A stretch of DNA of 64,000 bases from Sulfurospirillum sp. (GCA_016744795.1 JADGDR010000005.1:124001-188000); one strand, 5' to 3'; positions 1-64,000 are shown, counted from the stretch's first letter. The notes: generated from the letters alone by a model not told the origin. Program-made: numbers and translations.

Positions 1-1
1 G

Positions 2-151
2 CTTATTTATGATTCTAAAAACTCAGAGCTTAAAAAAATGCACCCAGAGTTTTGGGATGAGACAAGCGAGTTTCATAAACTAAGAGCAGATTTTGTGTAT
101 AAAGTCTGTCCAATAAAAACACCAGAAAGGTTAATATGCACGAGTTTTCAA
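2..151 (+). CDS. C-terminal fragment of an unidentified protein running in from the left edge (…DETSEFHKLRADFVYKVCPIKTPERLICTSFQ*)
   Basis: Open frame from the window edge to a stop overlapping the start of hypA; family not recognised. Confidence 0.45.
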
Positions 152-474
152 TAGTAAGTTCACTTTTAGACTTATGTGAGAAAAATGCCAAAGAGAATGA
201 TGCAACAAAAATTACAAAAGTAGAAGTCAAGATAGGAAAACTTAGTGGTGTTGAGCCACATTTATTGCAGACTGCTTTTGATACGTTTAAAGAAAAAACT
301 ATCTGTGATGGTGCAGAGTTTTGTATACATGTACAAGAGTTAGTTGTGGGATGTAAAAAATGTGATGAACAGAGTGTTTTAAAAAACAACATCTTCGTAT
401 GTCCTAAATGCGGAGGAGACGTAGAAGTCTTAGATGGTGAAGATATGTATTTGATGAGGCTGGAAATGGAATAA
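136..474 (+). CDS. hypA: Hydrogenase nickel incorporation protein HypA
   Basis: MHEFSIVSSLLDLCE N-terminus, IGxLSGVEP motif, two zinc CxxC pairs (CKKC, CPKC). Confidence 0.95.
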   Translation: MHEFSIVSSLLDLCEKNAKENDATKITKVEVKIGKLSGVEPHLLQTAFDTFKEKTICDGAEFCIHVQELVVGCKKCDEQSVLKNNIFVCPKCGGDVEVLDGEDMYLMRLEME

Positions 475-599
475 TATTAAAGCACTAAAACTATAAAAAG
501 TAGTATATTTTAAGATATTAAGTTTTATGATGATATAATTTTATACCTATTATAAAGGTTTTAAAAGAAAAACTTATATCTTAAAAAAATAATTTTTCA

Positions 600-978
600 C
601 TTACCTCACAAGAGAAGAAACTTTTTAGTAGTGAAGTAGAGAGTATCACTTTAAATTATTTTCTGAATAAAGAAAGCATAAATATATCTCTTTTTGTTGA
701 TGAAGATAGAGATTACAGTGAAATAGCATTTATAGCTGTTGAGCTATCAAGTCCAAGAAAAATGAAACAATTCCAATCATAATCCAGCATATACCTTATA
801 CTCTTTGTATAAAAGAAATACAAAAGAGATGCTAAAAGAGATAGGACTTATAGAAATTCAAATTGTAGAGTTAAAGAACAAGATAAAGAAAGAGATAAAT
901 TTCAGTGAAAAAGTAAGCTTGAATATTGAGTTAAAAAAATTTAAAGATAAACTAAACAACTTAAAGAGTCAAATGTGA
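600..978 (+). pseudogene. Decayed gene remnant; C-terminal coiled-coil tail (…IVELKNKIKKEINFSEKVSLNIELKKFKDKLNNLKSQM*) of the kind seen at the ends of helicase- or R-M-associated proteins (DUF4391- or SNF2-like)
   Basis: Protein-like text in two frames (SEVESITLNYFLNKESINISLFVDEDRDYSEIAFIAVELSSPRKMKQFQS* then NPAYTLYSLYKRNTKEMLKE…) broken by frameshift; 3' end overlaps the start of the next CDS. Confidence 0.5.
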
Positions 979-1934
979 TATATGAATATAAAAGATTAAC
1001 GATTGATGAGTATATAAACTTTCTTTATAAAGACGGCTTACAGCACTCAGAAGCATTGAGTGAAGAAGAGATACAAAAGATGGTAGAAACTATTGGTATA
1101 TTTAGGCTCAAAGGCTATGTAAAAGCCTTTAAAAATGATTTATGCTTTTACTCTTTGGATGATTTACTTGAACTTTATAATGCCGATAAAAACATATCTT
1201 CACAAATGCTTTCTCTCTCTTCACAAATAGAGGTTAAATTAAAAGCTTATCTGATAGAAACAGTATATGAACTAACTGATAACCCATTTTTCTATCTTTT
1301 AAAAGATAGCTACATTGAGAATTTTTCTATTAACAATGAGTCTATTTATGATTGGGGAGTAAAACCAAAACATGCGAATCAAAATAGTGAAGTTTATTTG
1401 CATTATAGAGATTACTACCTAAAAAATTATGATTTTGAAGCAAATAAAGAAGTCTATCTTAAAAATAAAGAGATGATTAGATTAAATGAAGAGTTAGAAA
1501 CAAACTACCCACCATTTCACTATTTTGTAGAAAATATGACATTAGGTGCATTAATAAAACTTCTTTCAAAGTTGACTATTGATAACCAAAGTATTTTGAA
1601 GTTAATAGCAAACAAATTTAGTGTGTTGAATAAAAAAGTATTTTTAAACTACCTTTTAAGACTAAAAGAACTTCGCAATAGATGCGCTCATAATGGTAGA
1701 ATATTTAATAGAAACTATCGTAGTGTAAAAGCAATAGCTACATACAAAAAGGTTAGAAAAGAGATATATCACCATAGACTTTTGGATGTTTACTATACTT
1801 TGTATTTTTTGCTAAATGGAGCAAAAGGCATAGACAATAGTAAGAAATTGGAACAAAAATTTACAGATGAAATCTTAAAAGATAGCAAAGAAAAAATAAG
1901 AGATTTTATAATAAATAGAATGAGGAAAAGGTAA
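975..1934 (+). CDS. Abi_2 (AbiD/AbiF-like) abortive infection family protein with HEPN-type RNRCAH motif
   Basis: IGxFRLKGY…, LLRLKELRNRCAHNGRIFNR; GTG start overlapping the upstream remnant. Confidence 0.85.
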   Translation: MIYEYKRLTIDEYINFLYKDGLQHSEALSEEEIQKMVETIGIFRLKGYVKAFKNDLCFYSLDDLLELYNADKNISSQMLSLSSQIEVKLKAYLIETVYELTDNPFFYLLKDSYIENFSINNESIYDWGVKPKHANQNSEVYLHYRDYYLKNYDFEANKEVYLKNKEMIRLNEELETNYPPFHYFVENMTLGALIKLLSKLTIDNQSILKLIANKFSVLNKKVFLNYLLRLKELRNRCAHNGRIFNRNYRSVKAIATYKKVRKEIYHHRLLDVYYTLYFLLNGAKGIDNSKKLEQKFTDEILKDSKEKIRDFIINRMRKR

Positions 1935-2011
1935 GTGTGCATGCAGGGACTTACCGTAAGTGCTGAAAGTATAACATATAGAACATTAAGAAAACTTAAG
2001 GAATTGACTTT

Positions 2012-3877
2012 ATGAAAAAGATAGATGGCAATAGTATGGATATAGTAAATGAAAATATAGAAAAACTAAAAGAGATTTTTCCAGAAGTTTTTTGTGAAGG
2101 AAAAGTAGATTTTACAAAGCTTGAAGAGGAGCTTGGAAGCTTTACATGTAAAGATAATGAAAGATACAATTTTATATGGAATGGTAAAAGTGAAGCAAGA
2201 AAGATAGCTCAAACTCCTTCAAGTGGAACTTTAAGACCATGTAAAGAAGAGAGTAAAGATTGGGACACAACACAAAATCTCTACATAGAAGGTGACAACC
2301 TTGAAGTTTTAAAACTTCTTCAAAAATCATATAATAAAAAAGTAAAGATGATTTATATAGACCCACCATATAACACTGGAAAAGATTTTGTATATAAAGA
2401 TAACTTCAAAGACAATATAAAAAACTATTTAGAGCAAACAGGTCAAGTAGATAGTGATGGGAATAAACTTAGCACAAATAGTGATACAAGTGGTAGGTAT
2501 CATAGTGATTGGCTTAGTATGATGTATCCAAGATTAAAATTAGCAAGAAATTTACTTAAAGATGATGGTGTTATTTTTATAAGTATTGATGATAATGAAG
2601 TGGCTAATCTTAGAAAGCTTTGTGATGAAATTTTTGGAGAGGATAATTTTGTTTCTGATTTAGTATGGAAAAAAAGAGTTTCTCCTGCTAATGACTCTAA
2701 ATGGTATAGTAGCGACCATGAATATATTTTAATATATGCAAAAAATAAAAATTATTGGTTTCCTAATAAAACACTCAGGACAAGTGAACATAATAAATAT
2801 TATAAAAATTCAGATAACGATTCTCGAGGAGCTTGGAATTCTGCTGCGTATACTTGTAATAAGAGTCGTTCCGAAAGACCAAATTTATATTACCCAATAA
2901 CTAATCCATATACAAAAGAAAAAGTTTTTCCAGATGAAACAGCTGTTTGGGCTTATTCAAAAGAAACACATCAAGAACATATAAATCAGAAATTATTATA
3001 CTGGGGTGCTGATGGTACATCCAAAGCACCACGAAAAAAACAATTTCTTACAGAAGCAAAACCAATAGTTCCAAGAAGTGTCTTAGATTATACTGAAGTA
3101 GGAAGTACGCAAACAGCAACATTGGAAGTAAAAAATTTATTTGATGGTAGTTCCTTTACTTACCCAAAATCTATTGGATTAATACAAAAAGTTATATATC
3201 AAGGAGCCTCTGATAATGATATTGTTTTAGATTTTTTTAGTGGTTCATCTACAACAGTTCAAGCATTATTGAAACAAAATATATTAGATAATAAAAATAG
3301 AAAATTTATAATGGTTCAATTACAAGAAGAAACAAATGAAAAAAGTGAAGCTTATCAAGCAGGATATAAAAATATTTGTGAAATAGGAAAAGAGAGAATT
3401 AGAAGAGCTGGAGATAAGATAAAAGCAGAAAATACAGACAAAGACCTTTCAAATCTCGACATAGGTTTCAAAGTTCTTAAGCTTGATAGCTCAAACATAA
3501 AAGAGTGGGATAGTGATTTTGATAACCTTGAAAAAACTCTTGAAGATAGCATAGAAAACATAAAATTAGACAGAACAAGCCAAGACCTAATTTATGAGAT
3601 ACTACTAAAATACGGATTAGACTTAACCCTTCCAATAGAAGAAAAACTCATAGACAACAAAAAAGTATATATCATAGGCTTTGGAGCATTAGTGGTGTGC
3701 CTTGACGACAACATAACAACAACCACAGTAGAACTCATAGCAAACATAAAAGAAGAGTATGAAACAGAAACAATGAGAGTAGTCTTCAAAGACAGCAGTT
3801 TCGCAGATACAGTAGCAAAAACAAATGCAATTCAAATTTTAAAACAAAATGGCATTGATGAAGTTGTGAGTGTTTAA
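2012..3877 (+). CDS. mod: Type III restriction-modification DNA methyltransferase (Mod)
   Basis: DPPYNTGKDFVYKDNF motif, DWLSMMYPRLKLARNLLKDDGVIFISIDDNE, DFFSGSSTT; followed by Res. Confidence 0.95.
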   Translation: MKKIDGNSMDIVNENIEKLKEIFPEVFCEGKVDFTKLEEELGSFTCKDNERYNFIWNGKSEARKIAQTPSSGTLRPCKEESKDWDTTQNLYIEGDNLEVLKLLQKSYNKKVKMIYIDPPYNTGKDFVYKDNFKDNIKNYLEQTGQVDSDGNKLSTNSDTSGRYHSDWLSMMYPRLKLARNLLKDDGVIFISIDDNEVANLRKLCDEIFGEDNFVSDLVWKKRVSPANDSKWYSSDHEYILIYAKNKNYWFPNKTLRTSEHNKYYKNSDNDSRGAWNSAAYTCNKSRSERPNLYYPITNPYTKEKVFPDETAVWAYSKETHQEHINQKLLYWGADGTSKAPRKKQFLTEAKPIVPRSVLDYTEVGSTQTATLEVKNLFDGSSFTYPKSIGLIQKVIYQGASDNDIVLDFFSGSSTTVQALLKQNILDNKNRKFIMVQLQEETNEKSEAYQAGYKNICEIGKERIRRAGDKIKAENTDKDLSNLDIGFKVLKLDSSNIKEWDSDFDNLEKTLEDSIENIKLDRTSQDLIYEILLKYGLDLTLPIEEKLIDNKKVYIIGFGALVVCLDDNITTTTVELIANIKEEYETETMRVVFKDSSFADTVAKTNAIQILKQNGIDEVVSV

Positions 3878-5043
3878 TGCCATATATAGATGTTAATACC
3901 TGTTTAAAAGATAATGTATTTCAAAAATCAGATAATGTAAAAGTGGAGTCAGGTAAATTGGTTTTTTCTAATATTGATTTTGATTCATTATCTTTGCACC
4001 ATAACAACAATGTAATAATAAATGGAAAAACTATTGACCTCAAAAAGATAGAAAATACAACATATACTAACGGATTAGATTTACTTTTTGACAATTGTAA
4101 GTTTAGTGAAGTCAATGCTAAAGAAGTGACTTGGAGTAATTCTGTTGTTATTAAATTTTCTCTCATTGAGAAAGTAAATATAAAATCATCAGTATTTAAA
4201 GAACGGTTTTATTTTAATCCTCAATATCATGAAGACAAAGAAGAGTATATTTGTAAAATTTCATCTTTTATAGTTGAAGATAGCACCTTTGAGCATAACT
4301 TTAAATTTCATAATTGTGAAGCTTGTTCTACTAATATTAACAATACTGATTTTGAGAAAAATGCTGATTTTTTCAAATCTAAATTTATACAAAAAGATAA
4401 AGATATTGTTTTTAAATCAATTAACTTTAGAGGACTTGTATTATTTGGAGAATGTAAATTTCACAGTAAATTAATTTTTGAATATGTAACATTAAAAGGG
4501 TTGTCGCATTTTAGAGAAGCGGAATTTTTTAAGGGTTTAGACTTAGATAAGGCAAATATTGAAAATGAGATGATTTTTTATGCAGTTGAGGGATTACAAA
4601 AAACAGAGTATATTTCTCAAGAAACATATAGGATTATAAAATATAATTGTCAAAAAATTGGTAACCAAATTGAGGCAAATAAATATCATTCATTTGAGCT
4701 GAAAAAAAGACAAGAATTTTTAAATAAAAACTTTTTTAAAAATAAACTTGACTGGGTGGTTTTTAATATAAATTGGATTACTTCAAACTTTTCTACAAAT
4801 TGGTTATTAACGACATTTTGGATTTTTGTTGTTGGGTTTTTAACATTTATGAGTGTAGATGAATTTGTATGTTATAGGTATCAATGCACAGTAGAATTTA
4901 TAGATGTTTTTAAGTATATGTCTATTGTAAATTTAGATGAGTGCATTAAAAAAAATCCTTTAATTTTTATAACTAATAAAGTAATGTTAGGATTTTTATA
5001 TTATCAGTTAATAACTGCTATCAGAAAAGATACAAAGAGGTAA
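3877..5043 (+). CDS. Pentapeptide-repeat-like protein with C-terminal transmembrane segments
   Basis: Repeating xF/xL-x-x-C/A/N-F pattern (FDNCKF, FRGLVLFGECKF, FREAEFFKGLDLDKANIEN), then hydrophobic WLLTTFWIFVVGFLTFMSV and a second C-terminal hydrophobic stretch; start overlaps the mod stop (TAATG). Confidence 0.7.
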   Translation: MPYIDVNTCLKDNVFQKSDNVKVESGKLVFSNIDFDSLSLHHNNNVIINGKTIDLKKIENTTYTNGLDLLFDNCKFSEVNAKEVTWSNSVVIKFSLIEKVNIKSSVFKERFYFNPQYHEDKEEYICKISSFIVEDSTFEHNFKFHNCEACSTNINNTDFEKNADFFKSKFIQKDKDIVFKSINFRGLVLFGECKFHSKLIFEYVTLKGLSHFREAEFFKGLDLDKANIENEMIFYAVEGLQKTEYISQETYRIIKYNCQKIGNQIEANKYHSFELKKRQEFLNKNFFKNKLDWVVFNINWITSNFSTNWLLTTFWIFVVGFLTFMSVDEFVCYRYQCTVEFIDVFKYMSIVNLDECIKKNPLIFITNKVMLGFLYYQLITAIRKDTKR

Positions 5044-5046
5044 ATA

Positions 5047-8031
5047 ATGAAAATACAATTTGAAAACGACCTAAACTACCAAAATAGTGCTATAAGCTCC
5101 ATAGTAGACATATTTGCTGGACAAGAGATAACACAAAGCAACTTTTCAGTAGCAAAGATAAAAGATAATATTTTACACCATATATACAATGAACTTGGTA
5201 TTGGTAATAGGCTTGAACTTTTAGACGATGAATTACTAAATAACATACAAAATATTCAGTTGAAAAATGGACTACCTCAATCTAAAAAACTTGGCTCTAT
5301 GGACTTTTCAGTAGAGATGGAGACTGGAACTGGTAAGACTTATGTGTATCTAAAATCTATATTTGAACTTCATAAAAAATATGGTTTTACAAAGTTTATC
5401 ATTGTAGTTCCAAGTATTGCCATAAAAGAGGGAACTAAAAAAACTCTTGATATAACAGGAAAGCATTTTAAAAGTATATTTGAAAATGTAAATTATGACT
5501 ACTTTGTTTATGATAGTTCTAACTTAGAGCAAGTGAGAGATTTTGCTACAAGTAGTGACATAAGAATTATGGTTATAAACATAGATGCTTTTAGAAAAAG
5601 TTTTACAGACCCAAGTAAAGATACAAAAGCAAATATAATTCACAGAAAAAATGACAGACTAAATGGGCAAAAACCGATAGAGTTTATATCTTCAACAAAT
5701 CCAATAGTTATTGTAGATGAACCTCAAAGCGTAGATAATACAGCAAAATCAAAAGAAGCAATACAAACATTAAATGCACTTTGTAAACTAAGATATAGTG
5801 CAACACATGTAGACAAATACAACCTTATGTATAAGCTTGATTCCATAGATGCTTATGAGCAAAAACTGGTAAAGCAAATAGAAGTAGCAAATGTTAAACT
5901 TAATGATGCACATAATAATGCATATATAAAAGTTATAAGCATAAAAGCAAACCCAAGAAGTGCTAAGTTAGAGATTGATATAAATAGCAAAGGCAAGACT
6001 TCAAGAAAACCTATTACAATAAACAGCAAAAGCGACCTTTATGAACTTTCAAATGGAAGAGATGTATATGAAGGATATACAATAAATGATATTTACATAG
6101 AAGAGGGCAATGAGTATATTGAGTTTGGCAATGGCGCAATAGTGAAACTTAAAGAGGTTGTTGGAGATGTAGATAGTGATAGTATAAAAAGATTACAAAT
6201 TAGAAAAACCATAGAAGAGCATTTAGATAAAGAGTTAAAATTGAACCCCAAAGGTATCAAAGTTTTATCTTTGTTTTTCATAGATAGAGTAGCAAATTAT
6301 AGAGCTTATGATGAAGATGGAAACCCTCAAAATGGTAAATTTGCTGATTGGTTTGAAGAAGAGTATGTAAAAATATCAAAAAGACCAAAGTATAGAACTC
6401 TATTTGAAGACATAAGAGATATAGATGAAAGTGTAAAAAATATTCATAATGGTTATTTTTCAACAGATAAAAAAGGTGTAGTAAAAGATAGTAGTTTATC
6501 AGCAAAAGGCGAATTAAGAGGCAACAAAGACGATGAAGATACTTTTAGCCTTATTATGAAAGATAAGGAAAAACTTTTATCTTTTGAAAGTTCTTTAAGA
6601 TTTATTTTTTCTCATAGTGCCTTAAAAGAGGGCTGGGATAATCCAAATGTATTTCAAATATGCACACTTAACGAGACAAATTCTGTTATGAAAAAAAGAC
6701 AAGAGATAGGAAGAGGTTTAAGAATTTGTGTAAATCAAGAGGGTGAAAGAGTTCAAGGTTTTGAAGTCAATACCTTAACGATCATGGCAAATGAAAGCTA
6801 TGAAGATTTTGCTCGTGGACTTCAAGAAGAGATAGAAAAAGAAGAAGGTATAAAATTTGGTGTTATTGAAGAACACTATTTTGCTAATCTTGTTATTGAA
6901 AATGAAAATGGTGAGTTAGGTTATTTTGGCGCTCAAAATAGTGAAAGTATATATGAGTATCTAAAAGACAAAGAGTATGTTGATAAAAGAGGTAAGATAC
7001 AAGATTCATTAAGACTTGCTATAAAAGAAGACATATTAGAAGTTCCAGTAGAATTTATGCATTTAAAATATGAAATCTCAATGGCTATCAAAAAAATATC
7101 TGGTAATTTAAATGTAAAAGATGCCAATGACAAGATAAGTATTAAACTCAACAAAGAGGTATTTTTAGGAGAAGATTTTAAAGAGCTATGGGAGAGAGTA
7201 AAATATAAAACAACTTATAGAGTAGATTTTGATATACAAGAGTTGATAGATATTTGTGCTAAAAGAATTGAAGAAGAAGCAACAGTTGGAAAGATAAGGT
7301 ATCTATATACAAAAGTAACCAATAAAATCACAAAAGTTGGTGTAGAGATAGATAATGAGAGTTTAAAAGAGCAGTATATTGATAGTGAAATTATAGACTA
7401 TCAGTTACCAGATATCATTACTTATCTTCAAAATGAAACAAAACTTATGAGAAAAGATATAGTTGAAATATTGATAAAATCAAATAAGCTTCAAAGCTTT
7501 AAAAACAACCCCCAAAAGTTTATAGATAAAGTTGTTAAAATTATCAAAAAAAGTATGAGTATTTTTATAGTTGATGGCATCAAATACCAAAAAGTAGGTG
7601 ATGAATTTTATTACGCACAAGAGTGTTTTGAAGAGAGTGAACTTGCAGGTTATCTTTCAAGCAACCTCCTAAAAAATAGAGAAGAAAAAAGCATATATGA
7701 TTATACTATTTATGATTCAGACATAGAAAAATCATTTGCTACAAAGTTCAATGAAAGTGATAATGTAAAACTTTTTACAAAGCTACCACCTTGGTTCAAA
7801 ATCAATACGCCTCTTGGAAACTATAATCCTGATTGGGCAGTTTTGATTGAAAAAGATAATTTAGAGAAGCTATATTTTGTTGTAGAGAGCAAAGGAAGTG
7901 ACTTAGGCTTAGATATAAAAAATATAGAAAAAGCCAAAATTGACTGTGGAAAAGCACATTTTAAAGCAATTTCAGAAGAAGTTGAATTTATCCAATCTGA
8001 TAAATTTGAGAATTTTAAAGAGAATTTTTAA
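5047..8031 (+). CDS. res: Type III restriction endonuclease subunit Res (DEAD/DEAH helicase plus C-terminal nuclease)
   Basis: Walker A METGTGKTYVYLKS, VDEPQ box, SALKEGWDNPNVFQICTLNE, QEIGRGLRICVN; C-terminal NPDWAVLIEK…FVVESKG (PD-D/ExK-like). Confidence 0.95.
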   Translation: MKIQFENDLNYQNSAISSIVDIFAGQEITQSNFSVAKIKDNILHHIYNELGIGNRLELLDDELLNNIQNIQLKNGLPQSKKLGSMDFSVEMETGTGKTYVYLKSIFELHKKYGFTKFIIVVPSIAIKEGTKKTLDITGKHFKSIFENVNYDYFVYDSSNLEQVRDFATSSDIRIMVINIDAFRKSFTDPSKDTKANIIHRKNDRLNGQKPIEFISSTNPIVIVDEPQSVDNTAKSKEAIQTLNALCKLRYSATHVDKYNLMYKLDSIDAYEQKLVKQIEVANVKLNDAHNNAYIKVISIKANPRSAKLEIDINSKGKTSRKPITINSKSDLYELSNGRDVYEGYTINDIYIEEGNEYIEFGNGAIVKLKEVVGDVDSDSIKRLQIRKTIEEHLDKELKLNPKGIKVLSLFFIDRVANYRAYDEDGNPQNGKFADWFEEEYVKISKRPKYRTLFEDIRDIDESVKNIHNGYFSTDKKGVVKDSSLSAKGELRGNKDDEDTFSLIMKDKEKLLSFESSLRFIFSHSALKEGWDNPNVFQICTLNETNSVMKKRQEIGRGLRICVNQEGERVQGFEVNTLTIMANESYEDFARGLQEEIEKEEGIKFGVIEEHYFANLVIENENGELGYFGAQNSESIYEYLKDKEYVDKRGKIQDSLRLAIKEDILEVPVEFMHLKYEISMAIKKISGNLNVKDANDKISIKLNKEVFLGEDFKELWERVKYKTTYRVDFDIQELIDICAKRIEEEATVGKIRYLYTKVTNKITKVGVEIDNESLKEQYIDSEIIDYQLPDIITYLQNETKLMRKDIVEILIKSNKLQSFKNNPQKFIDKVVKIIKKSMSIFIVDGIKYQKVGDEFYYAQECFEESELAGYLSSNLLKNREEKSIYDYTIYDSDIEKSFATKFNESDNVKLFTKLPPWFKINTPLGNYNPDWAVLIEKDNLEKLYFVVESKGSDLGLDIKNIEKAKIDCGKAHFKAISEEVEFIQSDKFENFKENF

Positions 8032-8033
8032 CG

Positions 8034-8267
8034 ATGAAAGAAAAAATCAAAAATATAGTCTTGGTTGTATTGGCTTTTTATGTATTTGTTGATGCAGGCA
8101 TTCAAGTCTTAGACCACTATGGAATGACTACACGAGATGAAACTTGTAGAAATGAAGCCCAAGAAAGATACAATAAAAAATATGGCTCATTAGAGGGGTT
8201 TGCTAAAAGAGCAGCTCAGTCAAGATATGTGGAAGAGCATGGAACACTTGAGGATTTTAGATTTTAA
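8034..8267 (+). CDS. Small protein (77 aa) with an N-terminal hydrophobic segment
   Basis: Starts 3 nt after the res stop; hydrophobic NIVLVVLAFYVFVDAGIQVL. Confidence 0.6.
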   Translation: MKEKIKNIVLVVLAFYVFVDAGIQVLDHYGMTTRDETCRNEAQERYNKKYGSLEGFAKRAAQSRYVEEHGTLEDFRF

Positions 8268-8281
8268 AATTATGTAGATGG

Positions 8282-8309
8282 AATAAAGCTTTACATGTAA
8301 AGCTTTATT
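8282..8309. terminator. Perfect 28-bp palindrome with TTTACATGTAAA core between convergent genes; likely bidirectional terminator
   Basis: aataaagctttacatgtaaagctttatt, followed by a T-rich run; lies between convergent ORFs 8034-8267 and 8305-10002. Confidence 0.7.
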
Positions 8310-10002
8310 TTGTTTTTTTGATGAATTTATATATTGCTTTGTTTAGTTCTTCTTTATTGTAATAATTCTTATTAATACTTCTATCATTAACTAAAGTTCT
8401 TGCTCTAGTAATTGCTGTGTAGTAAAGATTAATAGGATAAGTCCATTTTGCAACGCTACTTGTATTATATATGGTTTCTTTTTTATGTATATATTCGCTA
8501 AAAAAACTAATATAATCAAACTTTTCACCTTTTTTATATGTTTGTTTTGTAAATATAAAATAATTAGCTACTACTTCTGCTAAATCTGGCATGTCACTTA
8601 ATATTGTGATTGTTTCAAATTCAAAACCTTTAGATTTGAAAATTGATGTTATTGTAATATCTGGTTTTAAAGATGATTCTTTAAATTTTTTAGAAAAATT
8701 ATATAATGATTTAATGGTTTTTATATCATATTTTTTTAATACTATTTTTATTTGAGCCAAATTACCTTTGTATAAATTATTTGGTAGAAAATCTCTTATA
8801 TATTGTATAAGAGTTAGATTTTTTTCTAACTTATTTTTATGTTTTTGAATAAAATCAATAGCATTATTGAATTTGGGTAGAGGTTCTTGCTTGTTATCAA
8901 CTAAGTCAAAACTAATAATAAGTTCAAGAAGATACAATACTTCTTGCGCACATTCTATTGACTCAGCCTTAGACTCTTTTGCTAATATTATGCCCTCCAT
9001 TGCTCCACTAGTCCAACGATAGATATATCCATTAGGACGAATATATTTTGTTTTGATTTGCTGTTTTGGTTTTATGGAATGTTTTGAGTCTTTATATGTT
9101 TTTAGTATATAATTTGCTTTTTCAGCAACTTCATGTGAGTGTCTGTAGCTTGATGTTAAATGAAATTCTGCCATATCATCAATATCTTTTAAAAGAGCAT
9201 TATTGTTTGAAACATAAGGATATATTTTTTGGTTAGTATCTCCTACAATAACTCTTTTTTTTGCTGGGAAATTTAAGAAAACATATATAGCCGCATCAGA
9301 TAAATCTTGCCCTTCATCAACTAAAAGTAAATCGACTTCATCTTTTAAATTTATTTCCATACCTTCTCTTAGTTGAAGTTGTAACTCTTTTAAAATAAAT
9401 TTATTTGTAACATATGTTCCTTCTTCAAAACACCTAGCATCTGTTACATATGTATGTGCATAAAAAGCTGCTTCACTAGAATATCTTGAGCCATAAGCAT
9501 AGTTTTGTATTCCTTCTTCTGTATCATAACTATTTAGCCAGTTATTTAAAATGTCATTTATTTCACAAGCAATATCATATTTAATATTAAAATAGTTTAC
9601 AAATATTTCAGCCTTATACTCTTCTATAGAACTATAATTAGGACAATTTTTATATCTTTTTGTATATTTGATTGCTATTTCTGTAAGAGAATGGCATCTG
9701 ACACGATAGTCAAAAAGTTCTTTAGCTTCATTAACTAATCTTTTTAAACTTGCTAAATACAAGACATTAGGAGTATTTGAAAATTTTATATTTCCTCTTT
9801 GTGCTTCATTCTTAGCAATATAATATTGGCTTAATATACTCAATAGAGTCGTTTTGCCTGTACCTGCTAAAGAGTTTACTCTTATAACATTTTTATCTCC
9901 ATATAACATTTCTTTAACAATATCCTGAATTTCATTGCTAATATCTAAATTTTGTTTAGGTGGTGATATATAATTTTGTTTAGTCCATTGATAAATACTC
10001 AT
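8305..10002 (-). CDS. Compact UvrD/Rep-like SF1 helicase / AAA ATPase
   Basis: SLAGTGKTTLLSIL Walker A, LLLVDEGQDLSDAA Walker B, SKGFEFETITIL, YYTAITRART motif VI. Confidence 0.85.
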   Translation of the reverse strand: MSIYQWTKQNYISPPKQNLDISNEIQDIVKEMLYGDKNVIRVNSLAGTGKTTLLSILSQYYIAKNEAQRGNIKFSNTPNVLYLASLKRLVNEAKELFDYRVRCHSLTEIAIKYTKRYKNCPNYSSIEEYKAEIFVNYFNIKYDIACEINDILNNWLNSYDTEEGIQNYAYGSRYSSEAAFYAHTYVTDARCFEEGTYVTNKFILKELQLQLREGMEINLKDEVDLLLVDEGQDLSDAAIYVFLNFPAKKRVIVGDTNQKIYPYVSNNNALLKDIDDMAEFHLTSSYRHSHEVAEKANYILKTYKDSKHSIKPKQQIKTKYIRPNGYIYRWTSGAMEGIILAKESKAESIECAQEVLYLLELIISFDLVDNKQEPLPKFNNAIDFIQKHKNKLEKNLTLIQYIRDFLPNNLYKGNLAQIKIVLKKYDIKTIKSLYNFSKKFKESSLKPDITITSIFKSKGFEFETITILSDMPDLAEVVANYFIFTKQTYKKGEKFDYISFFSEYIHKKETIYNTSSVAKWTYPINLYYTAITRARTLVNDRSINKNYYNKEELNKAIYKFIKKTK

Positions 10003-10012
10003 TTTAACTCTT

Positions 10013-11242
10013 TTACTTAACTTCTTTTTCTCTCAATTTATCTTTTTTACTTTTTCGTTTTCCCTTGACTGGGGCTTTGCCTTTCTCTTTTCTAGGAGCA
10101 ACTCCTGTTAGTTCAAAACCTTTTATTTGTTCTAATTCAAGCTTTATTTCACATCTTTTTTCTATAAGTTTGAAGTGTTCTGCATTGTCATGAGTTACAA
10201 AGCTTATAGCATCTCCAGATTTTCCTGCACGCGCAGTTCTTCCTATGCGGTGAATATAATCAGCAGGGGAACGAGGTAGGTCGAAGTTTACCACACAATC
10301 AATATCGTCAATGTCGAGTCCACGTGCGGCTATGTCAGTAGCAAATAGTATATTTATTTTTTTCTCTTTAAAATCTTCGAGAGTATATTTTCGCTCTTCT
10401 TGTTCTAGATTTCCATGAAATGATTCTGCTTCATAACCATATTTTCTGAATTTTTGAGCTATATTATCAGTTGCTCTTTTTGTTGCCATAAATACTAAAA
10501 CTAGTTTCCATTTATGAGTTTTTAAAAGCTCTCTTAATAACACTCTTCTATTTTCTTGGTTTACATGTAAAGCTCTTTGTTTTATATTATCTACTGTTTG
10601 TTTCTCTTCTTTTATTGTAACTTCTACAGGATTTTTTGTAATCTTGGAAGCTATCTCTTGCATTTTTGGAGGAAAGGTAGCTGAAAAAAGTAGGTTTTGT
10701 CGCTTTGAAGGTAACTCTTTTAGTATGGTGTCGAGTTCTTGAGCAAAACCAAGGTCAAGCATTTTGTCGGCTTCATCAAGTACAAAGAACTCTAGTTTTG
10801 ATAGATTCATCTGTTTTTTACTTATAACATCAAGAAGTCTACCAGCAGTTGCAACTACTATGTCACATCCTTGTTGGATGTCATAAAGTTGTTCACCAAT
10901 GCTCTCACCACCTATGATGCTTACCACTTTTGGTTTTTTCTCTAAGAATTCACTAAAAGTTATAAATGCATCTGCTACTTGTTGGGTTAATTCCCTTGTT
11001 GGAGTTATAACAAGTACTCTGATTTTAGCCTTGCCTTCTCTTTCGTCATTTGCTAACATCTCTAAGATAGGCAGAACAAAACTAGCTGTTTTTCCACTAC
11101 CCGTTTGAGCTCTTGCCATAATGTCTTTTTTCTCTAAGACTAGAGGGATCACTTTTTCTTGAATTGGTGTTGTTTGTTTAAAGTTACTTTTTGTTAATGC
11201 TTTGTGAATTTGAGTTAAAAAATTGAATTTATCAAATGTCAT
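10013..11242 (-). CDS. DEAD-box RNA helicase, RhlE-like
   Basis: [28 protein letters not shown] box, [10 protein letters not shown]. Confidence 0.93.
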
Positions 11243-11290
11243 TTGATTCCTTTTGTGATTGTCTGCTATTATACAATGAAAGGCTTTATA

Positions 11291-13288
11291 ATGAAATTAT
11301 TATCTATATTATTTACATGTATATTGCTTTTTGGCTCATCTACTAATGCTCTTATTAACTCACAATCTCCGTACTTGCTTCAACATGCACATAATCCTGT
11401 TAATTGGTACCCTTGGAGTGATATAGCACTTCAAAAAGCTAAAGATGAGAATAAATTAATTTTTCTTTCTATTGGTTATAGTACTTGTCACTGGTGTCAT
11501 GTGATGGAGGAAGAGAGTTTTGAAAACACAGAGATTGCAGAACTTCTAAATCAAGATTTTATAAGCATAAAAGTAGATAAAGAGCAGATGCCTCATATAG
11601 ATACACATTTTCAACACACCCTTTCTCTTCTAAAAGAACAGAGAAAAGGCTGGCCACTTAGTGCAATACTCACTCCAAATCAAGAAATTCTTTATATCAC
11701 GACTTATATTCCTCCAACTGATAGTTATGGTGTTGATGGTATGAAAACATTAGTCCCAAAAATGGTCAAACTTTATAGAAACAATAAAGACAGAGTGGCT
11801 AAAATAGTAGAAGCAAATAAAAAGATTATATTAAAAAAAAGTGTAGTAGAAAAAAGTACAATTAAAAAGAGTGAGATTGCAAATCAATATGTCTCTTTGA
11901 TGAAAAAAAGATATGACAAGATATATGGAGGATTTGATAGAAATCCAAAATTTCCTTTAGCAACTCATATGAAAACTTTGTTAGATATATATCTTTTGGA
12001 AAACAATCAAGAAGCACTTAGTATGGTTAAAAGCAGTTTAAAAGCTATGAGTACAGGAGGGATATATGATCATGTTGAAGGTGGCTTTTATAGATATAGC
12101 ACATATTCAGATTGGATTATTCCTCACTTTGAAAAGATGCTTTATACCCAAGCCGAGTTGATTTCTTTATATGTAAAATTTTACATACTTTTTCCAGAGC
12201 CTCGATATAAAGCCATAGTTTTAGATACTATTAAAGAGATTGACAAAAGACTTGGTTATAAAGGCTTGTATTTTAGTGCAACAGATGCTGATAGCAAAAA
12301 TGGAGAAGGACGTTATTTTGTTTACTCTTATGAGGAAGTATTGTCTGCTTTTAAAAAAGCAAATATAAAAAACTACGAAGAAGTTATGGAGTACCTAGAT
12401 ATAACAGAGATTGGCAATTTTGATGAGGAATTGAGTAATGTTCATCAAAACACTGGTTTTGATAATGAACCAAAAAATGTACAAAAAGCTTTACATGTAC
12501 TAAAAAAACTCAGGCTTAAAAGAGATTTTCCATTTGTAGATAAAAAGATACTTACTGGGTGGAATTCATTGATGATAAAATCTATTTTTATTGCTTCATA
12601 TTTTGATGAAAGTTTCACTTTTAAAGCTGAAAAATCAATGAGAGAGTTACTAAAAAAAGTTTATATCAAAGGAGTTCTCTATCATGGTTTTTATCTTGAT
12701 AAAGAAGCTGTTGATAAAGCTGTTTTAGAAGACTATGTGTTTCTTATAGACTTACTTCAAACTGCTTACATGTACACACAAAATAGGACTTATCTTAGTT
12801 TGGCTGGTTATCTTCAAAAAGAGACTTTAGCTAAGTTTTATGAAAATAAGAAGTTTTATCTTGATGATACTAAGTTTAGAGCTTTAGCACAGTATGGAGA
12901 CAAGTACTACGTTTCACCACTTTCAGAATTTTATCATACACTTTTTACTCAAGCAAATTTAACTTATGATTTAAAACTTTTAGCGCGTACAAGAGGATTT
13001 TTAGCTGATGAGAGAGATAGAATACTTCAACATCCAGATCAAGCTTCACAAGCAGTTTTAGCACTCTTGCGTTCTGATTATGGTGATGTTTTGATAAAAT
13101 CAAATAAAAAGAACTTACTTGATAAACAAAAAGATATTTTACATATAAGGTACCCATTTACATTACAAGCAACACAAAATACAGATAAATATCTAGCATG
13201 TGATGAAAAAACTTGTTTTGCGATAGACAAAGAGTTTAAAAATATAGTAAAATACATAGAAAACTATAAAGGAACTATAAAACAATGA
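11291..13288 (+). CDS. Thioredoxin-domain DUF255 protein (YyaL/SPATA20-like)
   Basis: [43 protein letters not shown]; start moved to the ATG at 11291 (signal-peptide-like [17 protein letters not shown]). Confidence 0.93.
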
Positions 13289-13782
13289 TAGAATCGTATA
13301 GAAATGCAACAATTAAAGATTTACCTCAGATAGTGAAAATATATAATAAAGCTATAGAAGATGGTATTTCAACATCTGATAGTGAAGCAGTAACTATTGA
13401 TGAAAAACTAGAATGGTTTAGAGCTCATGATGAAGAAACACGACCAATTTTAGTAAAAGAGTATCATGGTAAAGTTATTGCATGGGTCTCTTTGCAACCT
13501 CTTTATCCCCATCTTGCTTATGAAAGTAGCGTAAGGATAAATGTTTATATAGATAGTAATTTTAGAGGTAAAAAGCTTGGGCAAATGTTTCTAAAAGAAG
13601 TTTTAGAGATGGCAGATGAATATAATATAGAAAACTTTTTAGCTCTTACCTTCGCAAATAACACAGCAAGCCTAAAACTCTTTAAAAAACTAGGATTCAA
13701 AGAATGGGGACATTTCCCAAATATAGCTAAGGTACAAAATACACATAAAGATTTACTTGTTTTGGGACTAAGAGTAAAATGA
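13285..13782 (+). CDS. GNAT family N-acetyltransferase (phosphinothricin acetyltransferase-like)
   Basis: Start overlaps the upstream stop; [51 protein letters not shown]. Confidence 0.88.
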
Positions 13783-14414
13783 TAAAATCAGTCATATTTG
13801 ATATGGATGGAACACTTTTAAACTCAAGTTACGCTATGACATTGAGTGTAAACCATGTTAGAAAAAGTTATGGATTAGGACCTATACAAAAAGACTATTT
13901 AGAATACATTATAAATGAACCATCAATAGATTTACCTATGGAACTTTATGATGTAAAAGAGTATAGCCAAGAACATAGAGACCGTTTTGCCAAGCACTAT
14001 TTAGCAAATGCCAATCTACATGTAAAACCTTATGAAGGTGCATATGAGCTTTTAAAATCTTTACATGTAAAGGGTGTGACTCTTTGTATAGCAACTAATG
14101 CTGCAGACTTTTTTGCACGTAATATGTTACAAGGGCAGGGAATGCTTGACTTTTTTTCTTTTGTTATTGGTTCAAATAATGTCGAACATTCTAAACCAAA
14201 TCCAGATATGCTGCATCATATAAGTGAGTTAAGCAAGATTCCTTTAAGCAAAAGCCTTTTAGTTGGTGATAGCATTAAAGATGAAGGCGCAGCACACAAT
14301 GCAAACATGGATTTTCTTTTTGTTGATTGGGGTTATGGTAAGAGTGATAAGCCTACAAAATCTTTTAAAGATATGACAAGACTCAGTAACTACTTGCAAA
14401 CTAGAATACAATAG
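13779..14414 (+). CDS. HAD family hydrolase (phosphoglycolate phosphatase-like)
   Basis: FDMDGTLLNSS, CIATNA, SKPNPDML, VGDSIKDEGAAHNAN. Confidence 0.9.
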   Translation: MIKSVIFDMDGTLLNSSYAMTLSVNHVRKSYGLGPIQKDYLEYIINEPSIDLPMELYDVKEYSQEHRDRFAKHYLANANLHVKPYEGAYELLKSLHVKGVTLCIATNAADFFARNMLQGQGMLDFFSFVIGSNNVEHSKPNPDMLHHISELSKIPLSKSLLVGDSIKDEGAAHNANMDFLFVDWGYGKSDKPTKSFKDMTRLSNYLQTRIQ

Positions 14415-14434
14415 CTTGCAAGTAATCTAATATT

Positions 14435-15928
14435 TTAGTATTTGATATATGCTGTTTTAGTTGTAGTATAAAAATCACTTGCACTAAATGATTTTTCTCT
14501 TGAACCAAAAGAAGAACTTTTTCTGCCACCAAAAGGTACATGGTTATCCATTCCTGCTGTAGGTAGGTTTATCATGATGTTTCCTACTTTTGCATTGTGT
14601 TTGAAATCCATAGCTTTTGTTAAATCTTTTGTCATAATACCACCACTTAGTCCAAACTCTGTATCATTTAGAACCGCTAGAGCCTCTTCATAGTCTTTTA
14701 CTTTAATAATACAAGCGATAGGACCAAAAATTTCCTCTTGGTTTAATCTCATTTTACTCTTGCCATCTGTAAATAGAGCAGGGGAGAAGTAATAACCATC
14801 GGTATCTCTTTTAAGAACTTCACCACCACATACTAGTGTTGCTCCCTCTTTTTTGCCCAATTCTATATAAGAAACATTTTGTTTTAGCTGTTTTTTTGAT
14901 ATAGCTGGACCAATTTGTGTATCTTTATCTAAACTATTTCCTATGACAAGTTTTTTCATCTCTTCTTTCATTTTTGTTAAAAACTCTTCATAAATACCTT
15001 GTGTTACTATAAGTTTTGATGATGATGTACATTTTTGACCAGTTGCATTGTATGAACCCTTTATAGCAGCACTTACAGCTTCATCTACATTAGCATCATC
15101 TAAGACTATAAGTGAATTTTTACTTCCCATTTCTAGTTGAAGTTTTATCATATTTTTTATTGAGTCTCTTGCTATGCTTTTTCCCACATCAACTGAACCT
15201 GTAAAACTTAAAGCATCTATATGTTTTGAAGATGTAATTGTTTCACCAATTACACTACCTTGTCCTATTACTAGATTAAAAACACCTTTTGGAAGTTCTG
15301 TACTATCTATAATTTTTGCTAATATGTAGGCAATAGTTGGTGTTGTATTTGATGGTTTGAAAACTATACTATTGCCAAAAGCAAGAGCAGGAGCTATCTT
15401 CCAAGCAGGAATTGCCAATGGATAGTTCCATGGTGTTATAAGTGCAACTACACCCACAGGTTCTTTTATGACTTCTATGTCAACATTTTGTCTTGGTGAG
15501 TCCATATATGTGCCACGTGATCTTATCGCTTCAGCAGCAAAGTAGAAAAAGAAGTCAGCAGATTTTACTACTTCATCTGTTGCTTCTTTGAGTGGTTTTC
15601 CTGCTTCTCTTGATATGATTTCTCCATAATAATCTTTATTGGAGAGAAGTTTGTCTCCAATTTCATTGAGTATTTTTTCTCTTAATGCTATAGAAGATTT
15701 AGCCCATTCATCTTGTATATTGACTGCGGCTTCTATAGAAATATTAACGTCTTCTTTTGTTGCTTCATAAAAAGAGGCTACTATATCTGATGTATCAGAA
15801 GGGTTGATGTTTTTATTTATAACACTTGAAGTTACCCATGTACCATCTATATAGTTTTTTGTAGGTTCAATAGCAAATTGTTTCCTATAGTTTAAATTTA
15901 TTAACTCTTGTTTATCAATACTTTTCAT
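14435..15928 (-). CDS. NAD(P)-dependent aldehyde dehydrogenase family protein
   Basis: ITPWNYPLAIPAWKIAPALAFGNSIVFKPSNTTP, LEMGSKNSLIVLDDAN, GQKCTSSSKLIV catalytic Cys, EIFGPIACI. Confidence 0.93.
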   Translation of the reverse strand: MKSIDKQELINLNYRKQFAIEPTKNYIDGTWVTSSVINKNINPSDTSDIVASFYEATKEDVNISIEAAVNIQDEWAKSSIALREKILNEIGDKLLSNKDYYGEIISREAGKPLKEATDEVVKSADFFFYFAAEAIRSRGTYMDSPRQNVDIEVIKEPVGVVALITPWNYPLAIPAWKIAPALAFGNSIVFKPSNTTPTIAYILAKIIDSTELPKGVFNLVIGQGSVIGETITSSKHIDALSFTGSVDVGKSIARDSIKNMIKLQLEMGSKNSLIVLDDANVDEAVSAAIKGSYNATGQKCTSSSKLIVTQGIYEEFLTKMKEEMKKLVIGNSLDKDTQIGPAISKKQLKQNVSYIELGKKEGATLVCGGEVLKRDTDGYYFSPALFTDGKSKMRLNQEEIFGPIACIIKVKDYEEALAVLNDTEFGLSGGIMTKDLTKAMDFKHNAKVGNIMINLPTAGMDNHVPFGGRKSSSFGSREKSFSASDFYTTTKTAYIKY

Positions 15929-15943
15929 TGTACATCCTTTTAT

Positions 15944-16003
15944 ATGTTATAACATTATAATGACTATCTGCTTAGAACTAACTTAAACATTATAATGTTA
16001 TAA
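15944..16003. promoter_or_regulatory. Paired operator-like inverted repeat upstream of the aldehyde dehydrogenase
   Basis: TTATAACATTATAATG (15947-15962) and its exact reverse complement CATTATAATGTTATAA (15988-16003); each overlaps a local palindrome (ATGTTATAACAT, AACATTATAATGTT). Confidence 0.65.
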
Positions 16004-16055
16004 TAATTACGTTTGTAAGATTTAAGTAAATTTTTAAAAGGAAGATTTTTATTTA

Positions 16056-16083
16056 ACTAGCCCTTTACATGTAAAGGGCTAGT
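16056..16083. terminator. Perfect 28-bp palindrome actagccctttacatgtaaagggctagt; terminator-like hairpin
   Basis: 14-bp arms with TTTACATGTAAA core, just downstream of the decayed dehydratase remnant on the minus strand. Confidence 0.6.
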
Positions 16084-16105
16084 AGTGAGCATTTTAGTTC
16101 ATGTA

Positions 16106-16332
16106 CTAATGTGAATCTCTTGCAAACCACTTTTTATCTAATATTTTTTGATATGGTTGCTCTAATTTCAAACAAGCTCCATCAGCTAAGCCTTCTACAA
16201 ATTTTCTGTATATTTCTTGCCATGGAGTATCATTTTCTAATTCAGGAAGAACTAGATTTTCTTTTCTTGTTAGTATCTCTTCATCTGAAATTTTAAGTTG
16301 AACTTCTCTATTTTCAATGTCTATTATAACAT
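16106..16332 (-). pseudogene. C-terminal remnant of an IlvD/Edd-family dehydratase
   Basis: Reverse-strand translation DIENREVQLKISDEEILTRKENLVLPELENDTPWQEIYRKFVEGLADGACLKLEQPYQKILDKKWFARDSH*; no N-terminal part present. Confidence 0.65.
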
Positions 16333-16335
16333 GGT

Positions 16336-16518
16336 AGCATCTTTAGTAAAATTAAGTTTTGCCCTACAGGAGGGATTGGTAGTGGTGATTTTAAGGATTA
16401 CTTAGAACTAGATAATGTACTATGTTTAGGTGGTTCTTGGATGGTTAATATGAATGAACTTAACTACAATAACATAAAAAATATAGCTTCTTCAATTTTG
16501 ATGAATACAATGGAATAA
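16336..16518 (+). pseudogene. C-terminal remnant of a KDPG aldolase (eda-like) gene
   Basis: [61 protein letters not shown], compare intact Eda in this window ([35 protein letters not shown]). Confidence 0.85.
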
Positions 16519-16526
16519 ATTTTTGT
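16390..16526 (+). repeat. Direct repeat copy A (eda 3'-end derived) at the left side of the hexuronate cluster
   Basis: ttttaaggattacttagaactagataatgtactatgttt…gaatgaacttaactacaataacataaaaaatatagcttcttcaattttgatgaatacaatggaataaattttt matches 27178-27302 with indels. Confidence 0.85.
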
Positions 16527-16740
16527 AACTTTATCTAAACTACTACAATGATAAGTTTTGGTATCTTTTCTATAAAATATAATTAATATTTTAATTGTGT
16601 CTAAAATGACTCATAATAAGCTATTTATTACAAAATTGCGTATAAAATACTCAAATTTTAGGAAAATATACAAATTAATATTTCAATTCAGTTTACTTTA
16701 ATAATCTTAGTGATAGGATTTTTTAATAAAAGGAGTTTGT

Positions 16741-18144
16741 ATGTTATTAAATGAAAATCGTTTTTTTCCTATTAATGAGAATTCAAGAAGTATTGCTCAA
16801 AGGTTATTCCAAGAAGTAGAAAAATTACCTATTATCTCACCCCATGGACATACAGATCCCTATTGGTTTGCCAAAAATGAAAATTTTACAAACGCTACAG
16901 ACCTTCTTATAATCCCTGATCACTATGTTTTAAGAATGTTAATCTCACAAGGTTTAAAGCTTGAGGATTTAGGTGTTGCTAAAAACAATGAAGAATCATC
17001 TAAAAAAGATAGAAGAGAAATATGGAGACTTTTCGCTAAAAATTATTATCTATTTCGCTCAACACCATCAAGACTATGGATGAATCACACCTTTGAAAAA
17101 CTATTTGGCATTAATAAAACACTTAATGAAAAAACAGCAGATTATTATTTTGATCATATAGGTGAATGTTTAAAAAAAGATGAATTTAGACCAAGAGAGA
17201 TGTATGACAAGTTCAATATAGAACTATTAAGCACAACTGAGTCAGCCTTAGATGATTTAAAGTTTCATAAAAGCATAAAACAGAGTGCTTGGAGTGGAAA
17301 AGTTATAAGTACATATCGTCCTGATAATGTAATCGACCCTGATTTTGATGGTTTTATACAAAACATATTTAAATTGGCTGAGATAACGGAAGAAGATATA
17401 ACTACTTGGAGTGGTTATTTAAATGCTCATAAAAAAAGAAGAGAATATTTCATATCTTTGGGTACAACTGCGAGTGACCACGGACATCCTACAGCAAATA
17501 CAGCAGATTTAAGTCAGAGTGAGGCTAGTGAACTATATCAAAAGGTAATAACATTAAAAGCTGATAATAATGAAAAAGAGTTGTTTCGTGCACAAATGCT
17601 TACAGAAATGGCGAAGATGAGTATAGAAGATGGATTAGTAATGCAGATTCATCCAGGATCTTATAGAAATCACAATACTGGCATATTTGACATATTTGGA
17701 AGAGATAAAGGATTTGATATTCCTCAAAGAACATCTTTTGTTGATGCTTTAAAGCCATTATTAAATCTTTTAGGTATGGATATAAGATTGAAAATTATAC
17801 TTTTTACATTAGATGAGAGTACATATTCAAGAGAATTAGCTCCATTAGCAGGTGTTTATCCTTGTTTAAAACTTGGACCTGCTTGGTGGTTTCATGATAG
17901 TCCAAATGGAATGATGAGATATAGAGAGTTAGTTACGGAGAGTGCTGGTTTTTATAATACAGTAGGTTTTAATGATGATACAAGAGCATTTCCCTCTATA
18001 CCAGCAAGACATGATGTCTCAAGAAGAGTGGACTGTGCTTTTTTAGCAAATCAAGTTGCAAAACATATAATTTTAGAGGAGGAAGCAAAAGATATCGCGG
18101 TTGAGTTAGCTTATAAGTTAGCAAAAGTTTCTTACAAGTTGTAA
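16741..18144 (+). CDS. uxaC: Glucuronate isomerase (uronate isomerase)
   Basis: LPIISPHGHTDPYWFA, GFNDDTRAFPSIPARHDVSRRVDCAFL. Confidence 0.95.
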   Translation: MLLNENRFFPINENSRSIAQRLFQEVEKLPIISPHGHTDPYWFAKNENFTNATDLLIIPDHYVLRMLISQGLKLEDLGVAKNNEESSKKDRREIWRLFAKNYYLFRSTPSRLWMNHTFEKLFGINKTLNEKTADYYFDHIGECLKKDEFRPREMYDKFNIELLSTTESALDDLKFHKSIKQSAWSGKVISTYRPDNVIDPDFDGFIQNIFKLAEITEEDITTWSGYLNAHKKRREYFISLGTTASDHGHPTANTADLSQSEASELYQKVITLKADNNEKELFRAQMLTEMAKMSIEDGLVMQIHPGSYRNHNTGIFDIFGRDKGFDIPQRTSFVDALKPLLNLLGMDIRLKIILFTLDESTYSRELAPLAGVYPCLKLGPAWWFHDSPNGMMRYRELVTESAGFYNTVGFNDDTRAFPSIPARHDVSRRVDCAFLANQVAKHIILEEEAKDIAVELAYKLAKVSYKL

Positions 18145-18173
18145 GTTTTAAAATTTTTATGAAAAGGAAAAAG

Positions 18174-19148
18174 ATGAAATTAACAAAGAAATTATTAGGT
18201 ATAGCATTAAGTGTTATTGTTACATCATGTTTAGTTCAAGCTAGAGATTTCCGTGCAGCAGATACTCATCATCGTGATTATCCAACAGTACAAGCTGTTA
18301 AATATATGGGTGAAATTTTATCTAAAAAAACTAATGGTCGTTTAGGTATTAACATATATCCAGGTAGACAACTTGGTGAAGAGAAAGATACTATTGAGCA
18401 GACAATTGCAGGAGCAATTGACATTGATAGAATTAACCTTGCTCCATTAAATGGTATCGTTCCAGAAACTGCTATTCCTGCTCTTCCTTATATATTTAGA
18501 TCAATCGAACATATGCATAAGGTTATGGATGGTGAAATAGGGGACAGAATTCTAAAAGCCTTAGAACCTTATGGACTTATTGGTTTGGCATTTTACGATA
18601 GTGGAGCAAGAAGTTTTTATAATACAAAAAGAGAGATTAGAAAACCTTCTGATTTGAAAGGTCTTAAAATAAGAGTTCAAAATTCAGATCTTTTCATAGC
18701 AACTATGGAAGCATTAGGTGCTAATGCTACGCCTATGGAATTTGGTCAAGTCTATACGGCACTTAAAACAGGTGTAATTGATGGTGCAGAGAATAATTGG
18801 CCTTCATATGAGACTACTAGGCACTACGAAGTGGCAAAATTTTACTCTTTAGATATGCATTCTATGTCTCCAGAAGTATTAGTTATGTCAAAAATATCTT
18901 GGGATAAACTTTCAAAAAGTGATCAAAAATTAGTAAAAGAAGCAGCTAAAGCTTCTGTTCCTAAAATGAGGGAACTTTGGGAAAATAAAGTTGCTATTTC
19001 AAAAAAGAAAATTTTAGCAGCAGGAAATAAAGTGATTACAGATATTGATAAACAACCATTTATTGATGCTATGGATCCAGTATATAAAAGGTTTGCTCCT
19101 ACAGCAGAGTTAAAACAACTTATTAAAGATATTCAAGCTGTAAAATAA
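18174..19148 (+). CDS. dctP: TRAP transporter solute-binding protein (DctP family)
   Basis: Signal peptide; KIRVQNSDLFIATMEALGANATPMEFGQVYTALKTGVIDGAENNWPSY is the DctP signature; start moved to the second ATG. Confidence 0.93.
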   Translation: MKLTKKLLGIALSVIVTSCLVQARDFRAADTHHRDYPTVQAVKYMGEILSKKTNGRLGINIYPGRQLGEEKDTIEQTIAGAIDIDRINLAPLNGIVPETAIPALPYIFRSIEHMHKVMDGEIGDRILKALEPYGLIGLAFYDSGARSFYNTKREIRKPSDLKGLKIRVQNSDLFIATMEALGANATPMEFGQVYTALKTGVIDGAENNWPSYETTRHYEVAKFYSLDMHSMSPEVLVMSKISWDKLSKSDQKLVKEAAKASVPKMRELWENKVAISKKKILAAGNKVITDIDKQPFIDAMDPVYKRFAPTAELKQLIKDIQAVK

Positions 19149-19157
19149 AATTAAGTA

Positions 19158-19241
19158 GCCAAGGCAATTTGTCTTGGCACTTACTAGTTGACTTAAGTGT
19201 TTAGAATTTTTAATAAGTCAAATCGTAAGTGCCACAGGAGG
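19158..19241 (+). promoter_or_regulatory. Intercistronic RNA structure between dctP and dctQ with two mutually exclusive stems ending at the Shine-Dalgarno
   Basis: GCCAAG(19158)/CTTGGC(19173) versus TGGCACTTAC(19175-19184)/GTAAGTGCCA(19225-19234) with nested TTGACTTA/TAAGTCAA. Confidence 0.65.
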
Positions 19242-19246
19242 TTTTT

Positions 19247-19729
19247 ATGGATTTATATTTAAGTTATTGTAAAAAGTTGTCATCTTGGGTTTTAACATTT
19301 GCTTCTATAGGATTGGTTATTATGACATCAATCATTACTTGGCAGATATTTGATAGATATATGTTAAATGATACACCAAATTGGTCAGAGAGATTATCAA
19401 TATTTTTGTTAAATTGGTATGTTTTATTTGGTGTTGCAGTTGGTGTGCATGAAGATTTTCATTTGGGTCTAGTATTTTTGAAAAATAAAGCAAATGGAAT
19501 AGTTAAAAAGGTAATAAATAACTGTATATACCTTTTTGTAGGTATTTTTGCTTGGTACATGTTTTACTACGGTATTGTTTTGATGCAACAGACTTGGACT
19601 CATATCATACCCTCCCTTGGCATTTCAACGGCTTATAGTTATTTACCTCTGCCAATAAGTGCAGTACTAATAATTATTTTTGTAATAGAACATCTGATTT
19701 TAATAAATTTTAAAGGGGAAAGAGCATGA
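19247..19729 (+). CDS. dctQ: TRAP transporter small permease (DctQ family)
   Basis: TSIITWQIFDRYMLNDTPNWSERLSIFLLNWYVLFGVAVGVHEDFHLG; position between dctP and dctM; aggagg SD before the ATG at 19247. Confidence 0.93.
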   Translation: MDLYLSYCKKLSSWVLTFASIGLVIMTSIITWQIFDRYMLNDTPNWSERLSIFLLNWYVLFGVAVGVHEDFHLGLVFLKNKANGIVKKVINNCIYLFVGIFAWYMFYYGIVLMQQTWTHIIPSLGISTAYSYLPLPISAVLIIIFVIEHLILINFKGERA

Positions 19730-21006
19730 CATTAATCTTACTATTTGGAGCATTTTTTGCTCTACTTATCATAGGGGTACCTGTAGCATTTTCTCTTGGT
19801 ATTGCATCTTTGATAACAGTTATTCATGAACAACTTCCTCCTTTAATAGTTTTTCAAAGAATGACGGCTGGGATGAATGTTTTTTCTTTAATGGCAATAC
19901 CATTTTTTATTTATGCAGGTGAACTTATGGCTCATGGAGGCATAGCAAATAGATTGGTTCTTTTAGCAAGTAGGGCAATAGGGCATGTGAGAGGTGGTTT
20001 AGGACTTGTTAATGTTGGAACTTCAATGCTTTTTGGAGGTATTTCTGGTTCGGCAGTAGCTGATGTTTCGGCTCTTGGTTCGACTTTGATACCTGTTATG
20101 AAAAAGAAAGGTTATGACGATGATTATAGTGTAAATGTCACTGTAACTTCAGCTACCATAGGGCTTACAATTCCTCCTAGCCATAATATGATTATATACT
20201 CTATTGCAGCTGGTGGAACTGTATCTATTTCAAATCTATTTTTAGCAGGATTCATACCTGGTATAATGACTGGATTTTTATTAATGTTTGTTGCTTATGT
20301 CGTTGCTGTTAAAAGAGGTTATAAAGCGGAAAAATTTGAAGGTTTTGCTTCTCTTTTTTATGCTTTTATTAGTGCCTTACCAGGTCTTATGACAGCAATT
20401 ATTATTGTTGGTGGTGTTTTAAGTGGTGTTTTTACGGCTACTGAATCTGGTGCTATTGCTGTAGTTTATGCTATTCTTGTATCTATATTTTTTTATAAGT
20501 CTTTATCTTGGGAGTCTTTTAAAATAGCAACAAAAAATGCTATAAGAACAACAAGTATAGTACTTCTTATTATTGGTTCAGCTTCAGCTTTTGCTTGGTT
20601 ACTTGCACTAAATCAAGTTCCAGCTCAGCTTTTTGAACTACTTCAAAATATAAGTTCAAATCCTCTAGTTATATTAATACTTATAAATATAATTCTTCTA
20701 CTTTTAGGTACTTTTATGGATATGTCACCTCTAATAGTTATAACAACTCCAATTTTTCTTCCTGTTGTTCAGCAACTAGGAATGGATCCTGTTCAATTCG
20801 GTATAATGCTCATGATAAATCTAGGTATTGGTTTAGTAACCCCTCCTGTAGGCTCAGTACTATTCGTAGGCTGTGCCGTAGCAAAAATACCAATAGAGGC
20901 TACAATAAAAACAATTTGGCCTTTTTACTTAGCACTTTTCGCCGCATTAATGGCAGTGACCTATATACCTGCTGTATCAATGACTCTACCAAGATTATTT
21001 GGATAA
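19726..21006 (+). CDS. dctM: TRAP transporter large permease (DctM family)
   Basis: IPFFIYAGELMAHGGIANRLV, GGISGSAVADVSALGSTLIP, IPPSHNMIIYS, TATESGAIAVVYA, GLVTPPVGSVLFV. Confidence 0.95.
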   Translation: MTLILLFGAFFALLIIGVPVAFSLGIASLITVIHEQLPPLIVFQRMTAGMNVFSLMAIPFFIYAGELMAHGGIANRLVLLASRAIGHVRGGLGLVNVGTSMLFGGISGSAVADVSALGSTLIPVMKKKGYDDDYSVNVTVTSATIGLTIPPSHNMIIYSIAAGGTVSISNLFLAGFIPGIMTGFLLMFVAYVVAVKRGYKAEKFEGFASLFYAFISALPGLMTAIIIVGGVLSGVFTATESGAIAVVYAILVSIFFYKSLSWESFKIATKNAIRTTSIVLLIIGSASAFAWLLALNQVPAQLFELLQNISSNPLVILILINIILLLLGTFMDMSPLIVITTPIFLPVVQQLGMDPVQFGIMLMINLGIGLVTPPVGSVLFVGCAVAKIPIEATIKTIWPFYLALFAALMAVTYIPAVSMTLPRLFG

Positions 21007-21015
21007 AGGTATAAA

Positions 21016-21735
21016 ATGGAATTTATAAAAGATGAATACTATCTTGAACTTATAAAAAACACAAATATAACTAAAAGTAAAAATTTACAACAACAAATAT
21101 ATAAAGTTCTTTTAAATTTAATTACAAAGGGATTTTTGAAATCCAATACACTTCTAAATGAGAATAAAATATCTCTAGCATTTAATGTGAGTAAAACACC
21201 TGTAAGAGAGGCTCTAAAGAGATTAGAAAGTGATGAACTTGTGAGAATACTTCCTCAAAGTAGAACATATATTTTACCTATTGATACTAATAGAGTAAAT
21301 AGTGCTCACAAAATAAGAGAAGCTTTAGAAATACTTTTAGTAGAAGAGGCTATTAATCATGTAAAAGACGATGATTTTAAAATATTTGAAGCCCTTATTG
21401 AAAAACAACAAATAGCGTTAAAAGAGAAAAATTTTGATGATTTTTTTGAATATGATGAAGCTTTTCATTACCAAATAGCAAAGAGTGCAAATCTTTTAGA
21501 TGCTTGGCAGATATTAAAAAAAGTGAATCTACATTTAAATAGAGTTAGATGTATGACTAAAGATGATTATCATTGGAATAGTGGAGTAATTGAAGAGCAT
21601 AAAAGTATACTAAAAGCTATAAGAAAAAAGGATTTTGAAGTGGCAAAACTTCAGATGACATTGCACCTTTCAAGAGTTTCAAATGTGCTTACACAAATAC
21701 TAACAACAAAAGAGGTACATAATGATGTTAAATAA
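21016..21735 (+). CDS. GntR family transcriptional regulator, FCD/FadR-type
   Basis: LNENKISLAFNVSKTPVREALKRLESDELVRILPQ wHTH followed by an FCD-like effector domain. Confidence 0.9.
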   Translation: MEFIKDEYYLELIKNTNITKSKNLQQQIYKVLLNLITKGFLKSNTLLNENKISLAFNVSKTPVREALKRLESDELVRILPQSRTYILPIDTNRVNSAHKIREALEILLVEEAINHVKDDDFKIFEALIEKQQIALKEKNFDDFFEYDEAFHYQIAKSANLLDAWQILKKVNLHLNRVRCMTKDDYHWNSGVIEEHKSILKAIRKKDFEVAKLQMTLHLSRVSNVLTQILTTKEVHNDVK

Positions 21736-23188
21736 AGATAACTATAAGAGCATAGTTCCATCTATGTATGAAACTAATGAAGTAAATACTTCTATTGTTC
21801 ATTTAGGGTTAGGAGCTTTTTTTAAAGCTCATTTAGCCTTTTATATAAACGAGTATAATAGTTTTAAAGATGACACTTGGTTTGTATCGGCGGTAAGTTT
21901 AAAGACGGATAATTCAAAAAAACTGATGAATAGACAAGATAATTTATATACTCTTCATTTAAAAGGGTATCAAAAGACATCTTTTAGACTCATTTCATCC
22001 ATAAAAAATAGCCTCTTTTTAGGTGAGGATAGACAAAACATCTTGAATCTTATGTTATCTAAAAAAGTGAAGATAATTAGTTTAACTATAACAGAAAAAG
22101 GTTACTGCTATAGTCCATGGATGTCTGGTTTAGATACTGTTAATCATGATATATTACACGATTTAAAGAATTTTGACAGATCTAGAAGTGCAATTGGACT
22201 TATTTGTTATGCAATGCAAAAAAGAAAAGAATTGGGCTTGAATGGTCTTACTCTTATGTCTTGTGATAATTTACCATCAAATGGCAAAGTACTAAAAAAA
22301 GTAATTCTTGATTTTGCAGAATTAATTGATATAGAATTAAAGAAATGGATAGAAAGTAAATGTACTTTTCCATCGACTATGGTCGATAGAATTGTCCCAA
22401 AGATGACAGATAAATCATTAAAACAGATAAATTATGAAATTGGTATGGATGATTTTGCTGGTATTGTTTGTGAAGATTTTGCCCAGTTTGTTATTGAAGA
22501 TAAATTCGTAAGCAATAAAAGACCTGAGCTTTCTAAAGTAGGTGTTTTGTTTGTTAAAGAGATTAAACCTTATGAAAATATGAAGTTAAGAGTTTTAAAT
22601 GGAACTCACTCCGCTTTAGCCTATATTGGACAGTTATTAAAAAAAGAGACTATATTTGAAGCAATAAGTGATGAAAAATTAGAAATTTTTATAGTCAATA
22701 TGCTTAAAAATGAGATTATACCTAGCCTTGAAATGGTAGATGGAGTAGATTTTGAAGAATATGCGAAGAATATAATAGCTAGATATAAAAATCCAAATAT
22801 TATACATAGAACAATTCAAATAAGTATGGATGGTTCACAAAAACTTCCTCAAAGATGGTTAGAGACTTTAAAATATCTTATTGATAATGGTAAAAATTAT
22901 GATCATCTGGCTATTTGTATAGCCAGTTGGATGAAATTTACATCGTCTAAAAATTTACAAAATATAGATATAGAAGTAAATGATCCTTTAACAGATGAGT
23001 TTAAAAAAATATGGATTAAAAATAGTGTTCACAAGGATATAGTAAGAGCCTATTTTTCAATTGAAAATATATTTGAAAGCTTTTTTTTAGATGATGAAAA
23101 ACTAATAAGAAAAGTTGCAAATTACTTGGAAAATATAGAAAACCTAGAAGATTTAATACAGGAGGTAACTCATGAAAATGACATTTAG
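21722..23188 (+). CDS. uxuB: Mannitol dehydrogenase family protein, probable fructuronate reductase
   Basis: IVHLGLGAFFKAHLAFYINEY, LTLMSCDNLPSNGK, VDRIVPK, RVLNGTHSALAYIG; next to uxuA. Confidence 0.82.
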   Translation: MMLNKDNYKSIVPSMYETNEVNTSIVHLGLGAFFKAHLAFYINEYNSFKDDTWFVSAVSLKTDNSKKLMNRQDNLYTLHLKGYQKTSFRLISSIKNSLFLGEDRQNILNLMLSKKVKIISLTITEKGYCYSPWMSGLDTVNHDILHDLKNFDRSRSAIGLICYAMQKRKELGLNGLTLMSCDNLPSNGKVLKKVILDFAELIDIELKKWIESKCTFPSTMVDRIVPKMTDKSLKQINYEIGMDDFAGIVCEDFAQFVIEDKFVSNKRPELSKVGVLFVKEIKPYENMKLRVLNGTHSALAYIGQLLKKETIFEAISDEKLEIFIVNMLKNEIIPSLEMVDGVDFEEYAKNIIARYKNPNIIHRTIQISMDGSQKLPQRWLETLKYLIDNGKNYDHLAICIASWMKFTSSKNLQNIDIEVNDPLTDEFKKIWIKNSVHKDIVRAYFSIENIFESFFLDDEKLIRKVANYLENIENLEDLIQEVTHENDI

Positions 23189-24242
23189 ATGGTATGGTAA
23201 GACTGATAAAATACCACTTAAACATATATCTCAAATTCCTGGTATTGATGGGGTTGTTACATCGTTAATGCATATTCCTGTAGGTGAAATATGGGAGCTT
23301 GATGAGTTAATTGAACTTAAAAAAGAGGTTAACTCTTATAATCTAAATCTTGATGTTATAGAGAGTGTAAATGTTCATGAAGACATTAAATTAGGACTTC
23401 CTTCACGAAAAAAATATATAGAAAATTACAAAACAACTCTAAGAAATCTCTCTAAAATTGGCGTTAAAACAGTTTGTTATAATTTTATGCCAATATTTGA
23501 TTGGACAAGAACAGATTTGATGAAACCTCTTAAAGATGGTTCAACAGTTCTTAGTTTTGACAATGAAACATTAAAAAATTCAACAGCAAATGATCTTTTA
23601 GATATTATAAAAAATGGCTCAAAAGATATTATTATCCCTGGTTGGGAGCTTGATAGACTTAGTGAAATTGAAGAACTTTTTAAACAGTATAAAGATGTAA
23701 GCGAAGAAGATTTATGGAATAATTTAAATTATTTTCTTCAAGAAATTATTCCTGTAGCAAAAGAGTGCAATATCAATATGGCTATACATCCTGATGATCC
23801 ACCTTTTTCTATCTTTGGACTTCCACGAATCATTACATGTAAAGAAAATTTACAAAGATTAGTAAAATTAGTAGATGATACTCACAATGGAATAACACTG
23901 TGTTCAGGCTCACTAGGACCAAATAAGTGCAATGATATTCCTCAACTTGTTAGACACTTTGGGAAAATGGGCAGAATCCATTTTGCTCATATACGAAATA
24001 TAAAACATGATGGTGATAAGAGTTTTCATGAGACTTCTCATTTATCAAATGATGGAAGTTTAGACCTCTATGAGATAGTAAAGGCATATAAAGATGTAGG
24101 TTTTGAAGCTCATGTAAGACCAGATCATGGCAGAATGATATGGGATGAAGATGGAATGCCTGGATATGGGCTTTATGATAGAGCTTTAGGAATAGCTTAT
24201 CTAAACGGATTATACGAAGCAATAATTAAAGAAAACAAATGA
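23172..24242 (+). CDS. uxuA: Mannonate dehydratase
   Basis: MTFRWYGKTDKIPLKHISQIPGIDGVVTSLMHIPVGEIW; MAIHPDDPPFSIFGLPRI; RPDHGRMIWDE. Confidence 0.97.
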   Translation: MKMTFRWYGKTDKIPLKHISQIPGIDGVVTSLMHIPVGEIWELDELIELKKEVNSYNLNLDVIESVNVHEDIKLGLPSRKKYIENYKTTLRNLSKIGVKTVCYNFMPIFDWTRTDLMKPLKDGSTVLSFDNETLKNSTANDLLDIIKNGSKDIIIPGWELDRLSEIEELFKQYKDVSEEDLWNNLNYFLQEIIPVAKECNINMAIHPDDPPFSIFGLPRIITCKENLQRLVKLVDDTHNGITLCSGSLGPNKCNDIPQLVRHFGKMGRIHFAHIRNIKHDGDKSFHETSHLSNDGSLDLYEIVKAYKDVGFEAHVRPDHGRMIWDEDGMPGYGLYDRALGIAYLNGLYEAIIKENK

Positions 24243-25153
24243 GTAATATCGCAGTTATTGGTGAGTGTATGGTTGAAATATATAATACTAAAAAAAGTAT
24301 ATATAAACAGACTTTTGGTGGTGATACCTTTAACTGTGCAGTCTATTTAAAAAGAGCATTTAAAAAAGCTAATGTTGAATATATTACAATAGTAGGTGAT
24401 GATGATATATCTTCTAAAATGATTAAATTTTTTCATAAGCAAAAAATAAAGACTACTTTTGTTGAAAAATTGAAAAATAAAACTGTTGGAATGTATATGA
24501 TAAGCACGAAAAATGGAGAGAGAAGCTTTACATATTGGCGTAGTGATTCTGCTGCTAAAAATCTTTTTATGAATGATAGTTTAATTCAAAATGAACTTTT
24601 AAAATTTGAGCTAATATATTTCTCTGCTATCACTTTAGCTATCATGAACAAAAAAGGGCGTTCTAATTTTTTTGAAATCATAAAGAGAGTTAGAAATGCT
24701 GGTGTTAAAGTAGCTTTTGATTCTAATTATAGACCAAAATTATATAGCAGTACTAATGAAGCAAAAGAGATACACAATCAAGCTTTAGAAAATTGCGATA
24801 TATATTTACCCTCTTTTGATGACGAACAGGAGTTATGGGGCAAAATTGATGCTCTGTCTATTATTAAAAAAGCACAAGATGCAGGATGTGGTGAAATTGT
24901 TATAAAATGTGGTAAAGATGATGTTGTTTATAGCACTAGAAGTGGCATAAAAAGTGTTAAAACAAAACAGATAACAGACATAGTAGATGCTACTTCAGCA
25001 GGAGACTCTTTTAATGGAGTATATTTGGCATCAAGATTAAAAGGAAATGATGTTGCAAAATCTATCAAAAAAGCAAAAAGTACTGCTTCAAAAGTTATCA
25101 TGCATAAAGGGGCAATAATGCCAAAGAAAAAAAAGGTTAAAAATGCTAAATAA
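24239..25153 (+). CDS. kdgK: PfkB-family sugar kinase, probable 2-keto-3-deoxygluconate kinase
   Basis: IGECMVEI…FGGDTFNCAVYLKR, DATSAGDSFNGVYLA; between uxuA and eda. Confidence 0.88.
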   Translation: MSNIAVIGECMVEIYNTKKSIYKQTFGGDTFNCAVYLKRAFKKANVEYITIVGDDDISSKMIKFFHKQKIKTTFVEKLKNKTVGMYMISTKNGERSFTYWRSDSAAKNLFMNDSLIQNELLKFELIYFSAITLAIMNKKGRSNFFEIIKRVRNAGVKVAFDSNYRPKLYSSTNEAKEIHNQALENCDIYLPSFDDEQELWGKIDALSIIKKAQDAGCGEIVIKCGKDDVVYSTRSGIKSVKTKQITDIVDATSAGDSFNGVYLASRLKGNDVAKSIKKAKSTASKVIMHKGAIMPKKKKVKNAK

Positions 25154-25748
25154 GTTTAAAAATTCACCTGTAATTCCAGTTTTAACTTTAGATAATGTAG
25201 ATGAATCTCTAAAGATAGCTGAAGTTTTAGTGACTAGTGGACTAAGTAACTTAGAAGTTACTCTAAGAACTCCAAATGCTTTTAAATGCATAGAAGCAAT
25301 AAAAAAAGAGTTTTCAGAAGCTTTTATAGGTGCTGGAACATTGGTAAAAAAAGAGCAATTTCAGCAGGTAAAAGATATAGGATGTAGTTTTGCTGTAAGT
25401 CCAGGATTTACTGAAGCTTTAGTATATGAAGCTAAAAAAGTAGGTATCTCTTATCTTCCTGGGGTATCTACTCCAAGTGAGATTATAAGGCTAAGAGAGC
25501 TTGGGGTAAGCTTTCAAAAGTTTTTTCATGCGAGCAATAGTGGCGGATATAAGATACTACAAGCTTATTCAAACATATTTACAGACATAAAATTTTGTCC
25601 AACTGGTGGAATACAGCAGGAAAATTATCAAGAGTATCTAAAACTTAACAATGTACTATGTTTAGGTGGTTCATGGATGGTATCTAAAGGGTGTTTAAAA
25701 GATAAAAATTTTACTTTACATGTAGAAGAGATAGTAAAGAATTTTTGA
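25143..25748 (+). CDS. eda: 2-keto-3-deoxy-6-phosphogluconate aldolase
   Basis: [46 protein letters not shown]. Confidence 0.95.
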   Translation: MLNKFKNSPVIPVLTLDNVDESLKIAEVLVTSGLSNLEVTLRTPNAFKCIEAIKKEFSEAFIGAGTLVKKEQFQQVKDIGCSFAVSPGFTEALVYEAKKVGISYLPGVSTPSEIIRLRELGVSFQKFFHASNSGGYKILQAYSNIFTDIKFCPTGGIQQENYQEYLKLNNVLCLGGSWMVSKGCLKDKNFTLHVEEIVKNF

Positions 25749-26014
25749 TGCCTATTGTTATAAAATTGAACAAAAACGACAATGTCGCAGTTAGTTGTGA
25801 AAGGCTAAAAAAAGGTGATATTGTTTTAGAAAAAATCTTAATTTTACAAGAGATAGATTTGGCTCATAAAATAGCTATACAAAAAATAAGGTGTGGAGAA
25901 AAAATCATAAAATATGGAGTGAGTATAGGTTCTGCTACAAAAGATATAAATGAAGGTGAACATGTGCATACTCATAATATAAAAAGTGACTACATAAAGC
26001 ATAAAATATGTTAG
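25748..26014 (+). CDS. uxaA1: Altronate dehydratase, small SAF-domain subunit
   Basis: SAF-like IRCGEKIIKYGVSIGSATKDINEGEHVHTHNI; separate ORF before the large subunit; start ATG overlaps the eda stop. Confidence 0.85.
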   Translation: MPIVIKLNKNDNVAVSCERLKKGDIVLEKILILQEIDLAHKIAIQKIRCGEKIIKYGVSIGSATKDINEGEHVHTHNIKSDYIKHKIC

Positions 26015-27183
26015 GTTATTTAAGAGAAGATGGTAAAAAAGGTGTTAGAAATGTCATCTTAGTCTGTTATCTTGTTGAGTGTGCAAAATTTGTTTGTGAA
26101 AAAATAGTATCAAAGTTTGATGATGATATCCAGCTCGTTGGACTTTCAGGATGTTATCCAAATGAGTATACATTTAATATATTAAAAGCAATAACAACAC
26201 ATCAAAATGTTGGAGCAGTTTTACTTGTCTCTTTAGGGTGCGAGTGTTTTGATAAAAAAGCTTTATATAAAGCCATAATAAAGAGTGGTAGAGAAGTTGA
26301 AATACTGACAATTCAAGAAAACAGTGGAACAAAACAGAGCATCAAAATAGGAAGTTTATGGGTTGAAGAAGCCATTACAAAGATTAAAAAAGTTCCAAGA
26401 GAAGATATACGAGTAGATGAATTGGTTATAGGAACTATTTGTGGAGGTAGCGATGGTATGAGTGGGATAAGTGGAAATCCTGCTGTTGGAAAAGCTTTTG
26501 ATAGGTTCATAGAAGATGGTGCTAGATGTATTTTTGAAGAGACAGGCGAGCTTATTGGGTGTGAACATATTATGGCAAATAGAGCAGTAAATAAGAAAGT
26601 GGCCAAAGATTTGTTATATGCGGTTCAAAAGGCTGAAAGATATTATACTACCATGGGGCATGGAAGTTTTTCTGATGGAAATGCAACAGGAGGACTCACG
26701 ACTCAAGAAGAAAAATCTATGGGAGCATATGCAAAGAGTGGTTCTTCTCGCATAAGTGGTGTTCTAAAGCCATCATTATATCCAAAAAGTAAGGGGCTAT
26801 TTTTACTTGATGTTGTGCCAGATGGCAAAGAGTTATGGGCATTTCCAAATCCAAATGATACTTCTGAAATTATAGAACTCATAGCAAGTGGTGCTCATAT
26901 AGTATTATTTGTAACTGGTAGAGGATCTGTTGTAGGTTCCGGAATTTCTCCTGTTATCAAAATATGTGCAAATCCAGATACCTATAAAAAACTAGAAGAA
27001 GATATGGATATAAATGCAGGTAAAATCATAAAGGGTGAAGCCACTATTGAAGATATTGCTAGTGAAATATATGATATTGTTTTAGATGTTTGTGGAGGTA
27101 AACAAAGTAAATCTGAAATTTTGGGGCATAGAGAATTTGCACTTGGATATAAGTATTTTGATAATAAAATAAACTGTTTTTAA
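26008..27183 (+). CDS. uxaA2: Altronate dehydratase, large subunit
   Basis: GYLREDGKKGVRN, CGGSDGMSGISGNPAVGKAFDRFIEDGARCIFEETGELIGCEH, FVTGRGSVVGSGISPVIKICANP. Confidence 0.92.
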   Translation: MLGYLREDGKKGVRNVILVCYLVECAKFVCEKIVSKFDDDIQLVGLSGCYPNEYTFNILKAITTHQNVGAVLLVSLGCECFDKKALYKAIIKSGREVEILTIQENSGTKQSIKIGSLWVEEAITKIKKVPREDIRVDELVIGTICGGSDGMSGISGNPAVGKAFDRFIEDGARCIFEETGELIGCEHIMANRAVNKKVAKDLLYAVQKAERYYTTMGHGSFSDGNATGGLTTQEEKSMGAYAKSGSSRISGVLKPSLYPKSKGLFLLDVVPDGKELWAFPNPNDTSEIIELIASGAHIVLFVTGRGSVVGSGISPVIKICANPDTYKKLEEDMDINAGKIIKGEATIEDIASEIYDIVLDVCGGKQSKSEILGHREFALGYKYFDNKINCF

Positions 27184-27302
27184 GGATTATTTAAAACTAG
27201 ATAATGTACTATGTTTGGGTTGTTGATATGAATTAATTTGACTACAATAACATAAAAAAACAGCTTCTTCAATTCTGATGAATACAATAGGATAAATTTT
27301 GT
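27178..27302 (+). repeat. Direct repeat copy B (eda 3'-end derived, more decayed); provides the uxaA2 stop codon
   Basis: ttttaaggattatttaaaactagataatgtactatgtttgggttgttgatatgaattaatttgactacaataacataaaaaaacagcttcttcaattctgatgaatacaataggataaatttt aligns to 16390-16526. Confidence 0.85.
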
Positions 27303-28024
27303 TTGATAAAAACGGCATACCTTTATATATACAACTCAAAAATAAACTTTTAAAAGATATAAGAGAAAATTATAAACCAAATGATATTATTCCTGCTGAG
27401 GGAGAAATAGAAAAATTATATAATGTGAGTAGAATAACTGTTAGAAGAGCAATAGAAGAACTTGGGAAAGAGGGCATTTTAGTTAAAAAGCAAGGAAAAG
27501 GGACTTTTGTTAGAGAACAAAAAATTCTTTATGATGCAAACTCTATTGGTTCATTAACCCAAAGATTAAAAAAACAAAATCACCAATTATCGACAGCATC
27601 AATTGAATTTGAGATTATAAAAGATGATCATATTGTAAAAGAGTTATTAAATTGTGATATTCTTTTGTGCATTAAAAGGTTTAGATTGTTAGATGATGTA
27701 CCTTTTGCTTTAATGTTAAATTATTTAGACATAAATACTGTGCCAAATTTACAAAAAAACTTTAAAATAGAGTCATTATATACTTTCTTGAAAAATGAAT
27801 ATGCTTTAGAATTTTTTACTGCACAAGAGACTGTTAGTGCAAAAGCGGCATCAAAAGATGAAGCAAAAAGACTTGACATAGAAGAAAAACATCCACTTCT
27901 CTCACTTCAAAGACTCTCTTTTGATAAACATAGTAAACCTGTTGAGTTTTCAGATTTACTTATTAAAGCCGATATGTATAAACATAAAATTATGCTCTCA
28001 CAGGAAAAAGTCTTAAGTATCTAA
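27299..28024 (+). CDS. GntR family transcriptional regulator with UTRA domain
   Basis: GIPLYIQLKNKLLKDIRENYKPNDIIPAEGEIEKLYNVSRITVRRAIEELGKEGILVKKQGKGTFV; UTRA-like C-terminus; TTG start likely. Confidence 0.9.
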   Translation: MFDKNGIPLYIQLKNKLLKDIRENYKPNDIIPAEGEIEKLYNVSRITVRRAIEELGKEGILVKKQGKGTFVREQKILYDANSIGSLTQRLKKQNHQLSTASIEFEIIKDDHIVKELLNCDILLCIKRFRLLDDVPFALMLNYLDINTVPNLQKNFKIESLYTFLKNEYALEFFTAQETVSAKAASKDEAKRLDIEEKHPLLSLQRLSFDKHSKPVEFSDLLIKADMYKHKIMLSQEKVLSI

Positions 28025-30123
28025 TCTTTCAAGGATATAGATACTCGATTTTTTTCCAAATCTACACTTAAAATCCTTAGATTTTTAAATTGTTGATTTA
28101 TATGCATTACGTCCATTAGGTGTGAAATACGTTTATGGGAATATTCAGAAATATGTAAAAGTGCGTCATTTTTAAGTCCAATATCTATAAACGCACCAAA
28201 ATCGGTAATATTCCTTACTACTCCACTTACAAAATCTCCCTCTTTTAATTCGTCAATATTTTTTATATCTTCACAAAAAGAGACTTGTTCTAACTCTTCA
28301 CGTATATCGTAACCAGGTTTTTGAAGCTCAATTACTATATCTTTTAGACTTTCAACACCACAATTAAAATCTTTTGAGAGTTCTTGAAGTAAATTATTGT
28401 CTATTTTTTCTAATTCAAACTTTTCTTTTATATATTTTGCTACTTTATAGTTTTCAGGATGAATCCCACTATTGTCTAAAAAAGACTTGCCATTTTTAAT
28501 GCGTAAAAAACCAACACTTTGTTCGTAGGCTTTTGTTCCTAAACCCTTTACATGTAAGAGTTCTTTCTTACATGTAAAGCCTTTAATTTCATCTCTATAA
28601 GTTATGATATTTTTTGCTAGTCTTTCGCTAATACCTGAGACAAAAGAGAGTAATTTATATGAAGCAGAGTTTAAATCTACTCCTACTCTATTTACTAGGT
28701 TGTATGTAATTGCACCGAGTTTTTTAGCTAAGTCGCTCTGATTTACATCATGTTGATACTGTCCAATACCAAGAGATTTTGGATCTATTTTTACTAAAGT
28801 TGCCATGGGGTCACGAAGTCGTCCTGCTATAGAGATTGCACCTCGTATTGTTACATCTAAAAAACCATACTCTTCTTGGGCTATTTTTGAAGCAGAATAG
28901 ATTGAAGCTCCTATTTCGCTAACAACTGCATATTTTACAGCTAATGTGTTTTTGTTTATCAAATCAGATATAAACGTGGCACTCTCTTTTGACCCAGTTC
29001 CATTGCCTATGGCAATTGCTGTTATTTTGTATTTTTTAATTAGGTTTAGAACTATCTGAGAAGCTTTTTTTGTATCGCTTAAAAGATATATGACATCAGA
29101 GTCCAAATATAAGCCATTTTCATCGATGACCGCTAATTTACATCCTGTTCTAAATCCTGGATCTATTCCGAGTATAATTTGTCCCATTAAAGGTGGAGTT
29201 ATCAAAAGTTCGTTTAGATTTTTACCAAAAAGGTTTATCGCTTCATCACTTGCTTTTTGTTTTAAAGCTGAGAGTAATTCTCTTTTAAGGCTTGGAAGCA
29301 GAAGTCTTTTTAGTCCATCTTTATAGGCTTCAAATACATATATGCTTGAAGAGTTTGCATGTTTAGGGATACGATACTGTTTTATTCCATTTATGAGATA
29401 TTCCTCATCAGATTCTATCTTTAAGCTTAGCTGTTTTTCATTGACTGCTCTAAAAATGGCTAGAAGTCTATGAGATTTTATGTAAGTTACTTTTTGGTTT
29501 ATTTTTGCCAAATCTTTGTAAAGTCCATTTTCTTCAAAGGTTTTTGTCTTTTTTGTTACAAGTTGTCCATGATTTAAAAGGTTTTTTCTAAGCGCATCTT
29601 TTGTTCGTATTTCTTGTGAATAACGAAGAGCAATGATGTCCCCAGAACCCTTTAACGCATCGTCTATACTCTTTACATGTAGAGACAAAAAACCTTTTGC
29701 TTTTAGTTTGATTTCATCACTAGAGTGCCTCATAGTTGAAATAATATTTGCTAATGGTTCAAGTCCATTTTTTACAGCTTCATCGGCCCTTGTACTTTTT
29801 GTACCTTTGAATGGTTCATAAATATCTTCTAAAGCAGTAAGTGTTGTTGCAGTGCCAAGTAACTCTTGAAGTTTAGGTGTAAAAACTTCTTTTTCTTTGA
29901 GTATATTTGAAATTTCATCTTTTCTTTTGAAAAGTTTTTGCGTATATTCATACACCTCTTGAAATTTTAAGAGGACTTCATCACTCGCATTATTTGTCAT
30001 ATCTTTTCTATACCGTGCTATAAAAGCTATAGTACACCCTTCTTCAAGCATAGAGATGATGTTTTTTATGCTCTTATCGTCTAAATTAGTTTTTGTTTTT
30101 ATGATATTTATAATATTGTTCAT
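28021..30123 (-). CDS. tex: Tex family RNA-binding transcription accessory protein (S1 domain)
   Basis: CTIAFIARYRKDMT, ILGIDPGFRTGCKLAVID, GISERLAKNIITYRDEIKGF, VVRNITDFGAFIDIGLKNDALLHISE. Confidence 0.97.
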   Translation of the reverse strand: MNNIINIIKTKTNLDDKSIKNIISMLEEGCTIAFIARYRKDMTNNASDEVLLKFQEVYEYTQKLFKRKDEISNILKEKEVFTPKLQELLGTATTLTALEDIYEPFKGTKSTRADEAVKNGLEPLANIISTMRHSSDEIKLKAKGFLSLHVKSIDDALKGSGDIIALRYSQEIRTKDALRKNLLNHGQLVTKKTKTFEENGLYKDLAKINQKVTYIKSHRLLAIFRAVNEKQLSLKIESDEEYLINGIKQYRIPKHANSSSIYVFEAYKDGLKRLLLPSLKRELLSALKQKASDEAINLFGKNLNELLITPPLMGQIILGIDPGFRTGCKLAVIDENGLYLDSDVIYLLSDTKKASQIVLNLIKKYKITAIAIGNGTGSKESATFISDLINKNTLAVKYAVVSEIGASIYSASKIAQEEYGFLDVTIRGAISIAGRLRDPMATLVKIDPKSLGIGQYQHDVNQSDLAKKLGAITYNLVNRVGVDLNSASYKLLSFVSGISERLAKNIITYRDEIKGFTCKKELLHVKGLGTKAYEQSVGFLRIKNGKSFLDNSGIHPENYKVAKYIKEKFELEKIDNNLLQELSKDFNCGVESLKDIVIELQKPGYDIREELEQVSFCEDIKNIDELKEGDFVSGVVRNITDFGAFIDIGLKNDALLHISEYSHKRISHLMDVMHINQQFKNLRILSVDLEKNRVSISLKD

Positions 30124-30133
30124 GATTATCTAC

Positions 30134-33103
30134 CTACTTGTTAAAATTATTATATAACTCTTTTGACATTGTTTTCATCCAATATGATTTAAAATCTATA
30201 TCTGCAAATATTTTATTAAAGAACTCTTCATTTGTACTCTTTTTTGCTAACATAGTTTTAATAAAAAAGTCTTTTTTAAATTGTGTTTCAAACTCGTCAT
30301 AACTATTAACTTTTGCTATATCTTGTAAATCTTCATTTTTCATAAGTGCTTGCATCGGTTGGTCATAAAAAGCAAGTCTATCTTCATCGCTAAAATCCAT
30401 ACCAAACAGATCATTGATTCTTTGAATCAATGTTTCTAATTCTTCTTCCACAATGTCTTTTTTCCTGCTCCCACCACTAGAAAAACCTTTTAACTCTTTT
30501 TCATCGCCTTTTTCCAAAGATATATCTTCACCTTTAGTTTTAGTTCCATTCATTCTTTTTAGTTTATAAAAATCTAAACTTAAAAGCTCATCAAGTTCTA
30601 TTTTTGAAAAACTATTCTTTGGAAACTTTTTTATAAGTGCTCCTAAGTAAATATACATCTCATATAGACTAAGTTTTTTAAATGGATAAATTTGAATTAA
30701 GAAGTTATATGCCCTAAAATACTTAATTACATAAGTTTTAAACTCTTCTTGTTTATTTTCATCGTCTAATTTTATAAATCTTTCAATTGCAAAATTTATA
30801 AAATTATCCATATTTGCAATATCAAAACCATCTCTTTGTTCTTTAAAATAAAGTTTACAATACTCACTTATCTCATCTTCAAAACATATATGAAACTCTT
30901 CTATTTTGTGATAAAACTCAAAAACTATATTTGGGTCGGTTATTTTTTCAATATTTGTTGATGTATAGTATCTTGAAAAAGAGTCTCTAATAGTATCTAT
31001 ATCATTTACGAAGTCCAATACAAAAGTGTTGTTTTTACCTTTTGTAACTCTATTGAGTCGTGATAAGGTTTGAACAGCAGTAACACCGTTTAACATCTTA
31101 TCGACATACATAGCACATAGTTTTGGTTGGTCAAAGCCTGTTTGGTACTTGTCCGCAACAATCAAAAACTTAACTTCATTAACACTATCAAACACTTCAG
31201 GTAATTCACTCTCTTTAATAGCATTTAAACTCTCTTCTGTATATTTAATCTCATCTAATTCAAGTTCACCAGAAAATGCAATTAAAGACTTAGTATTTGG
31301 ATAATGTGACGCTAGATACTTGTCCATAGAGAGTTTATACTTTAAAGCATGAAGTCTTGAGCTTGTTACTATCATCGCTTTAGATCTATTTTTTATCCAA
31401 CTTTGTCTATTTGCCATAAAGTCTTCTACAATGGTTTCTACTTTTTGGTTTATATTGTGAACATGCAGATTTATAAAAGTTCCAATTGCTTTATTTGCTC
31501 CACTTTTTTCAAATATGGGATTATTTTTGATTTTTTTACCAATTTTAAAGTAAGTATCACTTATCATATAGTTTCTAAGAGGGTCTAAGATAAAACCTTC
31601 TTCAATAGCTTGTCGCATAGAGTACAAATCAAACTCATGTGGTTTTCCATCACTCCCAAAGCGTCCAAAGATTTGCATTGTTTTATCTTTTGGAGTAGCA
31701 GTGAATGCAAAAAAGCTTAAATGTCCCGTATTTGTAATAGCATCAATGATTTCATTTAGTTTGTCTTCGCTTGTTTTGTCGTACTTTTTTTCTAACTCTT
31801 TTGCTTCATCTAGTGTTTTTCCTGCAAGTGAGAGTTTAAGATAGTTCATGTTTTCACCACTTGTGCTTGAGTGTGCTTCATCTATGATGATGGCATACTT
31901 TTTCTTAGAGAGTTTATCGAGCTCTTTATATGCATATGAAAACTTTTGAATAGTAGTTATGATTATCTTTGCACCTTTTTTAAGTGCCTTTGCTAAGTCT
32001 TTTGAGTCTTTGTTTTTGTCTATTTTGACTACTATTCCTCTTGTTTTATCAAGCTGATAAATAGCTTTTTGGAGTTGAGCATCTAAGACTTTTCTATCTG
32101 TTAAAACTAAGATACTATCAAAGATAGGGTTTTCAAACTCATCATGAAGTTTTGAGAGTCTGTGAGCTAACCAAGATATAGAGTTTGTTTTACCGCTTCC
32201 TGCACTGTGTTGAATCAGGTACTTATGTCCTACTTTTTCTTCTTTTACTTTAGTTTCTAAACTTTTTACAACGTCAAGTTGATGAAACCTTGGAAATATA
32301 GCTGTTTTTTTACTTGGGACTTTTTCATCTTCTTGAATAAAATAAAAGTTTCTAAAGATGTCAAGCAAAGAGTCTTGTAAAAGTATCTCTTCCCATAGGT
32401 AGTGAGTTTTTAGTTTTCCATCTACTATTGGGTTTCCTGCACCATCCTCGAAACCTTTGTTAAAAGGCAGAAAGAAAGTATCTTTGCCTTTAAGATGGGT
32501 TGTCATGCTTACTTCGTCGTTATCAAGTGCAAAGTATATCAATGCTCTTTGGTTAAAGTCTGTTAGTTTACTTTTTACATCTCTATCTAATTTGAATTGC
32601 TCTTCTGCTTTTTTTGTATCTTGACCTGTATATCTGTTTTTAAGCTCCATTACAACTATAGGAAGTCCATTTAAAAACAAAACCATATCTATGGAAGTTT
32701 TAGCTGTTTCTTCAAAGTAAAGTTGTCTTGTAATAGAAAAAATATTTGCTTGGTAATTTTTAAGTGTTTTTTCGTTTTTGTTATTGTTTGGTTTAAAATA
32801 TACAAGTTTTAGATTTGAGGAGAGAGAAAAATCTTCTACGCCTTCTCTTAAAACTTTTATCAAACCTTTTTGTTTTATACTTGTGCTTATGGTATCTAGG
32901 AGTTTATCTTGCCAGTTTTGAGGACGTGATTTTTGGAACTCTTTTAAAAGCTCATTTTGTGTAGCTTCTAAAAACTTAAATAGCTCTTTTTTGTTTAAAG
33001 AATACTTTTTATCAAAATCTTCGCTTTTGCTTTGTCTGTAACCATCTTGTATAAGTGAATTTTCTATCAGCTCTTCTATATCTTTTTCTAAAATCTGACT
33101 CAT
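30134..33103 (-). CDS. hsdR: Type I restriction enzyme R subunit
   Basis: IDMVLFLNGLPIVVMELKN nuclease motif, HSAGSGKTNSISWLAHRL, DEAHSS, FTATP. Confidence 0.96.
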   Translation of the reverse strand: MSQILEKDIEELIENSLIQDGYRQSKSEDFDKKYSLNKKELFKFLEATQNELLKEFQKSRPQNWQDKLLDTISTSIKQKGLIKVLREGVEDFSLSSNLKLVYFKPNNNKNEKTLKNYQANIFSITRQLYFEETAKTSIDMVLFLNGLPIVVMELKNRYTGQDTKKAEEQFKLDRDVKSKLTDFNQRALIYFALDNDEVSMTTHLKGKDTFFLPFNKGFEDGAGNPIVDGKLKTHYLWEEILLQDSLLDIFRNFYFIQEDEKVPSKKTAIFPRFHQLDVVKSLETKVKEEKVGHKYLIQHSAGSGKTNSISWLAHRLSKLHDEFENPIFDSILVLTDRKVLDAQLQKAIYQLDKTRGIVVKIDKNKDSKDLAKALKKGAKIIITTIQKFSYAYKELDKLSKKKYAIIIDEAHSSTSGENMNYLKLSLAGKTLDEAKELEKKYDKTSEDKLNEIIDAITNTGHLSFFAFTATPKDKTMQIFGRFGSDGKPHEFDLYSMRQAIEEGFILDPLRNYMISDTYFKIGKKIKNNPIFEKSGANKAIGTFINLHVHNINQKVETIVEDFMANRQSWIKNRSKAMIVTSSRLHALKYKLSMDKYLASHYPNTKSLIAFSGELELDEIKYTEESLNAIKESELPEVFDSVNEVKFLIVADKYQTGFDQPKLCAMYVDKMLNGVTAVQTLSRLNRVTKGKNNTFVLDFVNDIDTIRDSFSRYYTSTNIEKITDPNIVFEFYHKIEEFHICFEDEISEYCKLYFKEQRDGFDIANMDNFINFAIERFIKLDDENKQEEFKTYVIKYFRAYNFLIQIYPFKKLSLYEMYIYLGALIKKFPKNSFSKIELDELLSLDFYKLKRMNGTKTKGEDISLEKGDEKELKGFSSGGSRKKDIVEEELETLIQRINDLFGMDFSDEDRLAFYDQPMQALMKNEDLQDIAKVNSYDEFETQFKKDFFIKTMLAKKSTNEEFFNKIFADIDFKSYWMKTMSKELYNNFNK

Positions 33104-33116
33104 AAACTCTTTCCTT

Positions 33117-34397
33117 TTATAAAATCTCTATCTTTCCTGTCACTGCTTCACTGATGAGTGACTCTTTTGCTTGTTTTAGTTTTTTTATGCTTTGTTTTGT
33201 TTTTTCGATTGTGTTGTCGAAAGTTTCTATTTTTTTATCTAGGTAATTTGATATTTGTTTTTGTTCTTTTATATTTGGGAAACTTAAATATACATCTTTT
33301 AAATTTGTTTGTGCAATATTTTTTCTTATACTTCCACTACCAAATAAAATTATCTGTTTTCGTATTTCAAAAGATTGAAAACAATATCTTTTAAAATCTA
33401 AATCCAAATCATCTGTAATTTGTCGTCCTCGTATAACAAAACCACCAAATAATGCTTTTGCATCATCATAATAAACAGTACTTAACGCTAATTCTTCTGC
33501 TGTTTCAGATGTTCTATTGAAAAGTACATCTCCTTTTTTAAGTAGATTTTCTTTTACAATAGATTCTGAAACACTTACTAAACCTTCAATATCTTTTTCT
33601 AATATAAAATCAGTATTTATAGTTTCTTTTACATTGACAAACTTTAAACCTTTTCCATAGTTTGAAGAATCCGAGTTTACACCATTTTTAAACTTAAAAA
33701 TATATCCTAACTTTTTAGTTTTCCAATTGCATTCATTTTTAACAACTTTTAGTTTTCCTGTGACTACTTCGTTTATCAAACTCTGTTTTGCATTTTCAAG
33801 TTTAGTGATAAGCTCCTCTTTTTTTGAGATAACAGCATCAAAAGTGTTAGACTTTTCATCTAAAAAATTTGCTATTTTTTGTTGCTCAGATATAGAAGGG
33901 ACTAAAAGTCTTGCATTTTTAATTAGGTCTTTATTTAAAAGTTTTGCACCATAAATATTATCATTTGCATAAAAAATTAAATATATTGATAAGGCATAGT
34001 ACCAAAAGTTAAGATTAATATTCTTATTATTGATGAAAGAAGCAATTGCTTCATTTGTATATAAATCAATTTCATTAAAAGTAACTTGACCAACAGATAA
34101 TTTAAAAGTATATAATAAAGAACCCTTAGGTACTATTTTCATATTATAATCTTTTATTGCCTCATCTGATAGTCTTTGTTTTGCATTACTAGTTAACTTG
34201 TTTTTAATGTCAGAAATAGAAACCCAAACATTATCACCATAAAAATACTTATCTTTTGAAGTAGATGGAGTTGAACCAACAATATATTTTAATAAATATT
34301 TCAAACTCATTTTATTCCAAGTTTTAGGATAATTTTCTATCCAATATAACTTGCTAGGTCTAAATTCCCCTTGTTCTCTTACTCCATACTGCATCAA
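33117..34397 (-). CDS. hsdS: Type I restriction specificity subunit S with two target recognition halves
   Basis: Two conserved-region copies (EQQKIANFLDEKSNTFDAVISKKEELITKLENAKQSLINEVVTGK / EQKQISNYLDKKIETFDNTIEKTKQSIKKLKQAKESLISEAVTGK). Confidence 0.95.
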   Translation of the reverse strand: MMQYGVREQGEFRPSKLYWIENYPKTWNKMSLKYLLKYIVGSTPSTSKDKYFYGDNVWVSISDIKNKLTSNAKQRLSDEAIKDYNMKIVPKGSLLYTFKLSVGQVTFNEIDLYTNEAIASFINNKNINLNFWYYALSIYLIFYANDNIYGAKLLNKDLIKNARLLVPSISEQQKIANFLDEKSNTFDAVISKKEELITKLENAKQSLINEVVTGKLKVVKNECNWKTKKLGYIFKFKNGVNSDSSNYGKGLKFVNVKETINTDFILEKDIEGLVSVSESIVKENLLKKGDVLFNRTSETAEELALSTVYYDDAKALFGGFVIRGRQITDDLDLDFKRYCFQSFEIRKQIILFGSGSIRKNIAQTNLKDVYLSFPNIKEQKQISNYLDKKIETFDNTIEKTKQSIKKLKQAKESLISEAVTGKIEIL

Positions 34398-36235
34398 GCT
34401 AACAACTCTTTTAAATCATCACTTATGCTAGATTCTAGTTTCTTTATATCTTTCATGATATCTTCAAAAGAATCAAGTTTTTTATACTCATAAAAGTGTC
34501 TTGTAAAAGGAAGTTCATACCCTATATTCTCAAAGGTACTCGAATCCGGCCAAGATGAAACCAAGTGAGGTTTTACCTCTTCGTGGTAGTACTCTAAGAT
34601 ATCTTTTTTCAAAGGTATAGACTCACTATCTTTTGCTATGAGTAGGTTTTGTTGGCTTGGTGTAAGCTTTACATGTAAAGACTTTATAAACTCATCTTTA
34701 CATGTAAACGCTGTTTTTTCTTTTTCTATATCTTTGAGTCTTTGTGCTATGGTATCTTTACATGTAAGCTTTTCAAATTTCTCTTTTTCTTTTTCATTTT
34801 CAAGGATTTCGTTTAATGCTTTTGGTCGCTCAACACTTACTTTTGTAAAGCCAAAGTCACTGTTGTCAAAGAGTTTAGAGTTTTTAGAACTCTCAAAAGC
34901 TTTGTATAGTTTTTCTATCTCTATGATTTGTGCTTCGTCTATGAACTTTCTTTTACTTCCTAGAGATTTTCTCATAGGTTTTGAAAAGTCTGAGGCATTT
35001 ACAAGCTGTATCTTGCCTTTTCTTTTTTTGCTCTTCTTATTTGTAAGAACCCAAATGTAAGTAGAAATGCCTGTGTTGTAAAAAAGGTCAGTTGGTAGGG
35101 CTATTATGCCCTCTAACATATCGTTCTCTATTATCCACTTTCTTATGTTACTCTCACCACTTCCTGCATCACCCGTAAAAAGAGGTGAGCCATTGAAGAT
35201 GATAGCTATACGACTTCCTTCCTTATCTTTCACCATCTTTCTTATCATGTTTTGTAAAAAAAGCAGTGAGCCATCGCTAACTCTTGGTGTTCCTGCTCCA
35301 AATCTTCCATCAAATCCATATGTTGCATGTTCACTGTTGACATAAGCTTGCTCTTTTTTCCACTGCACACCAAAAGGAGGATTTGAGATAAGATAACGAT
35401 AGTGTTTTGCTTTGTGTCCATCATCTATAAGTGTATTACCAAAGGCTATGTTGTTTGTATCTTGTCCTTTTATAAGCATGTCTGCTTTACAAATAGCATA
35501 AGATTCGTCGTTTATTTCTTGGCCGTAAAGTTCTACTTTTGCATCTTTGTTTTTACTTAAAATGTACTTTTGACCGACTGAGAGCATACCACCCGTTCCA
35601 CAACAAAAATCTGCTATTGAGATAACTTTACCTTTTTTGCCTATTTGCTCATCTTTGTCCATAAAAAGCATTTTCATACAAAGCTCTATCACTTCTCTTG
35701 GAGTGTAGTGGTCTCCTGCTTCTGCATTTTCTTTGAACTTTCTGATTAACTCTTCAAAGATATAACCCATGGTTTGGTTGTCTACTCTTTTTGGATGTAA
35801 ATCAACTTCATTAAACTCTTTAATAACATAGTAAAGTTGATTGTTTTTTGCTAGTTTGTCTATGTCTTTGTTAAAATCAAAGTGAGAAATAATATCTTTT
35901 ATATTTGAAGAAAAACCTTGAAGATAGTTTATGAAGTTCTCTTTTAAGTTATCTTGGTCATCACATAAATTATCAAATCCAAATGAAGAGATATTGTAAA
36001 AATCCAAACCATCAAGCTCAGTTTTTATGAGCTCTTCTTGTGAGGCTTCAGGAATGTCCTTGTAAAGTTTATAAGCTTTTAAAATAGCCTCTTTTTTTTC
36101 GTTGATTATTTCATCAAACCTTTTAATCACACACATTGGGAGTATGACATCGCCATATTTTTCAGGTTTATAAACTCCTCTTAGGCTCTCGGCTATTTGC
36201 CAGATCAAGTTTATTTTGTCGTTAAAGTTTATCAT
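34394..36235 (-). CDS. hsdM: Type I restriction-modification methyltransferase subunit M
   Basis: AGDHYTPREVIELCMKML, ADFCCGTGGMLSVG, ISNPPFGVQW. Confidence 0.97.
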   Translation of the reverse strand: MINFNDKINLIWQIAESLRGVYKPEKYGDVILPMCVIKRFDEIINEKKEAILKAYKLYKDIPEASQEELIKTELDGLDFYNISSFGFDNLCDDQDNLKENFINYLQGFSSNIKDIISHFDFNKDIDKLAKNNQLYYVIKEFNEVDLHPKRVDNQTMGYIFEELIRKFKENAEAGDHYTPREVIELCMKMLFMDKDEQIGKKGKVISIADFCCGTGGMLSVGQKYILSKNKDAKVELYGQEINDESYAICKADMLIKGQDTNNIAFGNTLIDDGHKAKHYRYLISNPPFGVQWKKEQAYVNSEHATYGFDGRFGAGTPRVSDGSLLFLQNMIRKMVKDKEGSRIAIIFNGSPLFTGDAGSGESNIRKWIIENDMLEGIIALPTDLFYNTGISTYIWVLTNKKSKKRKGKIQLVNASDFSKPMRKSLGSKRKFIDEAQIIEIEKLYKAFESSKNSKLFDNSDFGFTKVSVERPKALNEILENEKEKEKFEKLTCKDTIAQRLKDIEKEKTAFTCKDEFIKSLHVKLTPSQQNLLIAKDSESIPLKKDILEYYHEEVKPHLVSSWPDSSTFENIGYELPFTRHFYEYKKLDSFEDIMKDIKKLESSISDDLKELLA

Positions 36236-36301
36236 GTTTTATTTTACATCTTTTCATATTTTAATTAATAGGCATTTATTATATTGTTTTTAGCATAAAT
36301 A

Positions 36302-36838
36302 TTATCTGATAGTCTTTACATGTAGTCTCATAGCCTTTAAAATTTCATATGTTTTACTAACATCATAAGTAGCACTGTGATGTGAGTCTTCATCAAAATC
36401 TATTTTGTAGAACCTACAAGTCTCGTCTAGTTTTGGATTTTTAACCTTGCCATTTTTGTTTAGAGCTTTTACTATGTGTCTATTTTCTTTCATGGTACAA
36501 AAATGATTTTCAAACTCTACTATTTTGTAAAGATGACGAAGTTCAAAGCTTATGTTGTGTGCTACTAGAGTTTTAACACCCTGACAAAATTCTACAAAAT
36601 CTAAATCTTCTTTAAAATATACACTATGAGTCTTATCTTTTCTATACTCCATTATCATCTCAGGTGTAAGTTTATGCACCTCATATGAGTACTTGTTAAC
36701 TGGATGACGAGATAGATAATAACGATGAAACATATCTTTTACTACATATTCCCCATTTTCAAATTCTACCTTTGCCGCAGCCACTTCTATGACATCGTGT
36801 TCGTTTGTACTATTAGTTTCAAAATCTAGAATTATCAA
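36302..36838 (-). CDS. DnaQ-like DEDDh 3'-5' exonuclease
   Basis: IILDFETNSTNEHDVIEVAAAKVE, VAHNISFELRHL, HHSATYDVSKT. Confidence 0.85.
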   Translation of the reverse strand: MIILDFETNSTNEHDVIEVAAAKVEFENGEYVVKDMFHRYYLSRHPVNKYSYEVHKLTPEMIMEYRKDKTHSVYFKEDLDFVEFCQGVKTLVAHNISFELRHLYKIVEFENHFCTMKENRHIVKALNKNGKVKNPKLDETCRFYKIDFDEDSHHSATYDVSKTYEILKAMRLHVKTIR

Positions 36839-37122
36839 TATACTTCCTTACGATGAGCTATGCGTACAATATGAATAACAAGTTTATTGTCTATTTTTTC
36901 GTAAATAACTCGGTAATTACGAAGTCTTAGTCTAAAAAAACCCTGCCATTTACCTTTAAGTTTTTTTATTTTACTACTTTTTACCATCTCATTTTCATAC
37001 TCTACTGAATAAGAATTTATAAATATTTCTATAGTAGATATAACGAAGATTTGAATTTGATTGTCTAGTTTTTTAAGTTCTTTTAATGCACTAGGATGAA
37101 ACTCTAAAACATAGTCTGTCAT
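36835..37122 (-). CDS. RelE/ParE-family toxin
   Basis: YVLEFHPSALKELKKLD…KIKKLKGKWQGFFRLRLRNYRVIYEKIDNKLVIHIVRIAHRKEVY. Confidence 0.93.
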   Translation of the reverse strand: MTDYVLEFHPSALKELKKLDNQIQIFVISTIEIFINSYSVEYENEMVKSSKIKKLKGKWQGFFRLRLRNYRVIYEKIDNKLVIHIVRIAHRKEVY

Positions 37123-37346
37123 AAACCCAACTCTTGTTTAACTTCTTTTAGGCTAATTGTCGAGACTTTTCCCTCACGCACTTCTTGCGAACGTTTAAGT
37201 GCTATTTGTAGGTCTAAGGTATCGAAGTACTGACTAAGTGCTTCTGCAACAATGTGACTTTTTTTCTCACCTAATTCTTCAGAAAATGTTGCTAATTCTT
37301 GAACTATCTGCTCTGGCAATGTAAATGTTGTTTTTAGTGCATGCAT
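37119..37346 (-). CDS. Ribbon-helix-helix antitoxin
   Basis: KTTFTLPEQIVQELATFSEELGEKKSHIVAEALSQYF; overlaps the toxin start. Confidence 0.88.
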   Translation of the reverse strand: MHALKTTFTLPEQIVQELATFSEELGEKKSHIVAEALSQYFDTLDLQIALKRSQEVREGKVSTISLKEVKQELGL

Positions 37347-37374
37347 TATAAATCCTTTTATATTCCTTATTATA

Positions 37375-37388
37375 CATATAATTATATG
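37375..37388. promoter_or_regulatory. Palindromic candidate operator CATATAATTATATG upstream of the antitoxin
   Basis: Perfect 14-bp palindrome about 29 nt upstream of the antitoxin start. Confidence 0.5.
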
Positions 37389-37656
37389 GTTTGTAAAGTG
37401 TTTTTTACTTCTTGTATCTTTTCGAACAGCAGTTATAAATTGATATGCAATATATAAAACTATTAGTTTATATGTAAAGGAAAATAGATTAATTTGAAAT
37501 ACATTTCAATGAAACTCTTAAAATATGCTAACTAAAACAGCATTTTAAGGTGTGAAACAGATTAAAAAATAATTAGATGAAATCTCCTAAAAAGCTTGGG
37601 AAATGGGGCTTTATTTTGATACAATCTTTTAAACAATTTAATAAGGAGATTTACTG

Positions 37657-40206
37657 ATGTCATTTATTGAAAAGTACAATAACGATGTGAGAGATAGAGC
37701 TGAAGTTGGTGTTCCACCACTTCCTTTAGATGCTAAAGATACAGCAGAGGTAGTTGAACTACTTAAAAGCGGTAAAGAAGATCAAGAATTTTTACTAAAC
37801 TTACTTGAAAACAGAGTACCACCAGGGGTTGATGATGCAGCTTATGTAAAAGCAGCATTTTTGAACGATATATCTAAAAGTAATGTAACTTGTAATGTTA
37901 TAAACCCTATAAAATCTATAGAGATACTAGGCACAATGTTAGGTGGTTATAATGTTAAACCACTTGTAGATGCTTTAAGTAGTACAGAAGATATAGCAGA
38001 GGCAGCATGTACTGCTCTTAAAAAAATAGTTCTTGTTTATGATGCTTTTAATGATGTAGATGAATTAGCTAAAACAAACTCTTATGCTAAAAAAGTTTTG
38101 GAATCTTGGGCAAATGCAGAGTGGTTTACTTCTCGTAAACCAATTCCTAGCAAAATAACAGTTGCAGTTTTAAAAGTTCCAGGAGAAACAAATACTGATG
38201 ATTTAAGTCCTGCTAGTGAAGCATTTACTAGAAGTGACATACCTCTTCATGCAAATTCTATGCTTGTTAGTAAGCTTAATGGCTCTATTGAAAAAATCAA
38301 AGAGATGCAAAAAGCTGGAAATGAAGTAGCTTATGTTGGTGATGTTGTAGGAACAGGAAGTAGTAGAAAATCTGGTATTAATTCAGTTCAATGGCATATG
38401 GGAAGAGAAATTCCTTTTGTACCAAACAAAAAAACTGGCGGATTAGTATTAGGAAGCATTATCGCACCAATTTTCTTCAATACAGCAGAAGATAGTGGAG
38501 CACTTCCAATTGAAGTGAATGTAGATGACTTAGAAACTGGTGACATTATAGACGTATATCCACTTGAAGGTAAGATAGAAAAAAATGGAAAAGTAGTTTC
38601 TCAGTTTAAATTGGCTCCAAATACTTTAGCAGATGAGTATCAAGCAGGTGGTCGTATACCTCTTATCATTGGTCGTGGACTTACAACTAAAGCTAGAGAA
38701 TCACTAGGCATGGATGCAGAAAATATTTTTACAAAACCTGAACAACCAAGTGATAGTGGCAAAGGTTATACTCAAGCACAAAAAATGGTTGGAAAAGCAT
38801 GTGGAATGGCAGGAGTTCGCCCTGGTATGTATGTTGAACCTCAAACTTCAACAGTAGGTAGCCAAGATACAACAGGACCAATGACAAGAGATGAAATAAA
38901 AGAGCTTGCAGCCCTTGGATTTAATGCTGATCTTGTAATGCAAAGTTTTTGTCATACAGCAGCTTATCCAAAACCAAGTGATGTAACTTTACAACATACT
39001 CTTCCTGATTTTATAAAAAACAGAAGTGGTGTTAGTTTAAGAGCTGGAGATGGTGTTATTCATTCATGGTTAAATCGTATGGTTCTTCCTGATACTGTTG
39101 GAACTGGTGGAGATAGCCATACACGTTTTCCAATAGGTGTCTCTTTTCCTGCTGGTTCTGGTCTAGTTGCATTTGCAGGCGTTACAGGAAGTATGCCTTT
39201 AAATATGCCAGAATCTGTTTTAGTAAGATTTAAAGGTGAACTAAACCCTGGAATTACTTTAAGAGATTTAGTAAACGCTATCCCTTATTATGCAATCAAA
39301 AAAGGACTTTTAACAGTTCCAAAGAAAAATAAAAAGAATGTGTTTGCAGGTACGGTACTTGAAATAGAAGGTCTACCAAATCTAAAAGCAGAACAAGCAT
39401 TTGAACTTAGTGATTCAGCAGCAGAAAGAAGTGCAGCCGCTTGTAGTATACAACTTGCTAAAGAGCCTATTATAGAGTACTTGACATCAAATATAGTTTT
39501 ATTAGAGTCTATGGTAAAAGCAGGTTATGGTGATCCAATTACTATTCAAAGACGTGCTGATAAAATGAAAGAATGGATTAAAAATCCTCAATTAATAAAA
39601 GCTGATAAAGATGCTCAGTATGCTGAGATTATTGAGATAGATTTAGCTGATATTACAGAGCCTATTTTAGCTTGTCCAAATGATCCAGATGATGTAGCAA
39701 CGTTAAGTGAAATACTTGCAGACGATAAAAGACCTCATAATATAGATGAAGTTTTCGTTGGAAGTTGTATGACGAATATTGGTCACTATAGAGCTCTTGG
39801 TGAGGTTCTTAAAGGTGAAGGTACAGTTCCAACTCGCCTTTGGATTGCACCACCAACAAAAATGGATAAAAATCAACTTATTGAAGAGGGTTACTACTCG
39901 CTATTTGGTGCAGCTGGTGCTCGTATAGAAATACCTGGTTGTTCATTATGCATGGGTAATCAAGCAAGAGTTGCAGACAATGCAATCGTTTTTTCAACAA
40001 GTACTAGAAACTTCGATAACCGTATAGGAAAAGGTGCTCAAGTCTATTTAGGAAGTGCTGAATTAGCTGCACTTTGTGCTCTTCTAGGACGTCTTCCAAC
40101 TAAAGAAGAATATATGAATTTAGTTCCAAAAAAACTTAAAGGTAAAGAAGAAAAAGTATATAAGTACTTAAACTTTAACCTAATAGAAGAATATGAACTA
40201 GCTTAA
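37657..40206 (+). CDS. acnB: Bifunctional aconitate hydratase 2 / 2-methylisocitrate dehydratase
   Basis: [83 protein letters not shown]. Confidence 0.98.
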
Positions 40207-40213
40207 TAATATG

Positions 40214-40243
40214 AAAGAGGTTAATTTAAAAATTAACCTCTTT
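40214..40243 (+). terminator. Rho-independent terminator-like hairpin after acnB
   Basis: aaagaggttaatttaaaaattaacctcttt inverted repeat. Confidence 0.75.
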
Positions 40244-40265
40244 ATAAAACAATAAAAGGATTGCT

Positions 40266-41645
40266 TTGATAAAAAAATTTGATTTTCCCCACTCGTATGT
40301 AATTATAGTTAGTTTAATTATAATTGCGGCAGCATTGACATGGATTATTCCAAGTGGTGAGTTTGATAGGGTTCACATAGAGGGCTCGAAAAAAATGGTA
40401 GTCGTTGCTGATAGTTTTAAGTATTTAGATAGCTCTCCTGTTAATCTTTTTGAAATTCCCTATAAAATTATGTTTGGTCTTAAAAAATATGCAGATATTA
40501 TTTTTCTAGTTATTATAGTTGGTGGAGCTTTTAATATTATTATTCAAACAGGTATGTTTCAAGCTTTTGCTGATAAATTAACCAAAAAGTTTGCCAATAA
40601 TGAAATAATGATTATTCCTATATTTACTATCATTTTTGCACTTGCTTGTATGAGTATGGGTGTAAATACATTCATAGGGTTTGCCCCAATTGGCATTATT
40701 ATAGCGCGTTCCATGGGTTATGATGCTATTGTTGGGGTTTCTATGGTAATGCTTGGAGGTGCTATTGGTTTTAGTACAGGTACTTTTAATCCATTCACTA
40801 CAGGAGTAGCACAAGGAATAGCCGAATTACCACTTTTTAGTGGTTTTGGTTTTAGATTGGTTTGTCTTTTTTGTTTTTGGATTGTAACAAATATGTATAT
40901 TATTTCATATGCAAAAAAGGTAAAAGCAAATCCAAGTTTAAGTGTCGTTGATGGCATTGATTATAGCTACTTAGAGGTTAGTGATGGAATTAAGCTTTAT
41001 AAAAAACACTTTTTAGTTCTAGCTGTTGTATTAGGATGTTTTTCAATTTTAATTTATGGTGGTCTTAATTGGCATTGGAAGTTAAAAGAATCCGGAGCCG
41101 TTTTTATCTATATGGGTGTTTTAAGTGGTTTGGTTTATGGATATAACCCTTCAAAAATTGCAAAATTATTTGTAGAAGGTTCAAAAAAACTTCTTTTTGG
41201 TGCTTTTATTGTCGGAATTGCAGGAACAATTTCTATTATTTTACAAGAAGGAAAAATTTTAGATACTGCAGTTTTATATTTAAGCGGTATCTTAGCAAAT
41301 TTACCAAATTATTTTCAAGCAGTTGGAATGTTTTGGATGCAATGTATTACAGATGGGCTTGTAACTTCAGGAAGTGGACAAGCAGCCGTAACGATGCCTA
41401 TTATGTTGCCAGTTGCTGATATGCTTGGTATCACTAGACAAACAGCAATACTTGGATTTAATTTTGGAGATGGTTTTACAAACTATATACTCCCATCGAG
41501 CTCTGCGCTTATGGGATTTTTAGCTATTTCTAATATTCCTTATGAAAGATGGATAAAATATATGTGGAAATTATATCTTATATGGATAGCTCTAGGCTCA
41601 GTTTTAATTTTTACAGCAGATTTTATAAAATTTGGACCAGCTTAA
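40266..41645 (+). CDS. YfcC-family putative basic amino acid/C4-type carrier membrane protein
   Basis: WIIPSGEFDR, many TM segments, SGSGQAAVTMPIMLPVADMLGITRQTAILGFNFGDGFTNYILPSS; TTG start. Confidence 0.85.
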   Translation: MIKKFDFPHSYVIIVSLIIIAAALTWIIPSGEFDRVHIEGSKKMVVVADSFKYLDSSPVNLFEIPYKIMFGLKKYADIIFLVIIVGGAFNIIIQTGMFQAFADKLTKKFANNEIMIIPIFTIIFALACMSMGVNTFIGFAPIGIIIARSMGYDAIVGVSMVMLGGAIGFSTGTFNPFTTGVAQGIAELPLFSGFGFRLVCLFCFWIVTNMYIISYAKKVKANPSLSVVDGIDYSYLEVSDGIKLYKKHFLVLAVVLGCFSILIYGGLNWHWKLKESGAVFIYMGVLSGLVYGYNPSKIAKLFVEGSKKLLFGAFIVGIAGTISIILQEGKILDTAVLYLSGILANLPNYFQAVGMFWMQCITDGLVTSGSGQAAVTMPIMLPVADMLGITRQTAILGFNFGDGFTNYILPSSSALMGFLAISNIPYERWIKYMWKLYLIWIALGSVLIFTADFIKFGPA

Positions 41646-41651
41646 GGAAAT

Positions 41652-42824
41652 ATGATGAAAAAACAACTGATTGATTTTATAGATAAAAATCAACAAGAAT
41701 ATATAGAACTTGCAAATACGATTTTTGATAATCCAGAACTTGGGCTCAAGGAATTTTTTGCTCAAGAACAATTAACAAAGCTTTTAGAAACAAATGGATT
41801 TTTAGTTGAAAAAAATGTTTTTGGATTTGAAACAGCTTTTAGGGCAGTATTAAAAGTTGGCAAAGGTGGCTATAAAATAGGGCTTTTATGTGAATATGAT
41901 GCACTTGAAGGTTTAGGTCATGGTTGCGCTCATCATATGCAAGGTCCAAGTATTGTATTGACCGCTATTGCTCTTAAAGAAGTTCTAAAAAATGAAAATT
42001 TTGAAATTATTATTTATGGCACTCCTGCTGAAGAAACTATAGGCTCAAAAGTTCCTATGATTAAAAATGGTGCATTTAAAGATATAGATGTGGCTTTTAT
42101 GATGCATGGAGCTGATAAAACAACAACAGATGTAAAATCATTGGCACTTACAAATCTTGAAGTAGAATTTTTTGGAAAAAATGCTCACGCAGCACTTGCT
42201 CCTCATAAAGGAAGAAGTGCACTTGATGCAACATTATTGATGTTTCAAGGAATTGAATTTTTAAGAGAACATGTAAAAGATGATGTAAGAATGCATTATA
42301 ATATACTTGAAAGCGGGAAAGGGGCAAATATAGTTCCTAAATATGCAAAAGTTATTCTCTCTTTACGTTCATATGATAGAGTTTATTTGGATGATGTTAT
42401 ACAAAGATGCAAAAAAATTATTCAAGGAGCATCTTTAATGAGTGAAACTGATTATAAAATAAATGAGATTAAATCTCTTAATAATAAAATTCCAGTACTT
42501 TTGCTTAATAAAATTTTCATGAATAATGCAAAAGAATTAAACGCTCCAAATATTGCACCTCCACGAGAAAAAACAGGTTCAACTGATTTTGGAAGTGTTA
42601 TGTATGAAGTTCCAGGAACTTGTATTAGACTTGCATTTGTTCCAGAGGGAACATCTTCTCATAGTGATACTTTCATACAAGAAGGTAAAAGTAAAAATGC
42701 TCATGAAGCGATTATTATGTCTGCAAAGATTTTAGCAACTTCTGCTTACGACTTGATAAATAAGCCAGAATTAGCAAAAAATGTAAAAGAAGAGTTTTTA
42801 GATAATAAATCTAAAATTGATTAA
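41652..42824 (+). CDS. M20-family metallopeptidase/amidohydrolase
   Basis: IFDNPELGLKEFFAQEQL, LLCEYDALEGLGHGCAHHM, GTPAEE, GKNAHAALAPHKGRSALDA. Confidence 0.93.
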   Translation: MMKKQLIDFIDKNQQEYIELANTIFDNPELGLKEFFAQEQLTKLLETNGFLVEKNVFGFETAFRAVLKVGKGGYKIGLLCEYDALEGLGHGCAHHMQGPSIVLTAIALKEVLKNENFEIIIYGTPAEETIGSKVPMIKNGAFKDIDVAFMMHGADKTTTDVKSLALTNLEVEFFGKNAHAALAPHKGRSALDATLLMFQGIEFLREHVKDDVRMHYNILESGKGANIVPKYAKVILSLRSYDRVYLDDVIQRCKKIIQGASLMSETDYKINEIKSLNNKIPVLLLNKIFMNNAKELNAPNIAPPREKTGSTDFGSVMYEVPGTCIRLAFVPEGTSSHSDTFIQEGKSKNAHEAIIMSAKILATSAYDLINKPELAKNVKEEFLDNKSKID

Positions 42825-42835
42825 GGGATATATAT

Positions 42836-42864
42836 AAAAGAGTTGATTTTTTGTCAACTCTTTT
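42836..42864. terminator. Terminator-like hairpin between convergent genes
   Basis: aaaagagttgattttttgtcaactctttt. Confidence 0.7.
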
Positions 42865-42877
42865 AATTGAGGTTCAA

Positions 42878-43246
42878 TTAAGCAGATGGTTTTTCTACTT
42901 CCATATCCCATATTACTGAAATTCCATACTGTTTATCTAAGGATATATATTTAAAGTACTCTTTTTTTGTTTGATAGCTATATAGTCTAACATCTACATC
43001 TTCTCCTTGAAGTAGTTTTTTTACTTCAAAAATACCTATTCCTCTTTTCCCCCATTTTAAAAGAGAATTTCCCCAAATACGAAAAGAACAAGTAGCTTCT
43101 TTTTTTAATTCAAATACTTCACCATCTTCACTATACCAAGAGGCATTTGAGCATGTATATACTTTTGCATTTTTACCATTAACCAACTTTTTTTCCATAA
43201 CCACCATGCCATCATCACAATATGGGCATTTTCCTATTAAAGACAT
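42878..43246 (-). CDS. Small zinc-ribbon protein, possibly related to topoisomerase C-terminal repeats
   Basis: GKCPYCDDGMVVMEKK…YTCSNASWYSEDGEVFELKKEATCSFRIWGNSLLKWGKRGI. Confidence 0.5.
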   Translation of the reverse strand: MSLIGKCPYCDDGMVVMEKKLVNGKNAKVYTCSNASWYSEDGEVFELKKEATCSFRIWGNSLLKWGKRGIGIFEVKKLLQGEDVDVRLYSYQTKKEYFKYISLDKQYGISVIWDMEVEKPSA

Positions 43247-43289
43247 ATTTTATCCTTTACATGTAGAATATTAGCAAAATAAAGTTCCA

Positions 43290-43328
43290 AACATAATAAA
43301 TATTTCAAAATGCAATATTTATTATGTT
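43290..43328. promoter_or_regulatory. Strong inverted repeat (15-bp arms, 9-nt spacer) in a divergent intergenic region
   Basis: aacataataaatatt-tcaaaatgc-aatatttattatgtt. Confidence 0.55.
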
Positions 43329-43361
43329 ATAATTCATAGAAAATATTAATTAAGGAATTTG

Positions 43362-44726
43362 ATGAAATCAATATACAAGTATATTCTGGGTCTTTTGGTT
43401 GTTGGTGTACTAGCTATGCCTTTTGTTATAAAGAATCAGGTTAACAAACAGATAGATAGTGCAAAGCAGAATTTAAATGCAAATGGTGTTGAGTTGACAA
43501 TTATGTCAGAAAAAGGTTATATATCTAGTCTTCGAGAGATTGAGCTAAAAGTTACAAATGGCAAACTGTTTAGAGATTATATCTTAACAACGTTAACTCA
43601 AGACAACCCAAGTTATAAAGCCTTGTTAAGATTAATACAAGAAGGTACTAATGACGAAATAAGACCAGCTTTAGATGGTATGACATATAAAGGTATTATT
43701 AAAAATTCAAATTTATTTCTTAGCAAACCTGAGATTGAGCTTTCATTGGTTAAGTTATCTAACAAAAGTATGTCACTATTAAAGAAAAATAAAAAAGCTT
43801 CAGATATCGTTCTTCCTATGCTATCTGAAAAGATGATAACGTTTTATGTTACATTAGATTCAAATCAAAATATATCTCAAATAATTATGAAAGATATCGA
43901 TAAAAACATAAAAGAGGATGGTAAAAATATAAACTTTCAACTTGTAAATAATAAGTTAAAATTAGATGTAGCAGAAAACTTGGTAGGTAATTACACTATA
44001 GGAAAACAATCTATAAAATCAGAAGATTTTTCTATATTAACAAGTGGTTTAACTTATAAATTTGATTATTTAAATCAGTTTAATAGTAGTGATACTTTGC
44101 ATATAGACAGTTTTGAGGCAAAAGACGATAAATTTACATTAAAAATAGGTACTGTTGATTTAGGAAGCAGTATTGCAGATGCTGATAAAAAAACACTAAA
44201 TATTGATACTACTTGTGATATAAAAGATATTTATTTTAATGGTAATGGTCAATTAAAGTTAAAAAATTTCACTTATTCTGTTGATTTATCTGGTCTAGAT
44301 AAAGATGGGGTAGTTAAAGCTAGTAGTGCATACAATAAACAAACTTTCAAAAGTACAAGAGTTACACAAGCCGATACAAAAGAAACAGTTGATGCAGTGC
44401 AAAAAATCTTAAATACTGGTTTTAAACTTAATGCTAAGACATTGTTAAATAGTTTTACTTTTATGGGTGTGCATTTAGACAATGTAGATTTTCTTTTAAA
44501 TGCAGAATTAAAAGAAAATAAATACACTATAAATGACAGTGAAATTATAAAAGGACTTTTACTTAATGGTTCAATAACTATGAATAAAGAGAGCTTAAAA
44601 GAACTAGTTAGTATAAATAGAAGTTTAGAAAAATTTTCAAAAATTGCTAAAGAAGATGGTGATAAAAGAATATTTAACTATGATTTGAGAAATGGAGATC
44701 TATTTTTAAACGGAACTAAACTTTAA
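43362..44726 (+). CDS. DUF945 (YdgA-like) family protein
   Basis: N-terminal TM anchor, VNKQIDSAKQNLNANGVELTIMSEKGYISS; whole-protein style. Confidence 0.6.
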   Translation: MKSIYKYILGLLVVGVLAMPFVIKNQVNKQIDSAKQNLNANGVELTIMSEKGYISSLREIELKVTNGKLFRDYILTTLTQDNPSYKALLRLIQEGTNDEIRPALDGMTYKGIIKNSNLFLSKPEIELSLVKLSNKSMSLLKKNKKASDIVLPMLSEKMITFYVTLDSNQNISQIIMKDIDKNIKEDGKNINFQLVNNKLKLDVAENLVGNYTIGKQSIKSEDFSILTSGLTYKFDYLNQFNSSDTLHIDSFEAKDDKFTLKIGTVDLGSSIADADKKTLNIDTTCDIKDIYFNGNGQLKLKNFTYSVDLSGLDKDGVVKASSAYNKQTFKSTRVTQADTKETVDAVQKILNTGFKLNAKTLLNSFTFMGVHLDNVDFLLNAELKENKYTINDSEIIKGLLLNGSITMNKESLKELVSINRSLEKFSKIAKEDGDKRIFNYDLRNGDLFLNGTKL

Positions 44727-44730
44727 TTTA

Positions 44731-44754
44731 CTTAGCCCTTTTAATAGGGCTAAG
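44731..44754 (+). terminator. Rho-independent terminator-like hairpin
   Basis: cttagcccttttaatagggctaag. Confidence 0.75.
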
Positions 44755-44820
44755 ATATTATTTATCAATAATTAACAACAATTTTAGTAAAATTCAATCA
44801 TATTAAATGTAGGGATTTTT

Positions 44821-45738
44821 ATGCTAAAAGACAAGATGGCTGCTAAGCAAGATATTCTTTTTTACGGATTGACACCACCAAAAGCAAAACATACAAAAAA
44901 AGAGATTGAAGCAATTGCTGCAACGCAGATAGCAAGGCTTAAAGACTTAGATATTGATGGTCTTGTACTTTATGATATACAAGATGAATCTGATAGAACC
45001 AATGATGAACGACCTTTTCCTTTTATGGATACAATAGAGCCTTGCACTTATGCAAGGGACTATCTTGAAGTAATGGACTTTCCCATCATAGCTTACAGAG
45101 CTGTTGGAAAGTATTCAAAAGAGCAGTTTACTTCTTGGCTTAAAAACATACGACGTAAAGACTCCTATTCAGTTTTTGTTGGAGCGGCAAGTGTTAAAAC
45201 TAAAGTAAACGTAGGTGTAAGAGAAGCCTATAAGTTAAAAGTTGAGTTTAACAGAGACCTTACTATTGGTGGGATTATGATACCAGAACGACATACAACT
45301 TATGGTAACGAACATTTAAAAGTTTTTGCAAAGATAGAATCTGGTTGTAAGTTTTTTGTATCACAATGTGTTTATGACCTTATGGGTGCAAAAAGATTTT
45401 TAGATGATTATGAGGCTTATGGAAAAGAGCATAATATACCTCTAGTTCCTATTATTTTTACTATTACTCCTTGTGGTTCTGCTAAAACACTTGATTTTAT
45501 GAAGTGGTTGGGTATTAATATACCAATTCATCTTGAAAATAGATTAAAAAACTCTGAGGATATTTTAGAAGAGTCTGTGAAACTCAGTCGTGATATATTT
45601 GAAATATTATACTTTTATGGCAAAGGTAAAGGCATACAAATAGGGTGTAATGTGGAAAGTGTAGCTATCAGAAAAACAGAAATAGATGCTTCTATTGAGC
45701 TTCTTCATGATATACAAAAAATTATGGGAAGAAAATAG
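44821..45738 (+). CDS. Methylenetetrahydrofolate reductase (MetF)-like protein
   Basis: FYGLTPPKAKHTKKEIEAIAATQIARLKDLDIDGLVLYDIQDESDRT; FFVSQCVYDL. Confidence 0.75.
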   Translation: MLKDKMAAKQDILFYGLTPPKAKHTKKEIEAIAATQIARLKDLDIDGLVLYDIQDESDRTNDERPFPFMDTIEPCTYARDYLEVMDFPIIAYRAVGKYSKEQFTSWLKNIRRKDSYSVFVGAASVKTKVNVGVREAYKLKVEFNRDLTIGGIMIPERHTTYGNEHLKVFAKIESGCKFFVSQCVYDLMGAKRFLDDYEAYGKEHNIPLVPIIFTITPCGSAKTLDFMKWLGINIPIHLENRLKNSEDILEESVKLSRDIFEILYFYGKGKGIQIGCNVESVAIRKTEIDASIELLHDIQKIMGRK

Positions 45739-45740
45739 AT

Positions 45741-47249
45741 TTGCACGATATAGTATTATGTACATTTAACGCTAGATATACTCACACTTCATTAGGCTTA
45801 AGATATCTTTTTGCAAATCTCAAAGAACTTCAAGAAAATGCTGTCATAAAAGAGTTTGTTATAAACTCACAAGTTGCAGATGCCCTCGAAATTGTTTTGT
45901 CACAAAATCCAAAAATAGTTGGTGTTGGAGCATATATTTGGAATGCAAATGAAGTAGGAGAGTTTATAGAACTTCTCAAAAAAGTTGCTCCTCATATAAC
46001 TATAATCGCAGGTGGTCCTGAAGCTAGTTATTTTCCTCATAGAGTTGATTTTAGTAGTGCTGATTATTTTATTCAAGGGGAGGGCGATGTAGCTTTTTAT
46101 GAACTTTGTAGAGATATTTTTGATAACAATGCTCCCAAAAATAAGATAATAAAAGCAGATATTGTAGATTTAAGTAAAATTGAACTTCCATATGCATATT
46201 ATACGGATAATGATGTTCAAAATAGACAGTGTTATGTTGAAGCAAGCAGGGGTTGTCCCTATTCATGTGAATTTTGTCTTTCTGCTTTGGACAAAAAAGT
46301 TAGAAAGATAGATACAAATCGTTTTTTAAAAGAGATGGAAATTCTTTGGGATAGAGGTGTAAGAAGTTTTAAGTTTATAGATAGAACTTTTAATCAAGGC
46401 ATAGGAACTGCAAACAAACTAATGGACTTCTTTCTTTCAAAAGAGCCTCCGTACTTCATACATTTTGAAGTTATTCCTGATAACTTTCCAGAATCTATAA
46501 AACAAAGAATAAAAGAGTTTCCTCTGGCTTCTCTACAGCTTGAAGTTGGCATACAGACATTAGACCCTGAAATATCTAAAAATATATATAGAAAATTAAA
46601 TTTAGAAAAAATAAAAAAGAATCTAGAGTTTTTAGAAAACTGCACATTAGCCCATTTACATGTAGACCTTATCATAGGACTTCCTGGAGAGAGTTTAGAA
46701 CAGTTTGGTAAAAATCTTGATTTGCTTTATGGAATGACAAGGTGCGAAATACAACTAGGCATTTTGAAAAAACTCTCTGGAACTACACTAAATCGTCATG
46801 ACGAAATACATGGTATGGTTTATTCTCATAAACCTCCTTATGACATAGTTCAAAACAATCTAATTTCATTTGCAATGATGCAAAAGGTAAAACGTTTTAC
46901 TAGGTTTTGGGATATGGTATATAACAGTGGGAATTTCAAAAAATCGGTCATATACCTTTTTGCAGATGGAAAAGTCTATGATGGTTTTTTTGCATTTTCC
47001 CAATGGATATATGCCCAAACAGAATCAACTTGGCAAATTTCATTAGATAGATTAGCGCATCTAGTTTACAGATACGTTACAGAAGTCTTACATGTAAATG
47101 AAGAAGAGTTTAAACAAGTTATGACAGATGATGTAATGGTTGTACGAGGCAGAAAATTACCAAAGTTTTTAAGAGTAGAAATAGAAAATAAAAAAAGTAG
47201 AAAACAAGAGGCTAAAACTTTTAATAAAAGGCAATTAAAACATCTTTAA
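45741..47249 (+). CDS. B12-binding-domain radical SAM protein (DUF4080-like)
   Basis: N-terminal cobalamin-binding-like domain, EASRGCPYSCEFCLSALDKKVR (CxxxCxxC), HVDLIIGLPGES. Confidence 0.9.
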   Translation: MHDIVLCTFNARYTHTSLGLRYLFANLKELQENAVIKEFVINSQVADALEIVLSQNPKIVGVGAYIWNANEVGEFIELLKKVAPHITIIAGGPEASYFPHRVDFSSADYFIQGEGDVAFYELCRDIFDNNAPKNKIIKADIVDLSKIELPYAYYTDNDVQNRQCYVEASRGCPYSCEFCLSALDKKVRKIDTNRFLKEMEILWDRGVRSFKFIDRTFNQGIGTANKLMDFFLSKEPPYFIHFEVIPDNFPESIKQRIKEFPLASLQLEVGIQTLDPEISKNIYRKLNLEKIKKNLEFLENCTLAHLHVDLIIGLPGESLEQFGKNLDLLYGMTRCEIQLGILKKLSGTTLNRHDEIHGMVYSHKPPYDIVQNNLISFAMMQKVKRFTRFWDMVYNSGNFKKSVIYLFADGKVYDGFFAFSQWIYAQTESTWQISLDRLAHLVYRYVTEVLHVNEEEFKQVMTDDVMVVRGRKLPKFLRVEIENKKSRKQEAKTFNKRQLKHL

Positions 47250-47400
47250 TACAATTCCCTTTTACTCTCACAACAAATAAAATAACTATCTAAGCTTAAC
47301 TGATATTTACTCAATATAGTTATTTGATTCTAGTATAGCTGTACCTTTGCGTATACCCATAGAATCTTGTGGGTCGCATTTTAGGTTGATAAATCCTTGA

Positions 47401-48111
47401 CTATTTTTTTCTCACATAAATATGTACTATTGATGAGCCATCATTTTTACTTCTTTCATCTATTTCCAAATAAGTTAATGACTTAACTAGTTTGCCATAT
47501 TTACTATATCCATAACTTCTTGTGTCAAATGATGGGCTATTTTTACTTATGTATAGCACAACGCTTGAAAGGCTTGCCCAACCATCATCATATGAAGTGG
47601 CATTTATAGCTTTTATCAATATGCTTTTTAGTTTTAACTCTTCTGCACTTGTCTTTTTGATATTTTCTCTTTTTCTTAAGTTCTCAGTAAAAATAAACTT
47701 ATCACATGCTGAAGTAAAGGCTTCTGGTGTTTTTTCTTCGCCAAAACCATACACAACCAAACCAGCTTCTCTAATTCTTGTAGCAAGTCTTGTAAAATCA
47801 CTATCAGAAGAAACAATACAGAATCCATCAAGATGATTTTCATGTAAAATATCCATAGCATCAATAATCAAAGAGGAGTCTGTTGAATTCTTTCCAGTTG
47901 TATAACTAAATTGTTGTATAGGTTGTATTGCATGACTATGAAGATGTTCTTTCCAGCTTTTGAGATTTGTAGTTGTCCAATCTCCATATGCCCGTTTAAT
48001 GCTAGCAATACCAAATTTCGATATCTCTTCCAGTAATTCAGCCACTATAGATGCTTGAGCATTATCAGCATCAATAAGTACAGCTAGTTTATCATTTTGC
48101 TTTTCTGACAT
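47401..48111 (-). CDS. NYN/PIN-like (LabA/DUF88) domain protein with OST-HTH/LOTUS-type C-terminus
   Basis: LAVLIDADNAQASIVAELLEEI, STDSSLIIDAMDIL, DGFCIVSSDSDFTRLATRIREAG; C-terminal SFDTRSYGYSKYGKLVKSL. Confidence 0.9.
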   Translation of the reverse strand: MSEKQNDKLAVLIDADNAQASIVAELLEEISKFGIASIKRAYGDWTTTNLKSWKEHLHSHAIQPIQQFSYTTGKNSTDSSLIIDAMDILHENHLDGFCIVSSDSDFTRLATRIREAGLVVYGFGEEKTPEAFTSACDKFIFTENLRKRENIKKTSAEELKLKSILIKAINATSYDDGWASLSSVVLYISKNSPSFDTRSYGYSKYGKLVKSLTYLEIDERSKNDGSSIVHIYVRKK

Positions 48112-48141
48112 AATATTTCCTATTTATTTATTAGAACTGTA

Positions 48142-48477
48142 TTATATCGCAATATTATTCATAGCTAAATACTCTTTTGCTTCTTCACTCATCATATCAG
48201 GATTCCAAGGTGGTTCAAAGGTTAGTTCTACATATACCTCATCTATATCAGGGATATAACCAACAACTTCATATACTCTACCAATTAGATTGTCAGACAC
48301 AGGACAACCTGGCGAGGTTAATGTCATATCTATTTGACAAGATGTTTTTCCGTTACTTCCCTCTCCAAACTCTATTTTATAAAAAAGTCCCATCTCATAA
48401 AGATTAACAGGAAGTTCAGGGTCATATACTTTTTTAAGTTCTTCAATAACTTTGTTTTTTAATTCTTCATCTTTCAT
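48142..48477 (-). CDS. sufT: SUF-associated MIP18/DUF59 protein (SufT-like)
   Basis: VIEELKKVYDPELPVNLYEMGLFY, MTLTSPGCPVSD, LTFEPPWNPDMMSEEAK. Confidence 0.88.
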   Translation of the reverse strand: MKDEELKNKVIEELKKVYDPELPVNLYEMGLFYKIEFGEGSNGKTSCQIDMTLTSPGCPVSDNLIGRVYEVVGYIPDIDEVYVELTFEPPWNPDMMSEEAKEYLAMNNIAI

Positions 48478-48882
48478 CTATATTTCCTTTTTTGCATGGG
48501 CATATATGGCATTTAACATCGAAGTAAATCCATTTAATCTTACTGGAGAGATTATCTCATCTAGGTTTAAAATTTTTAATTCTTCTCTATTGAAACTTTG
48601 TATCTCTTTTGGACTATGATTTGAATAAATCTGAGCCAAGATAAAAGCAAGTCCACGAACTATAACTGTATCGCTATAGGTATCAAAAAAAAGTTTATCT
48701 TTTTCTTTATGTGCTACAAACCAAACAGAAGATTGACAACCTTTGATTTTATTTGTTTCATTTTTGTCTTTTTCATCCAATAGAGGTGACTTTTTACCTA
48801 AGTCTATAATATATTCATACTTGTCCATGACATCATCAAAAAATTCTAAATCTTCTTTATATTTATTAATAGTTTCATTCAT
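48478..48882 (-). CDS. sufE: Cysteine desulfuration protein SufE
   Basis: YEYIIDLGKKSPLLDE, KIKGCQSSVWF. Confidence 0.93.
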   Translation of the reverse strand: MNETINKYKEDLEFFDDVMDKYEYIIDLGKKSPLLDEKDKNETNKIKGCQSSVWFVAHKEKDKLFFDTYSDTVIVRGLAFILAQIYSNHSPKEIQSFNREELKILNLDEIISPVRLNGFTSMLNAIYAHAKKEI

Positions 48883-48883
48883 A

Positions 48884-50071
48884 TCAATCCTCCAACATCT
48901 TTATACTACGCTCAAGCGCATAGAAAAATTTATCTATATCTTCTTTTGTATTGTAAAGACCAAAACTAATCCGTACAGTTCCTTTAATCCCTAAAGACTT
49001 CATGGTTGGTTGTACACAATGGTGACCAACTCTAATTTGAACCCCTTGTTTGTCTAGTAAGACTCCTAAGTCGTAATGATGTATGCCTTTTATATTAAAA
49101 CTTATATTTCCTGTAGCATTTTTAGTATCCGTGTATCTAATAAGATTCTTTACATGTAAAAGTTTTTCATTTGTGTAAGCTATGAGTTCTTGTTCATGTT
49201 TTTGTATAAGATTAAATCCAATATTTCTTATATATTCTAAGGCACTTGCAAAGCCAATAGCTCCAGCAATATGCTGAGTACCAGCCTCATACATATAAGG
49301 AATTGGCATATACACAGTTTTTTCATAAGTCACTTCTTTAATAGCGCCACCACCACCTTGAAATGCCTTGCACTTTTCATGTAAGTCTTTTTTGATATAT
49401 AATGCTCCAATACCTGTAGGACCATAAAGTTTATGGGCTGAGAGAACTAAAAAATCAGCATCTAAGTCTTGAACATCAATAGCACTATGAACAGAGCTTT
49501 GAGCAGCATCTACTAAAACCTTAGAACCATACTTGCGTGCTAATTGAATCATCTCTTTTATTGGATGTGTAATTCCAAAAGTATTTGAAGTTTCGACTAA
49601 TGAGACAAAACTATTGGGGTAAGATTTTAATAAACTTTCAAAATGTTCAAGGTCTACATGTAAATCTTTTTTAAAATCTATTACATGTAAAGATTTATCT
49701 ATAATTTGCCAAGGAATAATGTTTGAGTGATGCTCTAAGCCAGAGATAATTACATGTTTAAAATGCTCTTTAACATAAGCATATGCCACTAAATTAATTC
49801 CCTGTGTTGCTCCACTTGTAAAAACAATTTCATCTTTAGTTTTTGCGTTTAGAAATTTGGAAACTGTTTGTCTTGCATTTTCATATTCTTGTGTTGCTTT
49901 ATTTCCCAAGCCATGCGCTGATCTATGTATATTTGCACAATATGATTTATGAAATTCATTCATAGAATCAAGTACTATCTGAGGTTTTTGAGCAGTTGCT
50001 CCACTATCTAGATATACTAGCTTATTGTTTTTAAAAAAAGGAAAATCATTTTTTAGAGTATTGATATTCAT
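48884..50071 (-). CDS. sufS: Cysteine desulfurase SufS
   Basis: YLDSGATAQKPQIVLD, VLSAHKLYGPTGIGALY, VRVGHHCVQP-type C-terminus; start moved to MNINTLKNDFPFF. Confidence 0.95.
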   Translation of the reverse strand: MNINTLKNDFPFFKNNKLVYLDSGATAQKPQIVLDSMNEFHKSYCANIHRSAHGLGNKATQEYENARQTVSKFLNAKTKDEIVFTSGATQGINLVAYAYVKEHFKHVIISGLEHHSNIIPWQIIDKSLHVIDFKKDLHVDLEHFESLLKSYPNSFVSLVETSNTFGITHPIKEMIQLARKYGSKVLVDAAQSSVHSAIDVQDLDADFLVLSAHKLYGPTGIGALYIKKDLHEKCKAFQGGGGAIKEVTYEKTVYMPIPYMYEAGTQHIAGAIGFASALEYIRNIGFNLIQKHEQELIAYTNEKLLHVKNLIRYTDTKNATGNISFNIKGIHHYDLGVLLDKQGVQIRVGHHCVQPTMKSLGIKGTVRISFGLYNTKEDIDKFFYALERSIKMLED

Positions 50072-51263
50072 CGATTTTCTCCTTTGCCCATGAGGGGAAA
50101 CTCTCATAAGCTTCTTTTTTAAAAGCTTCAATAAGTAAGACTTTAGCATCTTCTTCTTTAATACCTCTTGACATAAGATAATAGAGTTGTTCTTGGCTTA
50201 AACTTCCTACAGTAGCCCCATGACTAGCCTCAAGTTCATCTGTATATATTTCTAGTTGAGGTTTAACATAGGCTTGTGCACCTGCTTTGTCTGAGAGTAA
50301 AAGAGAGTTACATAGTTGTTTTACCTTAGTTCCTTGAGCATTTTTGCAAACTATAACTTTTGCATCAACTAAACCTTTTGCCTCATCATTTATGATTTGC
50401 TTTATAAGTTGATTACTTCTTGCATTTTGAGTGCTATGTTTTATGTTTACAATAGTATTAAGTTTTTGTTTCATTTTTGGAAGTTGCAATACTGTAAAAT
50501 CAATATCAGCATTTTCTCCGATTAAATCAATGTCCCAAATAGCTAAAGATAAATCTGAGCCATCTTCATAAGAGTAAATTTTAGCATTTGAGTTCTTATC
50601 TAAAGTGTAGTTGTAATTGCTAATAACATTGCTTGAAAGCTCAGCACTTTGTTGACGTACATGGGTAATTTCACTACCTTTTTCTAATATTACGTTAAAA
50701 GTATGATTAAAAAAACTAGAATTATCTATAAGTACTTTTTCAAATAGATTTATTTTTGCATTTTTTTTAAGTTTTAAAGTTATGTACATATGTGTTTGCG
50801 ATTTATATAGTTCATCCAAATAAATAATTTCCACAGGAGTCTTTACATTTAAATCTTTTTGGACTTCAATTATGTAAAAATTGTTATTTAAAGCTTTAGT
50901 TAAATAATAAAAAGGATTTATACTCTGGTCTTTAATTATAGGTTCTGTATCAAAAAGTATTTTTATACCATCAGGAAGATTTGATTGAAGAGGGCAGTAA
51001 AAACCTTTTTTAAAAACAATTCTATAGTTATCTGAAGAAGGAATATTGGTATAAGAACCTGACTTCTTATTTTTTAGGTAATCATTTTGATATATTAATT
51101 TTACACCTGTTTTAGAAAATATCTCACTTTTTATTCTAGGTAAACCTAACTCTTGAAATTTTTTAATTGAGTCTAGTCTTGTTTTTGTTAGCAAATCATT
51201 GGGTAACAAAAACTCTTTTAATATCTCTTTTGTACTGGCAGTTTCTAATTCTAAAAGTTTCAT
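50046..51263 (-). CDS. sufD: Fe-S cluster assembly protein SufD
   Basis: SHGATVGSLSQEQLYYLMSRGIKEEDAKVLLIEAF. Confidence 0.94.
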   Translation of the reverse strand: MKLLELETASTKEILKEFLLPNDLLTKTRLDSIKKFQELGLPRIKSEIFSKTGVKLIYQNDYLKNKKSGSYTNIPSSDNYRIVFKKGFYCPLQSNLPDGIKILFDTEPIIKDQSINPFYYLTKALNNNFYIIEVQKDLNVKTPVEIIYLDELYKSQTHMYITLKLKKNAKINLFEKVLIDNSSFFNHTFNVILEKGSEITHVRQQSAELSSNVISNYNYTLDKNSNAKIYSYEDGSDLSLAIWDIDLIGENADIDFTVLQLPKMKQKLNTIVNIKHSTQNARSNQLIKQIINDEAKGLVDAKVIVCKNAQGTKVKQLCNSLLLSDKAGAQAYVKPQLEIYTDELEASHGATVGSLSQEQLYYLMSRGIKEEDAKVLLIEAFKKEAYESFPSWAKEKIDEYQYSKK

Positions 51264-52015
51264 GAGGCACTCCTTAAATCCTTCACGATAGAATAACCAT
51301 TTTTTTCTATCTCTTTGGCTAAGTGTATATCACCACTTTGTATGATTTTACCATCATAGAGTATATGCACAAAATCAGGTTTTATGTATTCGAGTAAATG
51401 TTTGTGATGAGTAATTAGTAAAACAGAACGTTCTTTACTTAACATCGAATTAACCCCTTGTGCTACACTTTTTAGTGCATCAACATCTAAGCCAGAGTCT
51501 ATCTCATCGAGTAAAAAAAGTTTAGGTTCTAAGATACTCATTTGCAACATCTCATTTAGTTTTTTTTCACCACCAGAAAATCCAGCATTTAAGTCTCTTT
51601 TTAGAAAATCAGCAGTTATCCCTAGGCTTTTAATTTTAGCTTTTACTAATTTTAAAAAATCTAAAGATGTCATCTCTTCTATGCCTGTATACTTACATTT
51701 TGCATTAAAAGCTTGTTTTAGAAAATACATATTGTTTACACCCAAAATCTCTATAGGATTTTGAAAAGCCAAAAATATACCTTCCATAGCCCGTTGTGCT
51801 ACATCTAATTCTAATAAGTTTTTGTTTTTGTATGTGATTTCACCACTTTTAACCTCATAATCAGGATGAGCAGAAATTACTTTTGCTAAAGTAGATTTTC
51901 CAACACCATTTGGTCCCATAATAGCATGGACTTCACCTGCTTTTATATCTAAATCCAATCCATTTAGGATTATTTTATCTTCTATATCTACTCTTAAATT
52001 TTTTATATGTAACAT
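51260..52015 (-). CDS. sufC: Fe-S cluster assembly ATPase SufC
   Basis: MGPNGVGKSTLAKVISAHPDYEV, FSGGEKKLNEMLQM, LDEIDSGLDVDAL. Confidence 0.97.
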   Translation of the reverse strand: MLHIKNLRVDIEDKIILNGLDLDIKAGEVHAIMGPNGVGKSTLAKVISAHPDYEVKSGEITYKNKNLLELDVAQRAMEGIFLAFQNPIEILGVNNMYFLKQAFNAKCKYTGIEEMTSLDFLKLVKAKIKSLGITADFLKRDLNAGFSGGEKKLNEMLQMSILEPKLFLLDEIDSGLDVDALKSVAQGVNSMLSKERSVLLITHHKHLLEYIKPDFVHILYDGKIIQSGDIHLAKEIEKNGYSIVKDLRSAS

Positions 52016-52025
52016 TTTAGCTCCT

Positions 52026-53462
52026 TTATCCTACGCTTCCCTCTAGGGTTACGTTTAATAATGCTCTTGCTTCTACAGCAAATTCCATAGGTAATTTTCC
52101 TAAAACTTCTTTACAAAATCCATTTACAATCATTGAAACGGCATCTTCTTCACTAAGACCTCTTTGCATAAGGTAGAAAAGTTGTTCATCGCTTATCTTT
52201 GAAGTAGTCGCTTCATGCTCTATATTTGCACTAGAATTATGTACATTTATATAGGGAAATGTATGAGCTCTTGCATTTGGACCAATAATAAGTGAATCAC
52301 ATTGGGTAAAGTTACGGGCATTTTTTGCCTTTGAGCCAACTTTTACTAAACCTCTATAAGCATTTAAACCTTTTAAAGCTGATATTCCTTTAGAAATAAT
52401 AGTTGATTTAGTGTTTTTACCTATATGAATCATTTTTGAACCTGTATCAGCTTGTTGAGCTTTAGTTGTAATTGCAACTGAGTAAAACTCTCCTACTGAG
52501 TTGTCGCCTGCGAGTATACAGCTTGGGTATTTCCAAGTGATAGCCGAACCAGTTTCTACTTGAGTCCAACTTATTTTTGAATTATCACCCTTACAAATTC
52601 CTCTTTTGGTTACAAAATTATAAATCCCACCTTTGCCGTTTTCATCACCAGGGTACCAATTTTGAATAGTTGAGTAGTTTATTTGAGCATCTTTGAGCGC
52701 TATAAGTTCCACAACAGCAGCGTGGAGTTGGTTTTCATCACGGCTTGGTGCTGAACAGCCTTCATTATACGAAACATAACTTCCTTCATCTGCAATAATA
52801 AGTGTACGTTCAAATTGACCAGTTCCAATGGCATTAATACGAAAGTAAGTAGAAAGCTCCATGGGACAGCGAACACCCTTAGGTATATATACAAAAGTTC
52901 CATCAGTAAACACAGCTGCGTTTAGAGCTGCAAAATAGTTGTCACTCATAGGAACAACAGAAAAAAGATATTTTTCAACTAATTTTCTATGATTTTTAAT
53001 GGCATCAGAGATGGAACAAAAGATGATTCCCAAATCTCCAAGTTGTTTTTCAAAAGTTGTTTTAATTGATACTGAATCAAAAACAGCATCAACAGCAACT
53101 CCCGCAAGCATTTTTTGCTCTTCTAAGGGGATGCCTAATTTTTCATAAGTTTTTAATAGTTCAGGCTCTACATCATCCATAGAATCAAGTTTTTGTTTTG
53201 GTGCTGAAAAATATGATATATTTTGATAATCTATTTTTGGATGAACTATACTAGACCAATGGGGTTCTTGCATTTTTTGCCAAATATCAAAAGATTTGTT
53301 TCTTTTGTCTAACATCCACGAAGGTTCATCTTTCTTTGCTGAAATAAATTTAATTACATTTTTATTTAAGCCTTTTTCTATGGTATCAGATTCTATATTT
53401 GTAGTAAATCCTAGAGAATACTCATTTTCTAGGACATCAATTATATTTTTATTGGCTCCCAT
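52026..53462 (-). CDS. sufB: Fe-S cluster assembly protein SufB
   Basis: [61 protein letters not shown]. Confidence 0.97.
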
Positions 53463-53479
53463 AATTTACCTTTCTTTCT

Positions 53480-53504
53480 AATTAAGACTAGATTAGTCTT
53501 AATT
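53480..53504. promoter_or_regulatory. 25-bp operator-like inverted repeat just upstream of sufB
   Basis: AATTAAGACTA-GAT-TAGTCTTAATT, 11-bp perfect arms, about 18 nt upstream of the sufB start. Confidence 0.7.
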
Positions 53505-53597
53505 TATAAATAAAAAGTAAATAGTGTTAATTATATCTAGTTGTTTTGCTACTTGTTAAACATAATTAATCCAAATAAAATCATCAATAAGCCCACT

Positions 53598-54365
53598 TTA
53601 TTTAATAATAAATGGAATACTCATGCAAGTAAGACCAGCTTCTGCTTTTACAAACTCTGTAATGTCAGTTGATTTCACTTTATAACCTAAAGATTTAACA
53701 ATTTCAATTGTTTTTGGAAATGCTGAGTTCATGCAAATAGTGTCGTTTATCTTTAATATGTTAGCTCCAAAAGGCTCTTCCTTTGGTATTACAATTTGTG
53801 AAAATCCTGAGAACACTTTAGAATCTACCCATGAAGGATTAATTAGTAATGTTTTTTCATCTAATGCAGTACAACCTGTTTTCAGGTGTAAACATCCTGA
53901 AACTTTTACACTTATAACCTCATAACCGTAAGGAGACATAATTTCTCTTAATGCTCTAATCCCTTGTGCATTTGTTCTTGTAGATTTGCCAACAAAAATA
54001 CGCTTACCTATTTTAAGAACATCACCACCTTCAATCTTAGCTGGTAACTCTATTTTTTTGACTTCGCGGTGCTTTTTAAAAAACATTTCCATTACTTCAC
54101 TCTCTTTACGGCGTGATTCAACACCCATAGAAGTTAATACTGCAATTTCATCAAAAACAATAATAGGGTCTTCAACAAATACACTATCAGGTAAATCTAT
54201 GTTTTGTTCAAGTGTGATAACTTTAGCATCACAAGATTCTATCATTGTTTGATAATTTTGATGCTCTTTTTGAGCTTTTTTTATATCAATTGCTTTAGTA
54301 TTTAAAAAAGTAAGTTCACATTGCTCTAGTGAAGGAGATGGTAGATGGGTAATAACATTTAACAT
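53598..54365 (-). CDS. Dimethylarginine dimethylaminohydrolase / arginine deiminase-like amidinotransferase
   Basis: LPDSVFVEDPIIVFDE, KIEGGDVLKIGKRIFVG, SGCLHLKTGCTAL, AGLTCMSIPF; start moved to MLNVITHLPSP. Confidence 0.88.
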   Translation of the reverse strand: MLNVITHLPSPSLEQCELTFLNTKAIDIKKAQKEHQNYQTMIESCDAKVITLEQNIDLPDSVFVEDPIIVFDEIAVLTSMGVESRRKESEVMEMFFKKHREVKKIELPAKIEGGDVLKIGKRIFVGKSTRTNAQGIRALREIMSPYGYEVISVKVSGCLHLKTGCTALDEKTLLINPSWVDSKVFSGFSQIVIPKEEPFGANILKINDTICMNSAFPKTIEIVKSLGYKVKSTDITEFVKAEAGLTCMSIPFIIK

Positions 54366-54457
54366 TATAAAATCCTTATTAAAATAATTTAAGACATTAT
54401 GCCTATATTTTTCTTTGAGTTTTAACATATTTTCGCTGTAGTTTGAGAGTATTTTAT

Positions 54458-54486
54458 TTTATTCTTATAATTATTATAAGAATAAA
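54458..54486. promoter_or_regulatory. Inverted repeat (13-bp arms, 3-bp spacer) in the DDAH-hydrogenase divergent region
   Basis: TTTATTCTTATAA-TTA-TTATAAGAATAAA. Confidence 0.6.
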
Positions 54487-54611
54487 TACAAATAATTGAT
54501 TTATCTTGTTTTTTGTCACAAAATTTAGTTATACTTCTTTAGTCTTAAATGTTGCAGCTTTGCTGTTTGTTATAACCACAATGTGGTTTTAGATATTGAG
54601 GATGTTATATT

Positions 54612-56375
54612 GTGTATTTATTTACTATTTTAGTAGGTTTACCCATAGTTTTGGCCGTTGGGCTTTGGTGGATACCATTTAGGTTTTTACAAGCATTTAT
54701 GTTTGTTTTTTCCTTTTTCGTCTCCTTATGTTCTGCTCTACTCTTTTTATCCCCTTCAACTTTTTCTTTTTCACTTGGTTCCTTCTTCTCAACAGCTGTC
54801 ATTGTTATTGATACTTTGTTGATACTTTATTTCTTAAAAGAGGGTTTAGGACTTAAAGATAAAAGAGTATGGATATTGGCTTTAATTCAATTAGGACTTT
54901 TTTCCCTAGTTGAATCTTCTATAGGTAGCAATTACGGTCGCGCGGATTTTATAATAGATGAGTTAAGTACATTTATGTTTACAGTCATAAACATAGTAGG
55001 CTCATTAATAGTAGTATATGCTGTTTGGTATATAGATAAAGAGTCCATAAGTGAAAATAGAAAACGCTTTTTTCTATGTGTACTCATACTATTTTTATCT
55101 GTTATGAATTTAATAGTTGCAACAAACTCTTTGATGCTTTTCTTCTTACTCTTTGAATTAACTACTTTAGCATCATACCTATTAATTGGTTTTAGAAAAA
55201 ATGAAATTAGTATCCATAACGCATTAAAAGCCTTATGGATGAACCAAATAGGTGGTGTATTTATATTGATAGCTGTTATTTTAGGAATATTCTACAAAAC
55301 AGCACCATATTTTGATGGTTTAATGGAAAATGGCAGTATGCTTGTAGTCGTTTCACTCATAGCAATGGCTGGTCTTGTTAAGGGTGCTCAAATACCATTT
55401 GATAGTTGGCTTTTAGGTGCTATGGTTGCACCATCTCCTGTAAGTGCCATTTTACACTCTGCAACTATGGTTAAACTAGCTCCTTTTGTTATCTTAAAAC
55501 TTGCTCCAGCTTATGAACATACAATTGTTGGACAATCCATTATGGTTTTTGGCTCTTTCGTTTTTGTTATTGCTGGTTTGTATGGACTCTCACGAGATAA
55601 TTTTAAAGAAATATTAGGTTATTCAACTATTTCACTTTTGGGTTTAATGATTGCTATGGCTACTATTGTTGGAAATGAGCATAAAGATATACTTTATATA
55701 ATTATATTTTTCCATGCTATTTCAAAAGCTTTACTATTTTTACTTGCTGGAATTTTAGAAAAAAATCATAATGTTAAAAATATAAGTGATATGGATGGAC
55801 TATTACATAAAGCACCTCTTAGCACTAGTATGATTATGATTGGTTTTGCTACGATAACTCTTCCTCCATTTGGATTGTTTTTTGGTAAACTATTTTCCAT
55901 AGAACTAGTTGCTAGCAATATGAGAAGTGATCCAACTTACCTTTTTCTTTTAGCAGCACTAGCGGTTGGGTCTGCTATATTGATTTTATTGTATTTTAAA
56001 GTAGCCTCGTTGTTGTTTTCAAAAAATGCAAAAGATGAAGCTTATTGTAGTGAAAAGCCTTTTACTTGTGAAATGATTTCTCCTTATATCTTTACCCTTT
56101 TATTGATGTGTTCTGCATTTTTAATTGTTTTTGGTGGTATTGAGATTCCATTAATATATATTTTAGGCTCTTTATTATTGATTTTTGTTATTCCTTTTTG
56201 GCTAAAAATAGACCCATTCAAAAATGTAGATAGGGTAAAAGAGTACCATTGTGGTGAACAAGGACATTTTGGTGTAGCTCAATGGTCATTTAGTTTTACA
56301 AATGGCATAGAAAAAACAATACTATTAACAGGAATTGTTGCTTTTATTGCTATCGCTTTAGGAGGCTTATTATGA
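54612..56375 (+). CDS. Group 4 hydrogenase membrane subunit, NuoL/HyfB/CooM-like antiporter protein
   Basis: LLFFELTTLASYLLIGFRKNEISIHNALKALWMNQIGGV, GLVKGAQIPFDSWLLGAMVAPSPVSAILHSATMVKLAPF. Confidence 0.92.
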   Translation: MYLFTILVGLPIVLAVGLWWIPFRFLQAFMFVFSFFVSLCSALLFLSPSTFSFSLGSFFSTAVIVIDTLLILYFLKEGLGLKDKRVWILALIQLGLFSLVESSIGSNYGRADFIIDELSTFMFTVINIVGSLIVVYAVWYIDKESISENRKRFFLCVLILFLSVMNLIVATNSLMLFFLLFELTTLASYLLIGFRKNEISIHNALKALWMNQIGGVFILIAVILGIFYKTAPYFDGLMENGSMLVVVSLIAMAGLVKGAQIPFDSWLLGAMVAPSPVSAILHSATMVKLAPFVILKLAPAYEHTIVGQSIMVFGSFVFVIAGLYGLSRDNFKEILGYSTISLLGLMIAMATIVGNEHKDILYIIIFFHAISKALLFLLAGILEKNHNVKNISDMDGLLHKAPLSTSMIMIGFATITLPPFGLFFGKLFSIELVASNMRSDPTYLFLLAALAVGSAILILLYFKVASLLFSKNAKDEAYCSEKPFTCEMISPYIFTLLLMCSAFLIVFGGIEIPLIYILGSLLLIFVIPFWLKIDPFKNVDRVKEYHCGEQGHFGVAQWSFSFTNGIEKTILLTGIVAFIAIALGGLL

Positions 56376-57193
56376 GTTGGTTTTTAGCACTATTTGCCCC
56401 TGTTTTTGGCACTTTGGTCTCTGGAATTGACAGAGTAGTAAGAGCTAGAATGCAACGACGACTTGGTCCTCCATTGATGCAACCATTTTATGATATGTTT
56501 AAACTTCTAGACAAACGCCCAATGATGGTTCATAAACTCCATATCGTCTTGGGAGTTATGCACTTTATGGCACTTTGGGCTAGTATTGCTCTATTTATGT
56601 TTGGTGGTCATCTATTGTATATTATTTTTACACATCTTTTAAGTGTAATATTTTTGATTTTAGCAGGATATAGCGTTCGTTCACCTTATTCTCACTTGGG
56701 AGCAAACCGTGAGCTTTTAGCATTGTTTGCATATGAGCCTATACTTATTTTGATGGCAGTTGGTTTTTATTTAACTTGTGGCAGTTTTGAAGTTTCGGTT
56801 ATAACTTCCAATTCTCCAGCCATTGTCTCCATGCCTTTAATGTTTATAGCACTTTTAATTTTGTTACCACTTAAGCTAAAAAAATCTCCTTTTGATGCAC
56901 CAGAAGCTCATCAAGAGTTATGTGGTGGTGTAGAGATAGAATATAGCGGTTTCTTTTATGAAGTAATCTATGTGTCTAAAATGACAGAGATAATTTTTGT
57001 ATATGCACTTGTGTTTTTATTTGCAGGTCAAAATATACTTTTAGGAATTATCTTAGTTACTGGTTCTTTCTTTCTGGTAAATGCAGTAGATAATGCAACA
57101 GGAAGAATACGAATAGATCATTTAGTAAAAAAAGTGTATGCCACTGCTTTTGTCTTGGCTCTATTGGCACTTGGATGGATTAGTTATGTTTGA
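56372..57193 (+). CDS. Group 4 hydrogenase membrane subunit, NuoH/HyfC/CooK-like
   Basis: DRVVRARMQRRLGPPLMQPFYDMFKLL; KSPFDAPEAHQELCGGVEIEYSGF. Confidence 0.94.
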   Translation: MSWFLALFAPVFGTLVSGIDRVVRARMQRRLGPPLMQPFYDMFKLLDKRPMMVHKLHIVLGVMHFMALWASIALFMFGGHLLYIIFTHLLSVIFLILAGYSVRSPYSHLGANRELLALFAYEPILILMAVGFYLTCGSFEVSVITSNSPAIVSMPLMFIALLILLPLKLKKSPFDAPEAHQELCGGVEIEYSGFFYEVIYVSKMTEIIFVYALVFLFAGQNILLGIILVTGSFFLVNAVDNATGRIRIDHLVKKVYATAFVLALLALGWISYV

Positions 57194-57707
57194 AAAATTT
57201 AGAAAAAAATCGCCTTGGATTTTACATTATAATGCGGGAAGTTGTAATGGGTGCGATATAGAAATATTGGCCTCATTAGCTCCAAAATATGACTTAGAAC
57301 GTTTTGGTATCATCAATACTGGTAATCCTAAACAAAGTGATATTTTACTAGTTACAGGTCCTGTCACACTAAAAAGTAGAGAACGTTTAGTTGAACTTTA
57401 CTCACAAATGCCAGAACCAAAGGTAGTTGTGGCTATTGGTGTTTGTACATGTACAGGTGGTGTTTTTAGAAAAATGTACAATGTAAAAGCGGGTGTTGAC
57501 AGATATGTTCCTGTAGATGTTTATGTACCAGGTTGTGCTTCAAGTCCTGATCAAATCATAGATGGAGTTGTTCAAGCATTGGCTATATTGGAAGAAAAAA
57601 GTAAGGACATAGAAAAACCAAAACGTCTTTTTGGTGAACTTACAAATAATTCAATATTTACAAACAGAAGAGAAATGGCAAAAAAGATAAAACATGAAAA
57701 AAATTGA
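57186..57707 (+). CDS. Group 4 hydrogenase small subunit, NuoB/CooL-like
   Basis: HYNAGSCNGCDIEILASLAPKYDLERFGI, IGVCTCTGGVF, VYVPGCASSPDQIIDGVV; start ATG at 57186. Confidence 0.94.
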   Translation: MFEKFRKKSPWILHYNAGSCNGCDIEILASLAPKYDLERFGIINTGNPKQSDILLVTGPVTLKSRERLVELYSQMPEPKVVVAIGVCTCTGGVFRKMYNVKAGVDRYVPVDVYVPGCASSPDQIIDGVVQALAILEEKSKDIEKPKRLFGELTNNSIFTNRREMAKKIKHEKN

Positions 57708-58035
57708 AACAAATAGTGAGAATTTAAAAGATGATATTAGTGCATTTTATGATTACAAAATATGGCATTATATCACAGTAAATGGTGTAGATTTAGGAGA
57801 TAAGATGGAAATCCAATATCTATTTAAAAAGTATGGCAATAAGGAAGAGGTGGTATGTTACTTTTTAACCATGGATTATGAAAAGGAGATTCCTAGCATA
57901 GTCTCAATCATTCCTTCTGCTTACCTAGGTGAAGGGGAGGTTGTTGATATGTTTGGTGTTAAAATCAAAGAAATACCTAAAGGACTTCTACTTGAAGAAG
58001 ATTCTTGTCAAGCCCCATTGAGGAAAGCACAATGA
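57694..58035 (+). CDS. Group 4 hydrogenase NuoC/CooU-like subunit
   Basis: Position between small and large subunits; IPSIVSIIPSAYLGEGEVVDMFGVKIKEIPKGLLLEED. Confidence 0.82.
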   Translation: MKKIETNSENLKDDISAFYDYKIWHYITVNGVDLGDKMEIQYLFKKYGNKEEVVCYFLTMDYEKEIPSIVSIIPSAYLGEGEVVDMFGVKIKEIPKGLLLEEDSCQAPLRKAQ

Positions 58036-59117
58036 AAAAAACTATAAACATTCCTTATGGCTCACAGCATATTGCTCTACTAGAGCCTGTAAGGTTTCAG
58101 TTTGAAACGCAAAATGAAAAAATTGTTGGTGTAAAAGCAGATATAGGATATGTTCATCGTGGTATTGAAAAAGCTTGTACAAGTACCTTTGAATATAAAC
58201 AGATACCAAGTGTAGTTGCTAGGGTTTGTGGTTTGTGTGCTATAACTCACTCTTTAACTTATGTTATGGCCGTTGAGCAGATAATAGATGTTAATGTAAG
58301 TGAAAAAGCAAAATACCTAAGAATGCTGATGGTAGAGCTTGATCGCATTCATTCTCATATGCTTTGTCTTTCACATACAGCTGAAAATGCTGGTTATGAA
58401 GCACTTTTTATGCAGATTATGGCTGATCGTGAAATCATAATGGATATTCAAGAGGCAATATCTGGAAATAGAGTTCAGTTTGATTTTGTTTGTATTGGTG
58501 GTGTTAACCGTGATATAACTGATGAAATTGTTAAATTTATAATAAAAAGTTTAAATGAGTTGCAACCTAAGATAGAAGATATATTTGATATGTTTGAAAA
58601 CAATTGGAGTTTATCTTTAAAATATAAAGGAATAGGAGCCATCACAAAAGAGAATGCATCCATATATAATGCTCTAGGACCCCTTGCACGTGCAGCAGGA
58701 CTTGAAACAGATGTAAGAGCTGAAAGTGACTATTATCCATATGAAAAGATAGGATACAAAATGATTTTAGAACAAACTGGTGACATATATGGACGTAATC
58801 GTGTACGACTAAGAGAGATACTTTCTAGTATAGACATGATTAAAAATATTTTATGTGACATTCCAGAGGGAAATATCATAGAAAAAGTAAAAGGTAAGCC
58901 AAATGGTGAATCAGTTGCTAGACTTGAAGCGCCTAGGGGAGAAATTTTTTATTATCTTAAAGGAGTTAAACAAGCCATGTTAGATAGGGTTCGCACAAAA
59001 ACACCAACATTTTCTGGTATTCCTGCGATGGTTGAGATATTTAAAGGACAAGAGTATGGAGACGTTCCAGCAATACTAGCTTCCTTTGATCCATGTATGA
59101 GTTGTACAGCGAAATGA
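58032..59117 (+). CDS. Group 4 NiFe hydrogenase large subunit (CooH/HyfG/EchE-like)
   Basis: L1 RVCGLCAITH and L2 DPCMSC near the C-terminus; start MKKTINIPYGSQHIALLEPVRF. Confidence 0.95.
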   Translation: MKKTINIPYGSQHIALLEPVRFQFETQNEKIVGVKADIGYVHRGIEKACTSTFEYKQIPSVVARVCGLCAITHSLTYVMAVEQIIDVNVSEKAKYLRMLMVELDRIHSHMLCLSHTAENAGYEALFMQIMADREIIMDIQEAISGNRVQFDFVCIGGVNRDITDEIVKFIIKSLNELQPKIEDIFDMFENNWSLSLKYKGIGAITKENASIYNALGPLARAAGLETDVRAESDYYPYEKIGYKMILEQTGDIYGRNRVRLREILSSIDMIKNILCDIPEGNIIEKVKGKPNGESVARLEAPRGEIFYYLKGVKQAMLDRVRTKTPTFSGIPAMVEIFKGQEYGDVPAILASFDPCMSCTAK

Positions 59118-59530
59118 TAAGTGCAATAACAAAAGCTTTTAGTAATTTACTAAAAAAGCCATATACATGTAACTATCCAGTTACTCCTGTTATCAAACCA
59201 AAAAACTATCGTGGTTTGATTAAATTTAATGATGAATACTGTATTTGGTGCGATAAGTGTGAAAAAGTTTGTCCTCCAAATGCAATAATCTTTAAACAGT
59301 TTGAAGATGGTCATAAAGTCTATAACTACAATCCATATTTATGTATTTATTGTGGAGATTGTATACGAGCTTGTCCTAAAACTGGTGATGCACTTTGGCA
59401 ATGTGAAGAAAAAGGATTGCCTTCTATCTCTAAAGATGCTCCAAATGATGATTGGTTTATTTTGGAAAAAGAAGCTAAACAGAGCCGTGAGAATTACAAG
59501 GCAATAAAAGCTGCAAAAAAGAAGAGCTAA
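59114..59530 (+). CDS. Group 4 hydrogenase 2x[4Fe-4S] ferredoxin subunit (CooX/HyfH-like)
   Basis: CIWCDKCEKVCPPNAI, CIYCGDCIRACPKTGDALWQC; ATGA overlap with the large-subunit stop. Confidence 0.92.
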   Translation: MISAITKAFSNLLKKPYTCNYPVTPVIKPKNYRGLIKFNDEYCIWCDKCEKVCPPNAIIFKQFEDGHKVYNYNPYLCIYCGDCIRACPKTGDALWQCEEKGLPSISKDAPNDDWFILEKEAKQSRENYKAIKAAKKKS

Positions 59531-59536
59531 ATATTT

Positions 59537-59579
59537 GAGAAATTAAGATTATATTTATATATACCTATCTTAATTTCTC
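59537..59579 (+). terminator. Hairpin after the hydrogenase operon
   Basis: gagaaattaagat (59537-59549) / atcttaatttctc (59567-59579), 13-bp perfect arms. Confidence 0.65.
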
Positions 59580-59721
59580 TAAATTCTTAATCTCAGAGTC
59601 AATGAGAAAGACATCTTGTGTTGTAATACAGTATTTATCTTAATACTTTTCATAATTTAAATCATGTAAACATTAGTAATACATAAAAATTAGTGTATAA
59701 TTGCAAAAATTTAGGATTATT

Positions 59722-60426
59722 ATGAACAAAAGTTTTATAACAAATTTACTTAGTGTGGCTCTTATTGGGGTCTCTTTTTTACTAGCTGCTCCATATCACA
59801 ATGCAGTTTTATATACAGGGTTATTTGCACTCTCCGGGGCAGTTACAAATCAGATTGCTATACATATGTTATTTGAAAAAGTTCCTTTTCTTTATGGAAG
59901 TGGTGTAATTCTTCTTCGTTTTGAGGCTTTTAAAGCTTCTATAAAAGATTTAATGATGAATCAGTTTTTTACAAAAGATCAACTCAATGATTTTTTTGAA
60001 AAAGAAGAGAAAAATTTAGACTTAGAACCTATCATTCAAAATGCTGATTTTTCTCCTGCTTATGATGCTTTGGCAAAAACAATTATGGAATCTCAATTTG
60101 GAGGTATGCTTGGCATGTTTGGCGGAGAAAAAGCACTTGAAACTATGAGAGAACCTTTTACAAATAAACTAAAAGTGGCTGTCGTTACTATAGCAAAAAG
60201 TGATTCATTTAATGAGCAAATCAAATTACACTTACAAGACTCATCACTAAGTGATGATATGCTTTCTTCTATAGAAGTTGTTATAGATGCTAGACTTGAA
60301 GAGTTAACCCCAGTTATGGTTAAAGAAATAGTTCAAACTTTTATGAGAGAACACTTGGGTTGGCTTGTAGTTTGGGGTGGTTTCTTTGGTGGACTAATTG
60401 GATTAGTCTCTAGTTTCTTACTTTAG
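59722..60426 (+). CDS. DUF445 family membrane protein
   Basis: TGLFALSGAVTNQIAIHMLFEKVPFLYGSGVILLRFEAFK; C-terminal TM GWLVVWGGFFGGLIGLVSSFLL. Confidence 0.75.
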   Translation: MNKSFITNLLSVALIGVSFLLAAPYHNAVLYTGLFALSGAVTNQIAIHMLFEKVPFLYGSGVILLRFEAFKASIKDLMMNQFFTKDQLNDFFEKEEKNLDLEPIIQNADFSPAYDALAKTIMESQFGGMLGMFGGEKALETMREPFTNKLKVAVVTIAKSDSFNEQIKLHLQDSSLSDDMLSSIEVVIDARLEELTPVMVKEIVQTFMREHLGWLVVWGGFFGGLIGLVSSFLL

Positions 60427-60563
60427 CCAATCAATCACGCGGAATATACCCTATAAACTAGTCAAATTTTAATTCAGTAATTGAGATAAAATAATGCTTT
60501 AGCTTACGTGAAATGTATATATTTTATCTTGAACTGTATTAAAACTGATATTATCTTTAGTTC

Positions 60564-60591
60564 ATATTTTCTTTACATGTAAAGAAAATAT
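60564..60591. repeat. Perfect 28-bp palindrome with TTTACATGTAAA core
   Basis: atattttctttacatgtaaagaaaatat, about 31 nt upstream of the NMT1-GGDEF start. Confidence 0.85.
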
Positions 60592-60622
60592 ATGATACAA
60601 TAGTATATTGGAGGATGAGCTA

Positions 60623-62224
60623 ATGAAGTTTTTATTATGCTTTATTTTATTTCCATTATTTCTATTTTCAGCTCCAAACCAAAAAATAGTTCTTCAACTC
60701 AACTGGTTACATCAATTTCAATTTGCAGGTTATTATATTGCTAAGGAAAAAGGTTTTTATAAGGATGCTGGCATTGATGTCGAAATCAAAGAATTTAAAT
60801 TTGATGTAGATATATCAAAAGCAATTAAAAATAAAACAGTAGATTTTGCTATAAGTAGGTCTTCATTACTAATTCAAAAAGATAATGGCGAAGATATTGT
60901 TGCTCTGTTTGCTACTTATCAAAATTCTCCATTGATATTATTGGTAATAGATAACGGTAATATAAATAGTATAGAAGATTTTAGAAACAAAAAAGTAATG
61001 ATAACCCCAGATGCAAAAGGTACAGCGTCCATAATTGCGATGTTATATTCTCGTAAACTAACTCTAAACGATATAAAAATACAAAAAAATAGTTCTAATT
61101 TAGATGATTTAATAAATGCTAAAACTGACGCAATGTCCTCATATATGTCAAATGAACCTCTTCAACTTGAAGCTAAAAATATAAAGTATAAGGTATTTAG
61201 TCCTAACGATTATGGCTTTGATTTTTACAGCGATATATTATACACTTCTGCAAAATATATAAAAGAGAATCCTAAAATAACAAAAGCATTTTATAAAGCC
61301 ACTGAAAAAGGATGGAAATATGCATTTGAACATATAGGCACAACAGCTCAATTAATTTATACAAAATACAACTCTCAAAATAAAACAATAGTTAATTTAG
61401 TATCAGAAGGCGAAATTTTAAAAAAGCTAGCTTATCCTTCAAGTCAGACAATAATTGGGGCATTAGATAAAAAAAAGCTTCAAAGAATAGTAGATGTTTA
61501 CAAAGTTATAGGATTTATTTCAAAAGATATTAATTTAGACGAATTTGTATACAAGCACAATTCTTACCAAATGCTTAGTTTCTATTTAACTCCTCATGAA
61601 CTTTTACTGTTTATTTTACTAGCTATACTATCTATAATTCTTGTTATTGTTATACTATTTATTATTATAATTAAAAGAAAATGGTTATTAACTAACGAGC
61701 AATTAAAAAAAGAGATTTCGATTAAAACAAAAAAAATAAACAGACAAACATATGTAGATTTTTTAACTAAAGCAAAAAATACAAAAGCATACTCTGAAAA
61801 AATAGAAGAACATTTATCTCTTTATAACAGATATCAAACTCCATTTTCACTAATATTGTTAGATATTGATGATTTTAAGAGAATAAACGATAACTATGGA
61901 CATATAGTGGGAGATACTGTTTTAATTAATTTAGTTAAGATAGTTGAGTCAACTATTAGAAAAAATGATTTTCTTTTTAGAGTTGGTGGTGAAGAGTTTA
62001 TGGTTATATTCTCAAATACTTCACTTAATGAAGCTAAAAATGTTAGTGAGCATATAAGAAAAAATATAGAAAAATCCTTAAGTACTATCAAAAATGAAAT
62101 CATAACTATAAGTATAGGATTATGCGAAGTAAAACCTAAAGAAGATAAATCAGACATATATGATAGAGTCGATAAACTTATGTACGTTTCTAAAAATAAT
62201 GGAAAAAACAGGATATCTTATTAG
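60623..62224 (+). CDS. Periplasmic NMT1/THI5-like binding domain, TM, GGDEF diguanylate cyclase
   Basis: VLQLNWLHQFQFAGYYIAKEKGFYKDAGIDVEI; TM near residues 330-350; RKNDFLFRVGGEEFMVIF with RxxD I-site. Confidence 0.92.
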   Translation: MKFLLCFILFPLFLFSAPNQKIVLQLNWLHQFQFAGYYIAKEKGFYKDAGIDVEIKEFKFDVDISKAIKNKTVDFAISRSSLLIQKDNGEDIVALFATYQNSPLILLVIDNGNINSIEDFRNKKVMITPDAKGTASIIAMLYSRKLTLNDIKIQKNSSNLDDLINAKTDAMSSYMSNEPLQLEAKNIKYKVFSPNDYGFDFYSDILYTSAKYIKENPKITKAFYKATEKGWKYAFEHIGTTAQLIYTKYNSQNKTIVNLVSEGEILKKLAYPSSQTIIGALDKKKLQRIVDVYKVIGFISKDINLDEFVYKHNSYQMLSFYLTPHELLLFILLAILSIILVIVILFIIIIKRKWLLTNEQLKKEISIKTKKINRQTYVDFLTKAKNTKAYSEKIEEHLSLYNRYQTPFSLILLDIDDFKRINDNYGHIVGDTVLINLVKIVESTIRKNDFLFRVGGEEFMVIFSNTSLNEAKNVSEHIRKNIEKSLSTIKNEIITISIGLCEVKPKEDKSDIYDRVDKLMYVSKNNGKNRISY

Positions 62225-62394
62225 CTAATATTTAAAGACTAAAAGAACTTCATTCAGTGCAAAACCTTTGATTTTTTATTTTATTACACATTTTTCTTGA
62301 TAATCGTCATTTTATTTAAAATTAATTCAAATATACTTACATCATTAATTCAATACTTGAGTAAATCACTTGGTATACTCAAAAAGGAAACAAA

Positions 62395-62619
62395 GTGAAT
62401 GAAAAACCATATAGAAGCATAGTAAAAACAATCTCATGGAGAGCTATTGGAACGATTGATACTATTGTAATATCTTATCTTGTAACTGGTAATTTTGCCA
62501 TGGCAGCTTCTATCGGTTCTATAGAATTGGTAACGAAGATGGTTTTGTTTTATTTTCATGAAAGAGCTTGGAATAAAATTAGTTTTGGAAGAGAGAAACA
62601 ACCGGAGTATCAGATATGA
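62395..62619 (+). CDS. DUF2061 small membrane protein
   Basis: SIVKTISWRAIGTIDTIVISYLVTG…SIELVTKMVLFYFHERAWNKI; GTG start; overlaps cysH. Confidence 0.85.
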   Translation: MNEKPYRSIVKTISWRAIGTIDTIVISYLVTGNFAMAASIGSIELVTKMVLFYFHERAWNKISFGREKQPEYQI

Positions 62620-63308
62620 ATATAGAAAAAATTAAGCTAGAGTTAAAAGACAAAAGTACAAAAGATGTTTTAGAGTACTTTTTAAATGAGTTACATGTAA
62701 ACATTGCTTTAGCTTCAAGTCTTAGCATAGAAGATCAAGTTTTAGCAGATATGCTTTATGGTATCAAAGAAGATGCAAAAATATTTACTCTTGACACGGG
62801 AAGGTTACCAAAACAGACTTATGAATTGATTGAGAAGACAAATAACAAATACAAGCAAAAAATAAAAGTTTATTTTCCTCAAACAAAAGCAGTAGAAGCT
62901 TTAGTAAATGAAAAAGGTATGTTTAGTTTTTACAACTCCATAGATGAGAGAAAAGAGTGTTGTTTTATTCGAAAAATTGAGCCACTAAAACGAGCATTAA
63001 AAGGGATTGATATTTGGATAACAGGACTAAGACGTGACCAATCTGTAACAAGAGATAAGATGGAGCTTATTGAGTGGGATGAAGGTAACGGATTGTTAAA
63101 ACTCAACCCTCTCATAGATTGGAGTGAGGAAGACGTTTGGGCACACATAAAGTTCAACAACGTTCCGTACAACAAACTTCACGATGAAGGTTACCCAAGT
63201 ATTGGCTGTGAGCCATGTAGTCGAGCCATTAAAAATGGTGAAGATATAAGAAGTGGAAGATGGTGGTGGGAAAACCCAGAACACAAAGAGTGTGGTTTAC
63301 ACAACTAA
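62616..63308 (+). CDS. cysH: Assimilatory (phospho)adenylylsulfate reductase
   Basis: [53 protein letters not shown]; the paired Cys motifs suggest APS reductase type. Confidence 0.94.
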
Positions 63309-63321
63309 ATATGGAATGAGC

Positions 63322-63360
63322 GGGACAGGTTGCTTTTACAAAGTAAAAGATGCCTGTCCC
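63322..63360. repeat. Bulged long hairpin, REP-like, between cysH and cysD
   Basis: gggacaggttgcttttac-aaa-gtaaaagatgcctgtccc, 8-bp lower and 7-bp upper stem. Confidence 0.6.
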
Positions 63361-63381
63361 CGAAAACAATATGGAGACAAA

Positions 63382-64000
63382 ATGAAAAACAAAAGAAATT
63401 TGACACATTTACGTCAGCTTGAAGCTGAATCAATACATATTATGAGAGAAGTCATAAGCGAATTTGATAACCCAGCTATGCTTTATAGCGTAGGAAAAGA
63501 TAGTGCGGTAATGTTGCATTTGGCTATCAAAGCATTTTACCCATCGAAACTACCATTTCCTCTTTTACATGTAGACACTACATGGAAATTTAAAGAGATG
63601 ATAGAGTTTCGTGATAAGCGAGTAAAAGAGTTAGGTTTAGACTTGCTTGTACATGTAAACCCTGATGGTTTAGAGCAAAATGTAGGACCTTTTACTCATG
63701 GAAGCAAAGTTCATACTGACATAATGAAAACGGAAGGTCTAAAACAAGCACTAAATAAGTACAAATTTGACGCAGTTTTTGGTGGAGCTAGGCGTGATGA
63801 AGAGAAAAGTCGTGCAAAAGAGAGAATTTACTCTTTTCGTGACAAATTTCATAGATGGAATCCAAAAGAGCAACGTCCTGAGCTTTGGAACTTGTATAAC
63901 GCTAAGGTTAATGAAGGTGAAAGCATTAGAGTATTTCCACTTTCAAATTGGACTGAACTCGATATTTGGCAATATATTTACCTTGAAGGTATTCCTATTG
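63382..64000 (+). CDS. cysD: Sulfate adenylyltransferase subunit 2 (CysD), truncated by the window end
   Basis: [81 protein letters not shown]. Confidence 0.96.

Follow-up and report, generated by a model that had tools for sequence, protein, structure and literature searches.

Why does the palindrome TACATGTA recur throughout a stretch of a Sulfurospirillum genome, and what keeps it there? The stretch analysed here (64,000 nucleotides; the window) belongs to a 2.68 Mb assembly of 30 contigs with a G+C content of ∼30%, from a genus of high A+T content within the Sulfurospirillum family (Campylobacterota). An earlier sequence-only reading of the window had reported 31 copies of this core and nine of the longer 12-mer TTTACATGTAAA. 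An exact count over the 64 kb returned the same totals, with core starts in that reading mostly exact or off by one, apart from 47099, for which the correct value is 47089. Dinucleotide shuffles of the window contain a mean of 1.67 cores and a maximum of 6, and a third-order Markov model predicts 2.65 against 62 observed on both strands, i.e. ∼1.3 against ∼31 sites. The claimed excess over chance is borne out by both measures (31 cores for ∼1.3–1.7 expected). A count close to the third-order expectation had been named as grounds for abandoning the claim; the counts lie far above it.

Sites in the window

The first of the 31 cores (324–335, core 326–333) is followed by a full TTTACATGTAAA (2141–2152) within a type III restriction-modification methyltransferase gene (2012–3877), by a full 12-mer (8290–8301) in the gap of a convergent gene pair, 4 bp from the stop end of a UvrD-like helicase gene (8305–10002, minus strand), and by another (10560–10571) within a helicase-like gene (10013–11242). 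The ORF at 11243–13288 contains core 11314 (11312–11323) and the cores at 12492–12499 and 12767–12774, while the ORF at 13779–14414 contains core 14017 in the form TCTACATGTAAA (14015–14026) and, 45 bp away, a full 12-mer (14060–14071). The full 12-mer at 16064–16075 is intergenic and lies upstream of an ORF at 16741. Between 16,076 and 34,667 there are no full 12-mers; this gap, which had been remarked on as spanning a hexuronate cluster, is real but is a weak point, since cores occur there, namely 23834 (23832–23843, in the region named as the hexuronate cluster) and 25717 (25715–25726, close to the 3′ end of the ORF at 25143–25748).

The tex gene carries a close pair of cores, 28549 and 28569, 20 bp apart (28547–28578), and core 29674 (29672–29683). 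Two full 12-mers 29 bp apart (34668–34708) lie within hsdM, with the third core of this cluster at 34757–34768. Further cores are located at 36317–36324 (ORF 36302–36838, minus strand), at 43256–43267 (core 43258, intergenic) and, within the ORF at 45741–47249, at 46655–46666 (core 46657) and 47087–47098 (core 47089). The sufS gene contains a full 12-mer (49149–49160) and a close pair, 49655 and 49682, 27 bp apart (49653–49691). The remaining sites are cores at 57446–57453 (ORF 57138–57707) and 59164–59171 (ORF 59093–59530), an intergenic full 12-mer at 60572–60583 (between the ORFs 59701–60426 and 60608–62224), core 62692 (62690–62701, ORF 62616–63308), core 63566 (63564–63575) and the last core, 63650 (63648–63659). 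The clusters pointed out earlier (three sites in 100 bp of hsdM and the pairs in tex and sufS) are all present.

Enrichment across the source genome

The genome-wide work comprised pattern counts and ∼460 kb of sequence stretches. The 2.68 Mb assembly contains 310 exact 12-mers, compared with 4 for the reversed pattern, and 1,107 copies of YTACATGTAR, compared with 11. In a 458 kb sample from which the CRISPR array had been removed, TACATGTA occurs 213 times for 8.8 expected, TTTACATGTAAA 58 times for 0.26 expected and CTTTACATGTAAAG 23 times for 0.008 expected. The word is thus an iterated palindrome, defined as at least ten-fold over-represented, chromosome-wide, and both genic and intergenic (213 versus 8.8; 1,107 versus 11). 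It also lies inside the CRISPR repeat of this genome. The repeats were considered as a cause and rejected, as the enrichment persists after removal of the 44 copies that lie in one array. Viral contigs carrying a 14-mer form of the word exist as well.

The sequence-only reading had suggested a count of one-mismatch variants, and these proved to be neither depleted nor enriched: at the four inner positions per half, one-mismatch cores are at the background level (10 versus ∼8), so that recognition of the core would be close to all-or-none, and the outer core positions tolerate T or C. No origin–terminus trend was seen in G030 (rho 0.23, p = 0.34), and even spacing at the 20 kb scale was not significant (dispersion 0.87, p = 0.38), with the source genome (G000) over-dispersed. 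One stretch of 35.5% G+C is poor in sites and is probably an island.

Codon usage, gene ends and hairpin pairs

The word might arise simply from codon or peptide usage, as 92 of the 194 ORF sites in the sample read LHV. When codons were shuffled with the proteins held fixed, however, a mean of 41 genic TACATGTA sites and a maximum of 55 (40 shuffles) were obtained, compared with 175 observed. The peptides themselves are in excess, LHV ∼7-fold (101 versus 14.7 expected) and FTCK about 60-fold (19 versus 0.3 expected), and the density of sites peaks outside genes. The peptide excess is itself caused by the motif, which overrides both codons and peptide content. An origin in codon or peptide usage (LHVK, FTCK) is refuted and retains practically no probability; the sequence-only reading, which had held that protein conservation does not explain the word and had offered codon-pair usage as the test of its claim, is upheld by the 41 versus 175 sites.

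The placement of sites relative to genes was analysed in 1.24 Mb from five genomes using simple ORF calls. The density is ∼1.8 sites per kb between genes and 0.41 within genes, a ∼4.4-fold difference, and among gaps it is highest between convergent genes (3.15 per kb), followed by tandem (1.75) and divergent (1.07) pairs. Sites in tandem gaps are closer to the 3′ end of the upstream gene in 69 cases versus 36. Neighbouring sites 20–22 bp apart number 19 for 1.05 expected, and the complementarity of their inner arms lets them fold as hairpins (e.g. CTTTACATGTAAGGA-GTGT-TCCTTACATGTAAAG). These pairs are mostly intergenic, usually within ∼30 bp of a stop codon, and show no obvious T-tract, so that a role as terminators is only putative. 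Closely spaced inverted repeats of the neisserial DNA uptake sequence (DUS) are described as acting as terminators (PMC2397512), and inverted DUS pairs near stop codons are described for the Neisseriaceae (PMC2397512, PMC3630211).

Conservation at orthologous positions

Conservation was compared among methyltransferase-bearing Sulfurospirillum species at 77–85% DNA identity. Orthologous sites are kept in 77–91% of cases, compared with 17–39% for composition-matched 8-mers (p as low as 3e-10), a difference that marks upkeep by selection rather than drift. Where a site is present in a single species, the ortholog usually differs by several bases together, and the non-shared sites mostly align without an insertion. 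Strong selection or drive, acting on the DNA itself, maintains the word. In contrast, retention in the two genomes that have no D12 methyltransferase (see below), G016 and G018, is no better for sites (23% and 22%) than for control words (18% and 22%).

Distribution among genomes and dialects

YTACATGTAR is enriched in 43 of the 44 genomes of the Sulfurospirillum family, with 0–18 copies of the reversed control; the comparison of related genomes that had been proposed thus extends the finding to nearly the whole family. The maximum is 1,635 per genome. The sole exception is G009 (8 versus 9 for the control), and G016 is weakly enriched (73 versus 18). Two further genomes of the set are presumably those of S. 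barnesii (G031) and S. multivorans (G026). G014, taken as S. deleyianum (published chromosome of 2,306,351 bp; PMC3035281), has 1,176 sites and encodes a full-length D12. Among 299 genomes of the order, the Sulfurimonas family is the only other enriched one, and patchily so: seven genomes have 499, 440, 347, 306, 270, 99 and 63 sites, the remainder are control-like or barely raised, and rich and poor species occur within one genus. The genome with 440 sites (G154) is taken as Sulfurimonas autotrophica (published genome of 2,153,198 bp; PMC3035374).

The dialects TTTACATGTAAA, CTACATGTAG and AACATGTT share a CATG centre. TTTACATGTAAA is dominant in most Sulfurospirillum, CTACATGTAG in G001 and AACATGTT in G002, and G009 has a weak ATCATGAT; what is conserved is the core TACATGTA between pyrimidine/purine flanks, so that the full TTTACATGTAAA represents a single dialect. 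A literature search on TACATGTA, on TTTACATGTAAA and on uptake sequences with Sulfurimonas returned nothing relevant, and as far as could be found an iterated word of the uptake type has no earlier description in Sulfurospirillum or Sulfurimonas.

A solitary D12 methyltransferase as candidate partner

The source genome encodes a solitary D12 methyltransferase (G000:C23:205771-206733; L279:3772-4734, plus strand) ∼18 kb beyond the right end of the window, in a gene that overlaps trmA. Enzymes of this type have ∼320–335 residues, start with MNYIGSK and contain a conserved DPPY motif; the candidate matches Pfam PF02086 (E = 2e-47) and, in PADLOC, the profiles of type II and of orphan methyltransferases. 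No sequence match was found in the PDB; the predicted model (pLDDT 84) has E. coli Dam as its best fold match (TM ∼0.4). PF02086, DPPY and the Dam-like fold place the predicted enzyme in the D12 class of adenine methyltransferases. There is no restriction gene beside it, the neighbours being trmA or metabolic genes, and as judged from these adjacent genes it is a solitary methyltransferase without a cognate restriction enzyme, as is CtsM of Campylobacter.

In the genus g3, the 14 D12 carriers have 509–1,635 sites, compared with 73, 226, 294, 563 and 1,098 in the five genomes without the enzyme (p = 0.0006, uncorrected for phylogeny). In the Sulfurimonas family, D12 is present in five of seven rich and four of 29 poor genomes (p = 0.006, likewise uncorrected). 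G016 and G018 are nested among D12 carriers in an acnB tree, yet lack the enzyme. The site-rich G005 has no intact D12, although the syntenic position upstream of trmA contains a weak relic with an alignment score of 64 versus a shuffled mean of 39 (one of 300 shuffles was as good); this relic would fit a recent loss of D12. G008 retains only a C-terminal piece. The 40 kb plasmid of G007, with 14 sites for 0.5 expected, bears its own D12 gene; a concentration of sites in the methyltransferase gene was seen only for this plasmid copy and was dismissed as a general feature.

The association is imperfect in both directions. Many sites but no full-length D12 are found in G154, G271, G028, G005, G001, G008 and G012, whereas G009, G089, G296 and G076 have D12 without enrichment of TACATGTA. 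Close D12 homologues are also encoded in ∼40 genomes from other families, where the word is not enriched; the D12 family is therefore not sufficient, and its specificity for TACATGTA is putative. Given these exceptions, either the specificity of D12 varies and other enzymes substitute for it, or D12 is a frequent companion of the word and not its cause. Methyltransferases of the PF01555 family showed no association with the word. ComEC, representing DNA transport, is present in 43 of 43 genomes and, as it occurs with or without sites, does not discriminate between them. As ComEC is retained in G016, G018 and G009, a loss of competence was rejected as an explanation for the sites missing from these genomes. 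An identity of the A1-type D12 with C. jejuni CtsM is also unsupported: the enzymes found in the Campylobacter-like family are mostly ∼327–337 residues long, counted from the MNYIGSK start, and are absent from several genomes. The CtsM gene of C. coli is 1,095 bp.

Comparison with known systems

What the iterated palindrome HIP1 (GCGATCGC) does in cyanobacteria has, to our knowledge, been an open question ever since 1995. The likeness to HIP1 drawn by the sequence-only reading is apt. Both are short palindromes, genic and intergenic, in tens-fold excess chromosome-wide, with species-specific palindromic extensions; both are associated with a solitary methyltransferase and occur within a CRISPR repeat (PMC4390886, PMC6604393). 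TACATGTA differs in sequence and phylum, being A+T-rich with a CATG centre, and in its concentration towards the 3′ ends of genes and in hairpin pairs, for which no report was found for HIP1. The word has the defining features of a HIP apart from a proven methyltransferase, for which D12 is the candidate; the presence of D12 correlates with word abundance, with exceptions both ways. Methylation of plasmids by the HIP1 enzyme is reported to raise Synechocystis transformation 11–161-fold (cited in PMC6604393).

The anatomy resembles that of DUS and USS, with ∼1,000–1,600 copies per genome and dialects around a fixed core, a mean spacing near 1.8 kb (1.1–1.5 kb for the neisserial DUS), an intergenic excess and closely spaced inverted hairpin pairs near stop codons (PMC2397512, PMC3630211). 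The general features of a DUS are thus found in the word, both hundreds to thousands of copies in species dialects around a fixed core and the intergenic excess with close inverted pairs near stop codons. In contrast, the known words of the Neisseriaceae and Pasteurellaceae are asymmetric, whereas TACATGTA is palindromic, and they have no known need for methylation. No ComP-like receptor was identified for the word.

In C. jejuni, uptake is restricted to DNA with a palindrome methylated by the solitary CtsM (PMC8468864, PMC8627207). The two systems are alike in belonging to the same bacterial order and in having a solitary adenine methyltransferase and a palindromic target (a putative one for D12), with methylation-dependent uptake being the CtsM feature (PMC8468864, PMC8627207). 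The CtsM target RAATTY differs in occurring ∼28,000 times, which is too common for a rare iterated word, and a kinship of the candidate D12 with CtsM is hypothetical. Dam shares the D12 class, PF02086 and DPPY and is the best fold match, but the candidate, a predicted enzyme of putative specificity, is only distantly similar to it (TM ∼0.4).

Proposed role and alternatives

The reading that we favour, with confidence about evenly balanced, is that TACATGTA is a self-DNA word methylated by D12 and serving as an uptake sequence in natural transformation. It is preferred because the word combines DUS-like anatomy with HIP1-like palindromy and a methyltransferase link, and because CtsM and Synechocystis provide precedents. 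TACATGTA with species-specific flanks (YYTACATGTARR in the source genome) would be a genome-wide word of self-identity, which the solitary D12 enzyme would target. The methylated or otherwise recognized word would act as a DNA uptake sequence, with incoming DNA that bears it preferentially taken up or recombined. As a result, the word would accumulate wherever it is permitted, both within genes and in the gaps separating them, and in inverted pairs close to the ends of genes. Despite this DUS-like action the word is palindromic, and we therefore do not file it as a classical DUS; tentatively, and with distinctly less confidence, it may be a HIP-type and a DUS-type element in one, a palindromic methylation-dependent uptake word.

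A HIP1-like element, a palindrome that arises and persists because a solitary methyltransferase marks it, could instead serve methyl-directed repair or some other chromosomal process, with no role in uptake. The palindromy, the genic and intergenic sites with flanks that vary by species, the tie to a solitary methyltransferase with retention lost in the enzyme-less G016 and G018, and the word in the CRISPR repeat, as for HIP1 in Synechocystis, are all in keeping with this, and the same linkage holds for HIP1 and alternate HIPs in cyanobacteria (PMC4390886). Neither the hairpin pairs near stop codons nor a concentration at 3′ ends is predicted by it, several rich genomes lack the enzyme, and the unchanged level of one-mismatch cores gives no direct sign of repair converting near-misses; we regard this alternative as rather unlikely. 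Binding by a nucleoid or chromosome-organizing protein would suit a chromosome-wide density of roughly one site per 2 kb, the lack of an origin–terminus trend in G030 and close pairs two helical turns apart, but complementary inner arms near stop codons fit hairpins better than side-by-side binding, the 40 kb plasmid is also densely populated (14 versus 0.5 expected) and a candidate protein is lacking, which leaves this explanation improbable.

Slightly less probable again is a non-adaptive origin by biased mutation, gene conversion or a spreading short mobile palindrome. In its favour are the enormous enrichment across unrelated genes and the single-species sites, which usually depart from the ortholog at several bases together. 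Against it are conservation far above that of same-composition words at 77–85% identity, amino-acid content forced by the word and the alignment of most non-shared sites without insertion, and a mutational or repair bias gives no reason to expect hairpin pairs 20–22 bp apart close to stop codons. Gene conversion that is biased through transformation would amount to the uptake model. Of the four roles put forward by the sequence-only reading, uptake signal and methylation target are supported indirectly and apply together in the favoured self-DNA word, whereas nucleoid binding and mutational bias fail to predict the pairs.

The word combines the anatomy of DUS with a HIP1-like link to a methyltransferase, in an order with proven methylation-dependent uptake. 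Closed genomes are available for several cultivated strains that contain it, some with the candidate enzyme and some lacking it. If HIP-type and DUS-type elements are indeed one thing here, a solitary methyltransferase and its palindrome would define the partners for gene exchange in Sulfurospirillum and Sulfurimonas, and cyanobacterial HIP1 could be a system of this type. The word would also offer a practical handle on the genetic tractability of dehalogenating and sulfur-cycling bacteria.

The window encodes a complete type III restriction-modification pair (2012-8031), in which an uncharacterized gene of 388 residues separates the modification gene from the restriction gene, and a type I system comprising hsdR, hsdS and hsdM (30134-36235), with three copies of the palindrome within hsdM. 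Outside the window, the same genome (G000) carries a type II CRISPR-Cas locus (G000:C7:151500-154600; stretch L089) that encodes Cas9 (959 residues), Cas1 and Cas2. The array contains at least 44 copies of the repeat unit GTTATAGCTTCCGTTCCTACATGTAAATGCTATAAT, each of which includes TACATGTA; this arrangement resembles that of a Synechocystis CRISPR repeat that contains HIP1, the highly iterated palindrome of cyanobacteria.

Contig C2 of the Sulfurospirillum-family genome G007 (L317, L318) is a 39.9 kb plasmid with its own divergent D12-class adenine methyltransferase gene, within which four copies of the palindrome are located. Additionally, CTTTACATGTAAAG is present three or four times within a few kilobases on a few viral contigs (L149, L160), which are possibly phages of palindrome-bearing hosts.

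A Sulfurimonas-family stretch of G089 (L375-L378) displays an approximately 20-fold over-representation of TGGCGTTT and has an apparent G+C content of 22%, a figure possibly lowered by masked bases. G009 (L121, L122, L371-L374) is the only member of the Sulfurospirillum family without the palindrome, and ATCATGAT is mildly in excess there (32 versus 10 in 120 kb), perhaps an altered dialect belonging to the D12 enzyme that G009 itself encodes.
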